A stretch of DNA of 64,000 nt from positions 1,178,001 to 1,242,000 of the forward strand of contig NZ_CP090641.1 of the NCBI RefSeq assembly GCF_029633825.1, given 5' to 3'. The notes under the pieces are model-generated. The model was not told where the DNA came from. It worked only from the letters and a program-made list of their open reading frames with translations, and ran no database searches. The DNA comes from Burkholderia contaminans. Its GTDB lineage: Bacteria > Pseudomonadota > Gammaproteobacteria > Burkholderiales > Burkholderiaceae. How positions within the stretch are numbered: position 1 is the stretch's first letter; the number at the start of each line of letters is the position of its first letter. Below, one piece after another: positions 1-64,000 of the stretch. Position numbers and translations under genes: made by a program.

Positions 1-227
1 CCGCAGGCGACCGCGGCGCGAAACGCGACGTCGGCAAGCTTGCGGGCTGAAAGGATCGCGGTGGCGATCGCGATGACGACCCAGATGCGAAACGTCATCG
101 TGGTGAAAAATACTTCGGGTACGCGCCATGCAAGCAACGACACCAGCACGAAACACTGAATCAACATGCCGGCCAGCGCGGCGATCAGCAGGTGGGCGCG
201 CCATCGCCCGATCGTCGAGGATGCCAT
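1..227 (-). CDS. Partial membrane protein, C-terminus cut by window edge
   Basis: An open frame starts with ATG at 227 and runs leftward off the window, giving the first 75 residues. Two hydrophobic stretches (about residues 12-33 and 47-62) indicate an integral membrane protein with a short cytoplasmic N-terminus. No family can be named from this fragment. It is divergent from the two-component operon at 522, with about 290 bases between the two starts, so the promoters may be shared and the regulator could control it. An upstream start cannot be excluded. Confidence 0.55.
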   Translation of the reverse strand, partial: MASSTIGRWRAHLLIAALAGMLIQCFVLVSLLAWRVPEVFFTTMTFRIWVVIAIATAILSARKLADVAFRAAVAC

Positions 228-410
228 GAGAAGTGAACCTCCCGTTCGGACGACTCCCATCGACCTGGGATCGATCGGAAGCGTCGCGGATTGACGGGCA
301 CGCATGCGCGGCCAGTGCCGGACAGGCGAAACCCGGTTCGGGATCCAGGGAAGCGGAGCACCACCCGAGAAATGTTGTGGCCGATGGTAGCGGGATTACC
401 GGCGCCAAAC

Positions 411-427
411 CTTAAGCGTTCTTCAGA
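411..427 (+). promoter_or_regulatory. Possible PmrA/QseB-type operator half-site upstream of the response regulator
   Basis: CTTAAG at 411-416 is followed after five bases by a poor second half (TTCAGA). Regulators of the PmrA/QseB class bind TTAA-containing hexamers repeated every 11 bp. Only one half is good, so autoregulation of the operon at 522 is a weak inference. It gains some support from the better site at 2628-2644. Confidence 0.25.
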
Positions 428-521
428 ATCGGCGGAAGCTTGACGCAGCACAATTACAATCCGTTGCACGGGATGCAGGGTTGCACTCGTACAATCGCAG
501 CCATCTGCACCCGAATCGACC

Positions 522-1181
522 ATGCGACTCCTCCTTGTTGAAGACGACGACCTGATCGGCAGCGGTCTCGAGATCAGCCTGAGTCAGGCCGGCTATCACG
601 TCGACTGGTTGCGCGACGGTCACGCGGCCGCCGCGGCGCTCGCGACGACGCGCTTCGCGCTCGTCGTGCTCGATCTCGGCCTGCCCGGGAAATCGGGCAC
701 GGAACTGCTACGTGCGTTGCGCGATGCCGGCGACACGGTCCCCGTGCTGGTGCTGACCGCGCGCGGCACCGTGGCCGACCGGGTCCGCGGCCTCGACGAC
801 GGCGCGGACGACTATCTCGCGAAGCCGTTCGAGCTGACCGAGGTGCTGGCCCGCTGTCGTGCGCTCGTGCGCCGCTCGCAGGGCCGCGCCGGCGACGAGA
901 TCGTGTGGCGCGACATCACGATCGACCTGACCGCCCACACCGTGACACGCGATGCGTCGCGCATCGCACTGACCTCGCGCGAGTGGGCCATCCTGGTGCA
1001 GCTCGTCAGCCACCCGGGTGCGCCGCAATCGCGCGCGCGCCTCGAAGACACCCTGTACGGCTGGCAGGAAGGTATCGAAAGCAATGCGATCGAGGTCCAC
1101 GTCTCGAACTTGCGCAAGAAACTCGGCGCGGACCTGATCCGCACCGTGCGCGGCATCGGTTACGTCGTCGACCTCGCATGA
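522..1181 (+). CDS. OmpR-family response regulator, QseB/PmrA-like
   Basis: A 219-residue DNA-binding response regulator. The receiver domain (residues 1-115) has the acidic pair D8/D9, the phospho-acceptor D51 in VVLDLGLPGKSG, T79 and K101 in the LAKPF motif. Residues 125-217 form a winged-helix OmpR-type domain ending in VRGIGYVV. Length and motifs fit the QseB/PmrA branch. Its stop overlaps the start of the histidine kinase gene (ATGA), so the two are translationally coupled. The signal is not deducible; candidate operators lie at 411-427 and before the cytochrome b561 gene. Confidence 0.93.
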   Translation: MRLLLVEDDDLIGSGLEISLSQAGYHVDWLRDGHAAAAALATTRFALVVLDLGLPGKSGTELLRALRDAGDTVPVLVLTARGTVADRVRGLDDGADDYLAKPFELTEVLARCRALVRRSQGRAGDEIVWRDITIDLTAHTVTRDASRIALTSREWAILVQLVSHPGAPQSRARLEDTLYGWQEGIESNAIEVHVSNLRKKLGADLIRTVRGIGYVVDLA

Positions 1182-2632
1182 TCTCCCGCTCGATACGGCG
1201 CCGCGTGTCGTCGATGGCGCTCGGCTGCGTGACCGTCGTGTGGCTCGTTGCCGTATTCGGCAGCTTCCGTTACGCGACGCGCGAGATCGGCGAATGGGAA
1301 GACGCCCGCCTCGTCGAGTACGCGTCGCTGCTGGTCGATCTTTCACCCGCCGACCTCGAACGCCTCGCCCGTGTTCCGCCGGATGCGCGCGTCGAACTGG
1401 ATCGTGGCCATTCGAGGCCCGGCCCCGTGACCGACGGCGATCGCCTGCCGCGCGACGTGCTGTTCGAGGTACGCGACGCGCAGGGCCATGTCGTCGCGTC
1501 GAGCCTTCCGGCCGAAGCGGCCGGGTTGCCCGCCGCGCGCAACTCGCGCGGCACGCCTGAAACGATCGTCATTCACGACACACCGTGGCGCACGCACACG
1601 TTGCGCGACGATGCGTCGGGGCGCTGGATACGCGTGATGGAAATCGTCAACACGCGCAGCGATCTGGCGACCGGCATCGCGCGCGGCATCGTCCTGCCGC
1701 TGATCGTCGCACTCCCGGTGCTGGCGCTGCTCCTCTGGTACCTGATCGGGCGCGGCCTCGCCCCATTGAAGACGCTGTCGGCACTGATCGGCGCGCGCGA
1801 CGCACGATCGCTCGAACCGCTCGGCATCGCCACCGTGCCGGACGAAGTGCGCGCGCTGGTCGACGCGATCGATCGCCTGCTGGCGAGGCTTCGGCAATCG
1901 ATCGTGCGCGAGCGCGCGTTCACGTCCGACGCCGCGCACGAACTGAAGACGCCGCTCGCCGCGATCAAGGTCCAGGCGCAGGTGGCGCTCGCGACCGACG
2001 ATCCGGCATGCAAGCAACTGGCGATGCAACGGGTCGTCCAAGGCGTGGACCGCAGCGCGCGTCTCGCCGAACAACTGCTGCTGCTCGCCCGGCTCGACGA
2101 ATACGACCGCATTCCGACGCGTGCCGTCGTCGTTCGCGAACTCGTCGAAGCCGCCATCGATCGCCATCTCGCGAAGGCATCGGACAAGGCCATCGCGCTC
2201 GTGGCCGACACCGTATCCGGACGAGCGATCGAAGCCGATCCGATCCTGATCGGCATCCTGCTCGACAACCTCGTCGACAATGCCGTCAAGTATGGCCGCC
2301 AGGGCGGCCGCATCGAGATCGGTGTGGACGATGACGGCACGCGGCAACGCATCGTCGTATGCGACGACGGGCCGGGTGTCGCACCCGGCGAGCACGAGCG
2401 GCTCGGCGACCGTTTCTATCGGGGCAGCGGCGTGCAATCGCCCGGCAGCGGGCTCGGATTGTCGATCGTCACACGCATCGCCCACTATTTCGGCGGCACC
2501 GTGCAGTTCGGGGCCGGCATCGGCGGGCGGGGCCTCGGCGTCGTGATCACGCTGCCGTCGGCAGGCGCGAGCGAACCGTCGCCAGCGGGCGAAGCCGGCG
2601 GGCCGGCGTCACGTGCGATACCCCGTGCTTAA
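1178..2632 (+). CDS. Sensor histidine kinase, QseC/PmrB-like
   Basis: A 484-residue inner-membrane kinase. ATG at 1178 was chosen because it overlaps the regulator stop as ATGA; a longer frame upstream lies inside the regulator gene. Membrane helices at about 12-31 and 168-191 flank a periplasmic sensor domain, followed by a HAMP-like linker. The phospho-accepting H254 lies in DAAHELKTPL. The ATPase domain has the N box near residues 361-370 (NLVDNAVKYG), a DDGPG box near 396-400 and GSGLGLSI near 423-430. It should phosphorylate the response regulator encoded just upstream. The C-terminal 20 residues are Ala/Gly/Pro-rich and not part of the catalytic domain. Confidence 0.92.
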   Translation: MISRSIRRRVSSMALGCVTVVWLVAVFGSFRYATREIGEWEDARLVEYASLLVDLSPADLERLARVPPDARVELDRGHSRPGPVTDGDRLPRDVLFEVRDAQGHVVASSLPAEAAGLPAARNSRGTPETIVIHDTPWRTHTLRDDASGRWIRVMEIVNTRSDLATGIARGIVLPLIVALPVLALLLWYLIGRGLAPLKTLSALIGARDARSLEPLGIATVPDEVRALVDAIDRLLARLRQSIVRERAFTSDAAHELKTPLAAIKVQAQVALATDDPACKQLAMQRVVQGVDRSARLAEQLLLLARLDEYDRIPTRAVVVRELVEAAIDRHLAKASDKAIALVADTVSGRAIEADPILIGILLDNLVDNAVKYGRQGGRIEIGVDDDGTRQRIVVCDDGPGVAPGEHERLGDRFYRGSGVQSPGSGLGLSIVTRIAHYFGGTVQFGAGIGGRGLGVVITLPSAGASEPSPAGEAGGPASRAIPRA

Positions 2633-2644
2633 CATTTCGTTAAG
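2628..2644 (+). promoter_or_regulatory. Candidate QseB/PmrA-type operator before cytochrome b561
   Basis: CTTAAC, five bases, then GTTAAG: the two TTAA cores are exactly 11 bp apart, as in PmrA/QseB boxes, and the site is also an inverted repeat. It overlaps the stop codon of the kinase gene and lies about 60 bp before the cytochrome b561 start. Seen in sequence; regulation by the adjacent response regulator is inferred. Confidence 0.45.
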
Positions 2645-2702
2645 GAAGCCACCGTAGAATCCACCCGACCGATACCTTCCCCGCCGTACGCCAGGAGTCT
2701 CC

Positions 2703-3230
2703 ATGACCACGCCCGCCCGCTATGACACCGTTGCGCGCTTGCTTCACTGGCTGATCGTCGCGCTGGTCGTCGCGCAATATGCGATCGGCTGGACGATGCC
2801 CGACGTGCATCGCGACACGCAGCCCGTCGGCCTGATCGCCGCCCACCTCCTCGTGGGAACCGCGCTGCTCGCCGCGATGGTTTGCCGCGTGCTGTGGCGC
2901 GCGACGCATCGCCCGCCCGCGAGTGACCTGCCGCCCGCGATGCGCGCACTGTCGGGCGCGACGCATTTTGCGCTCTACGCGTTGCTGATCGCGGTGCCGG
3001 TGCTCGGCTGGATCAACGCGTCGTCGCGCGCGTGGGGCGTCACGTTGCTCGGGATCGTGCCGCTGCCCGCGCTGTCGGCAGCCGGCTCCAGCTTCGGCCA
3101 TGCGATGGGCGATGTACACGGCATCCTCGCTTGGGCACTGTTCGCCGGCATTTGCCTGCACGTGGCAGCCGCGCTGGCGCACCGCTTCGTGCTGCGCGAT
3201 CAGGTCACGCAGCGCATGATGCCCTGGTGA
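2703..3230 (+). CDS. Cytochrome b561 family protein
   Basis: A 175-residue four-helix membrane protein of the bacterial cytochrome b561 (CybB/YodB) family, which binds b-type haem and passes electrons between the quinone pool and periplasmic acceptors. H15 in LLHWLIVALV at the start of helix 1 and further His residues in helices 2 and 4 (for example in GDVHGILAWALF and CLHVAAALAH) are candidate haem ligands. It lies 70 bp after the histidine kinase and is preceded by a TTAA-type operator, so it is a likely target of that two-component system. Confidence 0.88.
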   Translation: MTTPARYDTVARLLHWLIVALVVAQYAIGWTMPDVHRDTQPVGLIAAHLLVGTALLAAMVCRVLWRATHRPPASDLPPAMRALSGATHFALYALLIAVPVLGWINASSRAWGVTLLGIVPLPALSAAGSSFGHAMGDVHGILAWALFAGICLHVAAALAHRFVLRDQVTQRMMPW

Positions 3231-3496
3231 TCGCCATGCCGGCGGCACCGCACGCCATTGCGCGCATGAGCCGGATTGCCGCCGATATCGATACCGTCTT
3301 CGTTCCGGTTCATCGCACAACCAGCCGGCCGCTCATCGCACGCGGCCGATGAGATGATCGCGCCGCCGCGCGAAGCGGCGCGCGATGACAGGCATCGCGG
3401 CCGGCGCCCTTCTGCCGCGTCGAGCGGCACGAAGGGCTGCCGTCCTGCCGTGTCGCGAACACGACGGCCTGAAGTCACACAAGACCATTTCCACAC

Positions 3497-3769
3497 CTAG
3501 TTGCTGGTCTGCGCCGGCATGCCGGACGCCGGTGCGTGCGCGGCAGCCGCCATCCGGGCCCGGTCCTGCTCGGCAAGCTTCGCTTCCGCCGCCTGGATGT
3601 CCGCCGGATACTCGCCTTCGTCTCCCTTCGCCGGGTCGTACCCGGCTGCTTCCAGGCGGATCAATTCGTCGCGAACCTGTGCGCGCGTCAGCGGCGCGGC
3701 CGATTGCGCGAAGGCCGACTGACCGATGATCGCCCCGATCATCGTCAGTACTGCGATATATGTTTTCAT
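3497..3769 (-). CDS. DUF4148 small secreted protein
   Basis: A 90-residue protein with a signal peptide (about residues 1-21, ending in SAFA) and the DUF4148 signature LTRAQVRDELIRLEAAGY. The two adjacent ATGs at 3772 and 3769 follow AGGAG; the second has the better spacing (6 nt) and was chosen. DUF4148 proteins are small, periplasmic or secreted, abundant in Burkholderia, and of unknown function. It is followed in the same direction by nothing, and preceded by a second family member at 3850-4194, with which it probably forms a transcript. The mature part is very Ala-rich. Confidence 0.8.
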   Translation of the reverse strand: MKTYIAVLTMIGAIIGQSAFAQSAAPLTRAQVRDELIRLEAAGYDPAKGDEGEYPADIQAAEAKLAEQDRARMAAAAHAPASGMPAQTSN

Positions 3770-3849
3770 CATCAACTCCTTCAATGTTCCGTATCGATCA
3801 ACCGTGTCGAATTCCTTGAATGCCTGACCTGCGAACGCAGGCGGCTGCG

Positions 3850-4194
3850 TCAGCTTCCGAAATAGATCGCGCAGAAACTCGCGGGGCCGACGCATGCGGC
3901 AGAACCCCGGCGCGACGACATCGTCGCCGGCTTACCCGCTTCGGATGACGCGGCCGGATCGCCGCCGACCGCCGTGCCGGCCTGATGCGCCGGCATCTGT
4001 TCGACCTGCCGCTGGAACAGCGGGCTCACGTCCGGATACGACGTATCGGTCACGAAGCGCAGCCCGTTGCTTTCGGCGTTGATCAGTTCCTGCCTGACCT
4101 GCGCGCGCGTCAGTTCCTGGGCCGACGCTTGCGTCGCGATACCCGCGAGAGAAATCGCCGCTACCGCGGCGGCCACCAGCCAATGCGTGTTCAT
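3850..4194 (-). CDS. DUF4148 small secreted protein
   Basis: A 114-residue paralogue of the gene at 3497-3769. Signal peptide of about 25 residues ending in QASA, then the shared signature LTRAQVRQELINAESNG. The central region (QMPAHQAG, then Ala/Gly/Ser-rich) is low in complexity and probably unstructured, and the C-terminal 30 residues contain two cysteines. Start ATG 4194 has a GGAG-like ribosome site (AAGGAGTGGAAC) directly upstream. The function of the family is unknown. Confidence 0.8.
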   Translation of the reverse strand: MNTHWLVAAAVAAISLAGIATQASAQELTRAQVRQELINAESNGLRFVTDTSYPDVSPLFQRQVEQMPAHQAGTAVGGDPAASSEAGKPATMSSRRGSAACVGPASFCAIYFGS

Positions 4195-4437
4195 GTTCCA
4201 CTCCTTGAGAAGTCAACGAGACGACGTGCTACACCCGTATGACGACGGAGCGCGTGCGTTTATTCCCGCGCGTTGCGCAACGCCGATCGCGCGGCGCCTC
4301 CAGCGCCGCGAGCACCCGGAACGGACGTTCATGAAACTGTCATTCTTTCGTCAGCCGGCGTAACCTGACGTAACGCAGCGCCAGCCGCGCTTCGGGCAGA
4401 CTGACGTCACCCTTTACGGATCGCCCTTCGATCGACC

Positions 4438-5127
4438 ATGTCCGTCGCTTACGACTATGCAGCCGGCCTGCTGCGCAGGCTGTTCGACCGCCATATCGAC
4501 GGCGGCGCGGTGCTCGACCCGGCCGCGTTTCCCGACGCAGGGCGTTTCGTCCGCGCATGGACCGACATCCAGGCTGAAGCGTTCGCCGTGGCGCGCGACA
4601 TGCCGCGCATTCCGCGCTTTCACGAGATCATGCGCGAGCAGTACGACATCTCGGCCAACGATGCGCGCGACTGGCGGATGTTCATCATGCAGGCGTACGG
4701 ACAGCCGTTCCCGCGCAACCTGTCGCGCTGCCCGACCGTCGCGTCGATCGTCGCGACATCGCCGGACGTGCTGTCCGCATCGCTGTCGTTCCTCGCGCCC
4801 GGCAAGCACATTCCACCGCATCGCGGCCCGTTTCGCGGCATCCTGCGCGGCTATCTGGTGCTGTCGATGCCGAAGCGCGCGGACGGCACGCCGGCCGCCG
4901 TGCTGAAGGTGGACGGCCACGAATACCGGCTCGACGAAGGACGCTTCCTGCTGTGGGACGACACGTTCATGCACGAGGTATGGAACGACAGCGACGAAGT
5001 GCGGATCGTGCTGCTGCTCGATATCCGCCGGCGCGGGATGCCGCGCCTGCTCACGTGGTTGTCGAATGCGGTGATCGGTGTGGTGCGGCTCGGGATCAGG
5101 ATTCGCGGGCGATCGATTCCGGTTTAG
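4438..5127 (+). CDS. Aspartyl/asparaginyl beta-hydroxylase family protein (LpxO-like fold)
   Basis: A 229-residue Fe(II)/2-oxoglutarate dioxygenase of the Asp/Asn beta-hydroxylase family, which includes LpxO lipid A hydroxylases. The family core is visible: H128 in the PPHRGP segment, H179 in DDTFMHEVWN as the second iron ligand, and R189 in DEVRIVLLLD for 2-oxoglutarate. A hydrophobic C-terminal stretch (about 204-220) could associate with the membrane. The gene stands alone. The substrate is not certain; lipid A acyl-chain hydroxylation or hydroxylation of a protein or small molecule are all possible. Confidence 0.82.
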   Translation: MSVAYDYAAGLLRRLFDRHIDGGAVLDPAAFPDAGRFVRAWTDIQAEAFAVARDMPRIPRFHEIMREQYDISANDARDWRMFIMQAYGQPFPRNLSRCPTVASIVATSPDVLSASLSFLAPGKHIPPHRGPFRGILRGYLVLSMPKRADGTPAAVLKVDGHEYRLDEGRFLLWDDTFMHEVWNDSDEVRIVLLLDIRRRGMPRLLTWLSNAVIGVVRLGIRIRGRSIPV

Positions 5128-5225
5128 CGCACACGGCCGGCATGCGCCGAGTGCCCCGTCGTTTCGCGACTGCGCTCTGTCGTGTCGGGAAGGCGCTCAA
5201 CGCGCGCCGGATGCAGGCGCGATCG

Positions 5226-5591
5226 TCAGGACACCTTGCCGGAATCATCGTCCAGTGCGTAGATGCCGCGCCTGGCGACACACGGAAACGGCGGATCGAT
5301 CGCCCGCACGTTCGTCAGTTCCCAGCACACGTATCCGGCGCACCATGGCTTGCCTTGCGCGCGGGCTTCATCAGGCGTCCAGTCGTGCACGCCCACGACG
5401 TCGACCAACGCGAGCGCGATGCCGTCAGGGTCCTCCTGCCCGTCCTGTCGCAGAAAGACCGTGTTCTGCACCAGCACGAGATCGCGCAACGGTATGGCCG
5501 GCGGCGCCCACGACCGGATTTCGACCCGCTTGCGGCCCGCGACGATATCGTCGACGGCGGGTTTGACGATCGACAGCGCGGGTCGCGGCAT
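5226..5591 (-). CDS. ASCH-domain protein
   Basis: About 121 residues. The opening PALSIVKPAVDDIVAGRKRVEIRSW is the typical start of the ASCH fold, a beta-barrel related to PUA domains and thought to bind RNA or modified nucleotides. It ends in a GIYALDDD strand. ATG 5591 is preceded by AAGGA at about 10 nt; alternative starts at 5609 (ATG) or 5615 (TTG) would add six to eight residues. Single gene, no informative neighbours. Confidence 0.75.
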   Translation of the reverse strand: MPRPALSIVKPAVDDIVAGRKRVEIRSWAPPAIPLRDLVLVQNTVFLRQDGQEDPDGIALALVDVVGVHDWTPDEARAQGKPWCAGYVCWELTNVRAIDPPFPCVARRGIYALDDDSGKVS

Positions 5592-5827
5592 GGCAAGTAT
5601 TTCCTTCATCGGCAAGGGGAAAGCGTGCGCCCGTCAGTCGGCATGTGCGCCGAATCCGGGAGGCGATCGCGGTTCGGACTGGATTGTTGCCGATTCGCCC
5701 GAACGTGTCGACCGGGCCCGATCCGAAACGCCGGTGCACCGCGACTACGCGATGCCGGCTTTCCGCGGCTGACGAATCGCCTAAACTACAGACCGTCCCC
5801 TCCGCGCGGCTCCTGCCAGCCACCGCC

Positions 5828-6097
5828 ATGGCACACCTCTTCTTCGCCGCCTCGATCCAGCGGCATATCGAAACGCCCGAGCGCGAAATCGACGCCCGCT
5901 CGGTCGGCGAAGCATTCGACACCGTTTTCGGCGAGCACCCGCGGCTGCGCGGTTACATCCTCGACGACCAGGGTGCGCTGCGCAAACACCTGTCGGTATT
6001 CATCGACGGCCAGCCGATACGCGACCGGCAACACCTGTCCGATGAGCTCGGCGACGCCAGCCGGGTCTATGTCGTGCAGGCGTTGACGGGCGGATAA
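5828..6097 (+). CDS. MoaD/ThiS-like ubiquitin-fold protein
   Basis: An 89-residue protein that ends in LTGG. The C-terminal diglycine and small size are those of beta-grasp sulfur carriers (MoaD, ThiS), whose terminal Gly is adenylated and thiocarboxylated by an E1-like enzyme. The body contains the RLRGYILDDQGALRKHLSVF segment of the family. No MoaE, MoeB or molybdopterin gene is nearby. It is 66 bp before a BNR/WD40-like propeller gene in the same direction, and I recall this pair as recurrent in proteobacteria, so the two probably act together. ATG 5828 was chosen because the family core starts there. Confidence 0.8.
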   Translation: MAHLFFAASIQRHIETPEREIDARSVGEAFDTVFGEHPRLRGYILDDQGALRKHLSVFIDGQPIRDRQHLSDELGDASRVYVVQALTGG

Positions 6098-6163
6098 GGG
6101 ACATATGCACAAGCACCGACCGCTCACCCCAACGTCAGGCCGTGCCATCAGGAGACATCGCTC

Positions 6164-7312
6164 ATGAACGATCGACTGCTCGTCGCCACCCGCAAGGGCT
6201 TGTTCGTCCTGCAGGCCGACGGCCACGGCGGCTGGACGCTCGATGAGCCGCACTTCGCCGGCGAGCCGGTCAGCATGGCGCTCGCCGACCCGCGCGACGG
6301 CACGCTGTATGCCGCGCTGAACCTCGGCCATTTCGGCGTCAAGCTGCACCGCAGGCGCGCGGGCGCCGCCGACTGGGAAGAATGCGCGGTTCCCGTCTAT
6401 CCGCCGCAGCCCGCCGAAGCCCCACCCGCCAGCGCCCGCGGGAATGCCGGCACCGGCGACGCGGACGACGCGCCACCCGGCCCGCCGCAGCCGCCGTGGA
6501 CGCTCCAGCAGATCTGGTCGCTCGAAGCCGGCGGCGCCGACGAGCCGGGCGTGCTGTGGGCCGGCACGATTCCCGGCGGGCTGTTCCGCTCCGACGACGG
6601 CGGCAGTTCGTGGGTGCTCAACCGGGCACTGTGGGATCGCCCGGAGCGCGCCGAATGGGGCGGCGGCGGATACGATGCGCCGGGCATCCATTCGGTGATG
6701 GTCGATCCGCGCGACAGCCGGCACGTGACGATCGGCATCTCGTGCGGCGGCGTCTGGCAGACCGCCGACGGCGGCGCGACGTGGCGCGTGACCGCGGACG
6801 GCATGGAAGCCGACTACATGCCGCCCGAGCGGCGCGGCGAACCGAACATGCAGGACCCGCACCGCGTCGTGCAATGCGCGGCCAACCCGGACGTGCTGTG
6901 GACACAGCATCACTGCGCGATCTTCCGCTCGACCGACGGCGCCGAACACTGGCGGCGCATCGAGGCGCAGCCTTCGAGCTTCGGCTTCGCGGTAGCCGTG
7001 CACCCGCATGAACCGGACACCGCGTGGTTCGTGCCGGCCGTGAAGGACGCGTGCCGGATTCCGGTGAACGGCCGGTTCGTCGTCACGCGCACGCGTGATG
7101 GTGGGCGCAGTTTCCAGCAGTTCTCGAACGGATTGCCGAGTGCGCCGGCGTACGACCTCGTGTATCGGCACGGGCTCACGATCGATGAGACCGGCACGCG
7201 CCTCGCGATGGCGTCAACGACCGGTGGGTTATGGACGTCCGACGATGGCGGTGAAAACTGGCGGCTGGTGTCTGCGCATTTGCCGCCGATTTATTGCGTC
7301 AGGTTCGGGTGA
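6164..7312 (+). CDS. BNR/Asp-box beta-propeller protein, sialidase-like fold
   Basis: A 382-residue cytoplasmic protein without signal peptide, built of Asp-box repeats: RSDDGGSSW, QTADGGATW, RSTDGAEHW, RTRDGGRSF and TSDDGGENW are spread through the sequence, indicating a beta-propeller like those of sialidases and photosystem stability factors. No sialidase arginine triad is evident, so annotation as an exo-sialidase would be unsafe. ATG 6164 follows a GGAG (CAGGAGACATCGCTC). It follows the MoaD-like gene and is likely co-transcribed. A Pro/Ala-rich loop (about residues 83-110) interrupts the propeller. Confidence 0.78.
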   Translation: MNDRLLVATRKGLFVLQADGHGGWTLDEPHFAGEPVSMALADPRDGTLYAALNLGHFGVKLHRRRAGAADWEECAVPVYPPQPAEAPPASARGNAGTGDADDAPPGPPQPPWTLQQIWSLEAGGADEPGVLWAGTIPGGLFRSDDGGSSWVLNRALWDRPERAEWGGGGYDAPGIHSVMVDPRDSRHVTIGISCGGVWQTADGGATWRVTADGMEADYMPPERRGEPNMQDPHRVVQCAANPDVLWTQHHCAIFRSTDGAEHWRRIEAQPSSFGFAVAVHPHEPDTAWFVPAVKDACRIPVNGRFVVTRTRDGGRSFQQFSNGLPSAPAYDLVYRHGLTIDETGTRLAMASTTGGLWTSDDGGENWRLVSAHLPPIYCVRFG

Positions 7313-7357
7313 CGGAGCGCGAGCGGGTCGGTTCGTACCCGGCCCACACGGCCCGCT

Positions 7358-8284
7358 TTACCGCTCGACGCCGCCCATCCGCCCCACCGCCTCCCGCGTC
7401 TTCGCCATCTCCGCGTCGAGCCAGTCGAGAAACGACCTGACCTGCGGCTCACGCTCCCGCCCGGGCCGGCACAGCGCGACGAAACGCGCGCCTTCGATCC
7501 GCACCGCCGGCTCGATCGGCGTCAGTGCCCCGTGCGCGACATGCTCGGCAGCCAGCACCGAGCTGAGCAGCGCGATGCCCTGCCCGTGCAGCACCGCCTG
7601 CAACGCGTAATGCTCGTCGTCGTAGTGGCGAAACACCGCGCGTTCGAGCCACGATTCTCGGCCGGCCGCCCGACACCACGACGCCCAGTCGACCGACACC
7701 GGCAGCGGCGTATCCCACATGGTCTCGATCAGGTCGAGCGGCTCGTCCGTGCGATGCGCGTCGAACCCGGCGGCCGCATACGCGCCGAAGTACTCGTCGA
7801 TCAGCGCAATTTCGTGAAGTGCCGGAAACGTGCGCGACGTCGCGCGAATCGCGAGATCGATCCGCGCATCGCGCTCTAGATCGACCAGCGTATTGCCGGT
7901 TTCAACCTTGATGTGCAGGTGCGGATCGACGTGGCCAAACCGGCCGAGGCGCGGAATCAGCCACATCGCGGCAAAGGCGGGCGTCGTGGTCAGCACGAGC
8001 GTGCGCTCGCCGTCCGCCGCGGGCCGCACCGCGTCGAGCCCGCGGCTCAATGCGAGCAGTGCATCGTGACTCGCGCGAAACAGGCGTTCGCCTTCGTCCG
8101 TGAGCCGCACGCCGCTCGCACCGCGCTCGAACAGCAGCACACCGAGCCGGCTTTCGAGCGACTTGATCTGGTGCGACACGGCGGCCGGTGTCACGGACAG
8201 TTCGTCCGCGGCAGCCTTGAATGCGCCGAGCCGTGCCGACGACTCGAATACACGCAATGCAGTCAGGGGAATTTTCGAGAACAC
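7358..8284 (-). CDS. LysR-family regulator, GcvA-like, divergent from PACE transporter
   Basis: A 308-residue LysR regulator: N-terminal winged HTH (FKAAADELSVTPAAVSHQI, about 22-41) followed by an effector domain that starts near residue 92. Sequence style (LTALRVFESSARLGAF) is that of the GcvA subgroup. It is divergent from a PACE-family efflux gene, the same arrangement as AceR/AceI in Acinetobacter, so control of that exporter is a reasonable inference. The shared intergenic region carries a T-N11-A palindrome at 8313-8328. Confidence 0.9.
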   Translation of the reverse strand: MFSKIPLTALRVFESSARLGAFKAAADELSVTPAAVSHQIKSLESRLGVLLFERGASGVRLTDEGERLFRASHDALLALSRGLDAVRPAADGERTLVLTTTPAFAAMWLIPRLGRFGHVDPHLHIKVETGNTLVDLERDARIDLAIRATSRTFPALHEIALIDEYFGAYAAAGFDAHRTDEPLDLIETMWDTPLPVSVDWASWCRAAGRESWLERAVFRHYDDEHYALQAVLHGQGIALLSSVLAAEHVAHGALTPIEPAVRIEGARFVALCRPGREREPQVRSFLDWLDAEMAKTREAVGRMGGVER

Positions 8285-8312
8285 GGGGCCTCGCGGGCCG
8301 AATGCGGCCGGG

Positions 8313-8328
8313 TTGAATTCAATTGAAT
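8313..8328. promoter_or_regulatory. Candidate LysR operator between regulator and PACE gene
   Basis: The palindrome TTCAATTGAA (8318-8327) lies inside a T-N11-A motif (T8314 to A8326), the usual LysR recognition form. A related GAATTGAA recurs at about 8345-8352, which could be a second half-site. It sits between the divergent regulator (start 8284) and efflux gene (start 8432). Confidence 0.4.
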
Positions 8329-8431
8329 CGGGGTGAGATTAGGTGAATTGAAGCGGGTGTGCAACGCGGATAGCCTTGCGGAACGTCGCGGCACGGTGCC
8401 GCGGCGAGTGGTGTCGATCCGGAGAAACAAC

Positions 8432-8857
8432 GTGCAAGGCCTACCGCGCAGGATCACGCAGGCGGTGCTCTACGAAGCAATCGCCATTTCCTGCATCTCG
8501 CCCGCGATCGCAGCGATCTTCAAGCAGGATCTCGTCTATTCGGGCGCACTGTCGGCGACGATGTCGGCGATCGCGCTGCTGTGGAACATGATCTTCAACG
8601 CGCTGTTCGAGCGCTGGGAAGCGTCGCGGCGGCAGCCGGCGCGCACGCTCGGGCGGCGGATCCTGCATGCGACCGGATTCGAAGGCGGGCTGATCTTCAT
8701 TCTCGTGCCCGTCGTGTCGTGGTGGCTCGACATCTCGTGGCTCGACGCGTTCGTCGTGGACATCGGGTTGTTCGTATTCTTCTTCTGCTACGCGTTCGTG
8801 TTCCAGTGGGCATTCGATCGGGTGTTCGACGTGCCGGCGGCGACGAAGGGGTCGTGA
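8432..8857 (+). CDS. PACE-family multidrug efflux transporter
   Basis: About 141 residues with four predicted membrane helices and two copies of the bacterial transmembrane pair (BTP) unit, the hallmark of the PACE family (AceI), which exports chlorhexidine and related biocides by proton antiport. A conserved acidic residue in helix 1 (VLYEAIAISCISP) and the WNMIFNALFERWEA segment closing helix 2 are visible. GTG 8432 was chosen: it has GGAG seven bases upstream and gives the normal family length, whereas the ATG at 8333 would add 33 unrelated residues. Divergent from a LysR gene. Confidence 0.85.
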   Translation: MQGLPRRITQAVLYEAIAISCISPAIAAIFKQDLVYSGALSATMSAIALLWNMIFNALFERWEASRRQPARTLGRRILHATGFEGGLIFILVPVVSWWLDISWLDAFVVDIGLFVFFFCYAFVFQWAFDRVFDVPAATKGS

Positions 8858-8895
8858 GGTGGGTGCAAGGTACGCACCCTGCGAGGCGGGCAAAG

Positions 8896-9654
8896 TCAGA
8901 TCCGGTCGAAGTTGAACGGCGTCACGCCAGGCAAACCATCGACCCGCTGCACGTCGACACCGCACCAGGCGCCGATCATGCCGGCCATGCGGCGCGCTTG
9001 CTCGCCGTCGTTGATCCGCCCCATCAGGTCGATCGGCTGACGGCTACGAAACACGAGCACGAGCTGCGCCAGGTCGCTCTGGATCTTCACCAGCGAACCG
9101 CCCACGACCGCGCCGTCGATACTTTTCCGGCCACCGACCAGCAGGTGCTCCAGATCGCGGCACGCGTAGCTACTCAGCACCGGCTTGCGCAGCAGCCGCG
9201 TGGTGCGAATATCGATCCAGCGTTCGCCGTCGCGCCAGCAGAAACGCGCTTCGCGCAGCGGACCGGCAAACCAGCGCGCGCGCATCAGCTTGCGGCCGAT
9301 CCAGATCAACAGCACGCCCGCGCCGGCGACGAACACACCGAAGACGCCAAGCCCGAGCCATTCGTACCACGCATGCAATTCGTCACTGGTGACGCTCCCG
9401 GCAAGCAGCGGTACGCCCATCATGCAGGCCAGTCCCAACGCACTCAGCCCGAAGCCGAACGACCACCATACGAAGTGGCCCATGCGCATGCGCCGCGGCG
9501 ACAGGATCAGGTCCCGGCCGTCGGGCACGCACGCATAGCCGGCCTCGAACACCCACCGGTCCGGCGTCAGCGGCCAGATCATCATGCAGATCAAGCCCAG
9601 TGCGCCCAGCGCGACTGTGGCCCAACCCAGGATTGCTTCGACGAGAGGCGGCAT
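8896..9654 (-). CDS. Hypothetical inner-membrane protein
   Basis: A 252-residue protein with three hydrophobic segments (about 8-27, 62-84 and 96-118) followed by a soluble C-terminal half of about 130 residues containing a DGERWIDIRTTRLLRK stretch and a basic/hydrophobic pattern typical of a beta-rich domain. No family is recognised. The short soluble loop between helices 1 and 2 resembles part of the C-terminal domain, as in small PH-like membrane proteins, but this is only an impression. It is convergent with the PACE gene. Confidence 0.6.
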   Translation of the reverse strand: MPPLVEAILGWATVALGALGLICMMIWPLTPDRWVFEAGYACVPDGRDLILSPRRMRMGHFVWWSFGFGLSALGLACMMGVPLLAGSVTSDELHAWYEWLGLGVFGVFVAGAGVLLIWIGRKLMRARWFAGPLREARFCWRDGERWIDIRTTRLLRKPVLSSYACRDLEHLLVGGRKSIDGAVVGGSLVKIQSDLAQLVLVFRSRQPIDLMGRINDGEQARRMAGMIGAWCGVDVQRVDGLPGVTPFNFDRI

Positions 9655-9787
9655 AGGCGTACCCGATTGCGATCCATTGCGCTGCGCGAAACGAACGTCC
9701 GGTCCGGGTCAGTCGTCGCGATTCTGTCCTGTCCCTTTTCCGTGCGGCAAGCGGCTCCGGCTGCGCGAAGTGTGCCAGAAGCGCCGT

Positions 9788-10414
9788 TTACGCCCCGCCC
9801 GCAATTTTCGGCAATTGCCAGCCGAAGCGCACCGCCGTCATCCGCAGCGCAAAGCATGCGGCGCCGCCCAGCACGGCCGCGACGATCGGCGAACAGCCGA
9901 GCCGCCGGCACGATACGACGACCACCGCGCCGAGCAGAGCCGCGCTCGCATAAATGTCCGTGACCAGGACGACCGGTATCCGTGCAAGCAGCACATCGCG
10001 CACGACACCGCCGCCGCAACCGGTCACGGCGCCCATCAGCGTCGCAATGAACGGGTGAACGCGGAATTCGAGCGCCTTCACCGCACCCGCGACGGCGAAC
10101 AACGCGAGGCCGGCGGCATCGAGCGTCGTGAGCAGCGACGGAGAAAACGCGGCGACCCGCTCATGAAACACGAACGCGAACAGCCCTGAGGCGAACGCAA
10201 GCGCCGGATAACGCCAGTCGCTCACGGCGCTCGGCGGGCGGGCCCCGATCAGCAGGTCGCGAATCACACCGCCGCCGAGCGCGACGACGAGCGACAGCAC
10301 CATCACCCCGAACAGGTCGAGTCCGGCGCCGATCGCCGCATTGGCGCCCTCGATTGCGAACACCGCCGTGCCCGCGAGATCGGCGGCCAGCACCACTTGC
10401 TCGATGCGCTTCAT
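9788..10414 (-). CDS. Trimeric intracellular cation (TRIC) channel family protein
   Basis: A 208-residue membrane protein with seven predicted helices and the two Gly-rich repeats of the prokaryotic TRIC family (formerly UPF0126/YadS): GGGVIRDLLIG in the first half and GCGGGVVRDVLL in the second. These proteins form trimeric monovalent cation channels. ATG 10414 was chosen because the family begins there (MKRIEQVVLAADLAG). The C-terminal helix is followed by a short tail. Confidence 0.88.
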   Translation of the reverse strand: MKRIEQVVLAADLAGTAVFAIEGANAAIGAGLDLFGVMVLSLVVALGGGVIRDLLIGARPPSAVSDWRYPALAFASGLFAFVFHERVAAFSPSLLTTLDAAGLALFAVAGAVKALEFRVHPFIATLMGAVTGCGGGVVRDVLLARIPVVLVTDIYASAALLGAVVVVSCRRLGCSPIVAAVLGGAACFALRMTAVRFGWQLPKIAGGA

Positions 10415-10615
10415 GCGTAACGACAGTCGAGGTGCGGCATCATCCGGCTGCCGGCTGCGTCGACACGATTGGACGCGCCGTTCAGCCACCTGCTGCCTTC
10501 CTGCCGCCATCCGGATACATCGCGCCTGTTGCGGATCATGACCGCCTCCTTGATCGGAATCGGGCAGTCTAGCGCATCGGCCGCTCACGGTCGGGCCGCG
10601 CATGAAGCCGAATGC

Positions 10616-10659
10616 AAAAAGCCGGCGAAAGCAGGATGTGTACCCTGCTTCCGCCGGCT
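10616..10659 (-). terminator. Intrinsic terminator of the choline transport genes
   Basis: Left arm 10620-10635 pairs with right arm 10644-10659 as a 16-bp stem with one mismatch and an 8-base loop. On the minus strand it is followed by five T residues. It lies 52 bases past the stop of choX. Confidence 0.85.
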
Positions 10660-10710
10660 CGACAGCACGCCGGGCTTCCAGTCAGGACCGCGAAGCCCCG
10701 CGCACCTCGC

Positions 10711-11658
10711 TCAATGCACGCCGAGATAAGCCTTCACCGCCGGCAGGCCCGGCTTGCCGTCGAGCGTCGTCACGCCCGCGAGCCACTTGTCGAGCGCCTG
10801 CGGGTTCGCCTTCAGCCACTCGGCCGCCGCCTTGTTCGGGTCTTCCTTGTTCATGATCGGCGTCATCACGTGGTTCTCGATCGACGTCGTGAACTGCAGG
10901 TTCGACACGAACTTCGCGACGTTCGGGCAGCGCTGCGCGTAGTCGGGCGGCGTCGCCGTCAGCACCTTCGCTTCGCCGTAGTTCGGGCCGAACACGTCGT
11001 CGCCGCCGCTCAGGTAGTCGATCTTCATCTGCACGTTCATCGGATGCGGTTCCCAGCCGAGGAACACGATCCACTGCTTGTCGCGGATCGCGCGATTCAC
11101 CTCGACCAGCATCCCGGCCTCGCTCGACTCGACCATCTTGAACTTGCCGAGGCCGAACTGGTTGCCGTCGATCATCTTCTTGATCAGCAGGTTGCCGTCG
11201 TTGCCCGGCTCGATCCCGTAGATCTTGCCGTTGAGCTTGTCCGCGTACTTCTGGATATCCGCGAACGACTTCAGGCCGCCCTGGTACACGTAGTCGGGCA
11301 CCGCGAGCGTATATTTCGCGCCGGTCAGGTTCGGCGTCGAAAGCACCTTGATCTGGCCGGCCTTCGTGAACGGCTGGATGATCGGGTCCATCGTCGGCGA
11401 CCAGTAGCCGAGGAACACGTCGATCTGCTTGCTCTTGATGCCGGCGAACGTGATCGGCACCGATGCGATCGTCTTCGTCGGGTTGTAGCCGAGCCCCTGC
11501 AGCATCGTCGACGCGAGGCCCGTGGTCGCCGCGATGTCGGACCAGCCGACGTCCGCGAAGCGCACGTTCTTGCACACGGGCGGATCGGCCGCGTACACGG
11601 CCGACATCGGCGCGGATATCCCGATCCCGCACACCGCTGCGATCAATAGGCGCTTCAT
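10711..11658 (-). CDS. choX: Choline ABC transporter, periplasmic substrate-binding protein
   Basis: A 315-residue periplasmic binding protein with a 24-residue signal peptide (ending SAVYA). The fold and sequence (VRFADVGWSDIAATTGLAS at the mature N-terminus, IVFLGWEPHPMN in the middle) match the ChoX/ProX-like family that captures choline with an aromatic box; the Trp/Tyr-rich segments GYWSPTMD and GWEPHPMN are the expected ligand-binding parts. ATG 11658 has AGGAG upstream. It is the last gene of a leftward cluster with choV, choW and a GlxA-type regulator, and is followed by an intrinsic terminator. Confidence 0.9.
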   Translation of the reverse strand: MKRLLIAAVCGIGISAPMSAVYAADPPVCKNVRFADVGWSDIAATTGLASTMLQGLGYNPTKTIASVPITFAGIKSKQIDVFLGYWSPTMDPIIQPFTKAGQIKVLSTPNLTGAKYTLAVPDYVYQGGLKSFADIQKYADKLNGKIYGIEPGNDGNLLIKKMIDGNQFGLGKFKMVESSEAGMLVEVNRAIRDKQWIVFLGWEPHPMNVQMKIDYLSGGDDVFGPNYGEAKVLTATPPDYAQRCPNVAKFVSNLQFTTSIENHVMTPIMNKEDPNKAAAEWLKANPQALDKWLAGVTTLDGKPGLPAVKAYLGVH

Positions 11659-11756
11659 CTTGCTTCTCCTCAAAGTGATGTCGTTTGCTTGAATGCGGGA
11701 TCGTTTATTGAAGCCGCGCGCCGCGATCCCGGCGGCGTCGCGGACCATGGGTTCGG

Positions 11757-12755
11757 TCAGCGCCCCGGCAACCGGCGCTCGTAGCTCGGCGCGTGGCCGA
11801 ACTGCGCGCGGTAGGCCTTGCTGAAATGGCAGGGCGAATGAAAGCCGCAGACGGTCGTCACGCGTGCGATCGACGCGTCGGTCGTGCGCAGCAGGTCGCG
11901 CGCGCGCTTCAGGCGCAGCGTCAGGTAATAGTGGGTCGGCGACACGTTCAGGTACACCTTGAACATGCGCTGCAGGTGCCGCTGCGACAGCCGCACAAGC
12001 CGCGCGAGTTCCTCGAGCGACAGCGGCTCCTCGATGTTCGCCTCCATCAGCCGCACGACCTCGATCAACTCCGCGCGCGAGAAGCCGACGCGCGCATCGA
12101 CCGGAATCGGCTGCGTGTCGGTCGAGCTGCGGATGCGCTCGAGGATGAACTGCTCGGATACCTGCGCGGCCAGCTGCTGGCCGAAGCGCATGCCGACGAG
12201 GTTCAGCATCAGGTCGAGCGGCGCGGTGCCGCCGGTGCAGGTCAGCCGGTCGCGATCGACGACGAACAGTTCGTCGGCGAAGCCGACCTGCGGAAACTCC
12301 GAATGCAGCGCGGACAGGTTCTCCCAGTGCACGGTGCAGCGATAGCCGTCGAGCAGCCCGCTCGACATCAGCGCATACGCGCCCGTGCAGATGCCGCCGA
12401 GCGGCAGGCCGCGTTCGGCAAGCGCCGCGAGCGTATCGCGTGCACCCTCGTCGACCACGTCGCGGATGCGGATGCCGCCGCACACGATCATCACGTCGGG
12501 CAGGTTGGTGTAGTCGAGCGCCTGCGTGGGCCGTACCGCGATGCCGTTGCTGGCGTGCACCGGACTGCCGTCGAGCGAATAGATCGACCACTGGTAGTGA
12601 TCGGCACGCCCGACGTAGTTCGCCATCCGAAGCACTTCGACAGCGCTGGAGAACGCGATCATCGAGAAGTTCGGCAGCGTCAGGAAGCCGAAATGGGCGA
12701 GCGATGAAACCGGTGAAACGCAGGCTGCGGGCGCGACAGCAACGGCGGACGTCAC
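11757..12755 (-). CDS. GlxA-family (AraC-type) regulator of choline/betaine genes, GbdR-like
   Basis: About 332 residues: an N-terminal DJ-1/PfpI-like domain (about 20-190, with GGICTGAYAL at the nucleophile-elbow position) and a C-terminal AraC-type double HTH (about 220-315, with LARLVRLSQRHLQRMF and a second helix pair ending FSKAYRAQFG). The layout and position among choline transport genes match GbdR, the activator of glycine-betaine and choline catabolism in Pseudomonas. GTG 12755 was chosen because AGGAG lies six bases upstream; an ATG at 12824 lacks a ribosome site. It sits between choW and choX on the same strand, so it may regulate its own operon. Confidence 0.85.
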   Translation of the reverse strand: MTSAVAVAPAACVSPVSSLAHFGFLTLPNFSMIAFSSAVEVLRMANYVGRADHYQWSIYSLDGSPVHASNGIAVRPTQALDYTNLPDVMIVCGGIRIRDVVDEGARDTLAALAERGLPLGGICTGAYALMSSGLLDGYRCTVHWENLSALHSEFPQVGFADELFVVDRDRLTCTGGTAPLDLMLNLVGMRFGQQLAAQVSEQFILERIRSSTDTQPIPVDARVGFSRAELIEVVRLMEANIEEPLSLEELARLVRLSQRHLQRMFKVYLNVSPTHYYLTLRLKRARDLLRTTDASIARVTTVCGFHSPCHFSKAYRAQFGHAPSYERRLPGR

Positions 12756-12792
12756 ATCGGTCTCCTGGCGAGGAGGTTGCAGGGGGCCAGCC

Positions 12793-12854
12793 CCGCGGCG
12801 CAAGCCGCGGAGGCCGTTATCCATGTTCAGGATGAGCGGCCGGGGTCCGGCCGC
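12793..12854 (-). other. Two adjacent hairpins between choW and the regulator gene
   Basis: CCGCGGC-GCAA-GCCGCGG at 12793-12810 is a perfect 7-bp stem with a stable GNRA tetraloop, and an 8-bp stem with 3-base loop lies at 12836-12854. Neither is followed by a T-tract, so they look like mRNA-stabilising or processing structures that could set different levels of choVW and of the downstream genes. Confidence 0.45.
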
Positions 12855-12860
12855 CGGAGC

Positions 12861-13757
12861 TCACGCCTGAGCGGGCGCGGCTTTCACGCGAAACAGCTGC
12901 TTGAGACCCGAGAACAGCGGCGCCTTCACGGTGCCCGGCGCACGGCCGAAGCTTTCGGTGATGCGATCGAGAATGATCGCGAGCAACACGACCGACAGGC
13001 CGCTTTCGAAACCGAGGCCGATGTCGAGGCGCTGGATACTGGCGAGCACGTCGTTGCCGAGGCCGCCCGCACCCACCATCGACGCGATGATCACCATCGA
13101 CAGCGCCATCATGATCGTCTGGTTCACGCCCTGCATGATCGACGGCAGCGCGTTCGGGAACTGCACCTTGTACAGCAGCTGCCACGGCGTGCAGCCGAAG
13201 GCCTGGCCGGCTTCGACGATCTCGCGGTTCACGTGGCGGATCCCGAGGCTCGTCAGGCGCACCGCCGGCGGCATCGCGAAGATCACCGTCGACAGGATCC
13301 CCGGCACGCGGCCGAGACCGAACAGCATCGCAGCCGGAATCAGGTAGACGAACGCGGGCATCGTCTGCATCAGGTCGAGGATCGGGCGCACGATCGCGGC
13401 GACCCACTTGCTCTTCGCGGCCCAGATGCCGAGCGGGATGCCGAGCACGAGGCTGATGATCGTCGACGACAGCGTGAGGCCGAGCGTGATGACCGTCTGG
13501 TCCCAGAAGCCCGTCGCGAAGATCAGCAGCAGCGACAGCGTCGTGAACAGCGCGAAGCGCCAGCCCACCCGCCACAGCCCGACGCCGATGAAGATGGCCA
13601 TCATCAGCCACATCGGGATCGCCTGCAGGCCGTGCTCGACGAATGCCGCGAGCCCCTCGATCGCCTGGCCGATCGCGTCGAACGTCTTGGCGTCGTGGTC
13701 GAGCAGGTAGTGAACGGACTGGTCGACCCAGGTACCGAGCGGAATCATTTCAGACAT
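12861..13757 (-). CDS. choW: Choline ABC transporter permease
   Basis: A 298-residue inner-membrane permease of the ProW/OpuAB type with six or seven predicted helices. The cytoplasmic coupling loop EAGQAFGCTPWQLLYKVQFP (about residues 182-201) is the EAA motif that contacts the ATPase. Its start overlaps the end of choV by 8 bases, which indicates translational coupling. With ChoX and ChoV it forms a high-affinity choline importer for osmoprotection or catabolism. Confidence 0.92.
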   Translation of the reverse strand: MSEMIPLGTWVDQSVHYLLDHDAKTFDAIGQAIEGLAAFVEHGLQAIPMWLMMAIFIGVGLWRVGWRFALFTTLSLLLIFATGFWDQTVITLGLTLSSTIISLVLGIPLGIWAAKSKWVAAIVRPILDLMQTMPAFVYLIPAAMLFGLGRVPGILSTVIFAMPPAVRLTSLGIRHVNREIVEAGQAFGCTPWQLLYKVQFPNALPSIMQGVNQTIMMALSMVIIASMVGAGGLGNDVLASIQRLDIGLGFESGLSVVLLAIILDRITESFGRAPGTVKAPLFSGLKQLFRVKAAPAQA

Positions 13758-14919
13758 GGGAACCTCGCGAACGCGTGATGGCCTTCAGGATGAGCGCACG
13801 ATCGACCGAGCCGCAGTAGCAGCCGTCGTCGTCGACGACCGGCAGCGCATTCGGGCTCGCGACCACGCGCGCGACGACATGTTCGAGCGACGCATCGCGG
13901 CGGATGGATTCGATCGGGCTCACGGACGGCGTCGCCTGGCCGATCGCATCGCGCGTGACGAAGCCGCGGATCTTGCGTTGCGCATCGAGCACGAACGCAT
14001 AGTCGGCACTGCCGTTCAGCGTCGCCGCGACGTTCGCGGCATCGCACTTCGACACGATCGGCACGGCGCCCGTCTGCATCAGGTCGCCGGCCGTGAGGTA
14101 GCGGCTGGTGTCGATGCCGTCGAAGAACGCGCGCACGTAATCGTCGGCCGGGTTCGCGATGATGTCCTGCGGCGTGCCGACCTGCACGAGCCGGCCGCCT
14201 TCCATGATCGCGATACGGTTGCCGATGCGCAGCGCTTCTTCCAGATCGTGCGACACGAACATGATCGTGCGGCGTTGTTCCTTCTGCAGCTGCAGCAGCA
14301 CATCCTGCATTTCCCGGCGCTTGAGCGGATCGAGCGCGGAGAACGCCTCGTCCATGATCATCAGCGACGGGTTCACGGCCAGCGCGCGGGCGAGGCCGAC
14401 GCGCTGCTGCATGCCGCCCGACAGTTCCGACGGCAGCTTGTGCGAGAACGGTGCGAGGCCGACCTGCTCGAGCACTTCCATCGCGCGGCGCTCGCGCTCC
14501 TTCTTGCCGACGCCCGCGACTTCCAGGCCGAACGCGGCGTTCGACACCACGGAGCGATGCGGCATCAGCGCGAACGACTGGAACACCATGCTCATGTCCT
14601 TGCGGCGCAGCGCGGTCAGCGCCGAGCGGCGCGCCGACGCGACGTCGAGCCCGTCGATCATCACCTTGCCGGCGCTGGGATCGACCAGCCGGTTCACGAG
14701 GCGGATCAGCGTGGACTTGCCGGAGCCGGACAGGCCCATCAGCACGAAAATTTCGCCTTCCTGCACATCGAAGGAGACGTTGTGCACGCCGACGACCTGG
14801 CCGGTGCGCTTGAGCACATCGTCCTTCGTCGCGCCGGCGGCGAGCATGTCGAGCGCCTGCTGCGGGTTGCTTCCAAACACCTTGCACAGACCTTCGACCA
14901 CGACCTTGGGGGCATCCAT
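13750..14919 (-). CDS. choV: Choline ABC transporter ATP-binding protein
   Basis: A 389-residue ATPase of the ProV/OpuAA family. Walker A GLSGSGKST (about 62-70), signature LSGGMQQR (about 165), Walker B LMIMDEAFSALD (about 185), and the H-loop in MFVSHDLEEAL. After residue 270 two CBS-type motifs follow (one containing FVLDAQRKIRGFVT, the other NALPVVDDDGCYCGSV), as in osmosensing family members. ATG 14919 was chosen from a good ribosome site (AGGAGAAGG) and family length. It is the first gene of the leftward choline cluster. Confidence 0.93.
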   Translation of the reverse strand: MDAPKVVVEGLCKVFGSNPQQALDMLAAGATKDDVLKRTGQVVGVHNVSFDVQEGEIFVLMGLSGSGKSTLIRLVNRLVDPSAGKVMIDGLDVASARRSALTALRRKDMSMVFQSFALMPHRSVVSNAAFGLEVAGVGKKERERRAMEVLEQVGLAPFSHKLPSELSGGMQQRVGLARALAVNPSLMIMDEAFSALDPLKRREMQDVLLQLQKEQRRTIMFVSHDLEEALRIGNRIAIMEGGRLVQVGTPQDIIANPADDYVRAFFDGIDTSRYLTAGDLMQTGAVPIVSKCDAANVAATLNGSADYAFVLDAQRKIRGFVTRDAIGQATPSVSPIESIRRDASLEHVVARVVASPNALPVVDDDGCYCGSVDRALILKAITRSRGSHV

Positions 14920-15525
14920 CGAAACCTTCTCCTCGTGTAGCGGGACTCGCGCTTGTCTTAGCGTGCCTACATAGTTGCCAGAAAAAACCCCGACCTGCCG
15001 ACGAATTACGACAAACGCTTGCGCAAATACGACACGGCCGCCAGCCCCGCCGGGCGGGCCGCGGCACGCGGCGGCACCCGATTGCGGCGGCGCAATACGC
15101 GCATGTCCAGCAACGACGGGCATCGCGGGTCGGACTTGTGCGCAGCAGCGCGGCGCATATCGCGTCGCGCGTTGCGGCAAATCGCATCGGGCACGCGTCG
15201 CTTTACGACAATTTCACGTCCGATCACGCGCCGATCTGCTCAGACGAAAGCGTATCGTCTCCCCCGATAAAAAGCATGACCGTGCAAAAAACCGCGCGGC
15301 GACACCGGACGGAGCACGCCGCGATACCGCGCCAACCCGGAAATTTCGCGACAGCCGCTGTGATACATTCCCCGCCAACACGCCGATCGCGACGCAGGCC
15401 GCCACGCGGCCACCGTGGTCGGCAGCGCATGCCGGTTCGCCTGCCGGCCATGCCGATACCGCCTCGACCGGCAAACGTCCGATCGCAGGCCGATAACGAT
15501 ACGAGAGAGAGGGAGCAAAGGCGAG
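14920..15525. other. Divergent intergenic region between choV and the DUF2339 gene
   Basis: 606 bases without a convincing coding frame. It must hold the leftward promoter of the choline cluster and the rightward promoter of the DUF2339 gene. Only short GC-rich inverted repeats are visible; no clear operator could be assigned. Confidence 0.5.
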
Positions 15526-18500
15526 ATGAACTGGGCTTTTACCGCAATCGGCTTCATCGTGGGCGGGATTGCCGCATTGATCGGGGATTTCTCCGGCATC
15601 ACCGGCGCAGTGCTCGGTGCCGCGATCGGATTCTGCCTCGACAACACGCTGCAACAGCGCAAGCGCAAGAACAACGGCACGGCCCCCGGCGCGTTCGCGA
15701 TGCAGGCACCGCCCGCCCAGCCGCCGGTTCCCTTGGCCGAGCGCGTCGCGCGCCTCGAGGCGACCGTCGAGACGCTGACGCGTGAAGTCGCGTCGTTGCG
15801 CGGCCAGTTGGCCGGCGCGAAGGCCGGCTCGGCCGCGACTGGCGCGACCGTGTACACGCCGACCGGGGCCGCCTCCGCCTCCGCCTCCGCCTCCGCCTCC
15901 GCCTCCGCCTCCGCCTCCGCCTCCGCCTCTGCCTCTGCCTCGGCATCCCCATCCGCATCCTTGCCGCCTTCGGTCGCCCTGCCGCCGCGCATGCCTGCCC
16001 AGCCGGCCGCCGCACGCCCGGACGCATCGGTATCCGCATCGGCACCCGTTCCCTCCCCGTTCGCGCCGCCACGCCGGCACCGACACCGGCCGCCGCGATC
16101 CGCGCGAGCGAAACGCCTGCCGCCGCGGCGCCCGCACCGTCGGCTCCCCGCGCCGCCCAAACCGCGCGAACCCGACCTCGTCGAGCGCGCATTCCGCGCC
16201 GCGCGCGACTGGCTGCTCGGCGGCAACACGGTCGTGCGCGTCGGGATCATCGTGCTGTTCTTCGGCGTCGCGTTCCTGCTCAAGTACGCGGCCGACAACA
16301 ACATGCTGCCGATCGAATTCCGCCTCGCCGGCACCGCGCTGGCCGCGGCCGCGCTGCTCGCGATCGGCTGGCGCGTGCGCGCACGCCGTGCGGCGTACGG
16401 GCTCGTGCTGCAGGGCGGCGGCGTCGGCATCCTGTACCTGACGATCTTCGCCGCGACCAAGCTTTACGCACTGCTGCCCGTCGGCGCCGCGTTCCCGCTG
16501 ATGGTGGCCGTGTGCGCGCTGAGCGCGTTCCTCGCGGTGCGGCAGAACGCACTGCCGCTCGCGTTCATGGGCACCGCGGGCGGCTTTCTCGCGCCGGTGC
16601 TGCTGTCGACCGGCCACGGCAATCATGTCGCGCTGTTCAGCTACTACGCGCTGCTGAACGCGGGCATCTTCGCGATCGCCTGGTTCAAGGCCTGGCGTCC
16701 GCTGAACCTGCTCGGCTTCGTGTTCACGTTCACGATCGGCTCGGCATGGGGCGTGACGGCCTACCGCCCCGCGCTGTTCGCGAGCACCGAGCCGTTCCTC
16801 ATCCTGTTCTTCCTGATGTACGTCGGCATCGCGCTGCTGTATGCGGTGAAACGCGAACTCGCGCTGCGGCACTACGTGGACGGCACGCTCGTGTTCGGCA
16901 CGCCGATCGTCGCGACCGCGCTGCAGGCATCGCTCGTGAAGGACATGCCGTTCGGGCTCGCGTGGAGCGCCGTCGCGCTGTCGGCGTTCTACGTCGTGGT
17001 CACCGCGTGGCTCGCGCGGCGCCGCGACCGCCTCGCGCTGCTGTTCGAATCCACGCTCGCGCTCGCGGTGATCTTCGCGACGCTGGCCGTGCCGCTCGCG
17101 TTCTCCGGCCCGACGACCAGCGCCGCGTGGGCGATCGAAGGCGCGGCCGTCGTGTGGCTCGGCGTGCGCGAGAAACGCATGCTGCGGTTCGGCTTCGGGC
17201 TGCTGATGCAGGTTGCCGCGGCCGGCGCATTCTTCACGAGCCTGCTCGGGCCGGCCGACGCCGCCGCACTGCCGGTGCTCAACAGCCCATACATCGCGAT
17301 GCTGCTGATCGCGCTCGCCGGCCTGTTCACCGGCTGGTGGCTGCACGGGCGCGGCGAAGCGCGCGCGTGGCATGCGTGGATGCCCGAGATCGGCGCCGCG
17401 GCCGCCGCTTGGGGGCTGCTGTGGTGGGTGAGCGGCGGCCTGCACGAGATCCTCGTCTACGCGAGCCGTCACGTCGACCTGCATGCCGACCGCTTCGTCG
17501 TCGATACGACTGCGCTGTTCGCGGCCGGCACCGCGTGGCTCGCGCATGCCGCGCGCCGCCGGCTGGCGTGGCCGCTCGCCGAATGGCCCGCGCTCGCGCT
17601 GACGCCGGTGCTGGCGCTGCTCGCGCTGCGTGCGTTCGATGCACACGAGGCTCCGCTGTCGGGGATGGGCGCGTTCGCGTGGCCCGTCGCGGTCGGCGCA
17701 GGACTTGCGCTGCTGTGGCGCCAGTCGCGCGGCACGGCAGGCGCCGGTTCCGCGTCAGGCTCGGCACGCGGCGGCGCGCCATCCCTCTCCGCAGGCATCG
17801 TCGCGCCGCTGCATACGCTGATGTTCTGGACCGTGTGCGGGCTGCTGTCGCTCGAAGGCTTCTGGCGCCTGCGTGCGTACGTGCCCGAAGGCGCGTGGAG
17901 CTGGAGCGCATGGGCCTACGGTTTCGGTGCGCTGCTCCTGCTGGTGTCGGGCCCAGGCTCGCGGCTGCGCTGGCCGGTTGCGGCGTTTCCGCGCGCGTAC
18001 CAGGTATGGGGCGCGGCGCCGCTCGCCGCGCTGCTGTGGCTGTGGAGCATCGCCAGCGTGATCAGCGACGGCAACGCCGCGCCGCTTTTCTGGCTCCCGC
18101 TGCTCAACCCGCTCGACGTCGCGCAGTGCCTCGTGTTCGTCGCGTTCGCCGTGTGGCTGCGCCGCCTGAAAACGCTCGGCATCGCGTGGCATCCGCGCGT
18201 CGTCGACTACGCGGCCATTGCGACCGTGTTCCTGTGGTTCAACGCACTGATGCTGCGCACGCTGCATCATCGCTTCCACCTGGCCTACGACATCGACACC
18301 GTGCTGTCGTCGTTCGGCATCCAGCAGGTGTTCATGGTCGGCTGGAGCCTGTTCGCTTTTGCCGGGATGTGGCTGACGCGCCGCGACGGCATCGCCCGCA
18401 TGTGCGCGCTCGCGTCGCTGCCGCTCATCGTCGTGATGTGGGTGTGGACCTTCTACGCGAACTTCACGCAGGACGGCGGAAGCTGGGCGCGCGTGCCCCT

Positions 18501-18990
18501 CTTCAACCCGCTCGACCTCGTGCTCGCGGTCGTCTATGCACTCGCCGCGTCGTGGTTCGTGCGCGCACGCAAGCTTGGCTGGTCGTTCGGCAAGTATCGC
18601 GTCGAGCTGGTGAGCGCGGCCGGCGCGACCGCGTTCCTGTGGCTGAACGCGATCCTGTTGCGCACGCTGCATCACTGGGCCGGCGTGCCGTACGAACTCG
18701 GCGCGATGGCGGCATCGACGCTCGTGCAGGCGTCGGTGTCCGTGTACTGGACGCTCTGCGCGCTCGCGATCACGATCTGGGCCACGCGCCGCGGGCTGCG
18801 TCCGCTGTGGTTCGTCGGCGCCGCGCTGCTCGCGCTCACGGTCGTCAAGCTGTTCCTGTTCGACCTGTCGCACGTGTCCGGCATCGAGCGCATCGTGTCG
18901 TTCATCGGCATCGGCGTGCTGCTGCTGTTGATCGGGTATTTCTCGCCGCTGCCGCCGAAGGCCGCCGCGCAACAGGACGACCACGCATGA
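15526..18990 (+). CDS. Large DUF2339 polytopic membrane protein
   Basis: 1154 residues. The N-terminus has a Gly-rich hydrophobic hairpin (about 5-42), a coiled-coil-like segment (VARLEATVETLTREVASLR), then a long low-complexity linker (about 112-215) with an Ala-Ser dipeptide run, and from about residue 228 more than twenty hydrophobic segments forming the DUF2339 (COG5373) membrane domain. Function unknown. The linker contains about 30 codons that look out of frame (Arg/Pro-rich) between about 16066 and 16161, with an Ala/Pro-rich reading in another frame, suggesting a compensated pair of frameshifts. ATG 15526 follows GGGAGCAAAGGCGAG. Its stop overlaps the next gene (ATGA). Confidence 0.85.
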   Translation: MNWAFTAIGFIVGGIAALIGDFSGITGAVLGAAIGFCLDNTLQQRKRKNNGTAPGAFAMQAPPAQPPVPLAERVARLEATVETLTREVASLRGQLAGAKAGSAATGATVYTPTGAASASASASASASASASASASASASASPSASLPPSVALPPRMPAQPAAARPDASVSASAPVPSPFAPPRRHRHRPPRSARAKRLPPRRPHRRLPAPPKPREPDLVERAFRAARDWLLGGNTVVRVGIIVLFFGVAFLLKYAADNNMLPIEFRLAGTALAAAALLAIGWRVRARRAAYGLVLQGGGVGILYLTIFAATKLYALLPVGAAFPLMVAVCALSAFLAVRQNALPLAFMGTAGGFLAPVLLSTGHGNHVALFSYYALLNAGIFAIAWFKAWRPLNLLGFVFTFTIGSAWGVTAYRPALFASTEPFLILFFLMYVGIALLYAVKRELALRHYVDGTLVFGTPIVATALQASLVKDMPFGLAWSAVALSAFYVVVTAWLARRRDRLALLFESTLALAVIFATLAVPLAFSGPTTSAAWAIEGAAVVWLGVREKRMLRFGFGLLMQVAAAGAFFTSLLGPADAAALPVLNSPYIAMLLIALAGLFTGWWLHGRGEARAWHAWMPEIGAAAAAWGLLWWVSGGLHEILVYASRHVDLHADRFVVDTTALFAAGTAWLAHAARRRLAWPLAEWPALALTPVLALLALRAFDAHEAPLSGMGAFAWPVAVGAGLALLWRQSRGTAGAGSASGSARGGAPSLSAGIVAPLHTLMFWTVCGLLSLEGFWRLRAYVPEGAWSWSAWAYGFGALLLLVSGPGSRLRWPVAAFPRAYQVWGAAPLAALLWLWSIASVISDGNAAPLFWLPLLNPLDVAQCLVFVAFAVWLRRLKTLGIAWHPRVVDYAAIATVFLWFNALMLRTLHHRFHLAYDIDTVLSSFGIQQVFMVGWSLFAFAGMWLTRRDGIARMCALASLPLIVVMWVWTFYANFTQDGGSWARVPLFNPLDLVLAVVYALAASWFVRARKLGWSFGKYRVELVSAAGATAFLWLNAILLRTLHHWAGVPYELGAMAASTLVQASVSVYWTLCALAITIWATRRGLRPLWFVGAALLALTVVKLFLFDLSHVSGIERIVSFIGIGVLLLLIGYFSPLPPKAAAQQDDHA
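15871..15924 (+). repeat. Hexanucleotide microsatellite (GCCTCC)x9 inside the DUF2339 gene
   Basis: Nine perfect tandem GCCTCC units followed by near-copies (GCCTCT, GCCTCG). In frame they encode alternating Ala and Ser. Changes in copy number would lengthen or shorten the linker without breaking the frame. Confidence 0.9.
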
Positions 18991-20327
18991 AACGACTCGC
19001 CGCCCTGCTCGGACTGAGCCTGCTCGCGTCATTCGCGGCGGCCGACGGCCGCGCAGCGCAGCGCTTTGCGCTCGACCTCGACGGCACCGCCGCGTATTAC
19101 CAGCTCACCGTGCCGCAGCCCGTCTATGCGGCGAGCCGGCGCGAGGATCTCGGTGACGTGCGCATCTTCAACAGCGCGGGCGAGCCGGTGCCGTATTCGC
19201 TCGACGCCCCCGCGGCGGCCGCGGCCGCCGTCCCGCCGACGCGCACGCCGGTGCACTGGTTTCCGCTGCCGCCTGCCCGCGCCGACAACGCCAACGCGCC
19301 ACTCGGCGTGACGGTCGGCCCGGACGGCGCGCTGCGCGCGGGCGTCGCCGCACCGGTGCGCGCGAAGCATGGCGCGGATCTCGTCGACCTGTCGCATGCG
19401 GAGGGCGAGATCGACGCGCTGCTCGTGCACGTGAGCGACGACAGCTACCAGGGGCGTGTGGCCGTCGAAGCCAGCGACGACCTGCGCAGCTGGCGGCCGC
19501 TCGGCAGCACGCAACTGCTGAAGGTCGGCCGCGGCGACGCGATGCTGGTGCAGGAACGCATCGCGCTCGAAGGCGCGGCGCCGCGCTACCTGCGACTCGA
19601 CTGGCTCGACGGTGCGCCCGCGATCGCGTCGATCGACGTCGAGACGCACCTGCGCGATGCGCGCGGGGCCGACACCGCATCCGTGCCGCGCCAATGGCGC
19701 GACGCCGTGCGCGTGCGGGCCGGCGGCACGCCTGGCGAGTATCTGTTCGACACCGACGGCGCCTATCCGGTCGACCGCGTGCGCATCGACCTGCCGCAGC
19801 CGAATACCGTCGCGCGCGCGACGCTGCAGAGCCGCGCCGACGCGCAGGCGCCGTGGCGCGACGTCGCGGGCGCCGTGCTGTTCCGGCTGCAGGGCAAGGC
19901 CGGCGAGCAGCGCAATCCGCCGCTCGAATTCGCGGCGAATACGGATCACGCGTGGCGGATCGTCGTCGACATGCGCAATGGCGGATTCGGCGGCGGCCAG
20001 CCGGCCGTCGCGATCGGCTGGCATCCGGCCGCGCTGACGTTCGTCGCGCGCGGCACGCCGCCGTTTACGCTCGGTGTCGGCGACGCGTCGCTCGTGTCGT
20101 CGGCCGTGAGCCGCGACGCATTGCTGGTCGGCATGGCGCCCGAAGTGCGGCCCGCGCGCGTCGGCGCGGCGTTGCCGGTGTCGGCGGTCGCGCCGGCGTC
20201 AGTGGCCGATACGGACGCACCGCGCCGCTACGTGCTGTGGGGCGCGCTGGTCGTCGCGGTCGGCGTGCTCGGCACGATTGCGTGGCGCCTCGCGAAAGGC
20301 GGTGGCGATACGCGCCGCGACGGGTGA
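18987..20327 (+). CDS. DUF3999 family exported protein
   Basis: A 446-residue protein with a signal peptide (about 1-24), a large beta-rich periplasmic region (with repeated jelly-roll-like segments such as GRVAVEASDDLRSWRPL), and one C-terminal membrane helix (about 413-434) followed by a short basic tail. These are the features of DUF3999, commonly encoded right after a DUF2339 protein. The start overlaps the DUF2339 stop by ATGA, so the two are coupled and probably act as one envelope complex. No enzymatic motif is seen. Confidence 0.83.
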   Translation: MKRLAALLGLSLLASFAAADGRAAQRFALDLDGTAAYYQLTVPQPVYAASRREDLGDVRIFNSAGEPVPYSLDAPAAAAAAVPPTRTPVHWFPLPPARADNANAPLGVTVGPDGALRAGVAAPVRAKHGADLVDLSHAEGEIDALLVHVSDDSYQGRVAVEASDDLRSWRPLGSTQLLKVGRGDAMLVQERIALEGAAPRYLRLDWLDGAPAIASIDVETHLRDARGADTASVPRQWRDAVRVRAGGTPGEYLFDTDGAYPVDRVRIDLPQPNTVARATLQSRADAQAPWRDVAGAVLFRLQGKAGEQRNPPLEFAANTDHAWRIVVDMRNGGFGGGQPAVAIGWHPAALTFVARGTPPFTLGVGDASLVSSAVSRDALLVGMAPEVRPARVGAALPVSAVAPASVADTDAPRRYVLWGALVVAVGVLGTIAWRLAKGGGDTRRDG

Positions 20328-20352
20328 CGCGGGGCGCTCGTCGCCCGTCTTT
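20319..20352 (+). terminator. Possible weak terminator after the DUF3999 gene
   Basis: GACGGGTGA (20319-20327, including the stop codon) can pair with TCGCCCGTC (20341-20349) with one G-U pair; a short TTT follows. The T-tract is short, so efficiency is uncertain. Confidence 0.35.
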
Positions 20353-20442
20353 ACGCGCCGTTTATCGGGCGAACCGGTTTCTTTCGACGGTCGCAATGCG
20401 TAACTGCGTACAGTCGTCGCATCGGAACCACGATGCGACGAC

Positions 20443-21096
20443 ATGCAGGAAACCTATCCATCGTATGACCGGCCGCTGCCACGCACGCGCGTGCGCCCGG
20501 CCTTGCGGCTGAAGCGGCTTCTGCTGCTCTTCCCGATCATGCTGCCGCTGCCGATCGCGCTGCCCGCGCATGCGGACGACACACCCGCGGCGCCGGACAG
20601 CGCCGTCAGCGCGCCCGCCCCCTCGCTTCCCCCGACCCTCGACACGATCGTCACCGCGCTGCGCGACCGTTTTCACGTCGCGTACGCCGACGCGCGCACG
20701 ATCGCGCGAGCAGTGCAGACCGAATCGGATCACTACGGGCTTGCGCCGGCACTGCTGCTCGCGATCATCGCGGTCGAGTCGGGCTTCGATCGCCACGCGG
20801 TCAGCGTCGCCGGCGCGCGCGGGTTGATGCAGGTGATGCCCACCGCTCATCGCGATCTCGTCGCGCACGTGAAGGATCTCTCCGATCCGGCCACCAACGT
20901 GCGGATCGGCGCGGCGATCTTCCGCGGCTATCTCGACGATGCGGACGGCGACGTCGAAACCGCGCTCGTGCGCTACAACGGCGGCACGAAGCGCTATGCG
21001 CAGCGGGTCGCGCTGCGCGTGCAGCAATTCGACGCGCAACTGCGCAGTACGAACGGCGCGGCGAGCGACGCGCCGCGGACGGCCGCGAACCCCTGA
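20443..21096 (+). CDS. Lytic transglycosylase (SLT domain) protein
   Basis: A 217-residue protein with an N-terminal basic/hydrophobic export signal (about 20-44, ending PAHA) and a family 1 SLT domain. The catalytic Glu is E112 in AVESGF; GARGLMQVMPTAH (about 124-136) and ALVRYNGG (near 187) are the two other family motifs. It cleaves peptidoglycan glycan strands in the periplasm. The unusual length of the N-terminal pre-sequence suggests a membrane-anchored or twin-start form; a start at a later codon is possible. It converges with the kdpE remnant, 8 bases apart. Confidence 0.87.
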   Translation: MQETYPSYDRPLPRTRVRPALRLKRLLLLFPIMLPLPIALPAHADDTPAAPDSAVSAPAPSLPPTLDTIVTALRDRFHVAYADARTIARAVQTESDHYGLAPALLLAIIAVESGFDRHAVSVAGARGLMQVMPTAHRDLVAHVKDLSDPATNVRIGAAIFRGYLDDADGDVETALVRYNGGTKRYAQRVALRVQQFDAQLRSTNGAASDAPRTAANP

Positions 21097-21104
21097 GCGC
21101 GTCG

Positions 21105-21802
21105 CTACCGTGCGCCGGCGAGCCGGTAACCGACGCCCGTCTCCGTGACGATGTACGCGGGCCGGCGCGGATCGCACTCCAGCTTGCGCCGCAGGTGGCC
21201 GACATATACGCGCAGGTAGTGCGCATCCTTGCCGTGTGCCGCGCCCCACACTTCGCTCAGCAGGCGGTCGTGCGTCAGCAGCCGCCCGCGTGATGCGCGA
21301 GCGCGGCCAGCAGCCGGAATTCGATCGGGCTCAGATGGACGCGCGCCCCGCCGCGCAGCACCTGGCGATCGCCGAGATCGACGGTCACGTCGCCGAAGCG
21401 GACGCACACCGCATCGATGCGCCCGCCGCCGGCTTGCCGCCGCAGGTGCGCACGAATCCGCGCGATCAGCTCGGCGGCGCCGAACGGCTTGGTCAGGTAA
21501 TCGTCCGCGCCCGCGTCGAGCGCGGCCACCTTGTCGCTTTCCGCACTCAGCGCCGACAGCACGATCAGCGGCGCGGCCGAGCACGCGCGCAGCGCACGGA
21601 TCAAGTCGGTGCCGCCGAGATCGTGCAGGTTCGTGTCCGCGACGATCAGGTCGGGACGTCGCGCGCCGACGGCCGCTACGCCCGCCGTACCGGTCGCGGC
21701 CTCGAAGACGTGCATGTGTTCGGCCTTCAGCGCGACACGGACGAAATGCCGGATGAACTTGTCCTCGTCGACGATCACGATGACGACGCTCGGTTCGCTC
21801 AT
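21105..21802 (-). pseudogene. kdpE: KdpE-like response regulator, frameshifted
   Basis: The frame from ATG 21802 encodes a receiver domain (acidic D12/E13, phospho-acceptor probably D56, KPFGAAELIARIRAHLRR) and the start of the winged helix, but ends early at 21275 after ALAHHAGGC. The rest of the DNA-binding domain (RLLTHDRLLSEVWG and on to GVGYRLAG) continues in another frame to 21105. Restoring one base near 21283-21287 gives a normal 232-residue KdpE. The phosphorylation segment VADTNLHDLGG also departs from the usual LDLGLPDGDG. Either a pseudogene or a sequencing error; the former is plausible since kdpC and kdpD are missing. Confidence 0.8.
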
Positions 21803-21866
21803 CCGGCAGCGCCTTCGTCCGGTGCGTGATGCGCGCCTGCGCAAGGGGCACGGTGCGCGCTCATGC

Positions 21867-23993
21867 TCACGCCCATCCGCAGGCCACCAGCACCATGTCG
21901 ATCAGCTTGATGAACGGGAACGGCAGCAGCACGCCGCCGAGGCCGTACAGCAGCAGGTTCCTGCGCAGCAGCGGCGCCGCGCCGAGCGGACGATAGCGCA
22001 CGCCCTTCAGCGCGAGCGGAATCAGCGCGACGATGATCAATGCATTGAAGATCACCGCGGACAGGATCGCGGATGCAGGCGACGCGAGATGCATCACGTC
22101 GAGCACGCGCAGCTGCGGATACGTCGTCGCGAACGCGGCCGGGATGATCGCGAAATACTTCGCGACGTCGTTCGCGATCGAGAACGTCGTCAGCGACCCG
22201 CGCGTCATCAGCATCTGCTTGCCGATCTCGACGATCTCGATCAGCTTCGTCGGATTCGAGTCGAGGTCGACCATGTTGCCGGCTTCCTTCGCCGCCTGCG
22301 TGCCGGTGTTCATCGCGACCGCCACGTCGGCCTGCGCGAGCGCCGGCGCGTCGTTGGTGCCGTCGCCCGTCATCGCTACCAGACGGCCTACCGCCTGGTG
22401 CTCGCGAATCGTCGCGAGCTTGGTTTCCGGCGTCGCTTCCGCGAGGAAATCGTCGACGCCCGCTTCCGCCGCGATCGCCGCGGCCGTCAACCGGTTGTCG
22501 CCCGTCACCATCACGGTCTTGATACCCATCTTGCGCAGCTCTGCAAAGCGCTCCTTGATGCCGCCCTTCACGATGTCCTTCAGCTCGATCACGCCGAGCA
22601 CGCGGGCGACACCGTCGACACGCTCCGCCACCGCGAGCGGCGTGCTGCCGCGACGCGCGATGTCGGTCACGACGGCTTCGACTTCGCGCGTGACGCAGCC
22701 GCCGTGGGACTCGACGTAATGCTTGATCGCGTCGGCCGCGCCCTTGCGGATCTCGCGGCCGGGCAAGTCGACGCCGCTCATCCGCGTCTGCGCGCTGAAC
22801 GACAGGAACACCGGATGCAGCGCCTGCATGTCGCGCTCGCGCAGGTTGAAGCGCTGCTTCGCGAGCACGACGATGCTGCGGCCTTCCGGCGTTTCGTCGG
22901 CGAGCGACGACAGTTGCGCGGCATCGGCCAGCGCTTCCTCGGTCACGAACGGCGCGGGCACGAACGTCGATGCCTGGCGGTTGCCGAGCGTGATCGTGCC
23001 GGTCTTGTCGAGCAGCAGCACGTCGACGTCGCCGGCCGCTTCCACCGCGCGGCCCGACGTCGCGATCACGTTCGCCTGCATCATCCGGCTCATCCCGGCC
23101 ACGCCGATCGCGGACAGCAATCCGCCGATCGTCGTCGGGATCAGGCACACGAGCAGTGCGACGAGCGCGGTGATCGTCACCACGTGGCCGGCCTTCATCG
23201 CTTCGACCGCGAACGTCGAGAACGGCAGCAAGGTGGCAGTCGCGAGCAGCATCACGATCGTCAGCGCGACGAGCAGGATCGTCAGCGCGATCTCGTTCGG
23301 CGTCTTCTTGCGCTTCGCGCCTTCGACCATCGCGATCATGCGGTCGAGGAACGCCTCGCCCGGATTGACGGCAACCCGCACGACGATCCAGTCGGACAGC
23401 ACGCGCGTGCCGCCCGTGACCGACGAGAAGTCGCCGCCCGATTCGCGGATCACCGGCGCGGATTCGCCGGTGATCGCCGATTCGTCGACCGACGCGACGC
23501 CTTCGATCACGTCGCCGTCGGCCGGGATCGTGTCGCCGGTTTCGACGAGCACGACGTCGCCCTTGCGCAGGTCGGTCGACGCCATCACCTCGACGGCCGC
23601 CTTCGCATGCGGCGCCACGAGCTTTTTCGCGACCACGTTGTGTTTCGCACTGCGCAGCGACGCAGCCTGTGCCTTCGAACGCCCTTCCGCGAGCGCCTCG
23701 GCGAAGTTCGCGAACAGCACGGTGAACCACAGCCACAGCGCGATCGCGACGATGAAGCCGGCAGGCGCTTCGGCCTGGCCGAACAGCGCGGCAATCCACA
23801 GGATCGTGGTCAGGATGCTGCCGACGTACACGCAGAACATCACCGGGTTGCGGAACTGCGTGCGCGGCGTGAGTTTCCGGAACGAATCCGCGATCGCCGG
23901 GCGCACGAGTGCGGGATCGAACATCGAGCGCGCGGCCGTGCGCGCATGGCCCGGCTGCGCGGGGCGCGGGCCTGTCACGGGTGCGAGAGACAT
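21867..23993 (-). CDS. kdpB: KdpB-like potassium-transporting P-type ATPase subunit, orphan
   Basis: 708 residues, full KdpB length plus a slightly long N-terminus. TGES (175-178) in the actuator domain, the phosphorylated D329 in DKTGTIT, and [11 protein letters not shown] in the P domain are all intact, as is the [10 protein letters not shown] segment. KdpB normally drives K+ uptake only in complex with the channel KdpA, KdpC and KdpF. None of these is encoded here: upstream is an acetyltransferase and 64 bp downstream is a broken kdpE. It may work with subunits encoded elsewhere, or be a relic still under selection. ATG 23993 has AAGGA at 7-8 nt. Confidence 0.9.
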
Positions 23994-24284
23994 GGCGGTT
24001 TCCTTTTGCCGGCACGCCCCGCGCAGCAGCATCCGGCATCGATCACGCGAGCCGGCTGCCTGCGCGCGATCTCGCGTGCAGCTTCCGTTTCCATGCAACC
24101 ATCTTATGAAGGTTCGCGTGAAGATCGCGGCAAAGGATCGCGTCAGGGTATAAAAAGCGCGTAAACGTCCGTTTCGCCGCGGCGCGGCGGGGGTGTCTCA
24201 AGGGCCGTACACGAGCGGGAGCGCCACACTCCGCTCATCCGACGTTTACGCGGAAAAACAGGAAAACGAACCGGCGCGCGACGG

Positions 24285-25073
24285 TCAGCCGAACGTGTAG
24301 CGCCCGTGCTGACGCGGACGCCACGGCGTCGAGCGGCAACTCGCGGCACCGGCCGCGCGTCGTGCCGCCCAGCCTGCGCCACGGCGCACGTGCTGGCCGC
24401 GCCGGGCCACGGCGACCACGCGCGACGGCAACGCATACGCAAGACGCCGCACGGCCGCCACGCGCGCGGCCATGCGTGACGCCGGCGCCACGCGGCGCGC
24501 CACCTGCGCGACGGGCCGCTTGCAAAGGATCGCGCTGTCGTAGCGCTTGCCGTCGAAGCGCATCACGTCGACGACGTCGAAACCCTGCGCGCCGTAGAAC
24601 GCGAGCAGGTGCGAAGCGGGATGCGGCGTATCGAGTGCGAGCAGCGTATAGCCACGCAGCGCGGCCCACTGTTCGGCGAACGACAGCAGCAGCGCGCCGA
24701 TTCCGCGGCTTTGGCATTCGGGGTCCACCGCCACCTGCCGCACGCTCGCGACACCTTCGCGCCGGTACAGCGAGCACGCCGACGACGGATCGGTCGCATA
24801 CAGCGTGGCCGTGCCGATCACGCGCCCGCCGCACACGGCGACGTAGCACTCGCCCGCTTCCGCGCGGCGGCGCGTGACATCCTCGCTCTGGTCGACGCAC
24901 GTGCAGTTGAGTCCCATCGCGCCGAGCCGCGCGAACGCGCGATGCAGCATCGGCGTAAGTTGTGCATAACTGTCGAAGGCCGGGTCGAAACGCCGCACGG
25001 TCACCCGATCGGCGCACACGGAAGGCGGCGCGGCGGGAGACCGTTCGGCGATCGCGTTCCAGGGTATCGACAT
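24285..25073 (-). CDS. GNAT-family N-acetyltransferase
   Basis: A 262-residue protein with a GNAT fold in residues about 22-180. Motif A, binding acetyl-CoA, is VRQVAVDPECQSRGIGALLL (Q-S-R-G-I-G), and a YGAQGF segment closes the fold. ATG 25073 is preceded by GGAGCAAGGC. The last 70 residues are Arg/Ala-rich and not part of the domain; this tail could be nucleic-acid binding or simply unstructured. The acetylated substrate is unknown. It lies upstream of kdpB in the same direction, but 291 bases apart, so co-transcription is doubtful. Confidence 0.78.
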   Translation of the reverse strand: MSIPWNAIAERSPAAPPSVCADRVTVRRFDPAFDSYAQLTPMLHRAFARLGAMGLNCTCVDQSEDVTRRRAEAGECYVAVCGGRVIGTATLYATDPSSACSLYRREGVASVRQVAVDPECQSRGIGALLLSFAEQWAALRGYTLLALDTPHPASHLLAFYGAQGFDVVDVMRFDGKRYDSAILCKRPVAQVARRVAPASRMAARVAAVRRLAYALPSRVVAVARRGQHVRRGAGWAARRAAGAASCRSTPWRPRQHGRYTFG

Positions 25074-25353
25074 TGCCTTGCTCCGTGGTTGGGATGCCCG
25101 AAGTCTATGAGCGCGCCCGCGGCCCTCGCAAGAAAAAATGTCGTAAAAAGTTTGGGGAAACGCGCGCCGGAGAGACGGTTGAAACGGTGTCCGCCGCAGC
25201 GCTGAGCCGGTCGTTGCGAATGCACGAAAGCGCGCCGATCGTTGTTTGCGCAAGCAACGCGCCCCGTGGCCGGCTCATGCGCCGGCGAGCGCCGTTGACA
25301 CATGCGGCGGCACCTTCCAGACTCGCGGGTTCCTTCTCTCATCGAGCGCGCCC

Positions 25354-25659
25354 ATGATCACCTGCTACCTTCGCTACGTCATCGATCCGTACAAGCTCGA
25401 CCAGTTCGAAACCTACGGCAAGATGTGGATTCCGCTCGTCGAAAAGTTCGGCGGCACGCATCACGGCTACTTCCTGCCGTCCGAAGGGGCGAACAACATC
25501 GCGCTCGCGATGTTCTCGTTCCCGAGCCTCGCCGAATACGAGCGCTACCGCGAACGCTCGATGGACGATCCGGCCTGCCAGGCCGCGTTCCGCTACGCGG
25601 AAGAAACGCGCTGCATCGTCAGCTACGAGCGCAGCTTCTTCCGGCCGGTGTTCGAGTAA
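25354..25659 (+). CDS. NIPSNAP-family protein
   Basis: A 101-residue protein matching the NIPSNAP family, a ferredoxin-like alpha/beta barrel fold of unknown biochemical role in bacteria: CYLRYVIDPYKLDQFETYGK at the start and LAEYERYRERSMDDP in the middle. ATG 25354 starts the family core. No signal peptide. No partner gene is evident. Confidence 0.82.
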   Translation: MITCYLRYVIDPYKLDQFETYGKMWIPLVEKFGGTHHGYFLPSEGANNIALAMFSFPSLAEYERYRERSMDDPACQAAFRYAEETRCIVSYERSFFRPVFE

Positions 25660-25711
25660 CGGATAACGGGCAACGGCCCGGCGCATTGCGCCCCGTTTCC
25701 TGACCGGGACG

Positions 25712-25746
25712 AAAAAAAGCCCCGCCTGCATCCGCGCGGCGGGGCT
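25712..25746 (-). terminator. Strong minus-strand intrinsic terminator without an assigned gene
   Basis: A perfect 9-bp stem (25718-25726 with 25738-25746, arms AGCCCCGCC and GGCGGGGCT) with an 11-base loop. Read on the minus strand it is followed by seven T residues (A-run 25712-25718). No leftward gene lies to its right before the FMN reductase start at 25977. The 317-base interval 25660-25976 has no other recognised feature, so this may end a small leftward RNA. Confidence 0.65.
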
Positions 25747-25976
25747 AACCCATGTCAGTAGAGACATCATGGAGGAGACGGACCCATCTTATCGACCGCG
25801 GCCCGCCGTCCCAACCAAGCATTTCTGCTATCGATCTGGGAGGCCGCGCACACGATTGCCCCGGCCGCGCGGCATATCGATAGAACGAAAAGTCGTTTTC
25901 AGAGTGGCGGCGGGGTCGTTACCATCTGGTTTTAAGCCTGTGCTTAGCCGGGCAAGCCATCCCCAAGGAGCGCCCC

Positions 25977-26627
25977 TTGACTGCATTCGATCAACACCGC
26001 CGCCCGTTCGTCGTCGGCATTGGCGGTACCACCCGTGCAGCGTCGTCGACCGAACGCGCGCTGTCGTTCGCGTTGCGCGGCGCGCAAGCGGCCGGCGCAC
26101 GCACGCGCCTGTTCGACGGCCCGTTCCTGCATACGCTGCCGCACTACGCGCCCGAACACAAAACGCTGACCGACGCGCAGCGCGAACTGATCGACGCCGT
26201 GCGCCAGGCCGACGCGATCATCATCGCGACGCCCGGCTATCACGGCGGCGTCTCCGGCCTCGTGAAGAACGCGCTCGACACGCTCGAGGAACTGCGTGCG
26301 GACGATCGGCCGTATCTCGACGGCCGTGCGGTCGGCCTGATCGTCACCGCCTACGGCTGGCAGGCAGCCGGCACCGTGCTGACGTCGCTGCGGTCGATCG
26401 TGCATGCGCTGCGCGGCTGGCCGACGCCGTTCGGCGCGACCGTGAACACGCTCGAAACGCGCTTCGACAGCGCCGACAGCTGCTCGGATCCGAAGGTCGT
26501 CGCGCAACTCGAGACGGTCGGCACGCAGGCGGCCGAGTTCGCGCTCGCGTTCGCATCGCATCGCGCGGCCTCGCATGCGGCATCGGTCGACGCACTCGCG
26601 CCCGTGCTGAAGATCGCCAACCAGTAA
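25977..26627 (+). CDS. NADPH-dependent FMN reductase family protein
   Basis: A 216-residue flavodoxin-like oxidoreductase. GIGGTTRAASSTERAL (about 15-30) is the FMN-phosphate loop and TPGYHGGVSGLVKNALD (about 84-100) the second flavin loop typical of the NADPH-dependent FMN reductase/quinone reductase family. TTG 25977 is used as start because AAGGAG lies six bases before it. It supplies reduced flavin or reduces quinones; the partner is unknown. Confidence 0.83.
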   Translation: MTAFDQHRRPFVVGIGGTTRAASSTERALSFALRGAQAAGARTRLFDGPFLHTLPHYAPEHKTLTDAQRELIDAVRQADAIIIATPGYHGGVSGLVKNALDTLEELRADDRPYLDGRAVGLIVTAYGWQAAGTVLTSLRSIVHALRGWPTPFGATVNTLETRFDSADSCSDPKVVAQLETVGTQAAEFALAFASHRAASHAASVDALAPVLKIANQ

Positions 26628-26856
26628 TTTCCCCGCCTCCCACCGCCCGCGCCCGGCCGATTCCATTCGCCGGCGCGGGCGGTGCACATTCGGACGAGCG
26701 GCCACGCGCCGTGTACGTCGACGCCTTTCGCCATTGCCCGTTCCCCACCACCGATAACGATTCGGCCCACTGCGTGATTTGCATTGGCCGAAAGATTGGT
26801 TCACGCCGCGGGCGGGTTTTCGTACGCTGAACCTCCGAACTTTCTCCGCGCATGCC

Positions 26857-27075
26857 ATGAACCGTACGATCCGCTACAAGGGCTACGAAGTCGCCCCCGC
26901 TGCCGCCCGGTTGCCGAACGGGCTGTTCGCCGCCAACCTGACGATCGAGAAGGCGAGCGGCGGCCCGTCGCCGCGCGCCGTTTCGTTCGACGCGATCGAT
27001 TTCTTCTTCGAGGAAGAGCACGCGCTCGCCTACGCGTCCCGCTGGGGCCGCCTCTGGGTCGACACGAACGCGTGA
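26857..27075 (+). CDS. Small conserved hypothetical protein
   Basis: 72 residues, no signal peptide or membrane segment, with a compact alternating pattern (TIRYKGYEVAPAAARLPNG, then FDAIDFFFEEEHALAYASRW) that suggests a small alpha/beta or beta-strand plus helix domain. ATG 26857 was chosen over an upstream in-frame ATG at 26779 because the protein-like composition begins there. No family is recognised. Confidence 0.6.
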   Translation: MNRTIRYKGYEVAPAAARLPNGLFAANLTIEKASGGPSPRAVSFDAIDFFFEEEHALAYASRWGRLWVDTNA

Positions 27076-27137
27076 CGCACGCCTGGCCGGCTGACGTTCA
27101 CCAATGAAGCTGAACGGCATAAATTAATGAAATCAAT

Positions 27138-27154
27138 GGCTTGCAAAGCAAGCC
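27138..27154 (-). terminator. Possible terminator of the catabolic operon
   Basis: GGCTTGC-AAA-GCAAGCC, a perfect 7-bp stem with a 3-base loop. On the minus strand it is followed by an AT-rich stretch (ATTGATTTCATT), not a pure T-run. It lies about 150 bases after the last gene of the leftward operon (stop at 27303). Confidence 0.4.
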
Positions 27155-27302
27155 GCCATGATTGCCCGCTTCATTTTTCCATGCAAACAAATTCCGCCGC
27201 CCCTTTCGGGCCGCGCACGCTGTCCGGCAACCAGGTGTCCGGCGCCGGAGGCTGCGACGGCCGAAACTGAACGGATCACGATCACGAGGTTCGTGCCGGA
27301 AC

Positions 27303-28253
27303 TCACGTGCGCTCGAGCGCATGGGTGACGAGCGCGTCGATCGTACCGTCGTGCCGAAATCCCGCCTCGATGGCACGGCGATCATTCAGCGGCGGTTGTC
27401 GTCCGAATAGCCGCTCGATCCGCTCCACCGGCGCGTAGTCGATGTCGAACGAGCCGAACCGCCGGACCAACGCATCGACGATCTCTTGAACCGACAGATG
27501 CAGCACCGGGGGCGTCCAGACTCGGCCGACGTGCAACCCCTCTGCGGACATGCGTCCGGCGTGCAGCAGGTTGTCGACACAGCATCTGCGGGACATCCAC
27601 CACACGGTGGCCGAGGGAGAAACGGGACAGGTATAAGACTGGCCGCTCTGCGCCGCGCGGAAGATCTGGCTCATGAACGCGGACCCATGTCCCGCAGAAA
27701 GCGCCGGACGAGCCACGATGCCCGGCAGGCGCAACGCACGGCCATCCAGCTTGCCGCGTCGCGTCCAGTCGGCCAGGATCAGCTCGCCAACCAGCTTGTG
27801 CACGCCGTAGCTCATCGTCGGGCGCGGCAGGGTGTGCTCGTCCACGGACGGGGGTAACGACTCGCCCAACACCGCAACGCTGCTGGCATAGACGACGCGC
27901 GCCGCACGCCCCTGCTCCGTCGCTTGCTTCGCCAGGCGCTCGAACAGCGCCAGCATCCCCGACAGATTCACCCGGTCGCCTTCAGCCGGTTCGGCTTCCG
28001 CCTGCGAGCCGGGCATGCTCGCCAGATGAAAGACGACGTCGACAGGTTTCGACAGCTGCGGCTCGAGAATCTCCGGGCTGCTGAAATCGCCGACCCGTGC
28101 CGTGATTCGCGCATCGTCGTACGGCCACTCCGCTTGCCGGTCGACCAACAGCAGTTCCGACACATCGCCGGGCTCCGCGATACCGTCGCGCAGCAGCCGT
28201 TCGACCAACGCCGTTCCGACAAATCCGCCCGCCCCGGTCACCAGCACTCTCAT
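27303..28253 (-). CDS. NAD-dependent epimerase/dehydratase, DenD-like
   Basis: A 316-residue extended short-chain dehydrogenase. The Rossmann motif GAGGFVG is at 7-13, and the catalytic Y149xxxK153 (SYGVHKLVG) follows S124/S125. The sequence is closest in style to D-erythronate dehydrogenase (DenD), including SYTCPVSPSATVW near residue 206; the actual substrate here is unknown. It is the last of ten leftward genes and overlaps the FAH gene by ATGA, so it probably handles a hydroxy-acid intermediate or side product. Confidence 0.82.
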   Translation of the reverse strand: MRVLVTGAGGFVGTALVERLLRDGIAEPGDVSELLLVDRQAEWPYDDARITARVGDFSSPEILEPQLSKPVDVVFHLASMPGSQAEAEPAEGDRVNLSGMLALFERLAKQATEQGRAARVVYASSVAVLGESLPPSVDEHTLPRPTMSYGVHKLVGELILADWTRRGKLDGRALRLPGIVARPALSAGHGSAFMSQIFRAAQSGQSYTCPVSPSATVWWMSRRCCVDNLLHAGRMSAEGLHVGRVWTPPVLHLSVQEIVDALVRRFGSFDIDYAPVERIERLFGRQPPLNDRRAIEAGFRHDGTIDALVTHALERT

Positions 28254-29257
28254 GGCCGGGCCTCCGCGTCGTCGGCGCGCGGCGCGCGCACGACCCGCTG
28301 ATCGATCGTGCCGAACGGTGCGTTGCCGGCGTCATCGCGCGCCGTCATCCTGACCCGGTCGCCAAAGCGCATGAACCGCGTGCGCGCGGCCCCTTCGTCG
28401 ATCATTTCGATCACGCGGCGCTCGGCGACGCACGCCGAGCCCGCGTTGCGATCGGCATTCGACACCGTGCCGGACCCGACGATCGTCCCCGCCGACAGGC
28501 GGCGCGTACGGGCCGCATGCGCGACGAGCTCACCGAAGCCGAAGTTCATCTCGCGTCCATGCGGATGACCGAACCAGCGGTCGTTCCATTCGACGTGCAG
28601 GCTCAGATGCACGCGGCCGTCGCGCCAGTGCTCGCCGAGTTCGTCGGGCGTGACGGCAACCGGTGCAAAGCTCGTAGAGGGCTTGGCCTGCAGGAAACCA
28701 AAGCCCGTCTTCATTTCGCGCGGGCCGAACGCCCGCAGGCTCCAGTCGTTGAGCTGCACGATCAGGCGGATGCAGCGCAGCGCACCGGCGGCCGATACGC
28801 CCATCGGCACGTGCCCCACCACCACACCGAATTCGCCTTCGAAGTCGATGCCGTCGGCCTCGTCAGGCAAGGGCACGTCGCTGGCCGGGCCAAGGAAATC
28901 GTCGCTGGCGCCCTGGTACATGACCGGCACCGTATCGAACTCGGGAATCGGCGGAGTATTGAACGCCTGCTCCATCAGGCGGCCGTGATTCAGAAACGCC
29001 GAGCCGTCGCACCACTGCGGACTGCGCGGCAAGGGCGCAGCGCAGGCGGCCGGATGGAACGGACGCGCATCGCGCACGCTGCCGGCGTTCAACGCGTCGT
29101 AACGCGCCTGCAAGCCGGGTGCGAGCACGTCCCAGCGATCGAGCACATCAGCCAGTGTCGTTGCGATCGGTGCAGCTTCGACGGCATGGCGCAGGTCGCG
29201 CGACACGACCAGCAAGCGGCCATCGGCGCTGCCATCGGGCAAGGTGGCGAATTTCAT
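28250..29257 (-). CDS. Fumarylacetoacetate hydrolase-family protein
   Basis: 335 residues with the FAH-superfamily C-terminal fold. Metal ligands E140, E142 (FEGEFGVVVG) and D171 (QLNDWSLR) and a GSGTVSN loop are visible. Members cleave C-C bonds of dioxo acids or act as hydratases/decarboxylases in meta-cleavage pathways. The gene overlaps both neighbours by four bases (cupin upstream, dehydrogenase downstream), placing it firmly in the catabolic operon; cleavage of a ring-fission product is a reasonable inference. Confidence 0.87.
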   Translation of the reverse strand: MKFATLPDGSADGRLLVVSRDLRHAVEAAPIATTLADVLDRWDVLAPGLQARYDALNAGSVRDARPFHPAACAAPLPRSPQWCDGSAFLNHGRLMEQAFNTPPIPEFDTVPVMYQGASDDFLGPASDVPLPDEADGIDFEGEFGVVVGHVPMGVSAAGALRCIRLIVQLNDWSLRAFGPREMKTGFGFLQAKPSTSFAPVAVTPDELGEHWRDGRVHLSLHVEWNDRWFGHPHGREMNFGFGELVAHAARTRRLSAGTIVGSGTVSNADRNAGSACVAERRVIEMIDEGAARTRFMRFGDRVRMTARDDAGNAPFGTIDQRVVRAPRADDAEARP

Positions 29258-29850
29258 CGTGCGCCTCCGTGTGCGGGCGTGTCGAGCACGGCGGCAATCG
29301 CCGGATCGTAGGCGCCGTCGATCAGAACGAACAGCATCCGGCATGGGCGACCCGAGCGATTCGCCCAAGCATGGTTGGTTCCCCGCTGAATCACCACGTT
29401 GCCCGGCGCCAGTGCGACTTCGGCATCGTCGAGGATCAAGGTCATTTCGCCTTCGATCACCACGCCGTAATCGATCGACTCGGTGCGATGCATCAGCGGA
29501 TGCGGCGAGCCGGCCTTCACCGTCGACGCTGCTGCGTCGCCGATCTGGCTGAACGCGTCGTGCATCTTCACCGCTCCGTGCGCGAGAAATTCCGGCGTGT
29601 CGGGCGGAATGTCGACGAAGCGCATACGGGTGCCGTGCTTCGGCGGCGGCAGCACGAGCGCGCCAACCGTGGGATCGACGCCGTTGTCCACGATGGCGGG
29701 GCTCGACGACGTGCTCCACACTTCGTGGAATACGGTGCCGGGAATCGCGGCGATTTCCACCACGGTCGGCAGAGGACCGTCGGATGCGACGACTGCCCGA
29801 CCGTCGGCATCGTGTCCGGTCACCACGCGACGAATCGCTGGAAAGCTCAT
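29254..29850 (-). CDS. Cupin-domain protein
   Basis: A 198-residue single-cupin protein. The first cupin motif reads HPLMHRTESIDYGVVIEGEM (about residues 118-137) and the second GNVVIQRGTNHAWANRSGRP (about 150-169), giving His/Glu/His residues for metal binding. The N-terminal half has a second degenerate beta-barrel-like segment. It could be a dioxygenase, isomerase or small-molecule sensor; the operon context favours an enzyme acting on an aromatic or ring-opened intermediate. Four-base overlaps on both sides. Confidence 0.82.
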   Translation of the reverse strand: MSFPAIRRVVTGHDADGRAVVASDGPLPTVVEIAAIPGTVFHEVWSTSSSPAIVDNGVDPTVGALVLPPPKHGTRMRFVDIPPDTPEFLAHGAVKMHDAFSQIGDAAASTVKAGSPHPLMHRTESIDYGVVIEGEMTLILDDAEVALAPGNVVIQRGTNHAWANRSGRPCRMLFVLIDGAYDPAIAAVLDTPAHGGAR

Positions 29851-30662
29851 GCTGCTGCCTCCACGTCGGTGTCATCGAAAATCGCGACGGCGCGCGTCCA
29901 CCCTGCCGACGCACCGCGAATCTTGTGCGGGAAGCAACTGATCGTGAAGCCGGTCGGCGGCAAGGCCGTGAGGTTGTGCAGCTTCTCCAGATGGCAATAG
30001 CCGATATCGCGCCCCGCCTTGTGCCCTTCCCAAATCAGCGACGTATCGCCCGTTTCCGCGATCTTTTTCGCGGTATAGGAGAACGGTGCATCCCAGCTCC
30101 ATGCATCCGTGCCGGTCAGGCGCACGCCACGCTCCAACAGGTACATGGTCGCTTCGTAGCCCATGCCGCAGCCCGCATTGACGTAGTCGTCGTGCCCGTA
30201 GCGCGATCCGGCCCGCGTGTTCACGACGACGATATCGAGCGGCTGCAGTTCATGGCCGATGCGCGCGAGTTCCGCCTCGATGTCGGCCGCCGTCGCGACG
30301 TAGCCGTCCGGAAAGTGCCGGAAATCGAGCTTCACGCCCGGCTGGAAGCACCATTCCAGCGGCACCTGATCGATCGTGATGGACGGTCGAGCCTCACCCA
30401 GGCTCGCATCCATCGTCGAGTGGAAATGCCAGGGCGCGTCGAGATGCGTGCCACTGTGGGTCGTCAGCGTGACCCACTCCGCGGCGGCAGCTTCACCGTC
30501 GGGATAGTCCTCGGGTTTTGTACCCGGCAGCATCGCCATGAATTCGGGCAGCGTGTCGCCGTGCTTCTGATAGCTGATCCTCGGCGCGAGCGGCGGCGGA
30601 TCGGAGAGAACGTCGTTCTCGAGATAGATGGAGAGATCGACGAACCGTCGAACGGGTTTCAT
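29847..30662 (-). CDS. Cyclase-family hydrolase (kynurenine formamidase/isatin hydrolase type)
   Basis: A 271-residue member of the metal-dependent cyclase family. The signature HSGTHLDAPWHF supplies H69, H73, D75 and H79 for the metal centre. The family includes kynurenine formamidase and isatin hydrolase, which open amide or lactam bonds, which would fit degradation of an N-heteroaromatic compound. Three bases separate it from the MFS gene upstream, and its end overlaps the cupin gene. The substrate is not identifiable from sequence. Confidence 0.85.
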   Translation of the reverse strand: MKPVRRFVDLSIYLENDVLSDPPPLAPRISYQKHGDTLPEFMAMLPGTKPEDYPDGEAAAAEWVTLTTHSGTHLDAPWHFHSTMDASLGEARPSITIDQVPLEWCFQPGVKLDFRHFPDGYVATAADIEAELARIGHELQPLDIVVVNTRAGSRYGHDDYVNAGCGMGYEATMYLLERGVRLTGTDAWSWDAPFSYTAKKIAETGDTSLIWEGHKAGRDIGYCHLEKLHNLTALPPTGFTISCFPHKIRGASAGWTRAVAIFDDTDVEAAA

Positions 30663-30664
30663 GT

Positions 30665-31867
30665 TCAGACTCCTTGGGATGGGGAACCGCGATCGAGCCG
30701 CGAGAAGCAGACCGCCGCAGCGGTGGCGATCAGCACTGCAGCGAACCCGAGGCTGCCGTAGCCGGACTGCTTGACGAGCGTGCCGCCGAGCACCGGGCCG
30801 ATGGCGGCGCCCGTCATCAGCATCGCCGGCGTCGCGGCCACGGCGCGGCCGGTGCGGTCGATGCGCGCCAGCATGCCGAACGCGAAGGTGTGGGTGAAGA
30901 TCATCACGGCGGCAAAGACCGAGGTGGCCGCCGCGTACGGCACGAACGCCGCGCTTTGCGTGATGACCAGCGCCAGCGCGGCCTGCACAACGGGGCCCGC
31001 CTGCACGACCTTGCGGCCCGGCACGCGCGTTTCGAGCAGTCCCGCGACGGGAGCGGGAAACAGGTTGACGATGCCGAGCGCGATCAACGTCGCGATCACG
31101 GCGCTCAAACCGAATCCGCGATCGAGGCCGATACGCTGGACAAAACTGAACAGCATCGACTGCGTCAGCGCCATGCAGCCGACGCCTGCCATGCCGAACC
31201 AGACGACACGCTCGAAGCGAGGCTCGCCGCCGGTTGCCGCGCTGCCGCGCGCTTGAAGCGACGGAAACGCGAGCGCGCAGGCGATCGCGGCAACACCCAT
31301 CACGCTCGCAAAAACGTGAAACAGCATCGGGCCGCCATGCGTTGCGATCAGTCCCGGCACGGTGCCGAGAAACGCGATAGCGAAGATGCCGAGCGCGAGG
31401 CCGGAGATCGCGAACAAACGATGCGGATTGCGGCTGCGCCCGACGGTGCCGTGCGTGAAGCTCAGGCCGCATCCGACAGCGACGCCCGCGACGGCATGCA
31501 GCGTCGCCAACATCAGGTAGCGATCAACCGGCACGGACGTGATGCCGACGAACGCGCCCGCCGCGATGCCGAAGCCGACGGTCGACATCGCGCGCGCCGG
31601 CAGGCGATTCAAGCGCGGCGAGAAAAAGACGCTGCTCAGCACGGCACCGGCCAGGAACAGCGTGGCGAGCAGGCCCGCCTTCTGGGGATCGAGCCGATAC
31701 GCACCGATCAACGTGCCGACCCAAACCGGCAAGGCCACCAGATCGACCATGCCGGCGCAATGCGCGAGCATCAACGCAACGGTGCCGAACGCGCCAAGCC
31801 GCGTCGTGTCGGTCGATATCGACCGGTCGGCAGGTGCCGGCGTCGTGGGGGAAAGGTTCGTCTCCAT
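30665..31867 (-). CDS. MFS transporter
   Basis: 400 residues with about twelve hydrophobic segments, in two six-helix halves separated by a loop near residues 205-220. An MFS family assignment rests on this pattern and on Gly-rich helices; no substrate-specific signature is visible. Located inside the catabolic operon, 17 bp after the FAD monooxygenase and 3 bp before the cyclase gene, so it probably imports the growth substrate or exports a toxic intermediate. Confidence 0.82.
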   Translation of the reverse strand: METNLSPTTPAPADRSISTDTTRLGAFGTVALMLAHCAGMVDLVALPVWVGTLIGAYRLDPQKAGLLATLFLAGAVLSSVFFSPRLNRLPARAMSTVGFGIAAGAFVGITSVPVDRYLMLATLHAVAGVAVGCGLSFTHGTVGRSRNPHRLFAISGLALGIFAIAFLGTVPGLIATHGGPMLFHVFASVMGVAAIACALAFPSLQARGSAATGGEPRFERVVWFGMAGVGCMALTQSMLFSFVQRIGLDRGFGLSAVIATLIALGIVNLFPAPVAGLLETRVPGRKVVQAGPVVQAALALVITQSAAFVPYAAATSVFAAVMIFTHTFAFGMLARIDRTGRAVAATPAMLMTGAAIGPVLGGTLVKQSGYGSLGFAAVLIATAAAVCFSRLDRGSPSQGV

Positions 31868-31883
31868 CGTACCTCCGCTTGCG

Positions 31884-33014
31884 TCAGATAGGCCGCGCGA
31901 GACTCATATGCGTCTCGTGCATGATGCGCCGGTGTTCCTCCTTGTCGCCGCCGCCAATCTCGATCTCACCAAGCCGCCCGGAGTTTTCCACCACCATGCG
32001 GCAGCGCTCCCAACGACGCGCCTGGAATGCCTGCAAGGCAGCCTCCACCGTCGCACCGCGCCCCAGCTCTTCGGCAAGCACGATCGCATCCTCGATGCCT
32101 ATGCCCGCGCCCGCCGCCATATGCGGCGTGGTCGCGTGCACCGTATCACCGACGAGCACCACCCGTGAGCTGAACCAGGGCGCCGGCAGCAGCAGGCTTT
32201 CCAGCGGACGGTAGTTGACGTGCGATTCGGTGCCGATCTGCGCGCGGATGGACCGGATCAGCGGCACGTCGAACATGGCCAGCAACTCGGACAGCATGCG
32301 CGGCCATTCGGCGGGATCGATGTAGTCGTTGGTCGGCCTGTCCTCGGTGACGAAGACGTACATTTCCTCCCGGGAAACCGGATTGACACCCGCCTTGATC
32401 CGGTGCCCCAGCCACATCGTCGCGCAAGCGATCTCCGCCGGTCGCGGCACCACGGCGCGCCACACGCCCTGGCCCGTATAGCGCGGCTTCGGCGCATCGG
32501 GAAACGCCGCTGCGCGCACTTTCGAGTAGAGGCCGTCCGCGCCCACCACGAGGTCGTAGGTACCGTGCGTGCCGTCCGTGAACGCCACGTCCACTTGTTC
32601 GCCGCGCGGCTCGATCCGCGAGAAGGTGCAGCCGAGCTTCACGCGCACGCCTGCGGCGCGTGTCGCCTTGGCGAGAATATCGGCCAGCACCGGGCGCATG
32701 ATCGCGCCGCCGCCAGGAACGTCCTCGCCGGCCACTCGCGGAGTCGGCAGCACGCCGATCGACTGGCCGCCGGCCGTGTACAGATTCACGCCGTCGCCGC
32801 CGTGGCCGCGTTCGAAGAAGTCGTCGAGCACGCCGATCGTGCGCAGCGCGCGCAACGTGGGCCCGCCAATGCTGATGCCGGCACCGTACGAGCGCCAGCC
32901 CTGGTCGATCTCGACGAGGTCGACAGTGAGGCCGAGCTTCGCGCACTGGATCGCCGTCGCCATACCGGAAAATCCGCCGCCTATGACGAGGACGTGTTGA
33001 AGAGGGGCTGCCAT
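31884..33014 (-). CDS. FAD-dependent aromatic-ring monooxygenase
   Basis: 376 residues, group A flavin monooxygenase fold. Dinucleotide motif VIGGGFSGMATA (about 10-21), a DG motif in LVVGADGLYSKVR (about 155-167) and the FAD ribityl motif LVGDTVHATTPHMAAGAG (about 288-305). Relatives hydroxylate salicylate, hydroxynicotinate and other phenolic substrates using NAD(P)H and O2. It lies between the Rieske and MFS genes of the catabolic operon and is the probable hydroxylation step that prepares a ring for extradiol cleavage. Confidence 0.88.
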   Translation of the reverse strand: MAAPLQHVLVIGGGFSGMATAIQCAKLGLTVDLVEIDQGWRSYGAGISIGGPTLRALRTIGVLDDFFERGHGGDGVNLYTAGGQSIGVLPTPRVAGEDVPGGGAIMRPVLADILAKATRAAGVRVKLGCTFSRIEPRGEQVDVAFTDGTHGTYDLVVGADGLYSKVRAAAFPDAPKPRYTGQGVWRAVVPRPAEIACATMWLGHRIKAGVNPVSREEMYVFVTEDRPTNDYIDPAEWPRMLSELLAMFDVPLIRSIRAQIGTESHVNYRPLESLLLPAPWFSSRVVLVGDTVHATTPHMAAGAGIGIEDAIVLAEELGRGATVEAALQAFQARRWERCRMVVENSGRLGEIEIGGGDKEEHRRIMHETHMSLARPI

Positions 33015-33049
33015 CTGGATGTCTCCTTGTTATGCCTGGTGTGGGCGTG

Positions 33050-33409
33050 TCATGTCGCGATCAGCACGATGGTGCCGTCGCGCGTCACGTCGATCTCGAC
33101 GGGTGTCAGCCGCTGACCGAGGCACGGGCCGAGTACGCACTCACCGCTTGCGATGTCGAACTGCGCCCCGTGCGCGTGGCAGACGATTCGGGTGCCGTCA
33201 CCGTTCAGGTAGGCGTCCTTGCGCCAGGCCATCTGCGTTTCGCCGAAAAAGTGCGGACACGCATCGCGATATGCACGAACCTGCGCGCCGTACCGCACGA
33301 CAAAAAGCGTGTCGTGCCCCTGCCCATCGGGATCGAAGCCGCGCGCGCCGGGATCGGGCAGATCGTCGACGCTGGCGAGTCGAATGCGATCGGGATATGT
33401 CTCGGACAT
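33050..33409 (-). CDS. Rieske [2Fe-2S] ferredoxin-like protein
   Basis: A 119-residue small Rieske protein. Cluster ligands are C51-P-H53 and C77-H-A-H80, a C-x-H then C-x2-H pattern with a 23-residue spacer, slightly longer than usual. ATG 33409 was chosen as the first in-frame start giving the normal family length. No ferredoxin reductase or Rieske oxygenase large subunit is in the operon, so its redox partner is either elsewhere or is one of the oxygenases here. Confidence 0.87.
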   Translation of the reverse strand: MSETYPDRIRLASVDDLPDPGARGFDPDGQGHDTLFVVRYGAQVRAYRDACPHFFGETQMAWRKDAYLNGDGTRIVCHAHGAQFDIASGECVLGPCLGQRLTPVEIDVTRDGTIVLIAT

Positions 33410-33428
33410 GACGGAACGATGCTCGCCG

Positions 33429-34385
33429 TCAATCCGACTTCGCCGCGGCCGCCCCCGGCGGAGAACCGCCCGGCGCCCACTTGTCGCGATGCTGGAACAG
33501 GAACAGTTGCGACGCGTCGGCACCCATCGGCGCCTCGCGCGCGTTCCATGCATCGTCGTGCAGATCCATGTCGGCGTCGTACTCGACGTGACAGCCGAGC
33601 GGGCTGTTGAAATACCAGAACCAGTTCGAGCCGAACCGATGACGCCCCGGCCCCCAGAACGACTGGTAGCCCTTCGCGACGAACCGCGTGCCCGCCTGCA
33701 GCACTTCGGTCGGTCCGCCCATATGGAACGTGAAATGCTCGCAACCCTTCATGAAAGGCGGCGTCTGAATCATGAAGAGCGTGTGATGGTCGAGCGTGCC
33801 GGCCGGCTGCAGGAATGGCCCGACGCCCGTGAATCGGTCGGTGCAGCGAAAGCCGAGGCGCTCCACATAGAACGCTTCGGCCTTCGCCGCATCCGGCACG
33901 AAGTAGACGACGTGCGAGAGCGTGCGCGGAGTCAGCACCGCGTCGTCGCTCACGGCCACGATGTTCGGCGCGCGCTGCGCAGGCGCGCCCGGCGCATTCA
34001 CGGGCTCGGCGGCCAAGGCGAGCGGACGGCGCCTGGTGACCTGGAAGCCGATCGCAAAACCCATGTCGTCGAGCGATTCGATCGATCCGTCGGCGAGCGT
34101 GCGCACTTCGCGGTCGCGGCACAGTTCCGCCGCGATCGCGTCGATCGTCGCGGCATCCGCGACGCCGTAAATCGTCTTGCGCAGCATGCTTGCCGTGCCG
34201 AGCGCAGGCGGCAATGCCGGATCGTCGCGGCGAGCGATGTCGATGCCCGTTCCGTCGAGTGCCTCGAAACGGCCGCCGGTATTGTCGCTGCGCACCGGCA
34301 GCAGCCCGTAGTCAAGCAGATATTGGCTGCAGGCGGCGACGTCGTCCACGCCGAAGACCAGCGTATCGGGTCCGATGATATTCAT
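33429..34385 (-). CDS. VOC-family extradiol-type dioxygenase
   Basis: A 318-residue two-domain vicinal-oxygen-chelate protein. The C-terminal domain has the 2-His-1-carboxylate triad of type I extradiol dioxygenases: H158 (LSHVVYFV), H217 (CEHFTFHMGG) and E268 (HVEYDAD). The N-terminal domain is a degenerate copy. Likely role: ring cleavage of a dihydroxylated compound, using Fe(II) or Mn(II) and O2. Located between the alpha/beta hydrolase and Rieske genes, matching a meta-cleavage order. Confidence 0.85.
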   Translation of the reverse strand: MNIIGPDTLVFGVDDVAACSQYLLDYGLLPVRSDNTGGRFEALDGTGIDIARRDDPALPPALGTASMLRKTIYGVADAATIDAIAAELCRDREVRTLADGSIESLDDMGFAIGFQVTRRRPLALAAEPVNAPGAPAQRAPNIVAVSDDAVLTPRTLSHVVYFVPDAAKAEAFYVERLGFRCTDRFTGVGPFLQPAGTLDHHTLFMIQTPPFMKGCEHFTFHMGGPTEVLQAGTRFVAKGYQSFWGPGRHRFGSNWFWYFNSPLGCHVEYDADMDLHDDAWNAREAPMGADASQLFLFQHRDKWAPGGSPPGAAAAKSD

Positions 34386-34416
34386 GAGATGTGCGTGCTT
34401 GAGATGGGTGAATGAG

Positions 34417-35577
34417 TCAGAGCGAGGTGCGTCCGCCGAGCGTTTCGGCGATCCAGTCAGCGATGAAGTGCCCCGCGTTGATCGAGTTGTCGAAGCTCGA
34501 ATGCTGGACGCCGCCTTCGCGCTCGGTGAAGATCTTGAGCTCGCGCTTGGGGCTGTTCACGAGTTGCTCGTACGTGCGATGAGCCCAGGCGACCGGGATC
34601 TGCGAATCCTGCGAACCATGCGTGACGAGGAACGGCACTTTGATACGATCGAGCACGCCGTCGAGATGCACGTCTTCGGCGATGCGCATGAAGTCGTCGA
34701 TATCCTTCGCGCCCCAGACCCAGCAGACATGCTTCCAGTAGTGCGGCACCGGGAAGTTGCCTTCGCGCTGCAGGCGTTTTTTCTGGACGTCGCGCCAGTC
34801 GTGGTTGGCGCCCCACACCACACCGCAGGCGAAACGCGGCTCGAACGCGACTGCGCGCGGGCAGTAGTAGCCGCCGAGCGACACGCCCTCCATGCCGATC
34901 CGCTTCGGATCGACGTCGTCCCGGCCTTCGAGCCAGTCGACGATCTTGCTCGCCCAGACTTCCGAGTTGTATACGGCATTCAGGCCGTGCAGCCGCAACG
35001 CTTCGCCGGTACCGGGCTGGTCGACAATCAACGACGACACGCCGCGCGCGGCCAGCCAGGCCGGCAAGCCCACGAAGTACTTCATTTCCTTGGTCGAATC
35101 GAGCCCGTTGACCTGCACGAGCAGCGGGCTGCGCGCGTTGGCGTTCTTCGCTTTCACAAGGAGTCCGGACAGATGCGTGTCGCCGGACGGAATGGCGACG
35201 CGCTCGCAGTTTTCTCCAGAGAGTGCGATGCCATTGTCGAACGTATCGAGCGAGCGTTGGTAAAGATCGATACGCCCCGGGGCATCGTGCGCGAGCATGC
35301 GCTCGGCCGTGATCAGATAGATCGCGGCACGCTTGTACTTCTCGCCCGCCGACAACCGCCGCCCCCGGGCCTCGTCGTCCTGCGCGAGATCGCAAAGGCG
35401 ATCGGCCTTCTCGACCCACGCTTCGCGAAACGCACGCGTGCCGTCGGCGTCCGGTTGCCTGGCCGCTTCCTGGAGCGGCCCACACATCTCCTCGATTTCA
35501 CCGATGCGCGCGCCCATTTCGATGGCGAGATTGACGGACAGATTCCAGACGTAGTTGGTAGGAAAGTATCGGAACAT
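34417..35577 (-). CDS. Alpha/beta hydrolase, FrsA/dihydroxypseudooxynicotine hydrolase-like
   Basis: 386 residues: a helical N-terminal region (about 1-125) and an alpha/beta-hydrolase domain. Nucleophile S233 in GMEGVSLGGYY, acid D324 in GSQDSQIP, and H359 in VQHSSFDN. The arrangement resembles 2,6-dihydroxypseudooxynicotine hydrolase, a C-C bond hydrolase of nicotine breakdown, and related family enzymes. It should hydrolyse the ring-fission product of the neighbouring dioxygenase. Second gene of the operon, 87 bp after the outer-membrane channel gene. Confidence 0.84.
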   Translation of the reverse strand: MFRYFPTNYVWNLSVNLAIEMGARIGEIEEMCGPLQEAARQPDADGTRAFREAWVEKADRLCDLAQDDEARGRRLSAGEKYKRAAIYLITAERMLAHDAPGRIDLYQRSLDTFDNGIALSGENCERVAIPSGDTHLSGLLVKAKNANARSPLLVQVNGLDSTKEMKYFVGLPAWLAARGVSSLIVDQPGTGEALRLHGLNAVYNSEVWASKIVDWLEGRDDVDPKRIGMEGVSLGGYYCPRAVAFEPRFACGVVWGANHDWRDVQKKRLQREGNFPVPHYWKHVCWVWGAKDIDDFMRIAEDVHLDGVLDRIKVPFLVTHGSQDSQIPVAWAHRTYEQLVNSPKRELKIFTEREGGVQHSSFDNSINAGHFIADWIAETLGGRTSL

Positions 35578-35664
35578 GCTGATTGCCTTGATTGAAATTG
35601 CGTATTGCTCGATGACGGCGCCGATGACCGGTTCTCGCGCGCAGTCCGGCGCGCGACACGATGC

Positions 35665-36579
35665 TCAGCCCTTGTGCCCGAAGCCGGCCCACAACGGGAT
35701 GGCGATGTTCAGCCACACACTGCTGCTCTTCGCCGTGTTTGCGGCATAGATGCCTTGCTGATAATTGAGGTTGACGTTCCAGCTTCTCGCGTCGTACACG
35801 ATCGACGGACCGATACCGAAGGTCCGCATGCGATTGCCAACGCTCACGCCGCCGGCCTTGTCGTCGCTGAACTGGTTCAGGTACGCGCCGACCACGCCGA
35901 GTTTCCACGGGCCGAAGTTCCAGCCTGCGTTGAACTCCGCGACATAACCGTCGCCCGAGCTGTAGTCCGTCGTGCCGTTCTTCAGATTGAGCAGGAAGCG
36001 GTTTGCGAGCGCGACGTCGATTCCGTTGGGAACGTTGTAGCGAATCGAGATCACCGGCTGCACCGAGGTGTAGCCCACCGCGACACTCGACTTGACCGGG
36101 CTATAGGAACCCGTCTCGAATGCAACGTCGATGCCCGACGCAATCGCCAGGTTCGGCGAGAGATTCCATTGCAGCAACACGGGCGTCAGCGTGATGTTGG
36201 AGAGGCCGTTCTGCGTGCTCGACTGCCCGAACACGGTGCTGTGCAATGACACAACGGGAATGACCAGCTGCGTATAGACGTTTGCGCCGAGCAGATGGAA
36301 CGGATACGCCGCCAGCAGACGCGTGGTTTCCGAAAACACCGACGTATGGAACGGAATCGGCAGTTTCTTGCCGTCGTTGCCATAGAGGCCGTTCGCAAAG
36401 CTGTAGTTGAACTGTTCGAGTGCGAACAGGCCGGGGATCGGCGGCAGGTTGGCGATATTCGTCCCCACCGCGCCGGCCGGATACGGTGAAACGCCGCCTT
36501 CGAACGCCAGTGCATCCTTCATCGAACCCGTCGCCAACACGGCGCAACCGACAACGGCTGCGATCAGTTTCGTGGACAT
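35665..36579 (-). CDS. Outer-membrane transport protein, phenol MetA-pathway/SphA-like
   Basis: 304 residues with a signal peptide (about 1-25) and alternating amphipathic strands throughout, ending in an aromatic-containing strand (WLNIAIPLWAGFGHKG). This is the pattern of the COG4313 outer-membrane proteins that occur at the front of aromatic-degradation operons. Presumed to let the hydrophobic substrate through the outer membrane. ATG 36579 has GAGGAGACAGC upstream. First gene of the leftward operon, divergent from the LysR gene. Confidence 0.8.
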   Translation of the reverse strand: MSTKLIAAVVGCAVLATGSMKDALAFEGGVSPYPAGAVGTNIANLPPIPGLFALEQFNYSFANGLYGNDGKKLPIPFHTSVFSETTRLLAAYPFHLLGANVYTQLVIPVVSLHSTVFGQSSTQNGLSNITLTPVLLQWNLSPNLAIASGIDVAFETGSYSPVKSSVAVGYTSVQPVISIRYNVPNGIDVALANRFLLNLKNGTTDYSSGDGYVAEFNAGWNFGPWKLGVVGAYLNQFSDDKAGGVSVGNRMRTFGIGPSIVYDARSWNVNLNYQQGIYAANTAKSSSVWLNIAIPLWAGFGHKG

Positions 36580-36773
36580 GCTGTCTCCTCTTCCTGGAGG
36601 CGCGTTTGCGCCGCCTGGCATCTCTTTTAGTAGTGGAAAGCGCGGTGCAGACGGCCGAGGTACAGCGGTACGCTCGATCCGAAAATGACCTGACGCTGGC
36701 CTCCCGATACGATGCGCGGGCTGCCGTCGCGTCGAGATGTGGCTAGGTTAGGACAGGCTGATGTATGCTAAAA

Positions 36774-36788
36774 ATGGATTCGATCCAT
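36774..36788. promoter_or_regulatory. Candidate LysR operator of the catabolic operon
   Basis: ATGGAT-TCG-ATCCAT is a perfect 15-bp interrupted palindrome that contains a T-N11-A motif (T36775 to A36787). It lies in the 305-base region 36580-36884 between the divergent operon and LysR starts, about 96 bases before the LysR gene. No other clear element is seen in that region. Confidence 0.45.
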
Positions 36789-36884
36789 TGCCGCTATCGA
36801 CGGCATCAATACTTTCAGGTTAAACCCTGATATCGCATACGGCGCGGCCACGCGGTAGCGAAGAGGAGAACGGAGACAGCGCGC

Positions 36885-37811
36885 ATGCGGTTCAACAAGC
36901 TCGACCTCAACTTGCTCGTGGCGCTCGACGCGCTCCTGAGCGAACAGAACATCAGCCGTGCGGCCGAAAAGATCCACCTGAGCCAGTCGGCGATGAGCAA
37001 CGCGCTTTCGCGGTTACGCGAATACTTCAACGACGAACTGCTCGTGCAGGTCGGTCGCAAGATGGAGCCGACGCCGCGCGCCGATGCGCTCAAAGACGCC
37101 GTGCGCGACATCCTTGTGCGCGTCGACGCGACGGTGGCGGCTCAGCCCGAATTCGTGCCGGCGCACGCGAACCGGCTGTTCCGCCTGTTCGTTTCGGACT
37201 ACACGATGACGACGCTCATGCCGCACCTGTTCGCGCTCGCTTACAAGGCAGCACCCGGCATCCGCTTCGAGCTGCGCCCGCAAATCGCGTATCCCCACCG
37301 CTTGCTGGAACGCGGTGAAGCGGATCTGCTGATCATCCCCAAGGAGTATTGCTCGACCGAGCATCCGGCCGAGGTATTGCTCGAGGAAACCTACTGCTGT
37401 GTGATGTGGAGCGACAGCCCCCTCGCGCAAGGCGAGATGACGAACGAGCGCTACATGGCGGCCGGGCACGTCGTCGTGCAGGTCGGCGACGCACAGGCGG
37501 CGATCGAAGACTGGTTCATGCAGCGGCTCGGCGTTGTGAGGCGGGTCGAGGCGAGCACGTACAGCTTCGTGTCGCCGGCGCACCTGCTGGCCGGCACGAA
37601 CCGGATCGCCACCATGCACCGGCGGCTCGCCGAAGAAGCCGCGCGCAGCCTGCCGATCGTGCTGCGCGAGGTACCGGTGCCGGTCCCGACGATGGAGCAG
37701 GCGATGCAATGGCACAAGCACCGAACCTCGGACCCCGGGCTCACCTGGTTGCGCGGGCTGCTGAAAGAGGCTGTCGCGAAGATGGACGAAGGGCGCCATG
37801 ACGCTCGCTGA
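36885..37811 (+). CDS. LysR-family regulator, NodD/LinR-like
   Basis: 308 residues: winged HTH (RAAEKIHLSQSAMSNALSRL, about 25-44) and an effector-binding domain with the NodD/LinR-type opening LDLNLLVALDALLSEQNISR. These regulators commonly activate divergently transcribed aromatic catabolism genes in response to a pathway substrate. It faces the ten-gene operon across a palindromic T-N11-A site. ATG 36885 is preceded by GGAGACAG. Confidence 0.9.
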   Translation: MRFNKLDLNLLVALDALLSEQNISRAAEKIHLSQSAMSNALSRLREYFNDELLVQVGRKMEPTPRADALKDAVRDILVRVDATVAAQPEFVPAHANRLFRLFVSDYTMTTLMPHLFALAYKAAPGIRFELRPQIAYPHRLLERGEADLLIIPKEYCSTEHPAEVLLEETYCCVMWSDSPLAQGEMTNERYMAAGHVVVQVGDAQAAIEDWFMQRLGVVRRVEASTYSFVSPAHLLAGTNRIATMHRRLAEEAARSLPIVLREVPVPVPTMEQAMQWHKHRTSDPGLTWLRGLLKEAVAKMDEGRHDAR

Positions 37812-38115
37812 GCCGGCTCACGCCGGCCTGGCTTCGGCGAGAACGAAGGGATCCCCGTGATTGGCCGCGTATCGACGCGGCGCAGATGCCTGCAACCGCC
37901 CTTGTTCACGCTCGACAGCGGTTGGCGTACGGAAGTGATGCTGGCTGCGTCCACCGAGAGATAGGGCACGACAACCACTACCGCATGGGAGCCGTCTCGC
38001 TCGCCTTGGATGCCGATCCGCTCTGCCTTAGCGACAAACGACACCGGCGTGCCCATGGCCGCTCGAAAATACGCGTTTACGGAAGCTATGCAAAAATCTT
38101 TCGACCCGTAAACGT
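37812..38115. other. Intergenic stretch without recognised feature
   Basis: 304 bases between the LysR gene and the ferritin-like gene, both rightward. No hairpin with T-tract and no convincing small frame is visible; the promoter of the next gene probably lies near its 3' end, which is locally more AT-rich (38080-38110). Confidence 0.45.
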
Positions 38116-39030
38116 ATGACCAAAGCCATGAGTGACACGCTGCAGGAACAGCATGCAGCGGCAGATCATGCAATGCGCAACTGGACCTTCGAGAGGCAAG
38201 GTCCGGTCCGGATCGGTTCCGATGCGCACATGCAGATGTTCTGCCGCATGCTGCTCGACACACACAATCCGTACAAGCCGGCAGTAATCGACTGGCCGGC
38301 GCTCACGCCCGCCGAGCTCAAACGGCTCACGTCGCTGCCGATCTGGGACATCGCGGTGCAGACCGAAGGCCGCGCATCGATCCGCGTGGCCACCTATGCG
38401 GCGACGATCGGCGATCCGCTGCTGCGCCGCGCACTCGAGATGGACGGCGGCGAGGAAGGGCGCCACAAGGTCGTGCTGTCGAAGCTCGTCGAGGCATACG
38501 GCATCCGGCTCGCCCCCGAGCCGGCCTACCCGGCGCCGAAAGATCCCGAGTGGTGGTGGATCGTCACGGGCTTCAGCGAATGCATCGACAGCTTCTTCGC
38601 GTTCGGCCTGTTCCGTTCCGCGCAGCGCTCCGGCTATTTCCCGCCCGAACTCGTCGACACCTTCGAGCCCGTGATCCAGGAAGAAGGCCGCCATATCCTG
38701 TTCTTCGTGAACTGGTACGCGTGGTACTGGCGTTCGCTCCCGTGGTGGCGCCGGCCGTGGTTCTTCGCGCGGGTCGCGGCCGTGTGGGTGCATTTGATCC
38801 GGGAGCGCATCGGCATCGCGCGCGGCATCGATTCCGACGGCGTCGCGCGTGACGCGAACTTCCCGGCGACCGGCACCGCCGATATCGGCGATGCGCTCAA
38901 CCCGCGCGAGCTGATCGAACTGTGTCTCGCCGAGAACGACCGGCGGATGGCCGGCTACGACAAGCGCCTGCTGCGCCCGATGTTTGTGCCGCGCATGGCG
39001 CGGCTTGCGCTGCGGTTTCTCAAGAAGTAA
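38116..39030 (+). CDS. Ferritin-like di-iron protein
   Basis: 304 residues, mostly helical. Two EExxRH-type motifs, EEGRH at 113-117 and EEGRH at 189-193, together with E84 and E155 on intervening helices, give the E...ExxH...E...ExxH set of a carboxylate-bridged di-iron four-helix bundle. This suggests an oxygenase, desaturase-like enzyme or oxidase rather than iron storage. Two hydrophobic, Trp-rich segments (about 145-165 and 196-218) could touch the membrane. A start at 38128 is equally possible. No partner gene is obvious. Confidence 0.75.
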   Translation: MTKAMSDTLQEQHAAADHAMRNWTFERQGPVRIGSDAHMQMFCRMLLDTHNPYKPAVIDWPALTPAELKRLTSLPIWDIAVQTEGRASIRVATYAATIGDPLLRRALEMDGGEEGRHKVVLSKLVEAYGIRLAPEPAYPAPKDPEWWWIVTGFSECIDSFFAFGLFRSAQRSGYFPPELVDTFEPVIQEEGRHILFFVNWYAWYWRSLPWWRRPWFFARVAAVWVHLIRERIGIARGIDSDGVARDANFPATGTADIGDALNPRELIELCLAENDRRMAGYDKRLLRPMFVPRMARLALRFLKK

Positions 39031-40258
39031 AGGCCACCGCGCCGGGCGGAAGTCCGGTTGGCCCGGTTGTCCGGTCGGGCAACCGGGCAACGCCTTCGTC
39101 GACGCTCAAAACCTCGGGCCGCCGAATTCAACCGGGATCCGGGCGTCGGCAACGGCATCGCCAGCATCCGGCCGTGCAGCAAGCGATACGCGACGATCGA
39201 CGCATCCGTCCCGTTCGGTGGCCCGCGCCCGGGTCGCGTTCGAACTTCGCTGCGCGGTCGTTGCACTTCCATGGCGAGCCGCGTTACTGGGCTACCCCGT
39301 CCGCCGTCCGCTCGAGGCCGCCCCATCGCATCCGGTGTGGAACCTTGCCGACTGCAGAGCCCTGCCGGATGTGGCGCGCCGGACACACTCACTCCCGCCC
39401 TTTTTTCTTCGGCGCTTGGGCGCACGCGGACAAATTGTCACACCCAGGATTTGACGATTCGGGGACATGGCCGACGGCACCGGACAGCCTCTTTAACAAC
39501 CTGTCGCCGCCAGACGCACCATCGACGCAGATCACGCCTGCCTGACGGATTTGCCCCGTCGCTGAACCCCATTCGATTGTCACAGTCGCGGAAATAGTCA
39601 ATAGGACAAATTCGAAAGGTGAATGCTGACGATCCGATCCACCGCGTTGTAGCACTTTTTTACAAATTCGACGCACCGACCGGCCCGAAACGCCCGTCAC
39701 TCGGGCTATCGCAGCGGACCGGACGCGCAAATCAGCACAGCCCGACGTTCGACATTTCAAATTAAATTGATTTAAAGATAATCCGAAAAATCAATTAAAA
39801 GCCAACAAATAAATATTCAATTAACAAGTTAACAAGATGGGGGTCGCATTATCCAACCTAACACCAAGAAACATTACAATCTCGAAACTTCCACCCACTC
39901 CGCAAACGTTTGCTATTTCATTTGTCTTACAATTCGGCGATTCTGTTGTGTTACCCACCGCACAAAACAAACATAACACCATGATTTTTATACGAAAAAT
40001 CATGAAAGGCGCCGCAGTTCAAAACCATTCACTAAACATTCTTACGTCTTACAAATACATTCTGAGTCAATGCATCAAAACACGACCCATTAACCATCCT
40101 TTAACTTTCCAAACGCTCTATTTATCACTTTTTATCAATCTGAAAAATCCGCCTCCAATAAACTCCGCCCATCAATTTTGAGATTCGCGCGAGCGCACGG
40201 AGTATTCCTCTAACAAAAGAGACCGGTGTGTGGCGTGCATATTTGGAGGTAGCTGGAC
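39031..40258. other. Long non-coding leader with an AT-rich island before the autotransporter gene
   Basis: 1.2 kb without a convincing gene. From about 39031 to 39750 base composition is normal; from about 39750 to 40190 it becomes strongly AT-rich, unlike anything else in the left two thirds of the window. The AT-rich part contains a direct repeat (TTAACAAG twice near 39823-39836) and a perfect 10-bp inverted repeat at 39980-40004. It probably holds the adhesin promoter and binding sites for an H-NS-type silencer; no clear promoter hexamers could be chosen. Confidence 0.6.
39980..40004. promoter_or_regulatory. Perfect inverted repeat in the autotransporter leader
   Basis: CATGATTTTT-ATACG-AAAAATCATG: 10-bp arms around a 5-base centre, 255 bases before the autotransporter start. 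It could be an operator or an mRNA hairpin. It is not a normal terminator because the arm itself, not a tail, holds the T-run. Confidence 0.5.
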
Positions 40259-43200
40259 ATGAACCGCACATACCGCTCGATCTGGAACGAATCCCTCGGC
40301 GCGTGGGTTGCTGCATCGGAACACGACTCGGCACGGGGCAAGCCAAACAAGTCGGCCGTCGTGAAGGCCGTCGCGGCCGCGATCATGGTCGCCGGGGCGG
40401 CCGGCGGCAACGTCGCCTACGCGCAGTGCTCGACATCCGGCTATAGCGCCGGGGGCGGCAATTCGACCAGCTCGACGTCGATCGCCATCGGCTCCGGCTC
40501 CTTCGGCTCGTGCGTGCCGGGCCAAAGCCCGACCGCCTCCGCCGGCGGCGCGATTGCTATCGGCGCGAACTCACCGACCAACACGGTCGCCAGCGGGTCC
40601 AACTCGACGGCATTCGGTACGGGGTCATCGGCCACCAACACCGCATCGTCCGCATTCGGCCAAGGTACGTCGGCAACCGGTCAGTTCGCCACCGCCGTCG
40701 GCAGCGGCACGAAGGCAACCGGCAACTACGCCACCGCGATGGGTAGCACCAGCGCGGTCAACGGCATCCAGACACTCGCGTCCGGCGCCGGCTCGACGGC
40801 GATCGGCAGCAACTCCACCGCTGGCGCGCAGGCGACCGCACAGGATTCGATCTCGATCGGCGGCCAATCGTCGGTCACCTCGAGCGCAACGTCCGGCATC
40901 GCGATCGGCCGCGGTGCGACGACGAACGGCGCATACGGCATCGCTCAGGGCGATGGCGTCGTTTCCGGTGCAACCGGCCAGAACGTCGCCATCGGCTCGT
41001 CGGGCACGACCGCCGACAGCGGTTCCGCGACGGGCGGCGCCGTGGCGATCGGTCGTTCGCAGACGGCCAGCGGCGACGGCGCGGTCGCGCTCGGCACCAG
41101 CAACTCGGCAAGCGGCACGGGCGCGGTCACGCTCGGCAGCGGCAACTCGGCAAACGGCACCGGCGCGGTTGCATTGGGCAGCGCCAACAGCGTGACGGGG
41201 GCGGGTTCGGTCGGTATCGGCAGCAGCGCCAAGTCGACTTACGCGGGCTCGACCGCGATCGGCGCTTCGTCGTATGCGGGCGGCGCTTCGGCACCGGCTT
41301 CCGCTTACGGCAACGGCAGCTCCGCGACGGCGAACTATGCGACCGCGATCGGTGTCAATGCCAGCGCAGCTGGCGGCGGCAGCGTGGCGCTTGGCGTGGC
41401 CACCGCAAGTGCGCTCCAGAGCGTGGCGATCGGCCAGCAATCCACGGCTTCCCAGGCCGGAAACATTTCGATCGGTTCGTTTGCGACGGCCAGCGGCAAC
41501 GGCAATGCGGTCGCGATGGGTTACCAGTCGACGGCTTCGGCCGGCAACGCGATGGCGCTCGGCTACCTGTCGACGGCCAACGTGGCCAATTCCGTTGCCC
41601 TTGGCAACAACTCGGCAACGATTGGTGCGGCGAACACGGCGACCGGCGGCACCGGTTCGGTCAGCTCCGCCACGATCGGCAGCCAGACGTTCGGCAACTT
41701 TGCCGGCGCAAGCGCTGCCAACGGCGTCGTCAGCGTCGGTACGGCGGGCAACGAGCGCCGCATCCAGAACGTGGCCGCTGGTCTCGTCACGTCGACCAGC
41801 ACCGATGCGATCAACGGCAGCCAGCTCTACTCGGTAGCAAGCACGACGACGTCGAGCATCACGAGCCTGTCGACGTCGGCTTCGACCGGTTTGTCGTCGG
41901 CGAATAGCTCGATCACTTCGCTGTCGACTTCCACGTCGACGGGTCTGTCGTCGGCTACCAGCTCGATCGGTTCGTTGTCGACCGGCCTCTCGTCGACCAA
42001 TAGCTCGGTCACGTCGCTGTCGACTTCCACGTCGACGGGTCTGTCGTCGGCTACCAGCTCGGTCGGCTCGCTGTCGACTGGCCTCTCGTCGACCAATAGC
42101 TCGGTCACTTCGCTGTCGACTTCCACGTCGACGGGTCTGTCGTCGGCTACCAGCTCGATCGGTTCGTTGTCGACTGGCCTCTCGTCGACCAATAGCTCGG
42201 TCACTTCGCTGTCGACTTCCACGTCGACGGGTTTGTCGTCGGCTACCAGCTCGATCGGTTCGTTGTCGACCGGCCTCTCGTCGACCAATAGCTCGGTCAC
42301 TTCGCTGTCGACTTCCACGTCGACGGGTCTGTCGTCGGCCACCAGCTCGATCGGCTCGCTGTCGACTGGCCTCTCGTCGACCAATAGCTCGGTCACTTCG
42401 CTGTCGACTTCCACGTCGACGGGTTTGTCGTCGGCTACCAGCTCGATCGGTTCGTTGTCGACGGGTCTTTCGTCGACCAATAGCTCGGTCACCTCGCTGT
42501 CGACTTCCACGTCGACCGGTCTGTCGTCGGCCACCAGCTCGATCGGCTCGTTGTCGACGGGCCTTTCGTCGACCAATAGCTCGGTCACCTCGCTGTCGAC
42601 TTCCACGTCGACGGGTCTGTCGTCGGCTACCAGCTCGATTGGCTCGTTGTCGACCGGCCTGAGCTCGACCAACAGCTCGGTCACGTCGCTGTCGACCTCC
42701 ACCTCGACGGGTCTGTCGTCGGCTACCAGCTCGATTGGCTCGCTGTCGACCGGCCTCAGCTCAACCAACAGCTCGGTCACTTCGCTGTCGACTTCCACGT
42801 CGACGGGTTTGTCGTCGGCTACCAGCTCGATTGGTTCGTTGTCGACCGGCCTGAGCTCGACCAACAGCTCGGTCACGTCGCTGTCGACCTCCACGTCGAC
42901 CGGCCTGAGCACGATCACGACCAAGACGAACAACCTGGGCACCAGCACGGCGGCGGCACTCGGCGGCGGGTCCACGTACGACCCGACGACCGGGACGGTT
43001 TCCGCGCCGGCGTACACGACCTATAACGCGAACGGCACGACGTCGACCGCCAACAGCGTCGGCTCGGCGATCAACAACATCAACAGCCAGGGCATCAAGT
43101 ACTTCCACGCGAACTCGACAGGCGCCGACAGCACCGCGACCGGCACCGACGCTGTCGCCATCGGCACCGGCGCCGTCGCCGGCACGAACAACTCCGTCGC

Positions 43201-46200
43201 ACTCGGCGCCAACTCGGCGACGGCCGCGGCCAACCCCACGAGCAGCGCAACCGTCAACGGCGTTACGTTCAGCGGATTTGCCGGCGCCACGCCGGTCGGC
43301 ACCGTCAGCGTCGGCGACCTCAACAAAGAACGGCAGATCACCAACGTCGCCGCCGGTCGGGTGACCGGGACCAGTACCGACGCGATCAACGGTAGCCAGC
43401 TCTATTCGGTCGCCCAAGCGGTTGGTAGCGCGACCAGCGCCATTTCATCGCTGTCGACTTCGACCTCGACGGGTCTGTCATCGGCCAACAGCTCGATCGG
43501 CTCGCTCTCGACCGGCCTCTCGTCGACCAATAGCTCCGTCACGTCGCTGTCGACCTCGACCTCGACGGGTCTGTCGTCGGCTACCAGCTCGATCACCTCG
43601 CTGTCCACGTCGACCTCGACGGGCCTGTCGTCGGCTACCAGCTCGATCGGCTCGTTGTCGACGGGCCTTTCGTCGACCAATAGCTCCGTCACTTCGCTGT
43701 CGACCTCGACCTCGACGGGTCTGTCGTCGGCCAACAGCTCGATCACCTCGCTGTCCACGTCGACCTCGACTGGCCTGTCGTCGGCTACCAGCTCGATCGG
43801 CTCGTTGTCGACGGGCCTTTCGTCGACCAATAGCTCGGTCACCTCGCTGTCGACCTCGACCTCGACGGGTCTGTCGTCGGCTACCAGCTCGATCACGTCG
43901 CTGTCCACGTCGACCTCGACGGGTCTGTCGTCGGCCAACAGCTCGATCACGTCGCTCTCGACCGGTCTCTCGTCGACCAATAGCTCGGTCACTTCGCTGT
44001 CGACCTCGACTTCGACGGGCCTGTCGTCGGCTAACAGCTCGATCACCTCGCTGTCCACGTCGACCTCGACGGGTCTCTCGTCGGCTAACAGCTCGATCAC
44101 GTCGCTCTCGACTTCGACTTCGACCGGCCTCTCGTCGGCTACCAGCTCGATTGGCTCGTTGTCGACCGGCCTTTCGTCGACCAATAGCTCGGTCACTTCG
44201 CTGTCGACCTCGACCTCGACCGGCCTGTCCTCGGCGAATAGCTCGATCACCTCGCTGTCGACGTCGACTTCGACGGGTCTCTCGTCGGCTAACAGCTCGA
44301 TCACGTCGTTGTCCACCTCGACTTCGACGGGCCTGTCGTCGGCTAACAGCTCGATCACCTCGCTGTCCACGTCGACCTCGACGGGTCTCTCGTCGGCTAA
44401 CAGCTCGATCACGTCGCTCTCGACTTCGACTTCGACCGGCCTCTCGTCGGCTACCAGCTCGATTGGCTCGTTGTCGACCGGCCTTTCGTCGACCAATAGC
44501 TCGGTCACTTCGCTGTCGACCTCGACCTCGACCGGCCTGTCCTCGGCGAATAGCTCGATCACCTCGCTGTCGACGTCGACTTCGACGGGTCTCTCGTCGG
44601 CTAACAGCTCGATCACGTCGCTGTCCACCTCGACTTCGACGGGCCTGTCGTCGGCCAACAGCTCGATCGGCTCGCTCTCGACCGGTCTCTCGTCGACCAA
44701 TAGCTCGGTCACCTCGCTGTCGACCTCCACGTCGACGGGTCTGTCGTCGGCCAACAGCTCGATCACGTCGCTGTCCACCTCGACTTCGACGGGCCTGTCG
44801 TCAGCCAACAGCTCGATCGGCTCGCTCTCGACCGGTCTCTCGTCGACCAATAGCTCGGTCACCTCGCTGTCCACCTCGACTTCGACGGGTCTGTCGTCGG
44901 CCAACAGCTCGATCACGTCGTTGTCGACCTCGACCTCGACCGGCCTGTCGTCCGCTAACAGCTCGATCACCTCGCTGTCCACCTCGACTTCGACGGGCCT
45001 GTCGTCGGCCAATAGCTCGATCACGTCGTTGTCGACTTCCACGTCGACCGGCCTCTCGTCGGCTACCAGCTCAATCGGTTCGCTGTCCACGGGCCTCAGC
45101 TCGACGGATAGTTCGGTGACATCGCTGTCGACTTCCACGTCGACCGGCCTCTCGTCGGCGACCAGCTCGATCGGTTCGTTGTCCACGGGTCTCAGCTCGA
45201 CGAATAGTTCGGTGACGTCGCTGTCGACCTCGACCTCGACGGGCCTCTCGTCGGCTACCAGCTCGATCGGTTCGCTGTCCACGGGCCTCAGCTCGACGGA
45301 TAGTTCGGTGACGTCGTTGTCGACTTCCACGTCGACCGGCCTCTCGTCGGCTACCAGCTCGATCGGTTCGCTGTCCACGGGCCTCAGCTCGACGAATAGT
45401 TCGGTGACTTCGCTGTCGACCTCGACCTCGACGGGTCTCTCGTCGGCAAACAGCTCGATCACGTCGCTGTCCACGTCGACCTCGACGGGCCTGTCGTCGG
45501 CTAACAGCTCGATCGGCTCGCTCTCGACCGGTCTCTCGTCGACCAATAGCTCGGTCACGTCGCTGTCGACCTCGACCTCAACGGGGCTGTCGTCGGCCAA
45601 CAGCTCGATCACCTCGTTGTCGACCTCGACCTCGACGGGCCTGTCTTCGGCCAACAGCTCGATCACGTCGCTGTCCACGTCGACCTCGACGGGCCTGTCG
45701 TCGGCCAACAGCTCGATCACGTCGCTGTCCACGTCGACCTCGACGGGTCTGTCGTCGGCCAACAGCTCGATCACGTCGCTGTCGACCTCGACGTCGACGG
45801 GCCTGTCTTCGGCTAACAGCTCGATCACCTCGCTGTCGACTTCGACCTCGACGGGCCTGTCTTCGGCCAACAGCTCGATCACGTCGCTGTCCACGTCGAC
45901 CTCGACGGGGCTGTCCTCAGCTAACAGCTCGATCACGTCGCTCTCGACTTCGACCTCGACGGGCCTGTCGTCGGCCAACAGCTCGATCACCTCGCTCTCG
46001 ACGTCGACCTCGACGGGCCTGTCGTCGGCCAACAGCTCGATCACGTCGCTGTCGACTTCCACGTCGACCGGCTTGTCGTCTGCCAACAGCTCGATCGGTT
46101 CGCTGTCCACGGGCCTCAGCTCGACGGATAGTTCGGTGACGTCGCTGTCGACCTCGACCTCGACCGGCCTCTCGTCTGCCAACAGCTCGATCGGTTCGCT

Positions 46201-48409
46201 GTCCACGGGCCTGAGCTCGACGGATAGTTCGGTGACGTCGTTGTCGACCTCCACGTCGACCGGCCTCTCGTCGGCAACCAGCTCGATCGGTTCGCTGTCC
46301 ACGGGTCTCAGCTCGACGAATAGTTCGGTGACTTCGCTGTCGACTTCGACCTCGACCGGTCTCTCTTCGGCGAACAGCTCGATCACTTCGCTGTCGACTT
46401 CGACCTCGACCGGCCTCTCGTCGGCCAACAGCTCGATCGGTTCGCTGTCCACGGGCCTCAGCTCGACGAACAGTTCGGTGACTTCGCTGTCGACCTCGAC
46501 CTCGACGGGTCTCTCGTCGGCCAACAGCTCGATCACCTCGCTGTCGACCTCGACGTCGACGGGCCTGTCTTCGGCCAACAGCTCGATCACCTCGCTGTCG
46601 ACTTCGACCTCGACGGGCATCAACTCGCTGTCCACCGGCCTGAGCAGCACGAACAGCACGATCCTGTCGCTGTCCACGTCGACGTCGACCGGCATCGGCT
46701 CGCTGTCCACCGGCCTGAGCAGCACGAACAGCTCGGTGTCGTCGCTGTCGACCTCGACCTCGACCGCGATCAATGACGCGAAAACGCACTACTACAGCGT
46801 CAACGACAACGGCGTGCAGCAAGCCAACTACGACAACAAGGGCGCGACGGGCATCAACGCCCTCGCAGCCGGCGTGAACGCTAGCGCGGCAGGCAACAGC
46901 AGCGTGGCAGTCGGCGACGGTTCGAACGCGCAGTCGGCAGGCGCGGTCGCCATCGGCCAGAACGCATCGGCAACGGGCGGCAAGGCCGTGTCGATCGGCT
47001 CCGGCAACACGGCAACCGGCGACGGCGCGGTCGCGATCGGCGACCCGAGCATCGCTACGGGTACCGGCGCGGTGGCGATGGGCGCGAACGACACGGCGAC
47101 CGGCAACGGCGCAGTGGCGCTCGGCAACGCGAACACGGCCAACGGCGCGAGCGCACTTGCACTCGGCAGCTCGAACCAGGCCACCGCGGACAACACGATC
47201 GCGCTCGGCAACCAGGCCACGGCAAGCGCCACCGGCGCGCAAGCGTACGGCTCGGCAGCGCAGGCAACCGCGGCCGACGCACTGGCCTTCGGCACGAACG
47301 CACAGGCCAACGTCGCCAACTCGATCGCACTCGGCGCGAACTCGGTCACGAGCGCCGCGAACCCGACGTCGAGCGCCACGATCGGCGGCGTCACGTACCC
47401 GTTCGCAGGCGGCTCGCCGGTCGGCGTGGTGAGCGTCGGCGCACCGGGGGCGGAACGCCAGATCACGAACGTCGCCGCGGGCCGGATCTCGGCCAGCAGC
47501 ACGGACGCGATCAACGGCAGCCAGCTCAACGCGACGAACAACGCGATCAACACGCTGTCGACGTCGACCGCGTCGAACGTCGCATCGCTGTCCACGGGCA
47601 TCAACTCGCTGTCCACCGGCCTGAGCGCGACGAACAGCAACGTGGCCTCGCTGTCCACGTCGACCTCGACCGCGATCAACTCGCTGTCGACGGGCCTGAG
47701 CACGACGAACAGCAACGTCAACTCGCTGTCGACGTCGACCTCGACGGGCATCGGTTCGCTGTCCACCGGCCTGAGCACGACGAACAGCAACGTGGCCTCG
47801 CTGTCGACCGGCGTGACGAACATCAACAACCAGTTGAACCAGTTGTCGACGACACTCAACAACAACACGACGCGTGCGGCGAACAACAACGGCGTGGCGG
47901 CCGACATGAATGGCACCGGCACCGACCACCCGACCGTCACCGCCGGCTCGAACTCGGTGGCGATCGGCGCGAATTCGACGGACGGCGGCCGCTCGAACGT
48001 GGTGTCGGTCGGTAGCGACACGCAGCAGCGCCAGATCACGAACGTCGCGCCGGGTACGCAAGGCACCGACGCGGTGAACGTGAACCAGCTGACGCAGGTG
48101 CAGACGACGCTGTCGACGGCACTGTCGGGCCAGCAGGCGCAGATCAACTCGCTGGGTTCGCAACTGCAGCAGACCGACCAGATGGCGAAGCAGGGTATCG
48201 CGGCCGTCGGCGCGATGGCATCGATCCCGCAGCTCGATCGCGATGCCAACTTCGGGATGGGCGTGGGTACGTCGACCTTCCTCGGCCAGAAGGCGATGGC
48301 GGTCAACATGCAGGCTCGCATCACGGAGAACCTGAAGGCGTCGATCAACGGCGGCTTCAGCGGCGGTCAGAAGGTGATCGGCGCCGGCATGCTGTACCAG
48401 TGGAAGTAA
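40259..48409 (+). CDS. Giant trimeric autotransporter adhesin (Hep/Hag, YadA-anchor)
   Basis: 2716 residues. An extended signal peptide region (MNRTYRSIWNESLGAWVAAS, hydrophobic core about 36-54, end VAYAQ) is followed by a YadA-like head of SASGTGAVTLG-type repeats (about 60-490) and a neck (TSTDAINGSQLYSV, near 512-525). Then come a first Ser/Thr stalk (about 528-891), a GGGSTYDPTTG connector with a second head and neck (to about 1053), the main stalk (about 1058-2171), a third head and neck (to about 2428), a short stalk, a last neck (near 2590-2613), and a C-terminal beta-barrel anchor ending YQWK. It trimerises in the outer membrane to mediate adhesion. GGAGGT precedes ATG 40259. Confidence 0.93.
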   Translation: MNRTYRSIWNESLGAWVAASEHDSARGKPNKSAVVKAVAAAIMVAGAAGGNVAYAQCSTSGYSAGGGNSTSSTSIAIGSGSFGSCVPGQSPTASAGGAIAIGANSPTNTVASGSNSTAFGTGSSATNTASSAFGQGTSATGQFATAVGSGTKATGNYATAMGSTSAVNGIQTLASGAGSTAIGSNSTAGAQATAQDSISIGGQSSVTSSATSGIAIGRGATTNGAYGIAQGDGVVSGATGQNVAIGSSGTTADSGSATGGAVAIGRSQTASGDGAVALGTSNSASGTGAVTLGSGNSANGTGAVALGSANSVTGAGSVGIGSSAKSTYAGSTAIGASSYAGGASAPASAYGNGSSATANYATAIGVNASAAGGGSVALGVATASALQSVAIGQQSTASQAGNISIGSFATASGNGNAVAMGYQSTASAGNAMALGYLSTANVANSVALGNNSATIGAANTATGGTGSVSSATIGSQTFGNFAGASAANGVVSVGTAGNERRIQNVAAGLVTSTSTDAINGSQLYSVASTTTSSITSLSTSASTGLSSANSSITSLSTSTSTGLSSATSSIGSLSTGLSSTNSSVTSLSTSTSTGLSSATSSVGSLSTGLSSTNSSVTSLSTSTSTGLSSATSSIGSLSTGLSSTNSSVTSLSTSTSTGLSSATSSIGSLSTGLSSTNSSVTSLSTSTSTGLSSATSSIGSLSTGLSSTNSSVTSLSTSTSTGLSSATSSIGSLSTGLSSTNSSVTSLSTSTSTGLSSATSSIGSLSTGLSSTNSSVTSLSTSTSTGLSSATSSIGSLSTGLSSTNSSVTSLSTSTSTGLSSATSSIGSLSTGLSSTNSSVTSLSTSTSTGLSSATSSIGSLSTGLSSTNSSVTSLSTSTSTGLSTITTKTNNLGTSTAAALGGGSTYDPTTGTVSAPAYTTYNANGTTSTANSVGSAINNINSQGIKYFHANSTGADSTATGTDAVAIGTGAVAGTNNSVALGANSATAAANPTSSATVNGVTFSGFAGATPVGTVSVGDLNKERQITNVAAGRVTGTSTDAINGSQLYSVAQAVGSATSAISSLSTSTSTGLSSANSSIGSLSTGLSSTNSSVTSLSTSTSTGLSSATSSITSLSTSTSTGLSSATSSIGSLSTGLSSTNSSVTSLSTSTSTGLSSANSSITSLSTSTSTGLSSATSSIGSLSTGLSSTNSSVTSLSTSTSTGLSSATSSITSLSTSTSTGLSSANSSITSLSTGLSSTNSSVTSLSTSTSTGLSSANSSITSLSTSTSTGLSSANSSITSLSTSTSTGLSSATSSIGSLSTGLSSTNSSVTSLSTSTSTGLSSANSSITSLSTSTSTGLSSANSSITSLSTSTSTGLSSANSSITSLSTSTSTGLSSANSSITSLSTSTSTGLSSATSSIGSLSTGLSSTNSSVTSLSTSTSTGLSSANSSITSLSTSTSTGLSSANSSITSLSTSTSTGLSSANSSIGSLSTGLSSTNSSVTSLSTSTSTGLSSANSSITSLSTSTSTGLSSANSSIGSLSTGLSSTNSSVTSLSTSTSTGLSSANSSITSLSTSTSTGLSSANSSITSLSTSTSTGLSSANSSITSLSTSTSTGLSSATSSIGSLSTGLSSTDSSVTSLSTSTSTGLSSATSSIGSLSTGLSSTNSSVTSLSTSTSTGLSSATSSIGSLSTGLSSTDSSVTSLSTSTSTGLSSATSSIGSLSTGLSSTNSSVTSLSTSTSTGLSSANSSITSLSTSTSTGLSSANSSIGSLSTGLSSTNSSVTSLSTSTSTGLSSANSSITSLSTSTSTGLSSANSSITSLSTSTSTGLSSANSSITSLSTSTSTGLSSANSSITSLSTSTSTGLSSANSSITSLSTSTSTGLSSANSSITSLSTSTSTGLSSANSSITSLSTSTSTGLSSANSSITSLSTSTSTGLSSANSSITSLSTSTSTGLSSANSSIGSLSTGLSSTDSSVTSLSTSTSTGLSSANSSIGSLSTGLSSTDSSVTSLSTSTSTGLSSATSSIGSLSTGLSSTNSSVTSLSTSTSTGLSSANSSITSLSTSTSTGLSSANSSIGSLSTGLSSTNSSVTSLSTSTSTGLSSANSSITSLSTSTSTGLSSANSSITSLSTSTSTGINSLSTGLSSTNSTILSLSTSTSTGIGSLSTGLSSTNSSVSSLSTSTSTAINDAKTHYYSVNDNGVQQANYDNKGATGINALAAGVNASAAGNSSVAVGDGSNAQSAGAVAIGQNASATGGKAVSIGSGNTATGDGAVAIGDPSIATGTGAVAMGANDTATGNGAVALGNANTANGASALALGSSNQATADNTIALGNQATASATGAQAYGSAAQATAADALAFGTNAQANVANSIALGANSVTSAANPTSSATIGGVTYPFAGGSPVGVVSVGAPGAERQITNVAAGRISASSTDAINGSQLNATNNAINTLSTSTASNVASLSTGINSLSTGLSATNSNVASLSTSTSTAINSLSTGLSTTNSNVNSLSTSTSTGIGSLSTGLSTTNSNVASLSTGVTNINNQLNQLSTTLNNNTTRAANNNGVAADMNGTGTDHPTVTAGSNSVAIGANSTDGGRSNVVSVGSDTQQRQITNVAPGTQGTDAVNVNQLTQVQTTLSTALSGQQAQINSLGSQLQQTDQMAKQGIAAVGAMASIPQLDRDANFGMGVGTSTFLGQKAMAVNMQARITENLKASINGGFSGGQKVIGAGMLYQWK
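41840..42930 (+). repeat. First Ser/Thr-rich stalk repeat array of the adhesin
   Basis: Alternating 42-bp and 54-bp units (96-bp pairs) encoding SSIGSLSTGLSSTN and SSVTSLSTSTSTGLSSAT. Units are nearly identical at protein level with scattered synonymous changes, as expected from recent tandem duplication. Confidence 0.9.
43430..46770 (+). repeat. Main Ser/Thr-rich stalk repeat array of the adhesin
   Basis: About 3.3 kb of tandem units. The dominant one is 54 bp (SSITSLSTSTSTGLSSAN); the 42-bp unit (SSIGSLSTGLSSTN) recurs between them, always followed by the SSVT form. Fourteen residues equal two heptads and eighteen equal 7+11, both compatible with a continuous trimeric coiled coil. About half of all residues are Ser or Thr. 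Assemblies from short reads are likely to collapse here. Confidence 0.92.
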
Positions 48410-48476
48410 CGCGTCGCGCCGCCAGGCCGCCCGGCACGCCAGCCGGACGGCCCGCGGCGGCCCCGACGGCCGGACG

Positions 48477-48503
48477 AGCCCGCCGCGCCACCCGCGGCGG
48501 GCT
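48477..48503 (+). terminator. Hairpin after the adhesin gene
   Basis: An 11-bp perfect stem (AGCCCGCCGCG with CGCGGCGGGCT) and a 5-base loop, 68 bases past the adhesin stop and 30 bases before the OmpA-family gene. There is no T-tract, so it may stabilise or process mRNA instead of ending transcription. Confidence 0.4.
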
Positions 48504-48533
48504 TCAGTCAACCCAAGCATTGAGGATGTAACC

Positions 48534-49202
48534 GTGAACAAACTCGCTCTTGCGCTCGCACTCTCCGCAACGGCCCTCGCCGCGTGCTCCACCGCATCCG
48601 GCCCGACCTTCAGCGCCTCCGAACTGCAGCCGCGCGACGGCGTGCGCACCTTCCAGGTGGACTGCCACGGCCTGCTGTCGGGCCCGGAGACCTGCATGAA
48701 GGCCGCCCGCAAGATTTGCGGCGAAGAGCCCGTGCGCGCCGTCGACTCGGCCCGCGCGCTGCGCGACAAATCGGATCCCGCGACGCTCGTGTTCCAGTGC
48801 GGCGCCGCACCGGCCGAGGCGGCTTCGGCCCCGGCCGCCGCGCCGGCGGCTGCCACCGTCGAACAGGTGAACCTGTCGGGCGACGCGCTGTTCGCGACCG
48901 ACCACGCGACGCTCGCCCCGACCGCGCGCGAATCGCTCGACCGGTTGCTGAGCGAGCGCGCCGACCATACGTACTCGCAGGTGAGCGTCACCGGCTTTAC
49001 GGACTCGGTGGGCAGCGACGACTACAACCTCGCGCTGTCGAAGCGCCGCGCCGAATCCGTCGCGGCGTACCTGAAGGCGCACGGCCTGAAGACCGACTCG
49101 CTGACGGTCACGGGTCGCGGCAAGGCCGATCCGGTCGCGTCCAACGCGACGCCGGAAGGCCGCGCCAGCAACCGCCGCGTCGAAATCCGCCTGCAGCACT
49201 GA
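48534..49202 (+). CDS. OmpA-family outer-membrane lipoprotein
   Basis: 222 residues. Lipoprotein signal with lipobox LAAC (C18), a Cys-containing N-terminal domain (about 30-88), an Ala/Pro linker, and an OmpA-C peptidoglycan-binding domain from about residue 105, with YNLALSKRRAESVAAYL and GRGKADPV-type motifs. GTG 48534 is the start, with GAGGA upstream. OmpA-like lipoproteins next to trimeric autotransporters are frequent in Burkholderia and may help insert or anchor the adhesin, by analogy with SadB of Salmonella; that role is inference. Confidence 0.88.
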   Translation: MNKLALALALSATALAACSTASGPTFSASELQPRDGVRTFQVDCHGLLSGPETCMKAARKICGEEPVRAVDSARALRDKSDPATLVFQCGAAPAEAASAPAAAPAAATVEQVNLSGDALFATDHATLAPTARESLDRLLSERADHTYSQVSVTGFTDSVGSDDYNLALSKRRAESVAAYLKAHGLKTDSLTVTGRGKADPVASNATPEGRASNRRVEIRLQH

Positions 49203-49594
49203 GCGGGCCGCCGCCGCGCGCGGCGCCCCGGTCCGGCCGGCCGCCGGCCCCGCACCCGACCTCCGCCGGACCACCCCGGGCGCCGCTTCGCCGGTGCCCG
49301 TTTCCGTTGGCCGGCGGCTATGTCAAAGTTCGTCACGTCCCGCCAAAACCGGTGGTTTCCGTGCCACAATCGCCGCAGACAGTCGCCGGGGCAGCCTGCC
49401 CGAATCGCACGCCGTGCCAGGCGTGCCCGACGACACGCCGGATACCGGCTGCCGCCCTCGCGAACCAGGTCGCCCGATTCGCCCGCCGCGGCGCACCGGC
49501 GCACATGCAACCATGACGATCCACGGCGCGCCGCTTCCGGGCCAGACGCTCGACGCGATACCCGGACGCACGACGCCGCAGAGGAAACCAACCG
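49203..49594. other. Intergenic stretch between OmpA-like gene and first DUF2827 gene
   Basis: 392 bases, GC-rich, with several short GC inverted repeats just after the OmpA-family stop but no T-tract and no convincing small gene. Presumably carries the promoter of the DUF2827 cluster. Confidence 0.45.
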
Positions 49595-50740
49595 GTGACG
49601 GACATCAATGAGGCCGCCTCGGGCGGCACCCGCAAGCAACGGCCGGCAGTCGGCATCTCGCTGTTTGCGCGCGACGGCCAGGCGATCTGGGAAAACGGCA
49701 TACACCAGAACATCGCGTTCCTCGCGATGATGCTCAAGCGCTCGGATCGCGTCGGCCCCGTCTACTTCCTGAACGGCGGCGACGCCAGCGCGCTGCCGGC
49801 CGGCCTCGAACTCGACGGCCTCGACATCCCGCTCGTGAAGCCCTCCGACGTCACGCACGAACTCGACGTCGTGATCGAAATGGGCGCGCAGTTGCCGGTG
49901 GAATGGCTCAGGCACATGAAGGCGCTCGGCAAGAAAATCGCCGCGTTCTTCTGCGGGCACGTGTATGCCGGCCTGTGCGAAACGCCGATCTTCGGCAAAC
50001 CGTCCGGGCACATCTTCAACGGCGCGCCGTTCGACGAAGTGTGGCTGCTGCCGCAATACGACAAGACGGCCGCGCCGATGCTGCAGACCATCCTGCGCGC
50101 GCCCGTCCACCTGATGCCGCACATCTGGTCGCCGTACTTCCTCGATCGCCGCGTCGCCGCGCTCGCCGCGGAAGGCGCGACGTTCGGCTATCGGCCGGGC
50201 CGCCGCCCGTGGCACCTGGCGACGCTCGAACCGAACATCTCGGTCGCCAAGTCCTGCCACTACCCGATGCTCGCGTGCGACGAGTTCTACCGCACGCGCC
50301 CGGACGCGGTCCAGCACATGTTCGTCGTGAACTCGTTGCACATGAAGGAGCATCCGACCTTCGTGCACTTCGCGAACAGCCTCGACCTCGTGCGCCAGCA
50401 CAAGGCGACCTTCGAGCCGCGCCTCGACCTGCCGGGCTTCATGGCGCGCCATGCGGACGCGGTCGTTTCGCACCACTGGGAAAACGGGCAGAACTACCTG
50501 TATTACGACGTGCTGTACGGCGGCTACCCGCTGATCCACAACTCGACGCTGATCGGCGACGCCGGCTATTACTACCCGGACTTCGATTCCGCGGCAGGCG
50601 GCCGTGCGCTGCTCGAGGCCTGGCTGCATCACGACGAACGCCTCGACGACTACCGCGCGAAGGCCGGCCGGCTGCTGCAGTCGGTCTCGCTCGAAAACCC
50701 CGCGAACCTCGACGCGTTCGTCTCGCGTCTGGTCGCCTGA
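49595..50740 (+). CDS. DUF2827 protein, putative glycosyltransferase (copy 1)
   Basis: 381 residues, soluble. It belongs to DUF2827, recognised by the near-C-terminal block HHWENGQNYLYYDVLYGG, PLIHNSTLIG and GYYYPDFDS. The two-lobed pattern, with a central PHIWSPYF and a C-terminal acceptor-like HHWENG, is compatible with a GT-B glycosyltransferase, but no activity is proven for the family. GTG 49595 has a GAGGAAA ribosome site. First of three rightward copies placed just after the adhesin and OmpA-like genes. Confidence 0.82.
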   Translation: MTDINEAASGGTRKQRPAVGISLFARDGQAIWENGIHQNIAFLAMMLKRSDRVGPVYFLNGGDASALPAGLELDGLDIPLVKPSDVTHELDVVIEMGAQLPVEWLRHMKALGKKIAAFFCGHVYAGLCETPIFGKPSGHIFNGAPFDEVWLLPQYDKTAAPMLQTILRAPVHLMPHIWSPYFLDRRVAALAAEGATFGYRPGRRPWHLATLEPNISVAKSCHYPMLACDEFYRTRPDAVQHMFVVNSLHMKEHPTFVHFANSLDLVRQHKATFEPRLDLPGFMARHADAVVSHHWENGQNYLYYDVLYGGYPLIHNSTLIGDAGYYYPDFDSAAGGRALLEAWLHHDERLDDYRAKAGRLLQSVSLENPANLDAFVSRLVA

Positions 50741-50754
50741 ACCGGAGCATACGC

Positions 50755-51909
50755 ATGTCGGACTCCAATGCCCGTCAAGCGCCCGGCGAGGGCAAGCGTC
50801 TCGTCGTCGGCGTATCGCTGTTCGTGCGCGGCGCCGGCCAGTCGCTGTGGGAAAACGGCATTTTCCAGAACTGCCTGCTGCTGATCCTGCTGCTGCGCCA
50901 GTCGCCGCTTGTCGCGGAAGCCGTGATGGTGAACGGCGGCGAACAGGTCGCCGATCCGCAGATGATGCTCGGCGAATGGGACGTGCCGCTGCTGTCGATG
51001 GACGAAGCGCTGCAGCGCTGCGACGTGCTGATCGAAATGAGCGCGCAGTTCGGCGCCGACTACCTGCGCGCGTTCCGCGAGCGCGGCGGCAAGGTCGTCA
51101 CGATGCGGGTCGGCAACGACTACGTGATCGACATCGAACGCGCGATGTTCGACAAGCCGTCGGGTTTCCTGTTCTCGGGCGCGCCGTACGACGCCGTGTG
51201 GACGATCCCCGAATTCGAGCGCACGTGCCTGCACTATTACCAGACGGGCCTGCGCGCGCCCGTCACGATCGTCCCGCACATCTGGCACCCGATGCTGTTC
51301 GACAAGGCGCGCGCGACGCTCGGCGCCGGGCTGTCGTTCGGCTATGAGCCCGGCAAGCCGCGCTGGCGCGTGACGATGTTCGAGCCGAACATCTGCATGG
51401 TGAAGACGAGCGTCATCCCGATGCTGGTGGCCGAGGAAGCGTATCGCGCGAAGCCTGATTTCCTCGAGTTCGTGCGCGTGTGCAACACGCTGCACCTGAA
51501 GGAACATGCGACGTTCGTCCACTTCGCGAAGAGCCTCGACATCGTGAACCACGGGATCACGACGTTCGAAAGCCGCTATGCGGTGTACGAGTTCATGGCC
51601 GCGTACGGCGATGCGGTGGTGTCGCACACGTGGGAAAACGCGCAGAACTACCTGTACTACGAGCTGCTGTACGGCGACTATCCGCTGATCCACAACTCGC
51701 CGTTCCTCGGCAAGGCCGGGTATTTCTATCCGGACTTCGACTGCCAGGCCGGCGGCCGCGCGCTGCTGAAGGCGTTTGCCGAACATGATGCCAACCTCGA
51801 GGCGTACCGCGAGCAGTCGAGGCACGTGCTCAGCGCCGTCAGCATCTACAACCCCGAGAACGTCGCCGCCTATACGGACGCGATCGCCACCCTCTATCGC
51901 GACGCGTGA
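50755..51909 (+). CDS. DUF2827 protein, putative glycosyltransferase (copy 2)
   Basis: 384 residues, the closest paralogue of the upstream gene: the same SLFVRGAGQSLWENGIFQN opening, IPEFE and PHIWHPMLF in the middle, and SHTWENAQNYLYYELLYG with PLIHNSPFLG near the end. ATG 50755 follows ACCGGAGCATACGC, 14 bases after the previous stop, so the two are co-translated from one transcript. Duplication and divergence suggest different donor or acceptor specificity. Confidence 0.82.
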   Translation: MSDSNARQAPGEGKRLVVGVSLFVRGAGQSLWENGIFQNCLLLILLLRQSPLVAEAVMVNGGEQVADPQMMLGEWDVPLLSMDEALQRCDVLIEMSAQFGADYLRAFRERGGKVVTMRVGNDYVIDIERAMFDKPSGFLFSGAPYDAVWTIPEFERTCLHYYQTGLRAPVTIVPHIWHPMLFDKARATLGAGLSFGYEPGKPRWRVTMFEPNICMVKTSVIPMLVAEEAYRAKPDFLEFVRVCNTLHLKEHATFVHFAKSLDIVNHGITTFESRYAVYEFMAAYGDAVVSHTWENAQNYLYYELLYGDYPLIHNSPFLGKAGYFYPDFDCQAGGRALLKAFAEHDANLEAYREQSRHVLSAVSIYNPENVAAYTDAIATLYRDA

Positions 51910-51934
51910 CGCGCCGCCCTTTCCGGACTCCGAC

Positions 51935-52399
51935 ATGAATGCACGCACGCCCCTCACCCGCGCCAAATGGCTGATCGGCTTCGCCGCCGCTTCGATCGCG
52001 ATCGGCGCGCACGCGCAATCGACCGGCCCGTCGGCCGACACGCTGCTCAGCGACTCGGCCGCGGTGCTCAAGCAGCTCGACGCCGGTCAGTTCGGCGCGG
52101 TGTGGACCGACGCCGCCCCGTTCGTGAAGGCGCGCATCAAGCAGGACCAGTTCGTCGCCGACACGCAGCGGGCGCGCCAGGGCGTCGGCCCGGTCAGCCA
52201 CCGCGAGTGGACGCAGATCACGCGTATCCACTCCGTGAATGCCTCGACGACACCCGACGGTTTCTACGCGAACGTCGCGTACACCACGACGCTGGCGAAT
52301 GGCGAAACCATGTTCGAGAAGCTGAGCTTTCGTCTCGACGACGGCCAGTGGCACCTGACCGGCTACGTACCGTACAAGTCGCCGAGCGGCACGCCGTAA
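51935..52399 (+). CDS. DUF4019 family exported protein
   Basis: 154 residues with a signal peptide (about 1-27, ending GAHA) and a compact C-terminal domain of the DUF4019 type (ADTLLSDSAAVLKQLDAG at the start, then MFEKLSFRLDDGQWHLTGY at the end). Function unknown. It lies between two DUF2827 genes, 25 bp after one and 31 bp before the next, so it belongs to the same transcript and may be a periplasmic part of the same process. Confidence 0.75.
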   Translation: MNARTPLTRAKWLIGFAAASIAIGAHAQSTGPSADTLLSDSAAVLKQLDAGQFGAVWTDAAPFVKARIKQDQFVADTQRARQGVGPVSHREWTQITRIHSVNASTTPDGFYANVAYTTTLANGETMFEKLSFRLDDGQWHLTGYVPYKSPSGTP

Positions 52400-52430
52400 T
52401 CCGCGCATCGTCCGCACCACGGAGCACCTG

Positions 52431-53567
52431 ATGAAACTCAATGTCGCGATAACGATGAACGTGCAACGCGACGCGACGCAGTCGATCTGGTACAACGGCG
52501 CGAATCAGCACTGCGTGTTCCTGTACATGCTGCTGAAGCAGTCGCCGCTGATCGGCGAGGTCTGGCTCGCGCACGACGACGGCATCACCGACTATCCGCA
52601 AGCGCTGATGATGGACGCGTTCGGCGACGCGCTGCGGCCGCTGTCGGCCGTCGTCCACCAGACCGACCTGCTGATCGAAATGAATGCGTTCGTCGATCAG
52701 ACCCACACGGATGCCGTGCGCCGGCGCGGCGGCAAGTGCGTGTCGTACCGCTTCGGCAACGACTACGTGATCGCGGTCGAGACGATCAACTTCGAGAAGA
52801 ATCAGTGGCGGCCGAACCCGAACCGCGTGCAGTTCGACGAGATCTGGACCAACCCGCAGCACATGCACACGTGCGCGGCATATTTCCAGGCCGTCTATCG
52901 CGCGCCGGTAATCGAGCTGCCGCACATCTGGTCGCCGTATTTCATCGAGCGCAGCCTCGACGCCGATCCTGAACTGAAGGCGCGCTTCGGCTATCGCAAC
53001 CACGGCACCGCGAAGCGCATCGCGTTCTTCGAGCCGAACCTGAACGTCGTGAAGAGCTCGATCGTGCCGATGCTCGCCGCGAACGCGTGCTATGTCGAGC
53101 ATCCGGAGCTCGTCGAGCACGTGTTCATGACCAACACGTTCGACAAGAAGGAAAACGTCGCCTTCAAGCATCTCGCGCTCGGGCTCGAGATGGTGCGCGA
53201 CGGCAAGGCAACCGCCGACGTGCGCGCACCGTTCGTCGCGTGGGCCGCGCATCACACCGACATCGTCGTGTCCCATCACTGGGAAAACGGTCTCAACTAC
53301 CTGCTGTACGACGCGCTGTACGGCAACTACCCGCTCGTGCACAACTCGCCGTTCCTGCGCGACGTCGGCTACTACTACCCGGACTTCGAGATCTTCGATG
53401 CGGCGCGTGCGATCGCGACCGCCGCGCAGACGCATGACGGGCGGCTCGACGACTACGCGGCCGCGGCCCGCCGCTGCCTGCATCACGTCGACACGCTCGC
53501 CGAGCACAACGTCCACGCGTATTCCGCGCAGATCCGGCAGCTGTTCGACGGCCGCGCGCTCGGCTGA
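52431..53567 (+). CDS. DUF2827 protein, putative glycosyltransferase (copy 3)
   Basis: 378 residues. It keeps the family signatures PHIWSPYF, EPNLNVVKSSIVPML, SHHWENGLNYLLYDALYG and PLVHNSPFLRDVGYYYPDFE. It is a little more distant from copies 1 and 2 than they are from each other, and lacks their short N-terminal extension. It is followed 28 bp later by the FkbM-TPR-GT9-like fusion gene on the same strand. Confidence 0.82.
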   Translation: MKLNVAITMNVQRDATQSIWYNGANQHCVFLYMLLKQSPLIGEVWLAHDDGITDYPQALMMDAFGDALRPLSAVVHQTDLLIEMNAFVDQTHTDAVRRRGGKCVSYRFGNDYVIAVETINFEKNQWRPNPNRVQFDEIWTNPQHMHTCAAYFQAVYRAPVIELPHIWSPYFIERSLDADPELKARFGYRNHGTAKRIAFFEPNLNVVKSSIVPMLAANACYVEHPELVEHVFMTNTFDKKENVAFKHLALGLEMVRDGKATADVRAPFVAWAAHHTDIVVSHHWENGLNYLLYDALYGNYPLVHNSPFLRDVGYYYPDFEIFDAARAIATAAQTHDGRLDDYAAAARRCLHHVDTLAEHNVHAYSAQIRQLFDGRALG

Positions 53568-53595
53568 CCTCATTCGTCCACGCTACCTACCGTCC

Positions 53596-55569
53596 ATGAA
53601 TCAGACCGTCCGCAATTTCGTCGTGATCGATTCGATTCACGGTCCGTTCGTCATCAACCGGCACTGCGCATATCAAGCCGAGGCGCTGATCAAGACCGGA
53701 CGGCCGCACATCCAGCACGAGCTCGACGCGATCCTGCAGGTGATCGACCAGTTGCCGGACGATGCGATCGCTGTGGACGGCGGCGCGAATGCAGGGCTCG
53801 TGTGCGTGCCGATCGCGCACCGGCTGCGCGCGCGCGGCGGCCGCGTGTATGCATTCGAGCCGCAGCGCACGCTGTTTCATGCGCTCGGCGGCACCGTCGC
53901 GCTCAACCAGCTCGACAACCTCCATCTGCTGAACATGGGTGTCGGGGGCGTCAACGGCACGATGAAAGTGCCCGACGTCGATTACGGGCAGGCCGCCGAC
54001 TTCGGCCAGGTCTCGCTCGTCGACGCGCGCACGGAAGGCGGCACGCCGACGCCGGTCGTCACGCTCGATTCGCTCGGCCTGCCACGACTGGATTTCCTGA
54101 AGCTCGACGTCGAAGGGATGGAGATCGACGCGCTGCGCGGCGCGCGCCGGCTGATCGAGACGCACCTTCCGTGGTGCTGGGTCGAATACTGGAAAGTCGG
54201 CGAGGCGCCGATCATCGCCACCTTTGCCGGCCTCGACTACACGTTCTACCGGGTCGACCCGCTGAACCTGCTTTGCGTGCCGAACCCGCGCTGGGATCCG
54301 CAGCGGCTGACCATCGCGATCGAGCAGGTCACGATCGAAGCGACGGCCGATGACGACACGCACCACCCGCCAGCGACCGCCGCCGACACCGACGCGCCCG
54401 AAACGAACTGGAACCGCGCGCTCGACCACGAGTCGCGCTGCGAGTGGGGGCATGCCATTGCCCGCTGGCAGCGCGCGCTCGGCCGCGGGCTCGACGACGA
54501 TGCGATCGCACTGCAACTCGCGTCGTGCTACGGCTTCGCCGGTGCGCCCGATGCCGGGCTGGCGGCGCTCGAACGCTTCGGCGATCCCGCCGCGCTCCCC
54601 GACGCGGCGCGCGGCCGCATCGAGCTGGCCCGTTCGGCGCTGCTGCTGCGCGCCGGCCGGCGCGACGAGGCCGCCCGTGCCACCATCTCCAGCGAAAACG
54701 TGCTGACGGCCGCGCAGTTCGGGCTGCCGACGGAGCGGCTCTACCAGGGCCAGCCGCTGCAAGGCAAGCGGCTGCTGGTGCTCAGCTACGGCGGCGTCGG
54801 CGACCAGCTCCAGTACGCGCGCTACCTGGGCGCACTCGACACGCTCGGCTGCACGAGCGTGACCGTCGTCGTGCCGGACGCGCTGACCGGCCTGCTGCGT
54901 CACACGTTCCCGCACCTCGAATTCATCGGTGCGCACGGCGCGTGGGTCGACACGTCGCAGATCGCGCACGACTACTGGTGTTCGTTCCTGGTGCTCGCTG
55001 CGCAGTTCGGCTACGCACCGGCGCCCAAAGGATCGGCGGCCGCGTACCTGTCGTGCCCGCCCGAGCGCGCGGCCGCGTGGCGCGAGCGCGTGGAGCGCGA
55101 CGGCCATCCCGCCGGCACGCGCCGCATCGGGCTCAACTGGCGCGGTCGCGACGAAAGCGACGCGCGCTTCCATCGCGCGGCCAGCCTGCGCGACCTCGCG
55201 CCGTTGACGCGGATGCATGGCCACGCCGCGTACTGCATCAACCGCGACCTGTCCGCGCAGTCCGAGCAATCGGACCTGCCGGTGACGTTCCCGCACCAGG
55301 CGATCGGCGATTTCAGCGACCTGGCGGGGCTGATGCTGGCGCTGGATGCCGTGGTGACCACCTGCACCGCGCACATCCATCTCGCCGGCGCGCTCGGCGT
55401 GCCGGCCGTGCTGCTGCTCAGCCCGAAAGCCGACGCGCGCTGGGAAACCGGCTCGCGCACCGCGCTCTATCCGGGCATCCGGATCGTGCGCGCCGCACGC
55501 GTCGGGCAATGGGACGACGCGGTCGACCGCGCGATGGCGTTCGTGCTCGGCGGATTCGGGAAGGATTGA
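53596..55569 (+). CDS. FkbM methyltransferase / TPR / GT9-like fusion protein
   Basis: 657 residues with three parts. Residues 1-245: FkbM-family SAM-dependent methyltransferase (VDGGANAG as SAM motif, AFEPQRTLF, FLKLDVEGMEIDAL). About 270-375: helical repeats resembling TPRs (ARWQRALGRGLDDDAIALQL). About 385-657: a glycosyltransferase-9/ heptosyltransferase-like domain (LLVLSYGGVGDQLQYARYLG, IGLNWRGRDESD and TCTAHIHLAGALGVP). FkbM enzymes O-methylate sugars or small molecules. Fusion to a glycosyltransferase supports synthesis of a methylated glycan. ATG 53596 follows the DUF2827 gene by 28 bp. Confidence 0.83.
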   Translation: MNQTVRNFVVIDSIHGPFVINRHCAYQAEALIKTGRPHIQHELDAILQVIDQLPDDAIAVDGGANAGLVCVPIAHRLRARGGRVYAFEPQRTLFHALGGTVALNQLDNLHLLNMGVGGVNGTMKVPDVDYGQAADFGQVSLVDARTEGGTPTPVVTLDSLGLPRLDFLKLDVEGMEIDALRGARRLIETHLPWCWVEYWKVGEAPIIATFAGLDYTFYRVDPLNLLCVPNPRWDPQRLTIAIEQVTIEATADDDTHHPPATAADTDAPETNWNRALDHESRCEWGHAIARWQRALGRGLDDDAIALQLASCYGFAGAPDAGLAALERFGDPAALPDAARGRIELARSALLLRAGRRDEAARATISSENVLTAAQFGLPTERLYQGQPLQGKRLLVLSYGGVGDQLQYARYLGALDTLGCTSVTVVVPDALTGLLRHTFPHLEFIGAHGAWVDTSQIAHDYWCSFLVLAAQFGYAPAPKGSAAAYLSCPPERAAAWRERVERDGHPAGTRRIGLNWRGRDESDARFHRAASLRDLAPLTRMHGHAAYCINRDLSAQSEQSDLPVTFPHQAIGDFSDLAGLMLALDAVVTTCTAHIHLAGALGVPAVLLLSPKADARWETGSRTALYPGIRIVRAARVGQWDDAVDRAMAFVLGGFGKD

Positions 55570-55662
55570 TCGACGGGATGCGGATCGGGGCCGCGGCGTG
55601 CGGATGATGTCGACGCGGGCCGTGCGTCTCGCGCGGTGGCCCGTGACGGGCGTGAACAGGCG

Positions 55663-56079
55663 CTAGACCAGTACCCGATCGCCGCTCTGCGCGGCGAACG
55701 TACGGCCATGCCGCCGCCCCATCCGCGCGAGCACCGCGAAGCAACGCGCCACCGGCCGGCTGGCGCCGCCGGACTGCTTGACGAGGCTGTCGGATACGCC
55801 ACGCGCGATGGCCGAATCGTCGCCGCACGCGCCCGCGATGACGGCCGCGTAATAGTGCCGCGCCGCCAGCTCGCGGCCACCGGCGTCGAGCGGCGTCATT
55901 CGCTGAATCCGGCGCGCAATGGATTTCAGGCCGTCGAGGTACGGCGCGACGTCGATCGGCACATCGGTCGATTCGGCGCCCAGTTGCCACAGCATGTCGG
56001 CCAGCTCGGTGATCGCGACGAGGTCGCGCGCACCGGTCGCCTGCGTGCCCGTTCCGCCTCCGGCCTTCGTGCCTGCCAT
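55663..56079 (-). CDS. Hypothetical small protein
   Basis: About 138 residues, helical and Ala-rich (ITELADMLWQLGAESTDVPI, then IDVAPYLDGLKSIARRIQRM), without signal or membrane segment. ATG 56079 is preceded by AAAGGGG at 6-7 nt and was preferred to an ATG at 56196 that overlaps the EAL gene. No family is recognised. It follows the EAL-domain gene in the same direction (93 bp), so a link to c-di-GMP signalling is possible but speculative. Confidence 0.6.
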   Translation of the reverse strand: MAGTKAGGGTGTQATGARDLVAITELADMLWQLGAESTDVPIDVAPYLDGLKSIARRIQRMTPLDAGGRELAARHYYAAVIAGACGDDSAIARGVSDSLVKQSGGASRPVARCFAVLARMGRRHGRTFAAQSGDRVLV

Positions 56080-56171
56080 GCTCAACCCCTTTGCGATTCG
56101 TCCCGGCCACGCGCCGATCACGCCCGACATCGGCGTGCATCCGGCACGCCACCTCGCCTGTTCCCGCGCCG

Positions 56172-57038
56172 TCACGCGACGGCCGGCGACCGCCACGAAA
56201 AACGGATGCCCTGCGCCCAGGCGACGCCCGCATCCACGATGATCTGCCGGTCGACCTCGCTCTCCACGCCCTCGACGACGACGTGCCGCGCGCCTTCATG
56301 CGCGAACGCGATCAGCCGGCGGAACTGGTAACGCCCGATCGCGTTGCGCTTGATCAGCGACAGGATCGACCGGTCGAGCTTCACGATGTCGGGATTGCCG
56401 ACCACCAGGTTGTTCAAAGCACTGAAGCCGACACCGAAATCGTCGATCGCGATGCGGCACCCGGCTTGCCGGAAGCGGTTCACGAACGAACGACCCGCGA
56501 CAGGGTTCAGCGGCCCCGTCTCCGTGATCTCGACCACCAGGCGCGCCGCGACCGACGGCTCGCGCTCGAGCCGCCTGAAGATGGCCAGCCACGCGTCGTC
56601 GACCACCGCGCTCGCTGCCGCCACGTTGCAGCCGTAAACGGCAGCCGGATCGGCGCGCAGTGCGTCAATCGCCCGGCCGACCACGAGCCGGTCGAACCAC
56701 CGCATCAGCCCGAGCGCCTCGAGGCGCGGCAGGAACGCGGCCGGCGGCAGCGCATCGCGCTCGCCCCACCGCAATCGCGCCAGGCACTCCTGATACAGCA
56801 CACCGCCCGACAGGTCGGCCCGGCACACGGGCTCCTGCGCAAACCCGAGCCGGCTTTCCACGAAACTGCGTACCGACGCGAGGTCGGGATGATCGTCGGG
56901 GGCGCCGAACACGAGATCGATTTCGTCCCGATTCACTTCCCGATTCGCCTCCAGGCGAGCTTCGACCGCATTCATCCGGCGCTCCGGCAAATGGCGAGCC
57001 GCCGATCGCGGCTCGACCTCAAGAAACATGCGGAGCAT
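56172..57038 (-). CDS. EAL-domain cyclic-di-GMP phosphodiesterase-like protein
   Basis: 288 residues, a single EAL domain with a short N-terminal segment and no sensor or membrane helices. Metal/catalytic positions: E of ECLARLRW (EAL replaced by ECL), N in GCNVAAAS, E in EITETGPL, the DDFG of IDDFGVGFSALNNL, K in IVKLDRSIL, and EGVES. Most of the active site is kept, so it may hydrolyse c-di-GMP, though the altered ECL motif leaves room for a binding-only role. It is in an AT-rich boundary next to the adhesin-modification genes and could tune surface attachment. Confidence 0.83.
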   Translation of the reverse strand: MLRMFLEVEPRSAARHLPERRMNAVEARLEANREVNRDEIDLVFGAPDDHPDLASVRSFVESRLGFAQEPVCRADLSGGVLYQECLARLRWGERDALPPAAFLPRLEALGLMRWFDRLVVGRAIDALRADPAAVYGCNVAAASAVVDDAWLAIFRRLEREPSVAARLVVEITETGPLNPVAGRSFVNRFRQAGCRIAIDDFGVGFSALNNLVVGNPDIVKLDRSILSLIKRNAIGRYQFRRLIAFAHEGARHVVVEGVESEVDRQIIVDAGVAWAQGIRFSWRSPAVA

Positions 57039-57581
57039 GACGTGCTCCGCCGCCTACCCGGCCCATCCTGTTATGTCGATCTTTTCCGGGAGCGTACTTT
57101 TCGCTTCGGCGCGCCGTCAAATTCGATATTTTCAACGATATTCGGTTACCTGAAATACACCATGTACGCGCGATACCGACTGTGCGACAGGTCACACTAG
57201 CGCAAATTGCGGAACCCGACGCAGATGCTGTTTATTATCTTCTTCTAAACAATCTTTCCCGAATCAATTGTCCGGCAATTTACGGGCCACGAAATCGGGA
57301 TATTCTCAATTGATCAGACCAATACCGGCCCGCGAAGTACTGCCCGCTTCCGCGGCCAAGCTCATCTCGGAGGCCTGTTGCGGAGGCCTTTCGCCCGATT
57401 TTCCTTTCGCTGAAAATCGGCCGCCGTGCGCCATTCGATCACTGCAGCATTCAATTTTCCCGTTTCAAACTAATTATTAAATTTATAAACGGAATCAAGT
57501 CGCCTCGAATCGATAATACCAAGTTAATTCATATGACGATTATCAATTGAACCATTTTTAACAATCTTAAATACTTGTTAA

Positions 57582-57674
57582 CCTTTAAAATGATTTCCGA
57601 CGGACTTCCCTCGGAGCCGTCAGATTCGTGCCTTCAAAACCGTCGAACCGTTCGGGTTCGGCGGTTTCTTTTTT
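57582..57674 (+). ncRNA. Candidate small RNA ending in an intrinsic terminator
   Basis: A possible promoter (TTGAAC at 57547-57552, 17-base spacer, AATACT at 57570-57575) precedes about 93 bases with two hairpins: an imperfect one at 57599-57621 with a CCTC loop, and a perfect 13-bp terminator stem at 57637-57667 followed by a T-rich tail. The pyrimidine stretch CTTCCCTC is complementary to Shine-Dalgarno sequences, a typical sRNA seed. Prediction only; the promoter match is partial (4 of 6 in each box). Confidence 0.4.
57637..57674 (+). terminator. Strong intrinsic terminator, T-tract on the plus strand
   Basis: Left arm 57637-57649 and right arm 57655-57667 form a 13-bp stem (one T-G wobble) with a 5-base loop, then C and six T. 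On the minus strand it would also have TTTT, so it may end the DUF2827 gene (stop at 57763) from the right as well. No plus-strand protein gene lies upstream. Confidence 0.85.
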
Positions 57675-57762
57675 AACGGCACCATTTCGTCAGACATTAG
57701 GGCGGGACAATCCCGATGGCGGGATTCGGCGCGACGGTGTGCGTCGCCCGAACGATCAGGCC

Positions 57763-58905
57763 TCATGCGGCCGATGCGCCGACCAGGTTCGCGAGCAGCG
57801 CATCGTATTCGGCGATGAGTGCCGGATTGGCCGACGTATAGCGGCGGAGGATCTCGCGCTGGCGCCGCGTGTACGCTTCCCAGTCGTCGTCGTGCGTATG
57901 CAGCGCGCGCAGCAGCACATCGGCGCCTTGCTGCACGTCGTTGTCCGGATAGTAGTAGCCGAGATCGGGCGCGAGGCTCGCGTTGTGCACGAGCGGATAG
58001 CCCTGCCAGCACACGTCGAAATAGAAATAGTTGAGCGGGTTCGACCATTGGTGCGACACGACGATATCGGTCAGGTCGGCCAGGAACAGCGGCGTATCGA
58101 AGCGCCCGACGAAGCTCGCCTTGCCCGCGCGCACGATGTCGAGGTAGTTCATCAGCATCACGAACTCCGGGCTGTCGTGTGCGAGATGGAGGGCATTCGT
58201 CACGTGCGTGAAGCAGATCGCATCGGGGTCTCGCCGATACGCTTCGTCGATGATCAGCATCGGATACACGCAGAACTTCACCACGTCGTGGTTCGGCTCC
58301 ATCACCGTCAGCCGCTTGCCGGGCTCGCTGCGCGGCCGGTATTCACCGTGCTCGGGCAGCGGCGCGGCGCGCGCACTCAGGAACATCGGATCCCACACGA
58401 ACGGCACGACGCGCCCCGGGCAGCGGCGCAGCGACTGCAGGAACGGCAGCGACGAAGGCGCGATCTGCGGAATCGCCCACACCTCGTCGTAGCCGCGGTT
58501 GATGAACAGCGAATCCCACAGCCGGCGGCCGAACAGCATCGACTCCATCACGTTGATGTACTCGACGCCGCAGCAGTAGCTGACGAGCTTCGCGCCGCGC
58601 GCCTTCAAATACGCCGTCTGCTCGCCGTTGACCTGCCCGCCGAGCTCGATCACCACGTCGAGCGAATCCTTCATGTCGTCGAACGTGCGCGTGTCGAACA
58701 CGTTGCGATCCCACGGCAGCGCATCGGTGAGCGGCACGTCGGTGGTGTTGACCAGCGTCACGCGGTAGCCGTGCGGCGACGCCATCAGCAGCTTCGCGAG
58801 AAACAACGCGTTCTGCTTGATGCCGTTGATCCACAGGCTTTCGTCGGGGGCGCGCAGTCCGATCGTGATACCGATGCGCAGGCCGTTCAGGACAGGAGAC
58901 GTCAT
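57763..58905 (-). CDS. DUF2827 protein, putative glycosyltransferase (copy 4, divergent)
   Basis: 380 residues on the opposite strand to copies 1-3 and the most divergent: the family block reads SHQWSNPLNYFYFDVCWQG and PLVHNASLAPDLGYYYPDND, with WEN changed to WSN. The opening (GLRIGITIGLRAPDESLWIN) and VPFVWDPMF centre keep the family pattern. ATG 58905 was chosen over an ATG at 58995 because the family starts there (MTSPVLNGLRIG). It is divergent from the methyltransferase gene at 59183. Confidence 0.8.
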   Translation of the reverse strand: MTSPVLNGLRIGITIGLRAPDESLWINGIKQNALFLAKLLMASPHGYRVTLVNTTDVPLTDALPWDRNVFDTRTFDDMKDSLDVVIELGGQVNGEQTAYLKARGAKLVSYCCGVEYINVMESMLFGRRLWDSLFINRGYDEVWAIPQIAPSSLPFLQSLRRCPGRVVPFVWDPMFLSARAAPLPEHGEYRPRSEPGKRLTVMEPNHDVVKFCVYPMLIIDEAYRRDPDAICFTHVTNALHLAHDSPEFVMLMNYLDIVRAGKASFVGRFDTPLFLADLTDIVVSHQWSNPLNYFYFDVCWQGYPLVHNASLAPDLGYYYPDNDVQQGADVLLRALHTHDDDWEAYTRRQREILRRYTSANPALIAEYDALLANLVGASAA

Positions 58906-59182
58906 CGTCGGCAGGATGGAAGGTTGGATGGGGAGGGAATGGACGCAGTGTAGCGCGCGATGCGCCGCCCGCGTCAAGCGGCGCGGCGGCGGCAAGCCGG
59001 CATTCTAGCGGAGCGCCCGCCCCATACTGTCAGGGATGGTCAGCGCGCGGGGCGGCCGCGCAATTCCGCCGGATCGCTGTGCGATACTCGTGCCACCCGA
59101 CGCCAGTTGGCCGGATTGTTCGGGCATTCGAACGGGCGACAGACGGGCTTGCCGAGCCGCGATCAAAAGAAGGGCTGACGAA

Positions 59183-59875
59183 ATGGAACACAATGCCGCG
59201 CAAGTCTTCCAGAAGATCCACGACGAAAAGGGCTGGCACTCGCAGGAAAGCGTGTCCGGGTGGGGATCGGAGCTGAAAAACACCGCGCAGATCATTCGCG
59301 AGCTGCCCGGGCTGCTGGGCCGCTACGGGGTGCGCTCCATGCTCGACGCGCCGTGCGGCGATTTCAACTGGATGCGCCATGTCAACCTCGACGGCATCGA
59401 CTACATCGGCGCGGATATCGTGCAGACCCTCGTGACGGCCAACCAGGCGACGTGGACTTCGCCGAGCCGTCGTTTCGTGCATCTGGACCTGCTCCGGGAT
59501 CCGTTGCCGGACGCCGACCTGATCCTGTGCCGCGACTGCCTGTTTCATTTTTCCCATGCGGACGTGTTCCGCGCCTTCGAGCGCTTCTCCGCAACGAAAG
59601 CGCGCTACCTGCTGACCACGACCTTCATCTACCGCAGCTATCCGCGCAACGCGAACATCGCGACCGGCCAGTGGACGCCCATCAACCTCGAGATGGCGCC
59701 GTTCGATCTCGATCCGCCGCTGACGCTGCTGGTCGAGGGCAGCAACGAATCCGTCATCTACGGGCCCGACATCGGCACGGTGCCGATGTCCGATCGCTGT
59801 CTCGGACTCTGGAGCATGGACAGCGTTCGCGAGCGGCTACGGCGACCGCTGCCGGACCTTCCGGGCGCGCAATGA
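59183..59875 (+). CDS. Class I SAM-dependent methyltransferase
   Basis: 230 residues with a Rossmann-type methyltransferase fold: motif I LDAPCGDFNWM (about 54-64), YIGADIVQTL (about 76-85) and an acidic DLILCRDCLFHF segment for motif IV (about 112-123). The family is often encoded with glycan-synthesis genes. ATG 59183 has AGAAGG nine bases upstream. Its stop overlaps the glycosyltransferase start (ATGA), so the two are translationally coupled and probably act on the same glycan. Confidence 0.8.
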   Translation: MEHNAAQVFQKIHDEKGWHSQESVSGWGSELKNTAQIIRELPGLLGRYGVRSMLDAPCGDFNWMRHVNLDGIDYIGADIVQTLVTANQATWTSPSRRFVHLDLLRDPLPDADLILCRDCLFHFSHADVFRAFERFSATKARYLLTTTFIYRSYPRNANIATGQWTPINLEMAPFDLDPPLTLLVEGSNESVIYGPDIGTVPMSDRCLGLWSMDSVRERLRRPLPDLPGAQ

Positions 59876-61194
59876 TCGTCATCAGCCACTTCGGCCAGGC
59901 CGCACCCGCGAGCCTCGAGAATCACCGGCAATACGCGCAGGCGCACGGCTATCGCCACGAAATCGTCGACGCCTCCGCGATGCCGCAGGCGCTGCCGTTG
60001 CGGCCGCTCCATCGCTACGAATCACTGCTCCATGTGCTGCGCGGCGCGCAGCCCGACGAACTCGTGCTGCTGCTCAGCGAAGATGCGGCGATCATCGAGC
60101 CCGTCGCGCTCGACCGCCTGATGAGCGGCCGAGACATGCTGTTCGTCGACGCGTTCGCGCCCCCATTGCCGCAGGTCGACGTGCAGATCTGGCGCAATAC
60201 GGCGGCCGTGCGGGCGATCGTGATGCAGCTGGTGCAGCGCTGCAAGCTCGGCAGCGAACCGCGGCTGACCTCGGAGGCCGCGCTGTTCGCGGCGCTCGAC
60301 ACGCATCACTACATGACCCCGATCGACGGGCTGTATCCGGTCATGCCGACCAGCCCCGACCTCGATCCGATGTGGAGCCGCGAACCGACGTTCGCGATCA
60401 GCATCGACGACACGCCGCACGATCCCGAACGGAAAGGCACGACGCCCCGTTTCCGCGACACGCTCGTGGCATACATCAATCGATGCCAGGCCGCCGGCCG
60501 GCCGATGTTCTCGTTCGATCACGCCGCCGCCCATACGCCGGACGAAGCCGCCGAGCGCAGCACCTACAATCCTGGCAGCCCGATCGCGTTGATGACGCTC
60601 TACACGCCGAACATCGGCAGCTATGCGCGCGTCGCCGAACGGAATTTCCGGCGGTACTGCGACACGCACGGCTACACGCTCTACGTGCATCGCGACGTTC
60701 CGGCCGAGATCGGCCTGAACGCGACCGGCAACTGGTTCAAGCCGTGGCTGCTGCATGCGTACCTGCAGCATCACGAATGGGTCGTGTGGCTCGATGCCGA
60801 CGTGCTGATCGCGGACCAGCAGAAAGCGCTGGCGCCGCTGCTCGAAGGGCGCGACTGGCTGCTCGCGCACGACCTCGGCCAGTGGGCGTTCAACTCGGGC
60901 GTGATGGCATTCCGGCGCACCGGGCGCAACGACGCGATGCTGCGCGACATGATGACGACGATCACCGCGCTGCACGACCGGTCGAGCGTCTATGCGAGCG
61001 ACGGCGACCAGCTGCATTTCATTCGCGCGATGGAGCGCGACGGGCAATTGCACGGCGAAGGCGTGGCCGATCTCGTCAGCTTCAACACGCCCTGGCTGTT
61101 TCGCCGCGCGGACAGCTACATCGTGCATTACTACGGAATGTGGTCCGCGATGCGTGCGCTGATGATGGCGCACGACGACGGCGTGCTGGGCTGA
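59872..61194 (+). CDS. Double-domain glycosyltransferase, GMA12/MNN10-like C-terminal half
   Basis: 440 residues, no membrane helix. The C-terminal half (about 238-440) resembles the galactosyl transferase GMA12/MNN10 family, with the nucleotide-sugar DxD motif in VVWLDADVLI, NSGVMAFRRTG and a SDGDQLHF segment. The N-terminal half (about 1-200) looks like a second, degenerate GT-A domain (HGYRHEIVDAS, then LLLSEDAAIIEP where the DxD would be). Start overlaps the methyltransferase stop. Presumed to extend a glycan; sugar and acceptor unknown. Confidence 0.78.
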   Translation: MIVISHFGQAAPASLENHRQYAQAHGYRHEIVDASAMPQALPLRPLHRYESLLHVLRGAQPDELVLLLSEDAAIIEPVALDRLMSGRDMLFVDAFAPPLPQVDVQIWRNTAAVRAIVMQLVQRCKLGSEPRLTSEAALFAALDTHHYMTPIDGLYPVMPTSPDLDPMWSREPTFAISIDDTPHDPERKGTTPRFRDTLVAYINRCQAAGRPMFSFDHAAAHTPDEAAERSTYNPGSPIALMTLYTPNIGSYARVAERNFRRYCDTHGYTLYVHRDVPAEIGLNATGNWFKPWLLHAYLQHHEWVVWLDADVLIADQQKALAPLLEGRDWLLAHDLGQWAFNSGVMAFRRTGRNDAMLRDMMTTITALHDRSSVYASDGDQLHFIRAMERDGQLHGEGVADLVSFNTPWLFRRADSYIVHYYGMWSAMRALMMAHDDGVLG

Positions 61195-61298
61195 CGCAGA
61201 GGTTCGAAGCGGCACAACCCGCTGGATGACTACAAACAATTTCCCGAGCGACGGCGCTCATCGCGTGCCGGCAAGCCGCCGGCACGCACGGCCTACGG

Positions 61299-63413
61299 TC
61301 AGATCGCCGTAATCGTCGGCGCGACGGCGGCCGGATCGGTGAGGCTGGGCTTGCCGGTTTCGACGTGCCCCGCGATGCGGCGCGTCCATCCGGCGTTCCC
61401 CGCCACGGCGAACTGCAGGTCGTACCAGTGGCTGCTGCACGACAGATCCCAGCGCGCCTCGACGCGCTGCCCTGCCGGCACCGTCAGCGTGCGCGGTGCG
61501 CCACCGTACGCGACATCGGTGGCCGTGACCGTGAGCGTGCCGGTGCCCGCGTTGGCGATCGTCACGTACACGTCTCCGTTGGCCGTGTCGTAGCACGGCG
61601 TGATTTCAGGCTTCGCGCCGGCATCGGCCGCGGCCGACCCCGCGAAACGCCGGAAATAACCGTTCGGCCCCCACACGCTCACCAGGTAGTTGCCGTTCGC
61701 GTCGAGCGCCCACGTATCGGTCAGCTGCTTGCCCGCTTCGACCGTATAGCGGCGCGGCATCGCGGTCGCATCCCCCGTATAGACCCAGAAGTGCGCGCCC
61801 TGCGTGCCGGTATTCGCGAACGTCAGCGCGTAGCCCTGCGCCTGGAGCTGGCCGGTCACATGCAGTTCGTACGGCAGCGCGCGCGCCGGCCGCGTGCCGG
61901 GTTCCTGCGCGCTCACGACCTGCTGCGCGGTGCTGGCCGGCGCGGTCTGCGACGACGCACGCGAGCACTGCAGGTCCGCCTGCGCGACATACGCTTGCGT
62001 GCTCGGCAGGGTCGGCAGCGTGGCATCCGATTTCGAGAAGTCGAGCGCCGACGTCAGGTCGCCGCAGATCGCGCGGCGCCACGGCGAGATGTTCGTTTCC
62101 ATCACGCCGAAGCGCTTCTCGATGAATTGCAGCACCGACGTGTGATCGAAGACCTGCGAGCAGACGAAGCCGCCCTTCGACCACGGCGAGACCACGAACA
62201 TCGGCACGCGCGGGCCGAGGCCGTACGGCAGGTTGTCGGCCGTGTACGTGCCGGTCTGCGTCGAGGTCACGACGTTGTGCCGCTCGAGCGACACGTCCAC
62301 CGTACTCATGCCGGAGCCCGGCAGCGTCGGCGCCGACGGCGGCACGACGTGATCGAAGAAGCCGTCGTTCTCGTCGTACATGACGAGCAGGACCGTCTTG
62401 CTCCAGACGTCCGGATTCGACGTCAGCGCATCGAGGATCGTCGACAGGTAGTACGCGCCGTACAGCGGCGTGAACTTCGGATGCTCCGAATACGCGGCCG
62501 GCGGCAGCAGCCACGATACCTGCGGCAGCGCGTTCGCCTGCACGTCGGCCTTCAGCTGCGTGATCGGGCGCGTGCTCATCCCGCGCGTCTGCAGCGACGA
62601 ACCGGCCGGCGCATTCACGAAGTTGTCGAAGCACGCGAGCATGTTCGTGCCGTAGTTGCCGGTGAAGTTGTCGAACCCGGTGCCCTGCTGGTAGATCTGC
62701 CACGAGATACCTGCTTTCTCGAGGCGCTCCGGGTAGGTCGTCCAGCTGAAGGGCGGCAACTTGATCTTGTCGAACTGGTTGTCGATGTAGTCGGTGTTGT
62801 CGAGCAGCGGGCCGCCGCCCGTGCCGAGCGGGTCGACCATGCCCGTCATCAGGTACATGCGGTTCGGGTGCGTATTGCCCGGAATCGAGCAGAAGTAGTT
62901 GTCGCACACCGTAAACGCATCGGCGAGTGCATAGTGGAACGGAATGTCGTCGCGGACGTGGTAACCCATCGTCATGTTCGACTTCTGCACCGCCCATTGA
63001 TCCGCGCGGCCGTTGTCGATCGCGCCGTGCGCCGTCGCCCACGTATGCGGCAGGCCGCCGATACATTGCGCGTTGACGCCCGGGTCGGTCGTGTCGTAGC
63101 GGAACGGCGCGATCACGCTCGTCTTGTCCTCCTGACGCGGCTGGAACCATACCGGCTTGCCGTTCGGCAGCGTGACAGGGAAGCGGTCGTTGTAGCCGCG
63201 CACGCCGCTCAGGTGACCGAGGTAGTGGTCGAACGAGCGGTTTTCCTGCATGAACACGACGATGTGCTGGACATCCTGGATCGTGCCCGTGACGGAATTC
63301 GGCTCGATCGCCAGCGCCTTGCGGATCGATTCGGGCAGCAGTGCGGTGGCGGCGGTCGCACCGGCGAGGCCGGCGGAGAACTTCAGAAAGTCGCGTCGCG
63401 AATGGATGGCCAT
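61299..63413 (-). CDS. plcN: Phosphocholine-specific phospholipase C
   Basis: 704 residues, the normal length of this secreted family. A Tat signal (SRRDFLKFS, RR at 6-7) precedes the catalytic domain, which contains FMQENRSFDHYLGHL and the metal-site segments HPNRMYLMTG and YDENDGFFDHV. Two C-terminal beta domains (DUF756, about 505-595 and 605-690) bind membranes. It hydrolyses phosphatidylcholine or sphingomyelin to phosphocholine, a virulence and phosphate/choline-scavenging activity in Burkholderia. The symbol follows the non-haemolytic naming in Pseudomonas and is approximate. It is transcribed leftward after a small lipoprotein gene. Confidence 0.92.
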   Translation of the reverse strand: MAIHSRRDFLKFSAGLAGATAATALLPESIRKALAIEPNSVTGTIQDVQHIVVFMQENRSFDHYLGHLSGVRGYNDRFPVTLPNGKPVWFQPRQEDKTSVIAPFRYDTTDPGVNAQCIGGLPHTWATAHGAIDNGRADQWAVQKSNMTMGYHVRDDIPFHYALADAFTVCDNYFCSIPGNTHPNRMYLMTGMVDPLGTGGGPLLDNTDYIDNQFDKIKLPPFSWTTYPERLEKAGISWQIYQQGTGFDNFTGNYGTNMLACFDNFVNAPAGSSLQTRGMSTRPITQLKADVQANALPQVSWLLPPAAYSEHPKFTPLYGAYYLSTILDALTSNPDVWSKTVLLVMYDENDGFFDHVVPPSAPTLPGSGMSTVDVSLERHNVVTSTQTGTYTADNLPYGLGPRVPMFVVSPWSKGGFVCSQVFDHTSVLQFIEKRFGVMETNISPWRRAICGDLTSALDFSKSDATLPTLPSTQAYVAQADLQCSRASSQTAPASTAQQVVSAQEPGTRPARALPYELHVTGQLQAQGYALTFANTGTQGAHFWVYTGDATAMPRRYTVEAGKQLTDTWALDANGNYLVSVWGPNGYFRRFAGSAAADAGAKPEITPCYDTANGDVYVTIANAGTGTLTVTATDVAYGGAPRTLTVPAGQRVEARWDLSCSSHWYDLQFAVAGNAGWTRRIAGHVETGKPSLTDPAAVAPTITAI

Positions 63414-63455
63414 GCTGGTTGCTCTTGATTGGATTTCTGGTGGAAACGGCCGGGA

Positions 63456-63659
63456 TCAGGAAGCGGGCGAGGAAGCAGGTGCGGTGAATCCGGGCGGGCA
63501 GTGCATCTGCGCGGTGGCGACCACGCCGCCGCCGCAAGCGGCCTTCTGCTGTGCGACGGGTGCGGCGGGTGCCGTCACGTCGTCGTTGCAGGCGCCGAGG
63601 AGTGCGGTCAGCGCGATCAGACCAGCGACCGCGAAGGGCCGTAGGGCCGAGTTTCGCAT
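63456..63659 (-). CDS. Small lipoprotein upstream of phospholipase C
   Basis: 67 residues: lipobox ALLGAC, then a short linker and a tail with two further cysteines (KAACGGGVVATAQMHCPPG) likely to form a disulfide. ATG 63659 is chosen because GGAGAGACG precedes it; the ATG at 63707 gives a longer, less signal-like N-terminus. It ends 42 bp before the phospholipase C start on the same strand, so it is probably co-transcribed and may serve in export or folding of the enzyme. No named family. Confidence 0.7.
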   Translation of the reverse strand: MRNSALRPFAVAGLIALTALLGACNDDVTAPAAPVAQQKAACGGGVVATAQMHCPPGFTAPASSPAS

Positions 63660-63974
63660 AACGTCTCTCCGTGGAGGTGACGACGTGACCCAGGCGCGGG
63701 TGCGCACCGGTCATATCGACGGCGAGATGCTAATTTCAGCGTGTTACACGACGGTGTCGCGTCAAGAGGCGGGCGGCGTGCACGCAAATAGCGGCACGTG
63801 TCGGGGCGGAAGAGAGTGCGAAACGTAATGCAATAGAAAGATTCGCATTACTTCGTTTTGCCGTAGCGATCGAAGCAGGTCCGTCGCCATCCCGGTTGTG
63901 AAACGAATCGCGAAGCTTCCTTGACGGGCCGGCAACCGCAGCAGCCGGCCCGCATACGGTGAAACAGGCGGCGC
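63660..63974. other. Intergenic region upstream of the lipoprotein and phospholipase genes
   Basis: 315 bases holding the leftward promoter. An 8-bp perfect hairpin GGGCCGGC (63926-63933) with GCCGGCCC (63944-63951) lies 24 bases past the stop of the next gene to the right, without a T-tract; it may be that gene's terminator or a processing site. No coding frame seen. Confidence 0.45.
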
Positions 63975-64000
63975 TCAGCCTTCCGCCATCATCAGCAATT
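63975..64000 (-). CDS. Extreme C-terminus of a leftward gene entering from the right
   Basis: A minus-strand frame ends with TGA at 63975-63977 after the residues LLMMAEG and continues out of the window. The hairpin at 63926-63951 just after it supports a real gene end. Nothing can be said about its function. Confidence 0.3.

Follow-up and report, generated by a model that had tools for sequence, protein, structure and literature searches.

Probable dedicated glycosylation of Ser/Thr-rich trimeric autotransporter stalks by DUF2827 proteins of predicted GT-B fold

Which molecule is modified by the candidate sugar-transferring enzymes encoded beside a giant adhesin of Burkholderia contaminans? 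The question is raised by a 64,000-nucleotide stretch of its genome (the window), in which the original prediction had placed a locus devoted to adhesin glycosylation. All genes named for this locus were found to be present. The adhesin, a trimeric autotransporter (TAA) of 2716 residues, is encoded at 40259..48409 on the plus strand. It was assigned to type Vc on the basis of its ESPR/signal region, YadA heads with stalk repeats, and C-terminal YadA anchor (window 48227-48403, corresponding to C2:1226227-1226403 of the genome). Two long stalk segments, both on the plus strand, were almost devoid of charge. Segment 1 (41813..42940, 376 residues) consisted of 64% Ser/Thr and contained one K/R/D/E residue, and segment 2 (43412..46762, 1117 residues) consisted of 65% Ser/Thr and contained four. 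Together they carry about 970 Ser/Thr per chain. The stalk had been described as about half Ser/Thr; it is indeed Ser/Thr-rich, but this figure, close to the 47.5% of the whole protein, understates it. The repeat units of segment 2, SLSTSTSTGLSSANSSI and SLSTGLSSTNSSV, represent a plain tandem expansion.

Judged by primer matches and gene order, the TAA is an orthologue of Burkholderia cenocepacia BCAM2418, which likewise carries SLST repeats. Both published BCAM2418 primers matched the TAA of another locus (L126), in which it is followed by OmpA, D1, D2, DUF4019, D3, and FkbM-GT9 genes, the gene order of the window. Putative O-glycosylation of the BCAM2418 Ser/Thr repeats has already been proposed (PMC7142374). 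That paper makes no mention of DUF2827, and BCAM2419/BCAM242 are absent from the main text of one transcriptome and one surfome paper; the neighboring enzymes of BCAM2418 thus seem undiscussed there.

Four genes of the window, D1 (49595..50740, plus strand), D2 (50755..51909, plus strand, starting 14 bp after D1), D3 (52431..53567, plus strand), and D4 (57763..58905, minus strand), encode DUF2827 proteins. They matched PF10933 with 370-530 bits (curated cut-off, 25 bits) from model position 1 or 2 to 361 or 362. D1, D2, and D4 represent three orthologous clades, and D3 is a divergent copy found in Burkholderia loci. No other Pfam family, Glycos_transf_1 (GT4) included, and no NCBIfam entry was matched by D1-D4 at E<=0.001, and PDB sequence searches with DUF2827 returned no relevant match. 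The family had been put forward as an unproven glycosyltransferase family. Its predicted structure contains two Rossmann-like domains in the GT-B arrangement, which makes DUF2827 proteins predicted GT-B glycosyltransferases. GT4 enzymes of the Glycos_transf_1 type carry an E-x7-E acidic pair near the sugar-nucleotide site. In the DUF2827 alignment, D or E occupied position 305 in 56/56 sequences, and 51 of the 56 had N at 297, where the first Glu would fall by our own placing.

The remaining genes of the locus were less uniform in their assignment. An OmpA-domain lipoprotein (48534..49202, plus strand) adjoins the TAA as does TpgA, the peptidoglycan anchor protein of TAAs, but differs in score, being only weakly TpgA-like (NF047726, 47.4 bits against a cut-off of 350). 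A DUF4019 protein (about 51935..52399, plus strand; 81.5 bits) has a likely signal peptide as judged by eye. The proposed FkbM-TPR-GT9 fusion (53596..55569, plus strand, 657 residues) has a solid FkbM domain, for which 2py6 was the only useful match in PDB sequence searches. Sequence evidence for its GT9-like part is weak (PF01075, E 0.14; TIGR04414 for TibC/Aah of the BAHT type, 15 bits against a cut-off of 200; nothing useful in the PDB sequence search). The main support for this part comes from OGT, GT9, and TibC matches of an AlphaFold model, which serve as a hint only because the model is poor (mean pLDDT 59.0). A methyltransferase (59036..59875, plus strand; true start possibly near 59183) gave weak Pfam matches under the cut-offs; a methyltransferase resembling it was also seen in the Ralstonia locus. 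The following protein (59872..61194, plus strand) had been described as a double-domain glycosyltransferase. It is GT34 (GMA12/MNN10)-like, with the significance of the match confined to the C-terminal half. An EAL-domain protein, a predicted c-di-GMP phosphodiesterase (56172..57038, minus strand), had been overlooked between the fusion and D4; many related Burkholderia loci have its gene in the corresponding position. Neither sugar-nucleotide pathway genes nor accessory Sec genes (SecA2/SecY2) were detected among the locus open reading frames scanned with Pfam. In 48300-57800, promoter- and terminator-like sites were about as frequent as expected by chance. A regulatory RNA was set aside (36000-64000 contained no Rfam match reaching the gathering scores), as was a phage origin (D1 without match in a phage collection; D1 and D4 without match in PHROGs at E<=0.01).

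The expected co-occurrence of DUF2827 with TAAs was borne out, specifically for Ser/Thr-rich ones. According to the complete match list, 41 of 48 DUF2827 clusters lie near a TAA; an earlier count among the matches listed had given 34/37, and the complete list added lone genes and second TAA-linked clusters. The other seven comprise five lone full genes, one fragment, and a three-gene cluster of genome G097. Among the lone full genes, one is carried by C3 of the same B. contaminans genome, with no nearby TAA (189 kb away). When anchors were sought with filters off and in the ORF ends only, 60 of 80 loci contained a TAA anchor (53 in a first scan). Six Collimonas loci, three Hydromonas/MAG loci, and one Spartobacteria contig had no adjacent TAA; in Collimonas OK607, the single anchor found lay in a protein truncated by the contig end and containing just 30% Ser/Thr. 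The association greatly exceeds chance expectation, with p-values that overstate independence, as most genomes belong to one genus.

Comparison within genomes placed the Ser/Thr enrichment in DUF2827-linked TAAs and not in TAAs in general. The first test covered 9 genomes with 10 linked and 44 unlinked TAAs, and the final one added genome G083 and two omitted unlinked TAAs. A first composition table had taken in broken or cut reading frames (L046, 0.24; L089, 0.05, from another frame; L063, in pieces), and the final values refer to the open frame containing the anchor. Some unlinked TAAs were partly Ser/Thr-rich with DUF2827 absent nearby. Among seven extra linked TAAs, those of G006 and G033 contained few SLST motifs (9 and 8), their Ser/Thr lying in head-like repeats; the neighbor in G033 is a DUF2827 fragment only. 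At the genome level, SLST repeat and DUF2827 occurred together even without adjacency and were also missing together; in nine DUF2827 genomes, the motif was present fewer than 10 times. In loci beyond the Burkholderia cepacia complex, the recurrent set consists of a TAA and two or three DUF2827 genes, and D3, FkbM-TPR-GT9, methyltransferase, and GT34 are absent from most of them. Both computational checks, fold and co-occurrence, favored the original prediction, which is supported in part; its methylated glycan and a contribution of the methyltransferase/GT34 pair drew no support.

The predicted sugar-transferring fold and the adjoining adhesins with Ser/Thr-rich stalks suggest that DUF2827 proteins probably decorate these stalks with sugars. 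Predicted fold, orthologous D1/D2/D4, TAA linkage, Ser/Thr enrichment, and genome co-occurrence constitute the computed support. We therefore regard it as probable that trimeric autotransporters with SLST-type stalks are served by dedicated GT-B glycosyltransferases, the DUF2827 proteins. The D1-D2 pair would prime stalk Ser/Thr from a nucleotide sugar in the cytoplasm, ahead of Sec export, with the almost uncharged repeats as substrate. D4 would add a further sugar or work on other sites, and in Burkholderia the accessory D3, TPR-GT9, FkbM, methyltransferase, and GT34 proteins may diversify or cap the glycan. Such a stalk would form a sugar-coated rod, hydrophilic and protease-resistant, keeping the adhesin head off the cell.

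The acceptor cannot be told from a GT-B fold, and DUF2827 and the other enzymes could instead be glycosyltransferases that decorate LPS or make a polysaccharide of the cell surface, the product being bound by, or working with, an unmodified adhesin. Consistent with this, DUF2827 has a GT34-like gene but no TAA as neighbor in Hydromonas and a related MAG, which also encodes a Methyltransf_23-domain protein, GT2 and GT4 genes adjoin it on the Spartobacteria contig, and host-glycan binding has been reported for BCAM2418 (PMC10224339). The linkage to Ser/Thr-rich TAAs rather than to TAAs generally argues against such a role. In addition, no polysaccharide cluster was recognized by eye, without a full profile scan, beside TAA and DUF2827 in one locus each of Ralstonia, Paraburkholderia, Caballeronia, Variovorax, Ramlibacter, and Noviherbaspirillum, and an LPS/capsule locus was set aside on this ground. 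We consider this explanation unlikely.

Mere co-inheritance of a Ser/Thr-rich TAA lineage with DUF2827, the richness reflecting expansion of a short coiled-coil repeat, would fit the plainly tandem stalk repeat and the predominance of Burkholderia, which supplies most loci and conserves the arrangement. Several observations make common descent alone quite improbable: the arrangement changes among genera (the TAA follows the enzymes in Caballeronia and precedes them elsewhere), second DUF2827 sets adjoin second TAAs in some genomes, some cassettes are located on plasmids, and repeat and enzymes are present together without adjacency and jointly absent. Still less credible is periplasmic O-glycosylation of the stalk by a general oligosaccharyltransferase, with another role for DUF2827. 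The suggestion of O-linked glycosylation for BCAM2418 was accompanied by references to general bacterial O-glycosylation (PMC7142374), and b-EmaA, another TAA, is reportedly modified through WaaL (PMC10233464); a general system, however, has no need of a GT-B set linked to a single TAA type.

Dedicated stalk glycosylation by DUF2827 would differ from the nearest described systems. EmaA of Aggregatibacter is likewise a TAA reported to be glycosylated, but by the periplasmic O-antigen ligase WaaL (PMC10233464) and not by dedicated genes adjoining the adhesin. The TibC/Aah heptosyltransferases (BAHT, GT9) are dedicated to an adhesive autotransporter (PMC4358343), and the low-confidence model of the fusion shows a GT9-like portion similar to TibC; their substrate is a TibA/AIDA-I type passenger, whereas here it would be a trimeric coiled-coil stalk. 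GtfA-GtfB and SdgB act on Gram-positive serine-rich repeat and SD-repeat adhesins, in contrast to the Gram-negative type Vc adhesin of the window, and were not matched by DUF2827 in PDB sequence searches. On balance we favor a broader reading, with less assurance than the glycosyltransferase assignment: D1-D2-D4 may form a portable three-enzyme module, distinct in sequence family from known glycosyltransferases, for starting and elongating O-glycans on the STSTSTG/SLST repeats of TAAs. It could act in trans on several adhesins of a genome (G097, Hydromonas), would have been duplicated next to a second adhesin in some Burkholderia, would move with its substrate on conjugative plasmids, and would parallel, in Gram-negative bacteria, the glycosylation of serine-rich-repeat adhesins.

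A likely function, fold, and substrate are thus proposed for DUF2827, a family of unknown function that ranges over several Burkholderiales genera and beyond. Candidate enzymes can now be named for the O-glycosylation suspected in the adhesin of BCAM2418 type, and with its hundreds of stalk Ser/Thr this bacterial adhesin could be glycosylated very densely.

The adhesin locus begins on the plus strand with the gene of the trimeric autotransporter adhesin (TAA; 2716 aa, 40259-48409), whose YadA anchor lies at 48227-48403, followed by genes for an OmpA-domain lipoprotein, the DUF2827 (PF10933) proteins D1 and D2, a DUF4019 protein, D3, and the FkbM-TPR-GT9-like fusion protein (53596-55569, 657 aa). 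According to the coordinates, intergenic gaps from D1 through the fusion gene are 14 to 31 bp, so that this stretch looks like one operon. Beyond it, an EAL gene (56172-57038) and then D4 lie on the minus strand, a methyltransferase gene and a GT34-like gene overlap by 4 bp on the plus strand, and the region ends with a minus-strand phospholipase C gene. The window covers C2:1178001-1242000 of a genome that comprises 9.44 Mb in 7 contigs, and the closest relatives of D1 stem from Burkholderia species, e.g. B. lata (97%) and B. arboris (96%). The position of the EAL gene is kept in many Burkholderia loci, and in L057 (the same place as L143), L143, L144, and L147 an EAL gene is located between D1 and D2. 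These positions hint at control of the adhesin by c-di-GMP.

Full DUF2827 genes were found in 64 of the 150 searched genomes, the window's own (G000) counted; three genomes with fragments only (G039, G084, G085) were left out from a raw tally of 67. Linkage was evaluated in 29 DUF2827 genomes in at most five contigs plus G000 and G083. Among their 48 DUF2827 clusters, 41 had a YadA anchor no more than 5 kb away, and all 41 were downstream of it on the same strand. Clusters of at least two full DUF2827 genes were linked in 40 of 41 cases, the exception being in G097. The remaining six unlinked clusters were single: a fragment in G021 and full genes with no TAA nearby at G000:C3:818723 (locus L044), G038:C1:970832, G051:C1:2034774, G056:C3:338021, and G057:C2:757558. 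A large 734-aa open reading frame without Pfam match neighbors the L044 gene. Seen from the adhesin side, 42 of 187 YadA anchors had DUF2827 linked. Second, more divergent DUF2827 clusters were noted beside a second TAA of the same genome at G022:C4:666629-670615, G030:C2:311175-315161, G024:C3:1272741-1274980, G054:C2:3251156-3255216, G006:C2:119046-121309, and G047:C3:272333-274515.

An independent scan of GTDB contigs yielded 344 stretches encoding a D1 relative, of which 80 were kept. A custom-built profile placed an anchor within 3.6 kb in 60 of these loci, and in five more a TAA stalk extended past the end of the examined DNA. The 15 loci with neither anchor nor stalk comprised four whose contig starts just upstream (L118, L129, L137, L185), one on a contig of only 4.6 kb (L169), six from Collimonas, three from Hydromonas/MAG, and one Spartobacteria contig. 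Genera with linkage include Burkholderia, Paraburkholderia, Ralstonia, Variovorax, Caballeronia, Ramlibacter, Noviherbaspirillum, Glaciimonas, and Frateuria. In two genomes of f23, another family of the same order, a TAA with 42-43% Ser/Thr over the part covered adjoins two DUF2827 genes. On the uncultured Spartobacteria contig (L182), D1 and D2 adjoin GT4 and GT2 genes and an open reading frame of repeated ITAGSNSSLSFTG-like units with 28% Ser/Thr; perhaps DUF2827 is paired with a different repeat protein here, outside Proteobacteria. In L161 and L162, which lack an adjacent TAA, DUF2827 belongs to a larger cluster that also includes a GT34-like gene and a series of ~500-aa proteins (one Methyltransf_23 match). 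The cassette also appears to be mobile. The plasmid collection contained 18 records with D1 relatives, some chromosome-sized, and annotated DUF2827 by family name only. Five records were examined, one of them without annotation; on each of the other four (two each of B. ambifaria and B. glumae), two or three DUF2827 genes lie close to a YadA-like gene. Three of these four were typed conjugative, and three encoded TPR-GT9-like proteins. Across 119 loci, which overlap between collections, GT9-like proteins occurred in 30 and GT34-like proteins in 19.

Ser and Thr account for 1291 of the 2716 residues of the window TAA (47.5%). Its long stalk segments of 376 and 1117 aa consist of 64 and 65% Ser/Thr, respectively, and the first contains a single charged residue (K, R, D, or E), the second four; over a wider 1660-aa stretch, Ser/Thr make up 75% of the non-L/I/V/M/F residues. 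The most frequent units are SLSTSTSTGLSSANSSI and SLSTGLSSTNSSV, with repeat periods of 18, 32, and 50 amino acids and DNA arrays of 54, 96, and 150 bp.

All TAAs from an anchor search in ten genomes (four of the window's genus, one each of Paraburkholderia, Ralstonia, and Variovorax, two of Caballeronia, and G083 from another genus of the family) were scored over the anchor-bearing open frame. The 11 linked TAAs had 33-51% Ser/Thr versus a median of 20% and a maximum of 40% for 51 unlinked ones (Mann-Whitney p = 2e-7); linked frames were incomplete in G155, G083, and one of G021, and in G150, G151, G154, G155, and G159, reached through loci, "unlinked" means not beside a known DUF2827 locus. 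Linked TAAs ranked top in 10 of 10 genomes, for which the chance is 7e-9 given independent genomes, and these are not fully so. The motif STS[TA]ST[GA] was present in 10 of 10 linked and 6 of 44 unlinked TAAs. In a blind test, seven further linked TAAs (G006, G022, G024, G030, G033, G047, G054) had 29-53% Ser/Thr with 200-residue peaks of 45-70%. Five contained 60-161 SLST copies; G006 and G033 had 9 and 8, their Ser/Thr lying mainly within head-like repeats. All four TAAs of the DUF2827-negative genomes G042 and G078 had 14-27% Ser/Thr and no SLST. Shorter Ser/Thr-rich segments were seen in five unlinked TAAs (G000:C3:507210, G038:C1:2247809, G038:C3:481857, G034:C3:292002, G021:C3:433852), near which no glycosyltransferase was recognized by eye; they are possible candidate substrates in trans.

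The repeat and the enzymes also co-occurred at the genome level. With a strict DNA pattern for STSTSTG (serine codons TCN only), 55 of the 64 genomes that have full DUF2827 genes reached at least 10 copies, versus 0 of the 86 that have none. TAAs were present in 64 of 64 and 13 of 86, respectively, and among TAA-bearing genomes only, the ratio was 55/64 versus 0/13 (p = 3e-9). The nine low-count genomes were G009, G029, G032, G044, G050, G057, G063, G082, and G083. The linked TAAs examined in seven of them (G029, G044, G050, G057, G063, G082, G083) all bore related Ser/Thr-rich repeats, namely SLSSGLSTTNS or SLSTGL, and SSGLSNVSS in the case of G082; their 200-residue peaks were 46-63%. In an order-wide sample of 300 genomes, G000 included and partly overlapping the 150, DUF2827 was above the cut-off in six; three had 57-234 motif copies and three (G083, G211, G356) zero, and the other 294 had at most three. 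The repeat persists where TAA and DUF2827 are non-adjacent: three of the seven TAAs of G097 carried 74, 32, and 28 copies, Hydromonas duriensis had five TAAs with 39-50% Ser/Thr and a sixth with 34%, and the single TAA of Collimonas OK607, which ends at a contig end, had 30% with a peak of 41%. At L240 in G039, the genes from TAA through D1, D2, DUF4019, and D3 to the fusion are missing as a block with flanking genes kept; of D4 a remnant is left, and the motif count has fallen to a single copy.

In a tree of 65 DUF2827 sequences, support was 100/100 for the D4 clade, 99/99 for the D1 group, and 100/99 for the D2 group, and all three included members from Burkholderiaceae, Comamonadaceae, and Oxalobacteraceae; Frateuria (Rhodanobacteraceae) and Verrucomicrobiota also fell within the D1 and D2 groups. 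D1, D2, and D4 are thus old enzymes that have been maintained separately. D3 formed a long branch, grouped only with another Burkholderia sequence, and the three DUF2827 proteins of G082 lay outside the groups on long branches. The top viral structural match to the DUF2827 model was an uncharacterized algal-virus protein of Pyramimonas orientalis virus 01B (BFVD A0A7L9AXF5; TM 0.80 by query, 19% identity).

Both qPCR primers for BCAM2418 of B. cenocepacia given in an excerpt of PMC7970998 match the TAA of L126 (B. cenocepacia NCTC13227), whose gene order equals that of the window. Thus, the window TAA is the orthologue of BCAM2418. For the latter, excerpts report SLST repeats with putative O-linked glycosylation (PMC7142374) and surface shaving that recovered just residues 205-282 of 2775 (PMC11054960). 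This recovery is compatible with a modified stalk, and few tryptic peptides are expected even from an unmodified one because the stalk is nearly devoid of K/R. Modification of b-EmaA depends on WaaL according to an excerpt of PMC10233464. The literature searched, mostly non-subscription journals, showed no link of DUF2827 enzymes to an adhesin and no function for them; for the family name DUF2827, the one hit was a database paper.

Predicted fold, orthology, linkage, composition, and co-occurrence were computed here for DUF2827 and the TAA. The core of the original prediction stands, and more firmly than the sequence alone could tell. Methylation, a role for the methyltransferase-GT34 pair, and self-containment of the system are peripheral guesses. 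From the usual tandem order, D1 and D2 might form a priming pair. The GT9-like part of the fusion resembled OGT, GT9, and TibC structures in a poor-quality model. By analogy with TibC/TibA as described in PMC4358343, the unfolded TAA stalk would be O-glycosylated in the cytoplasm ahead of export.
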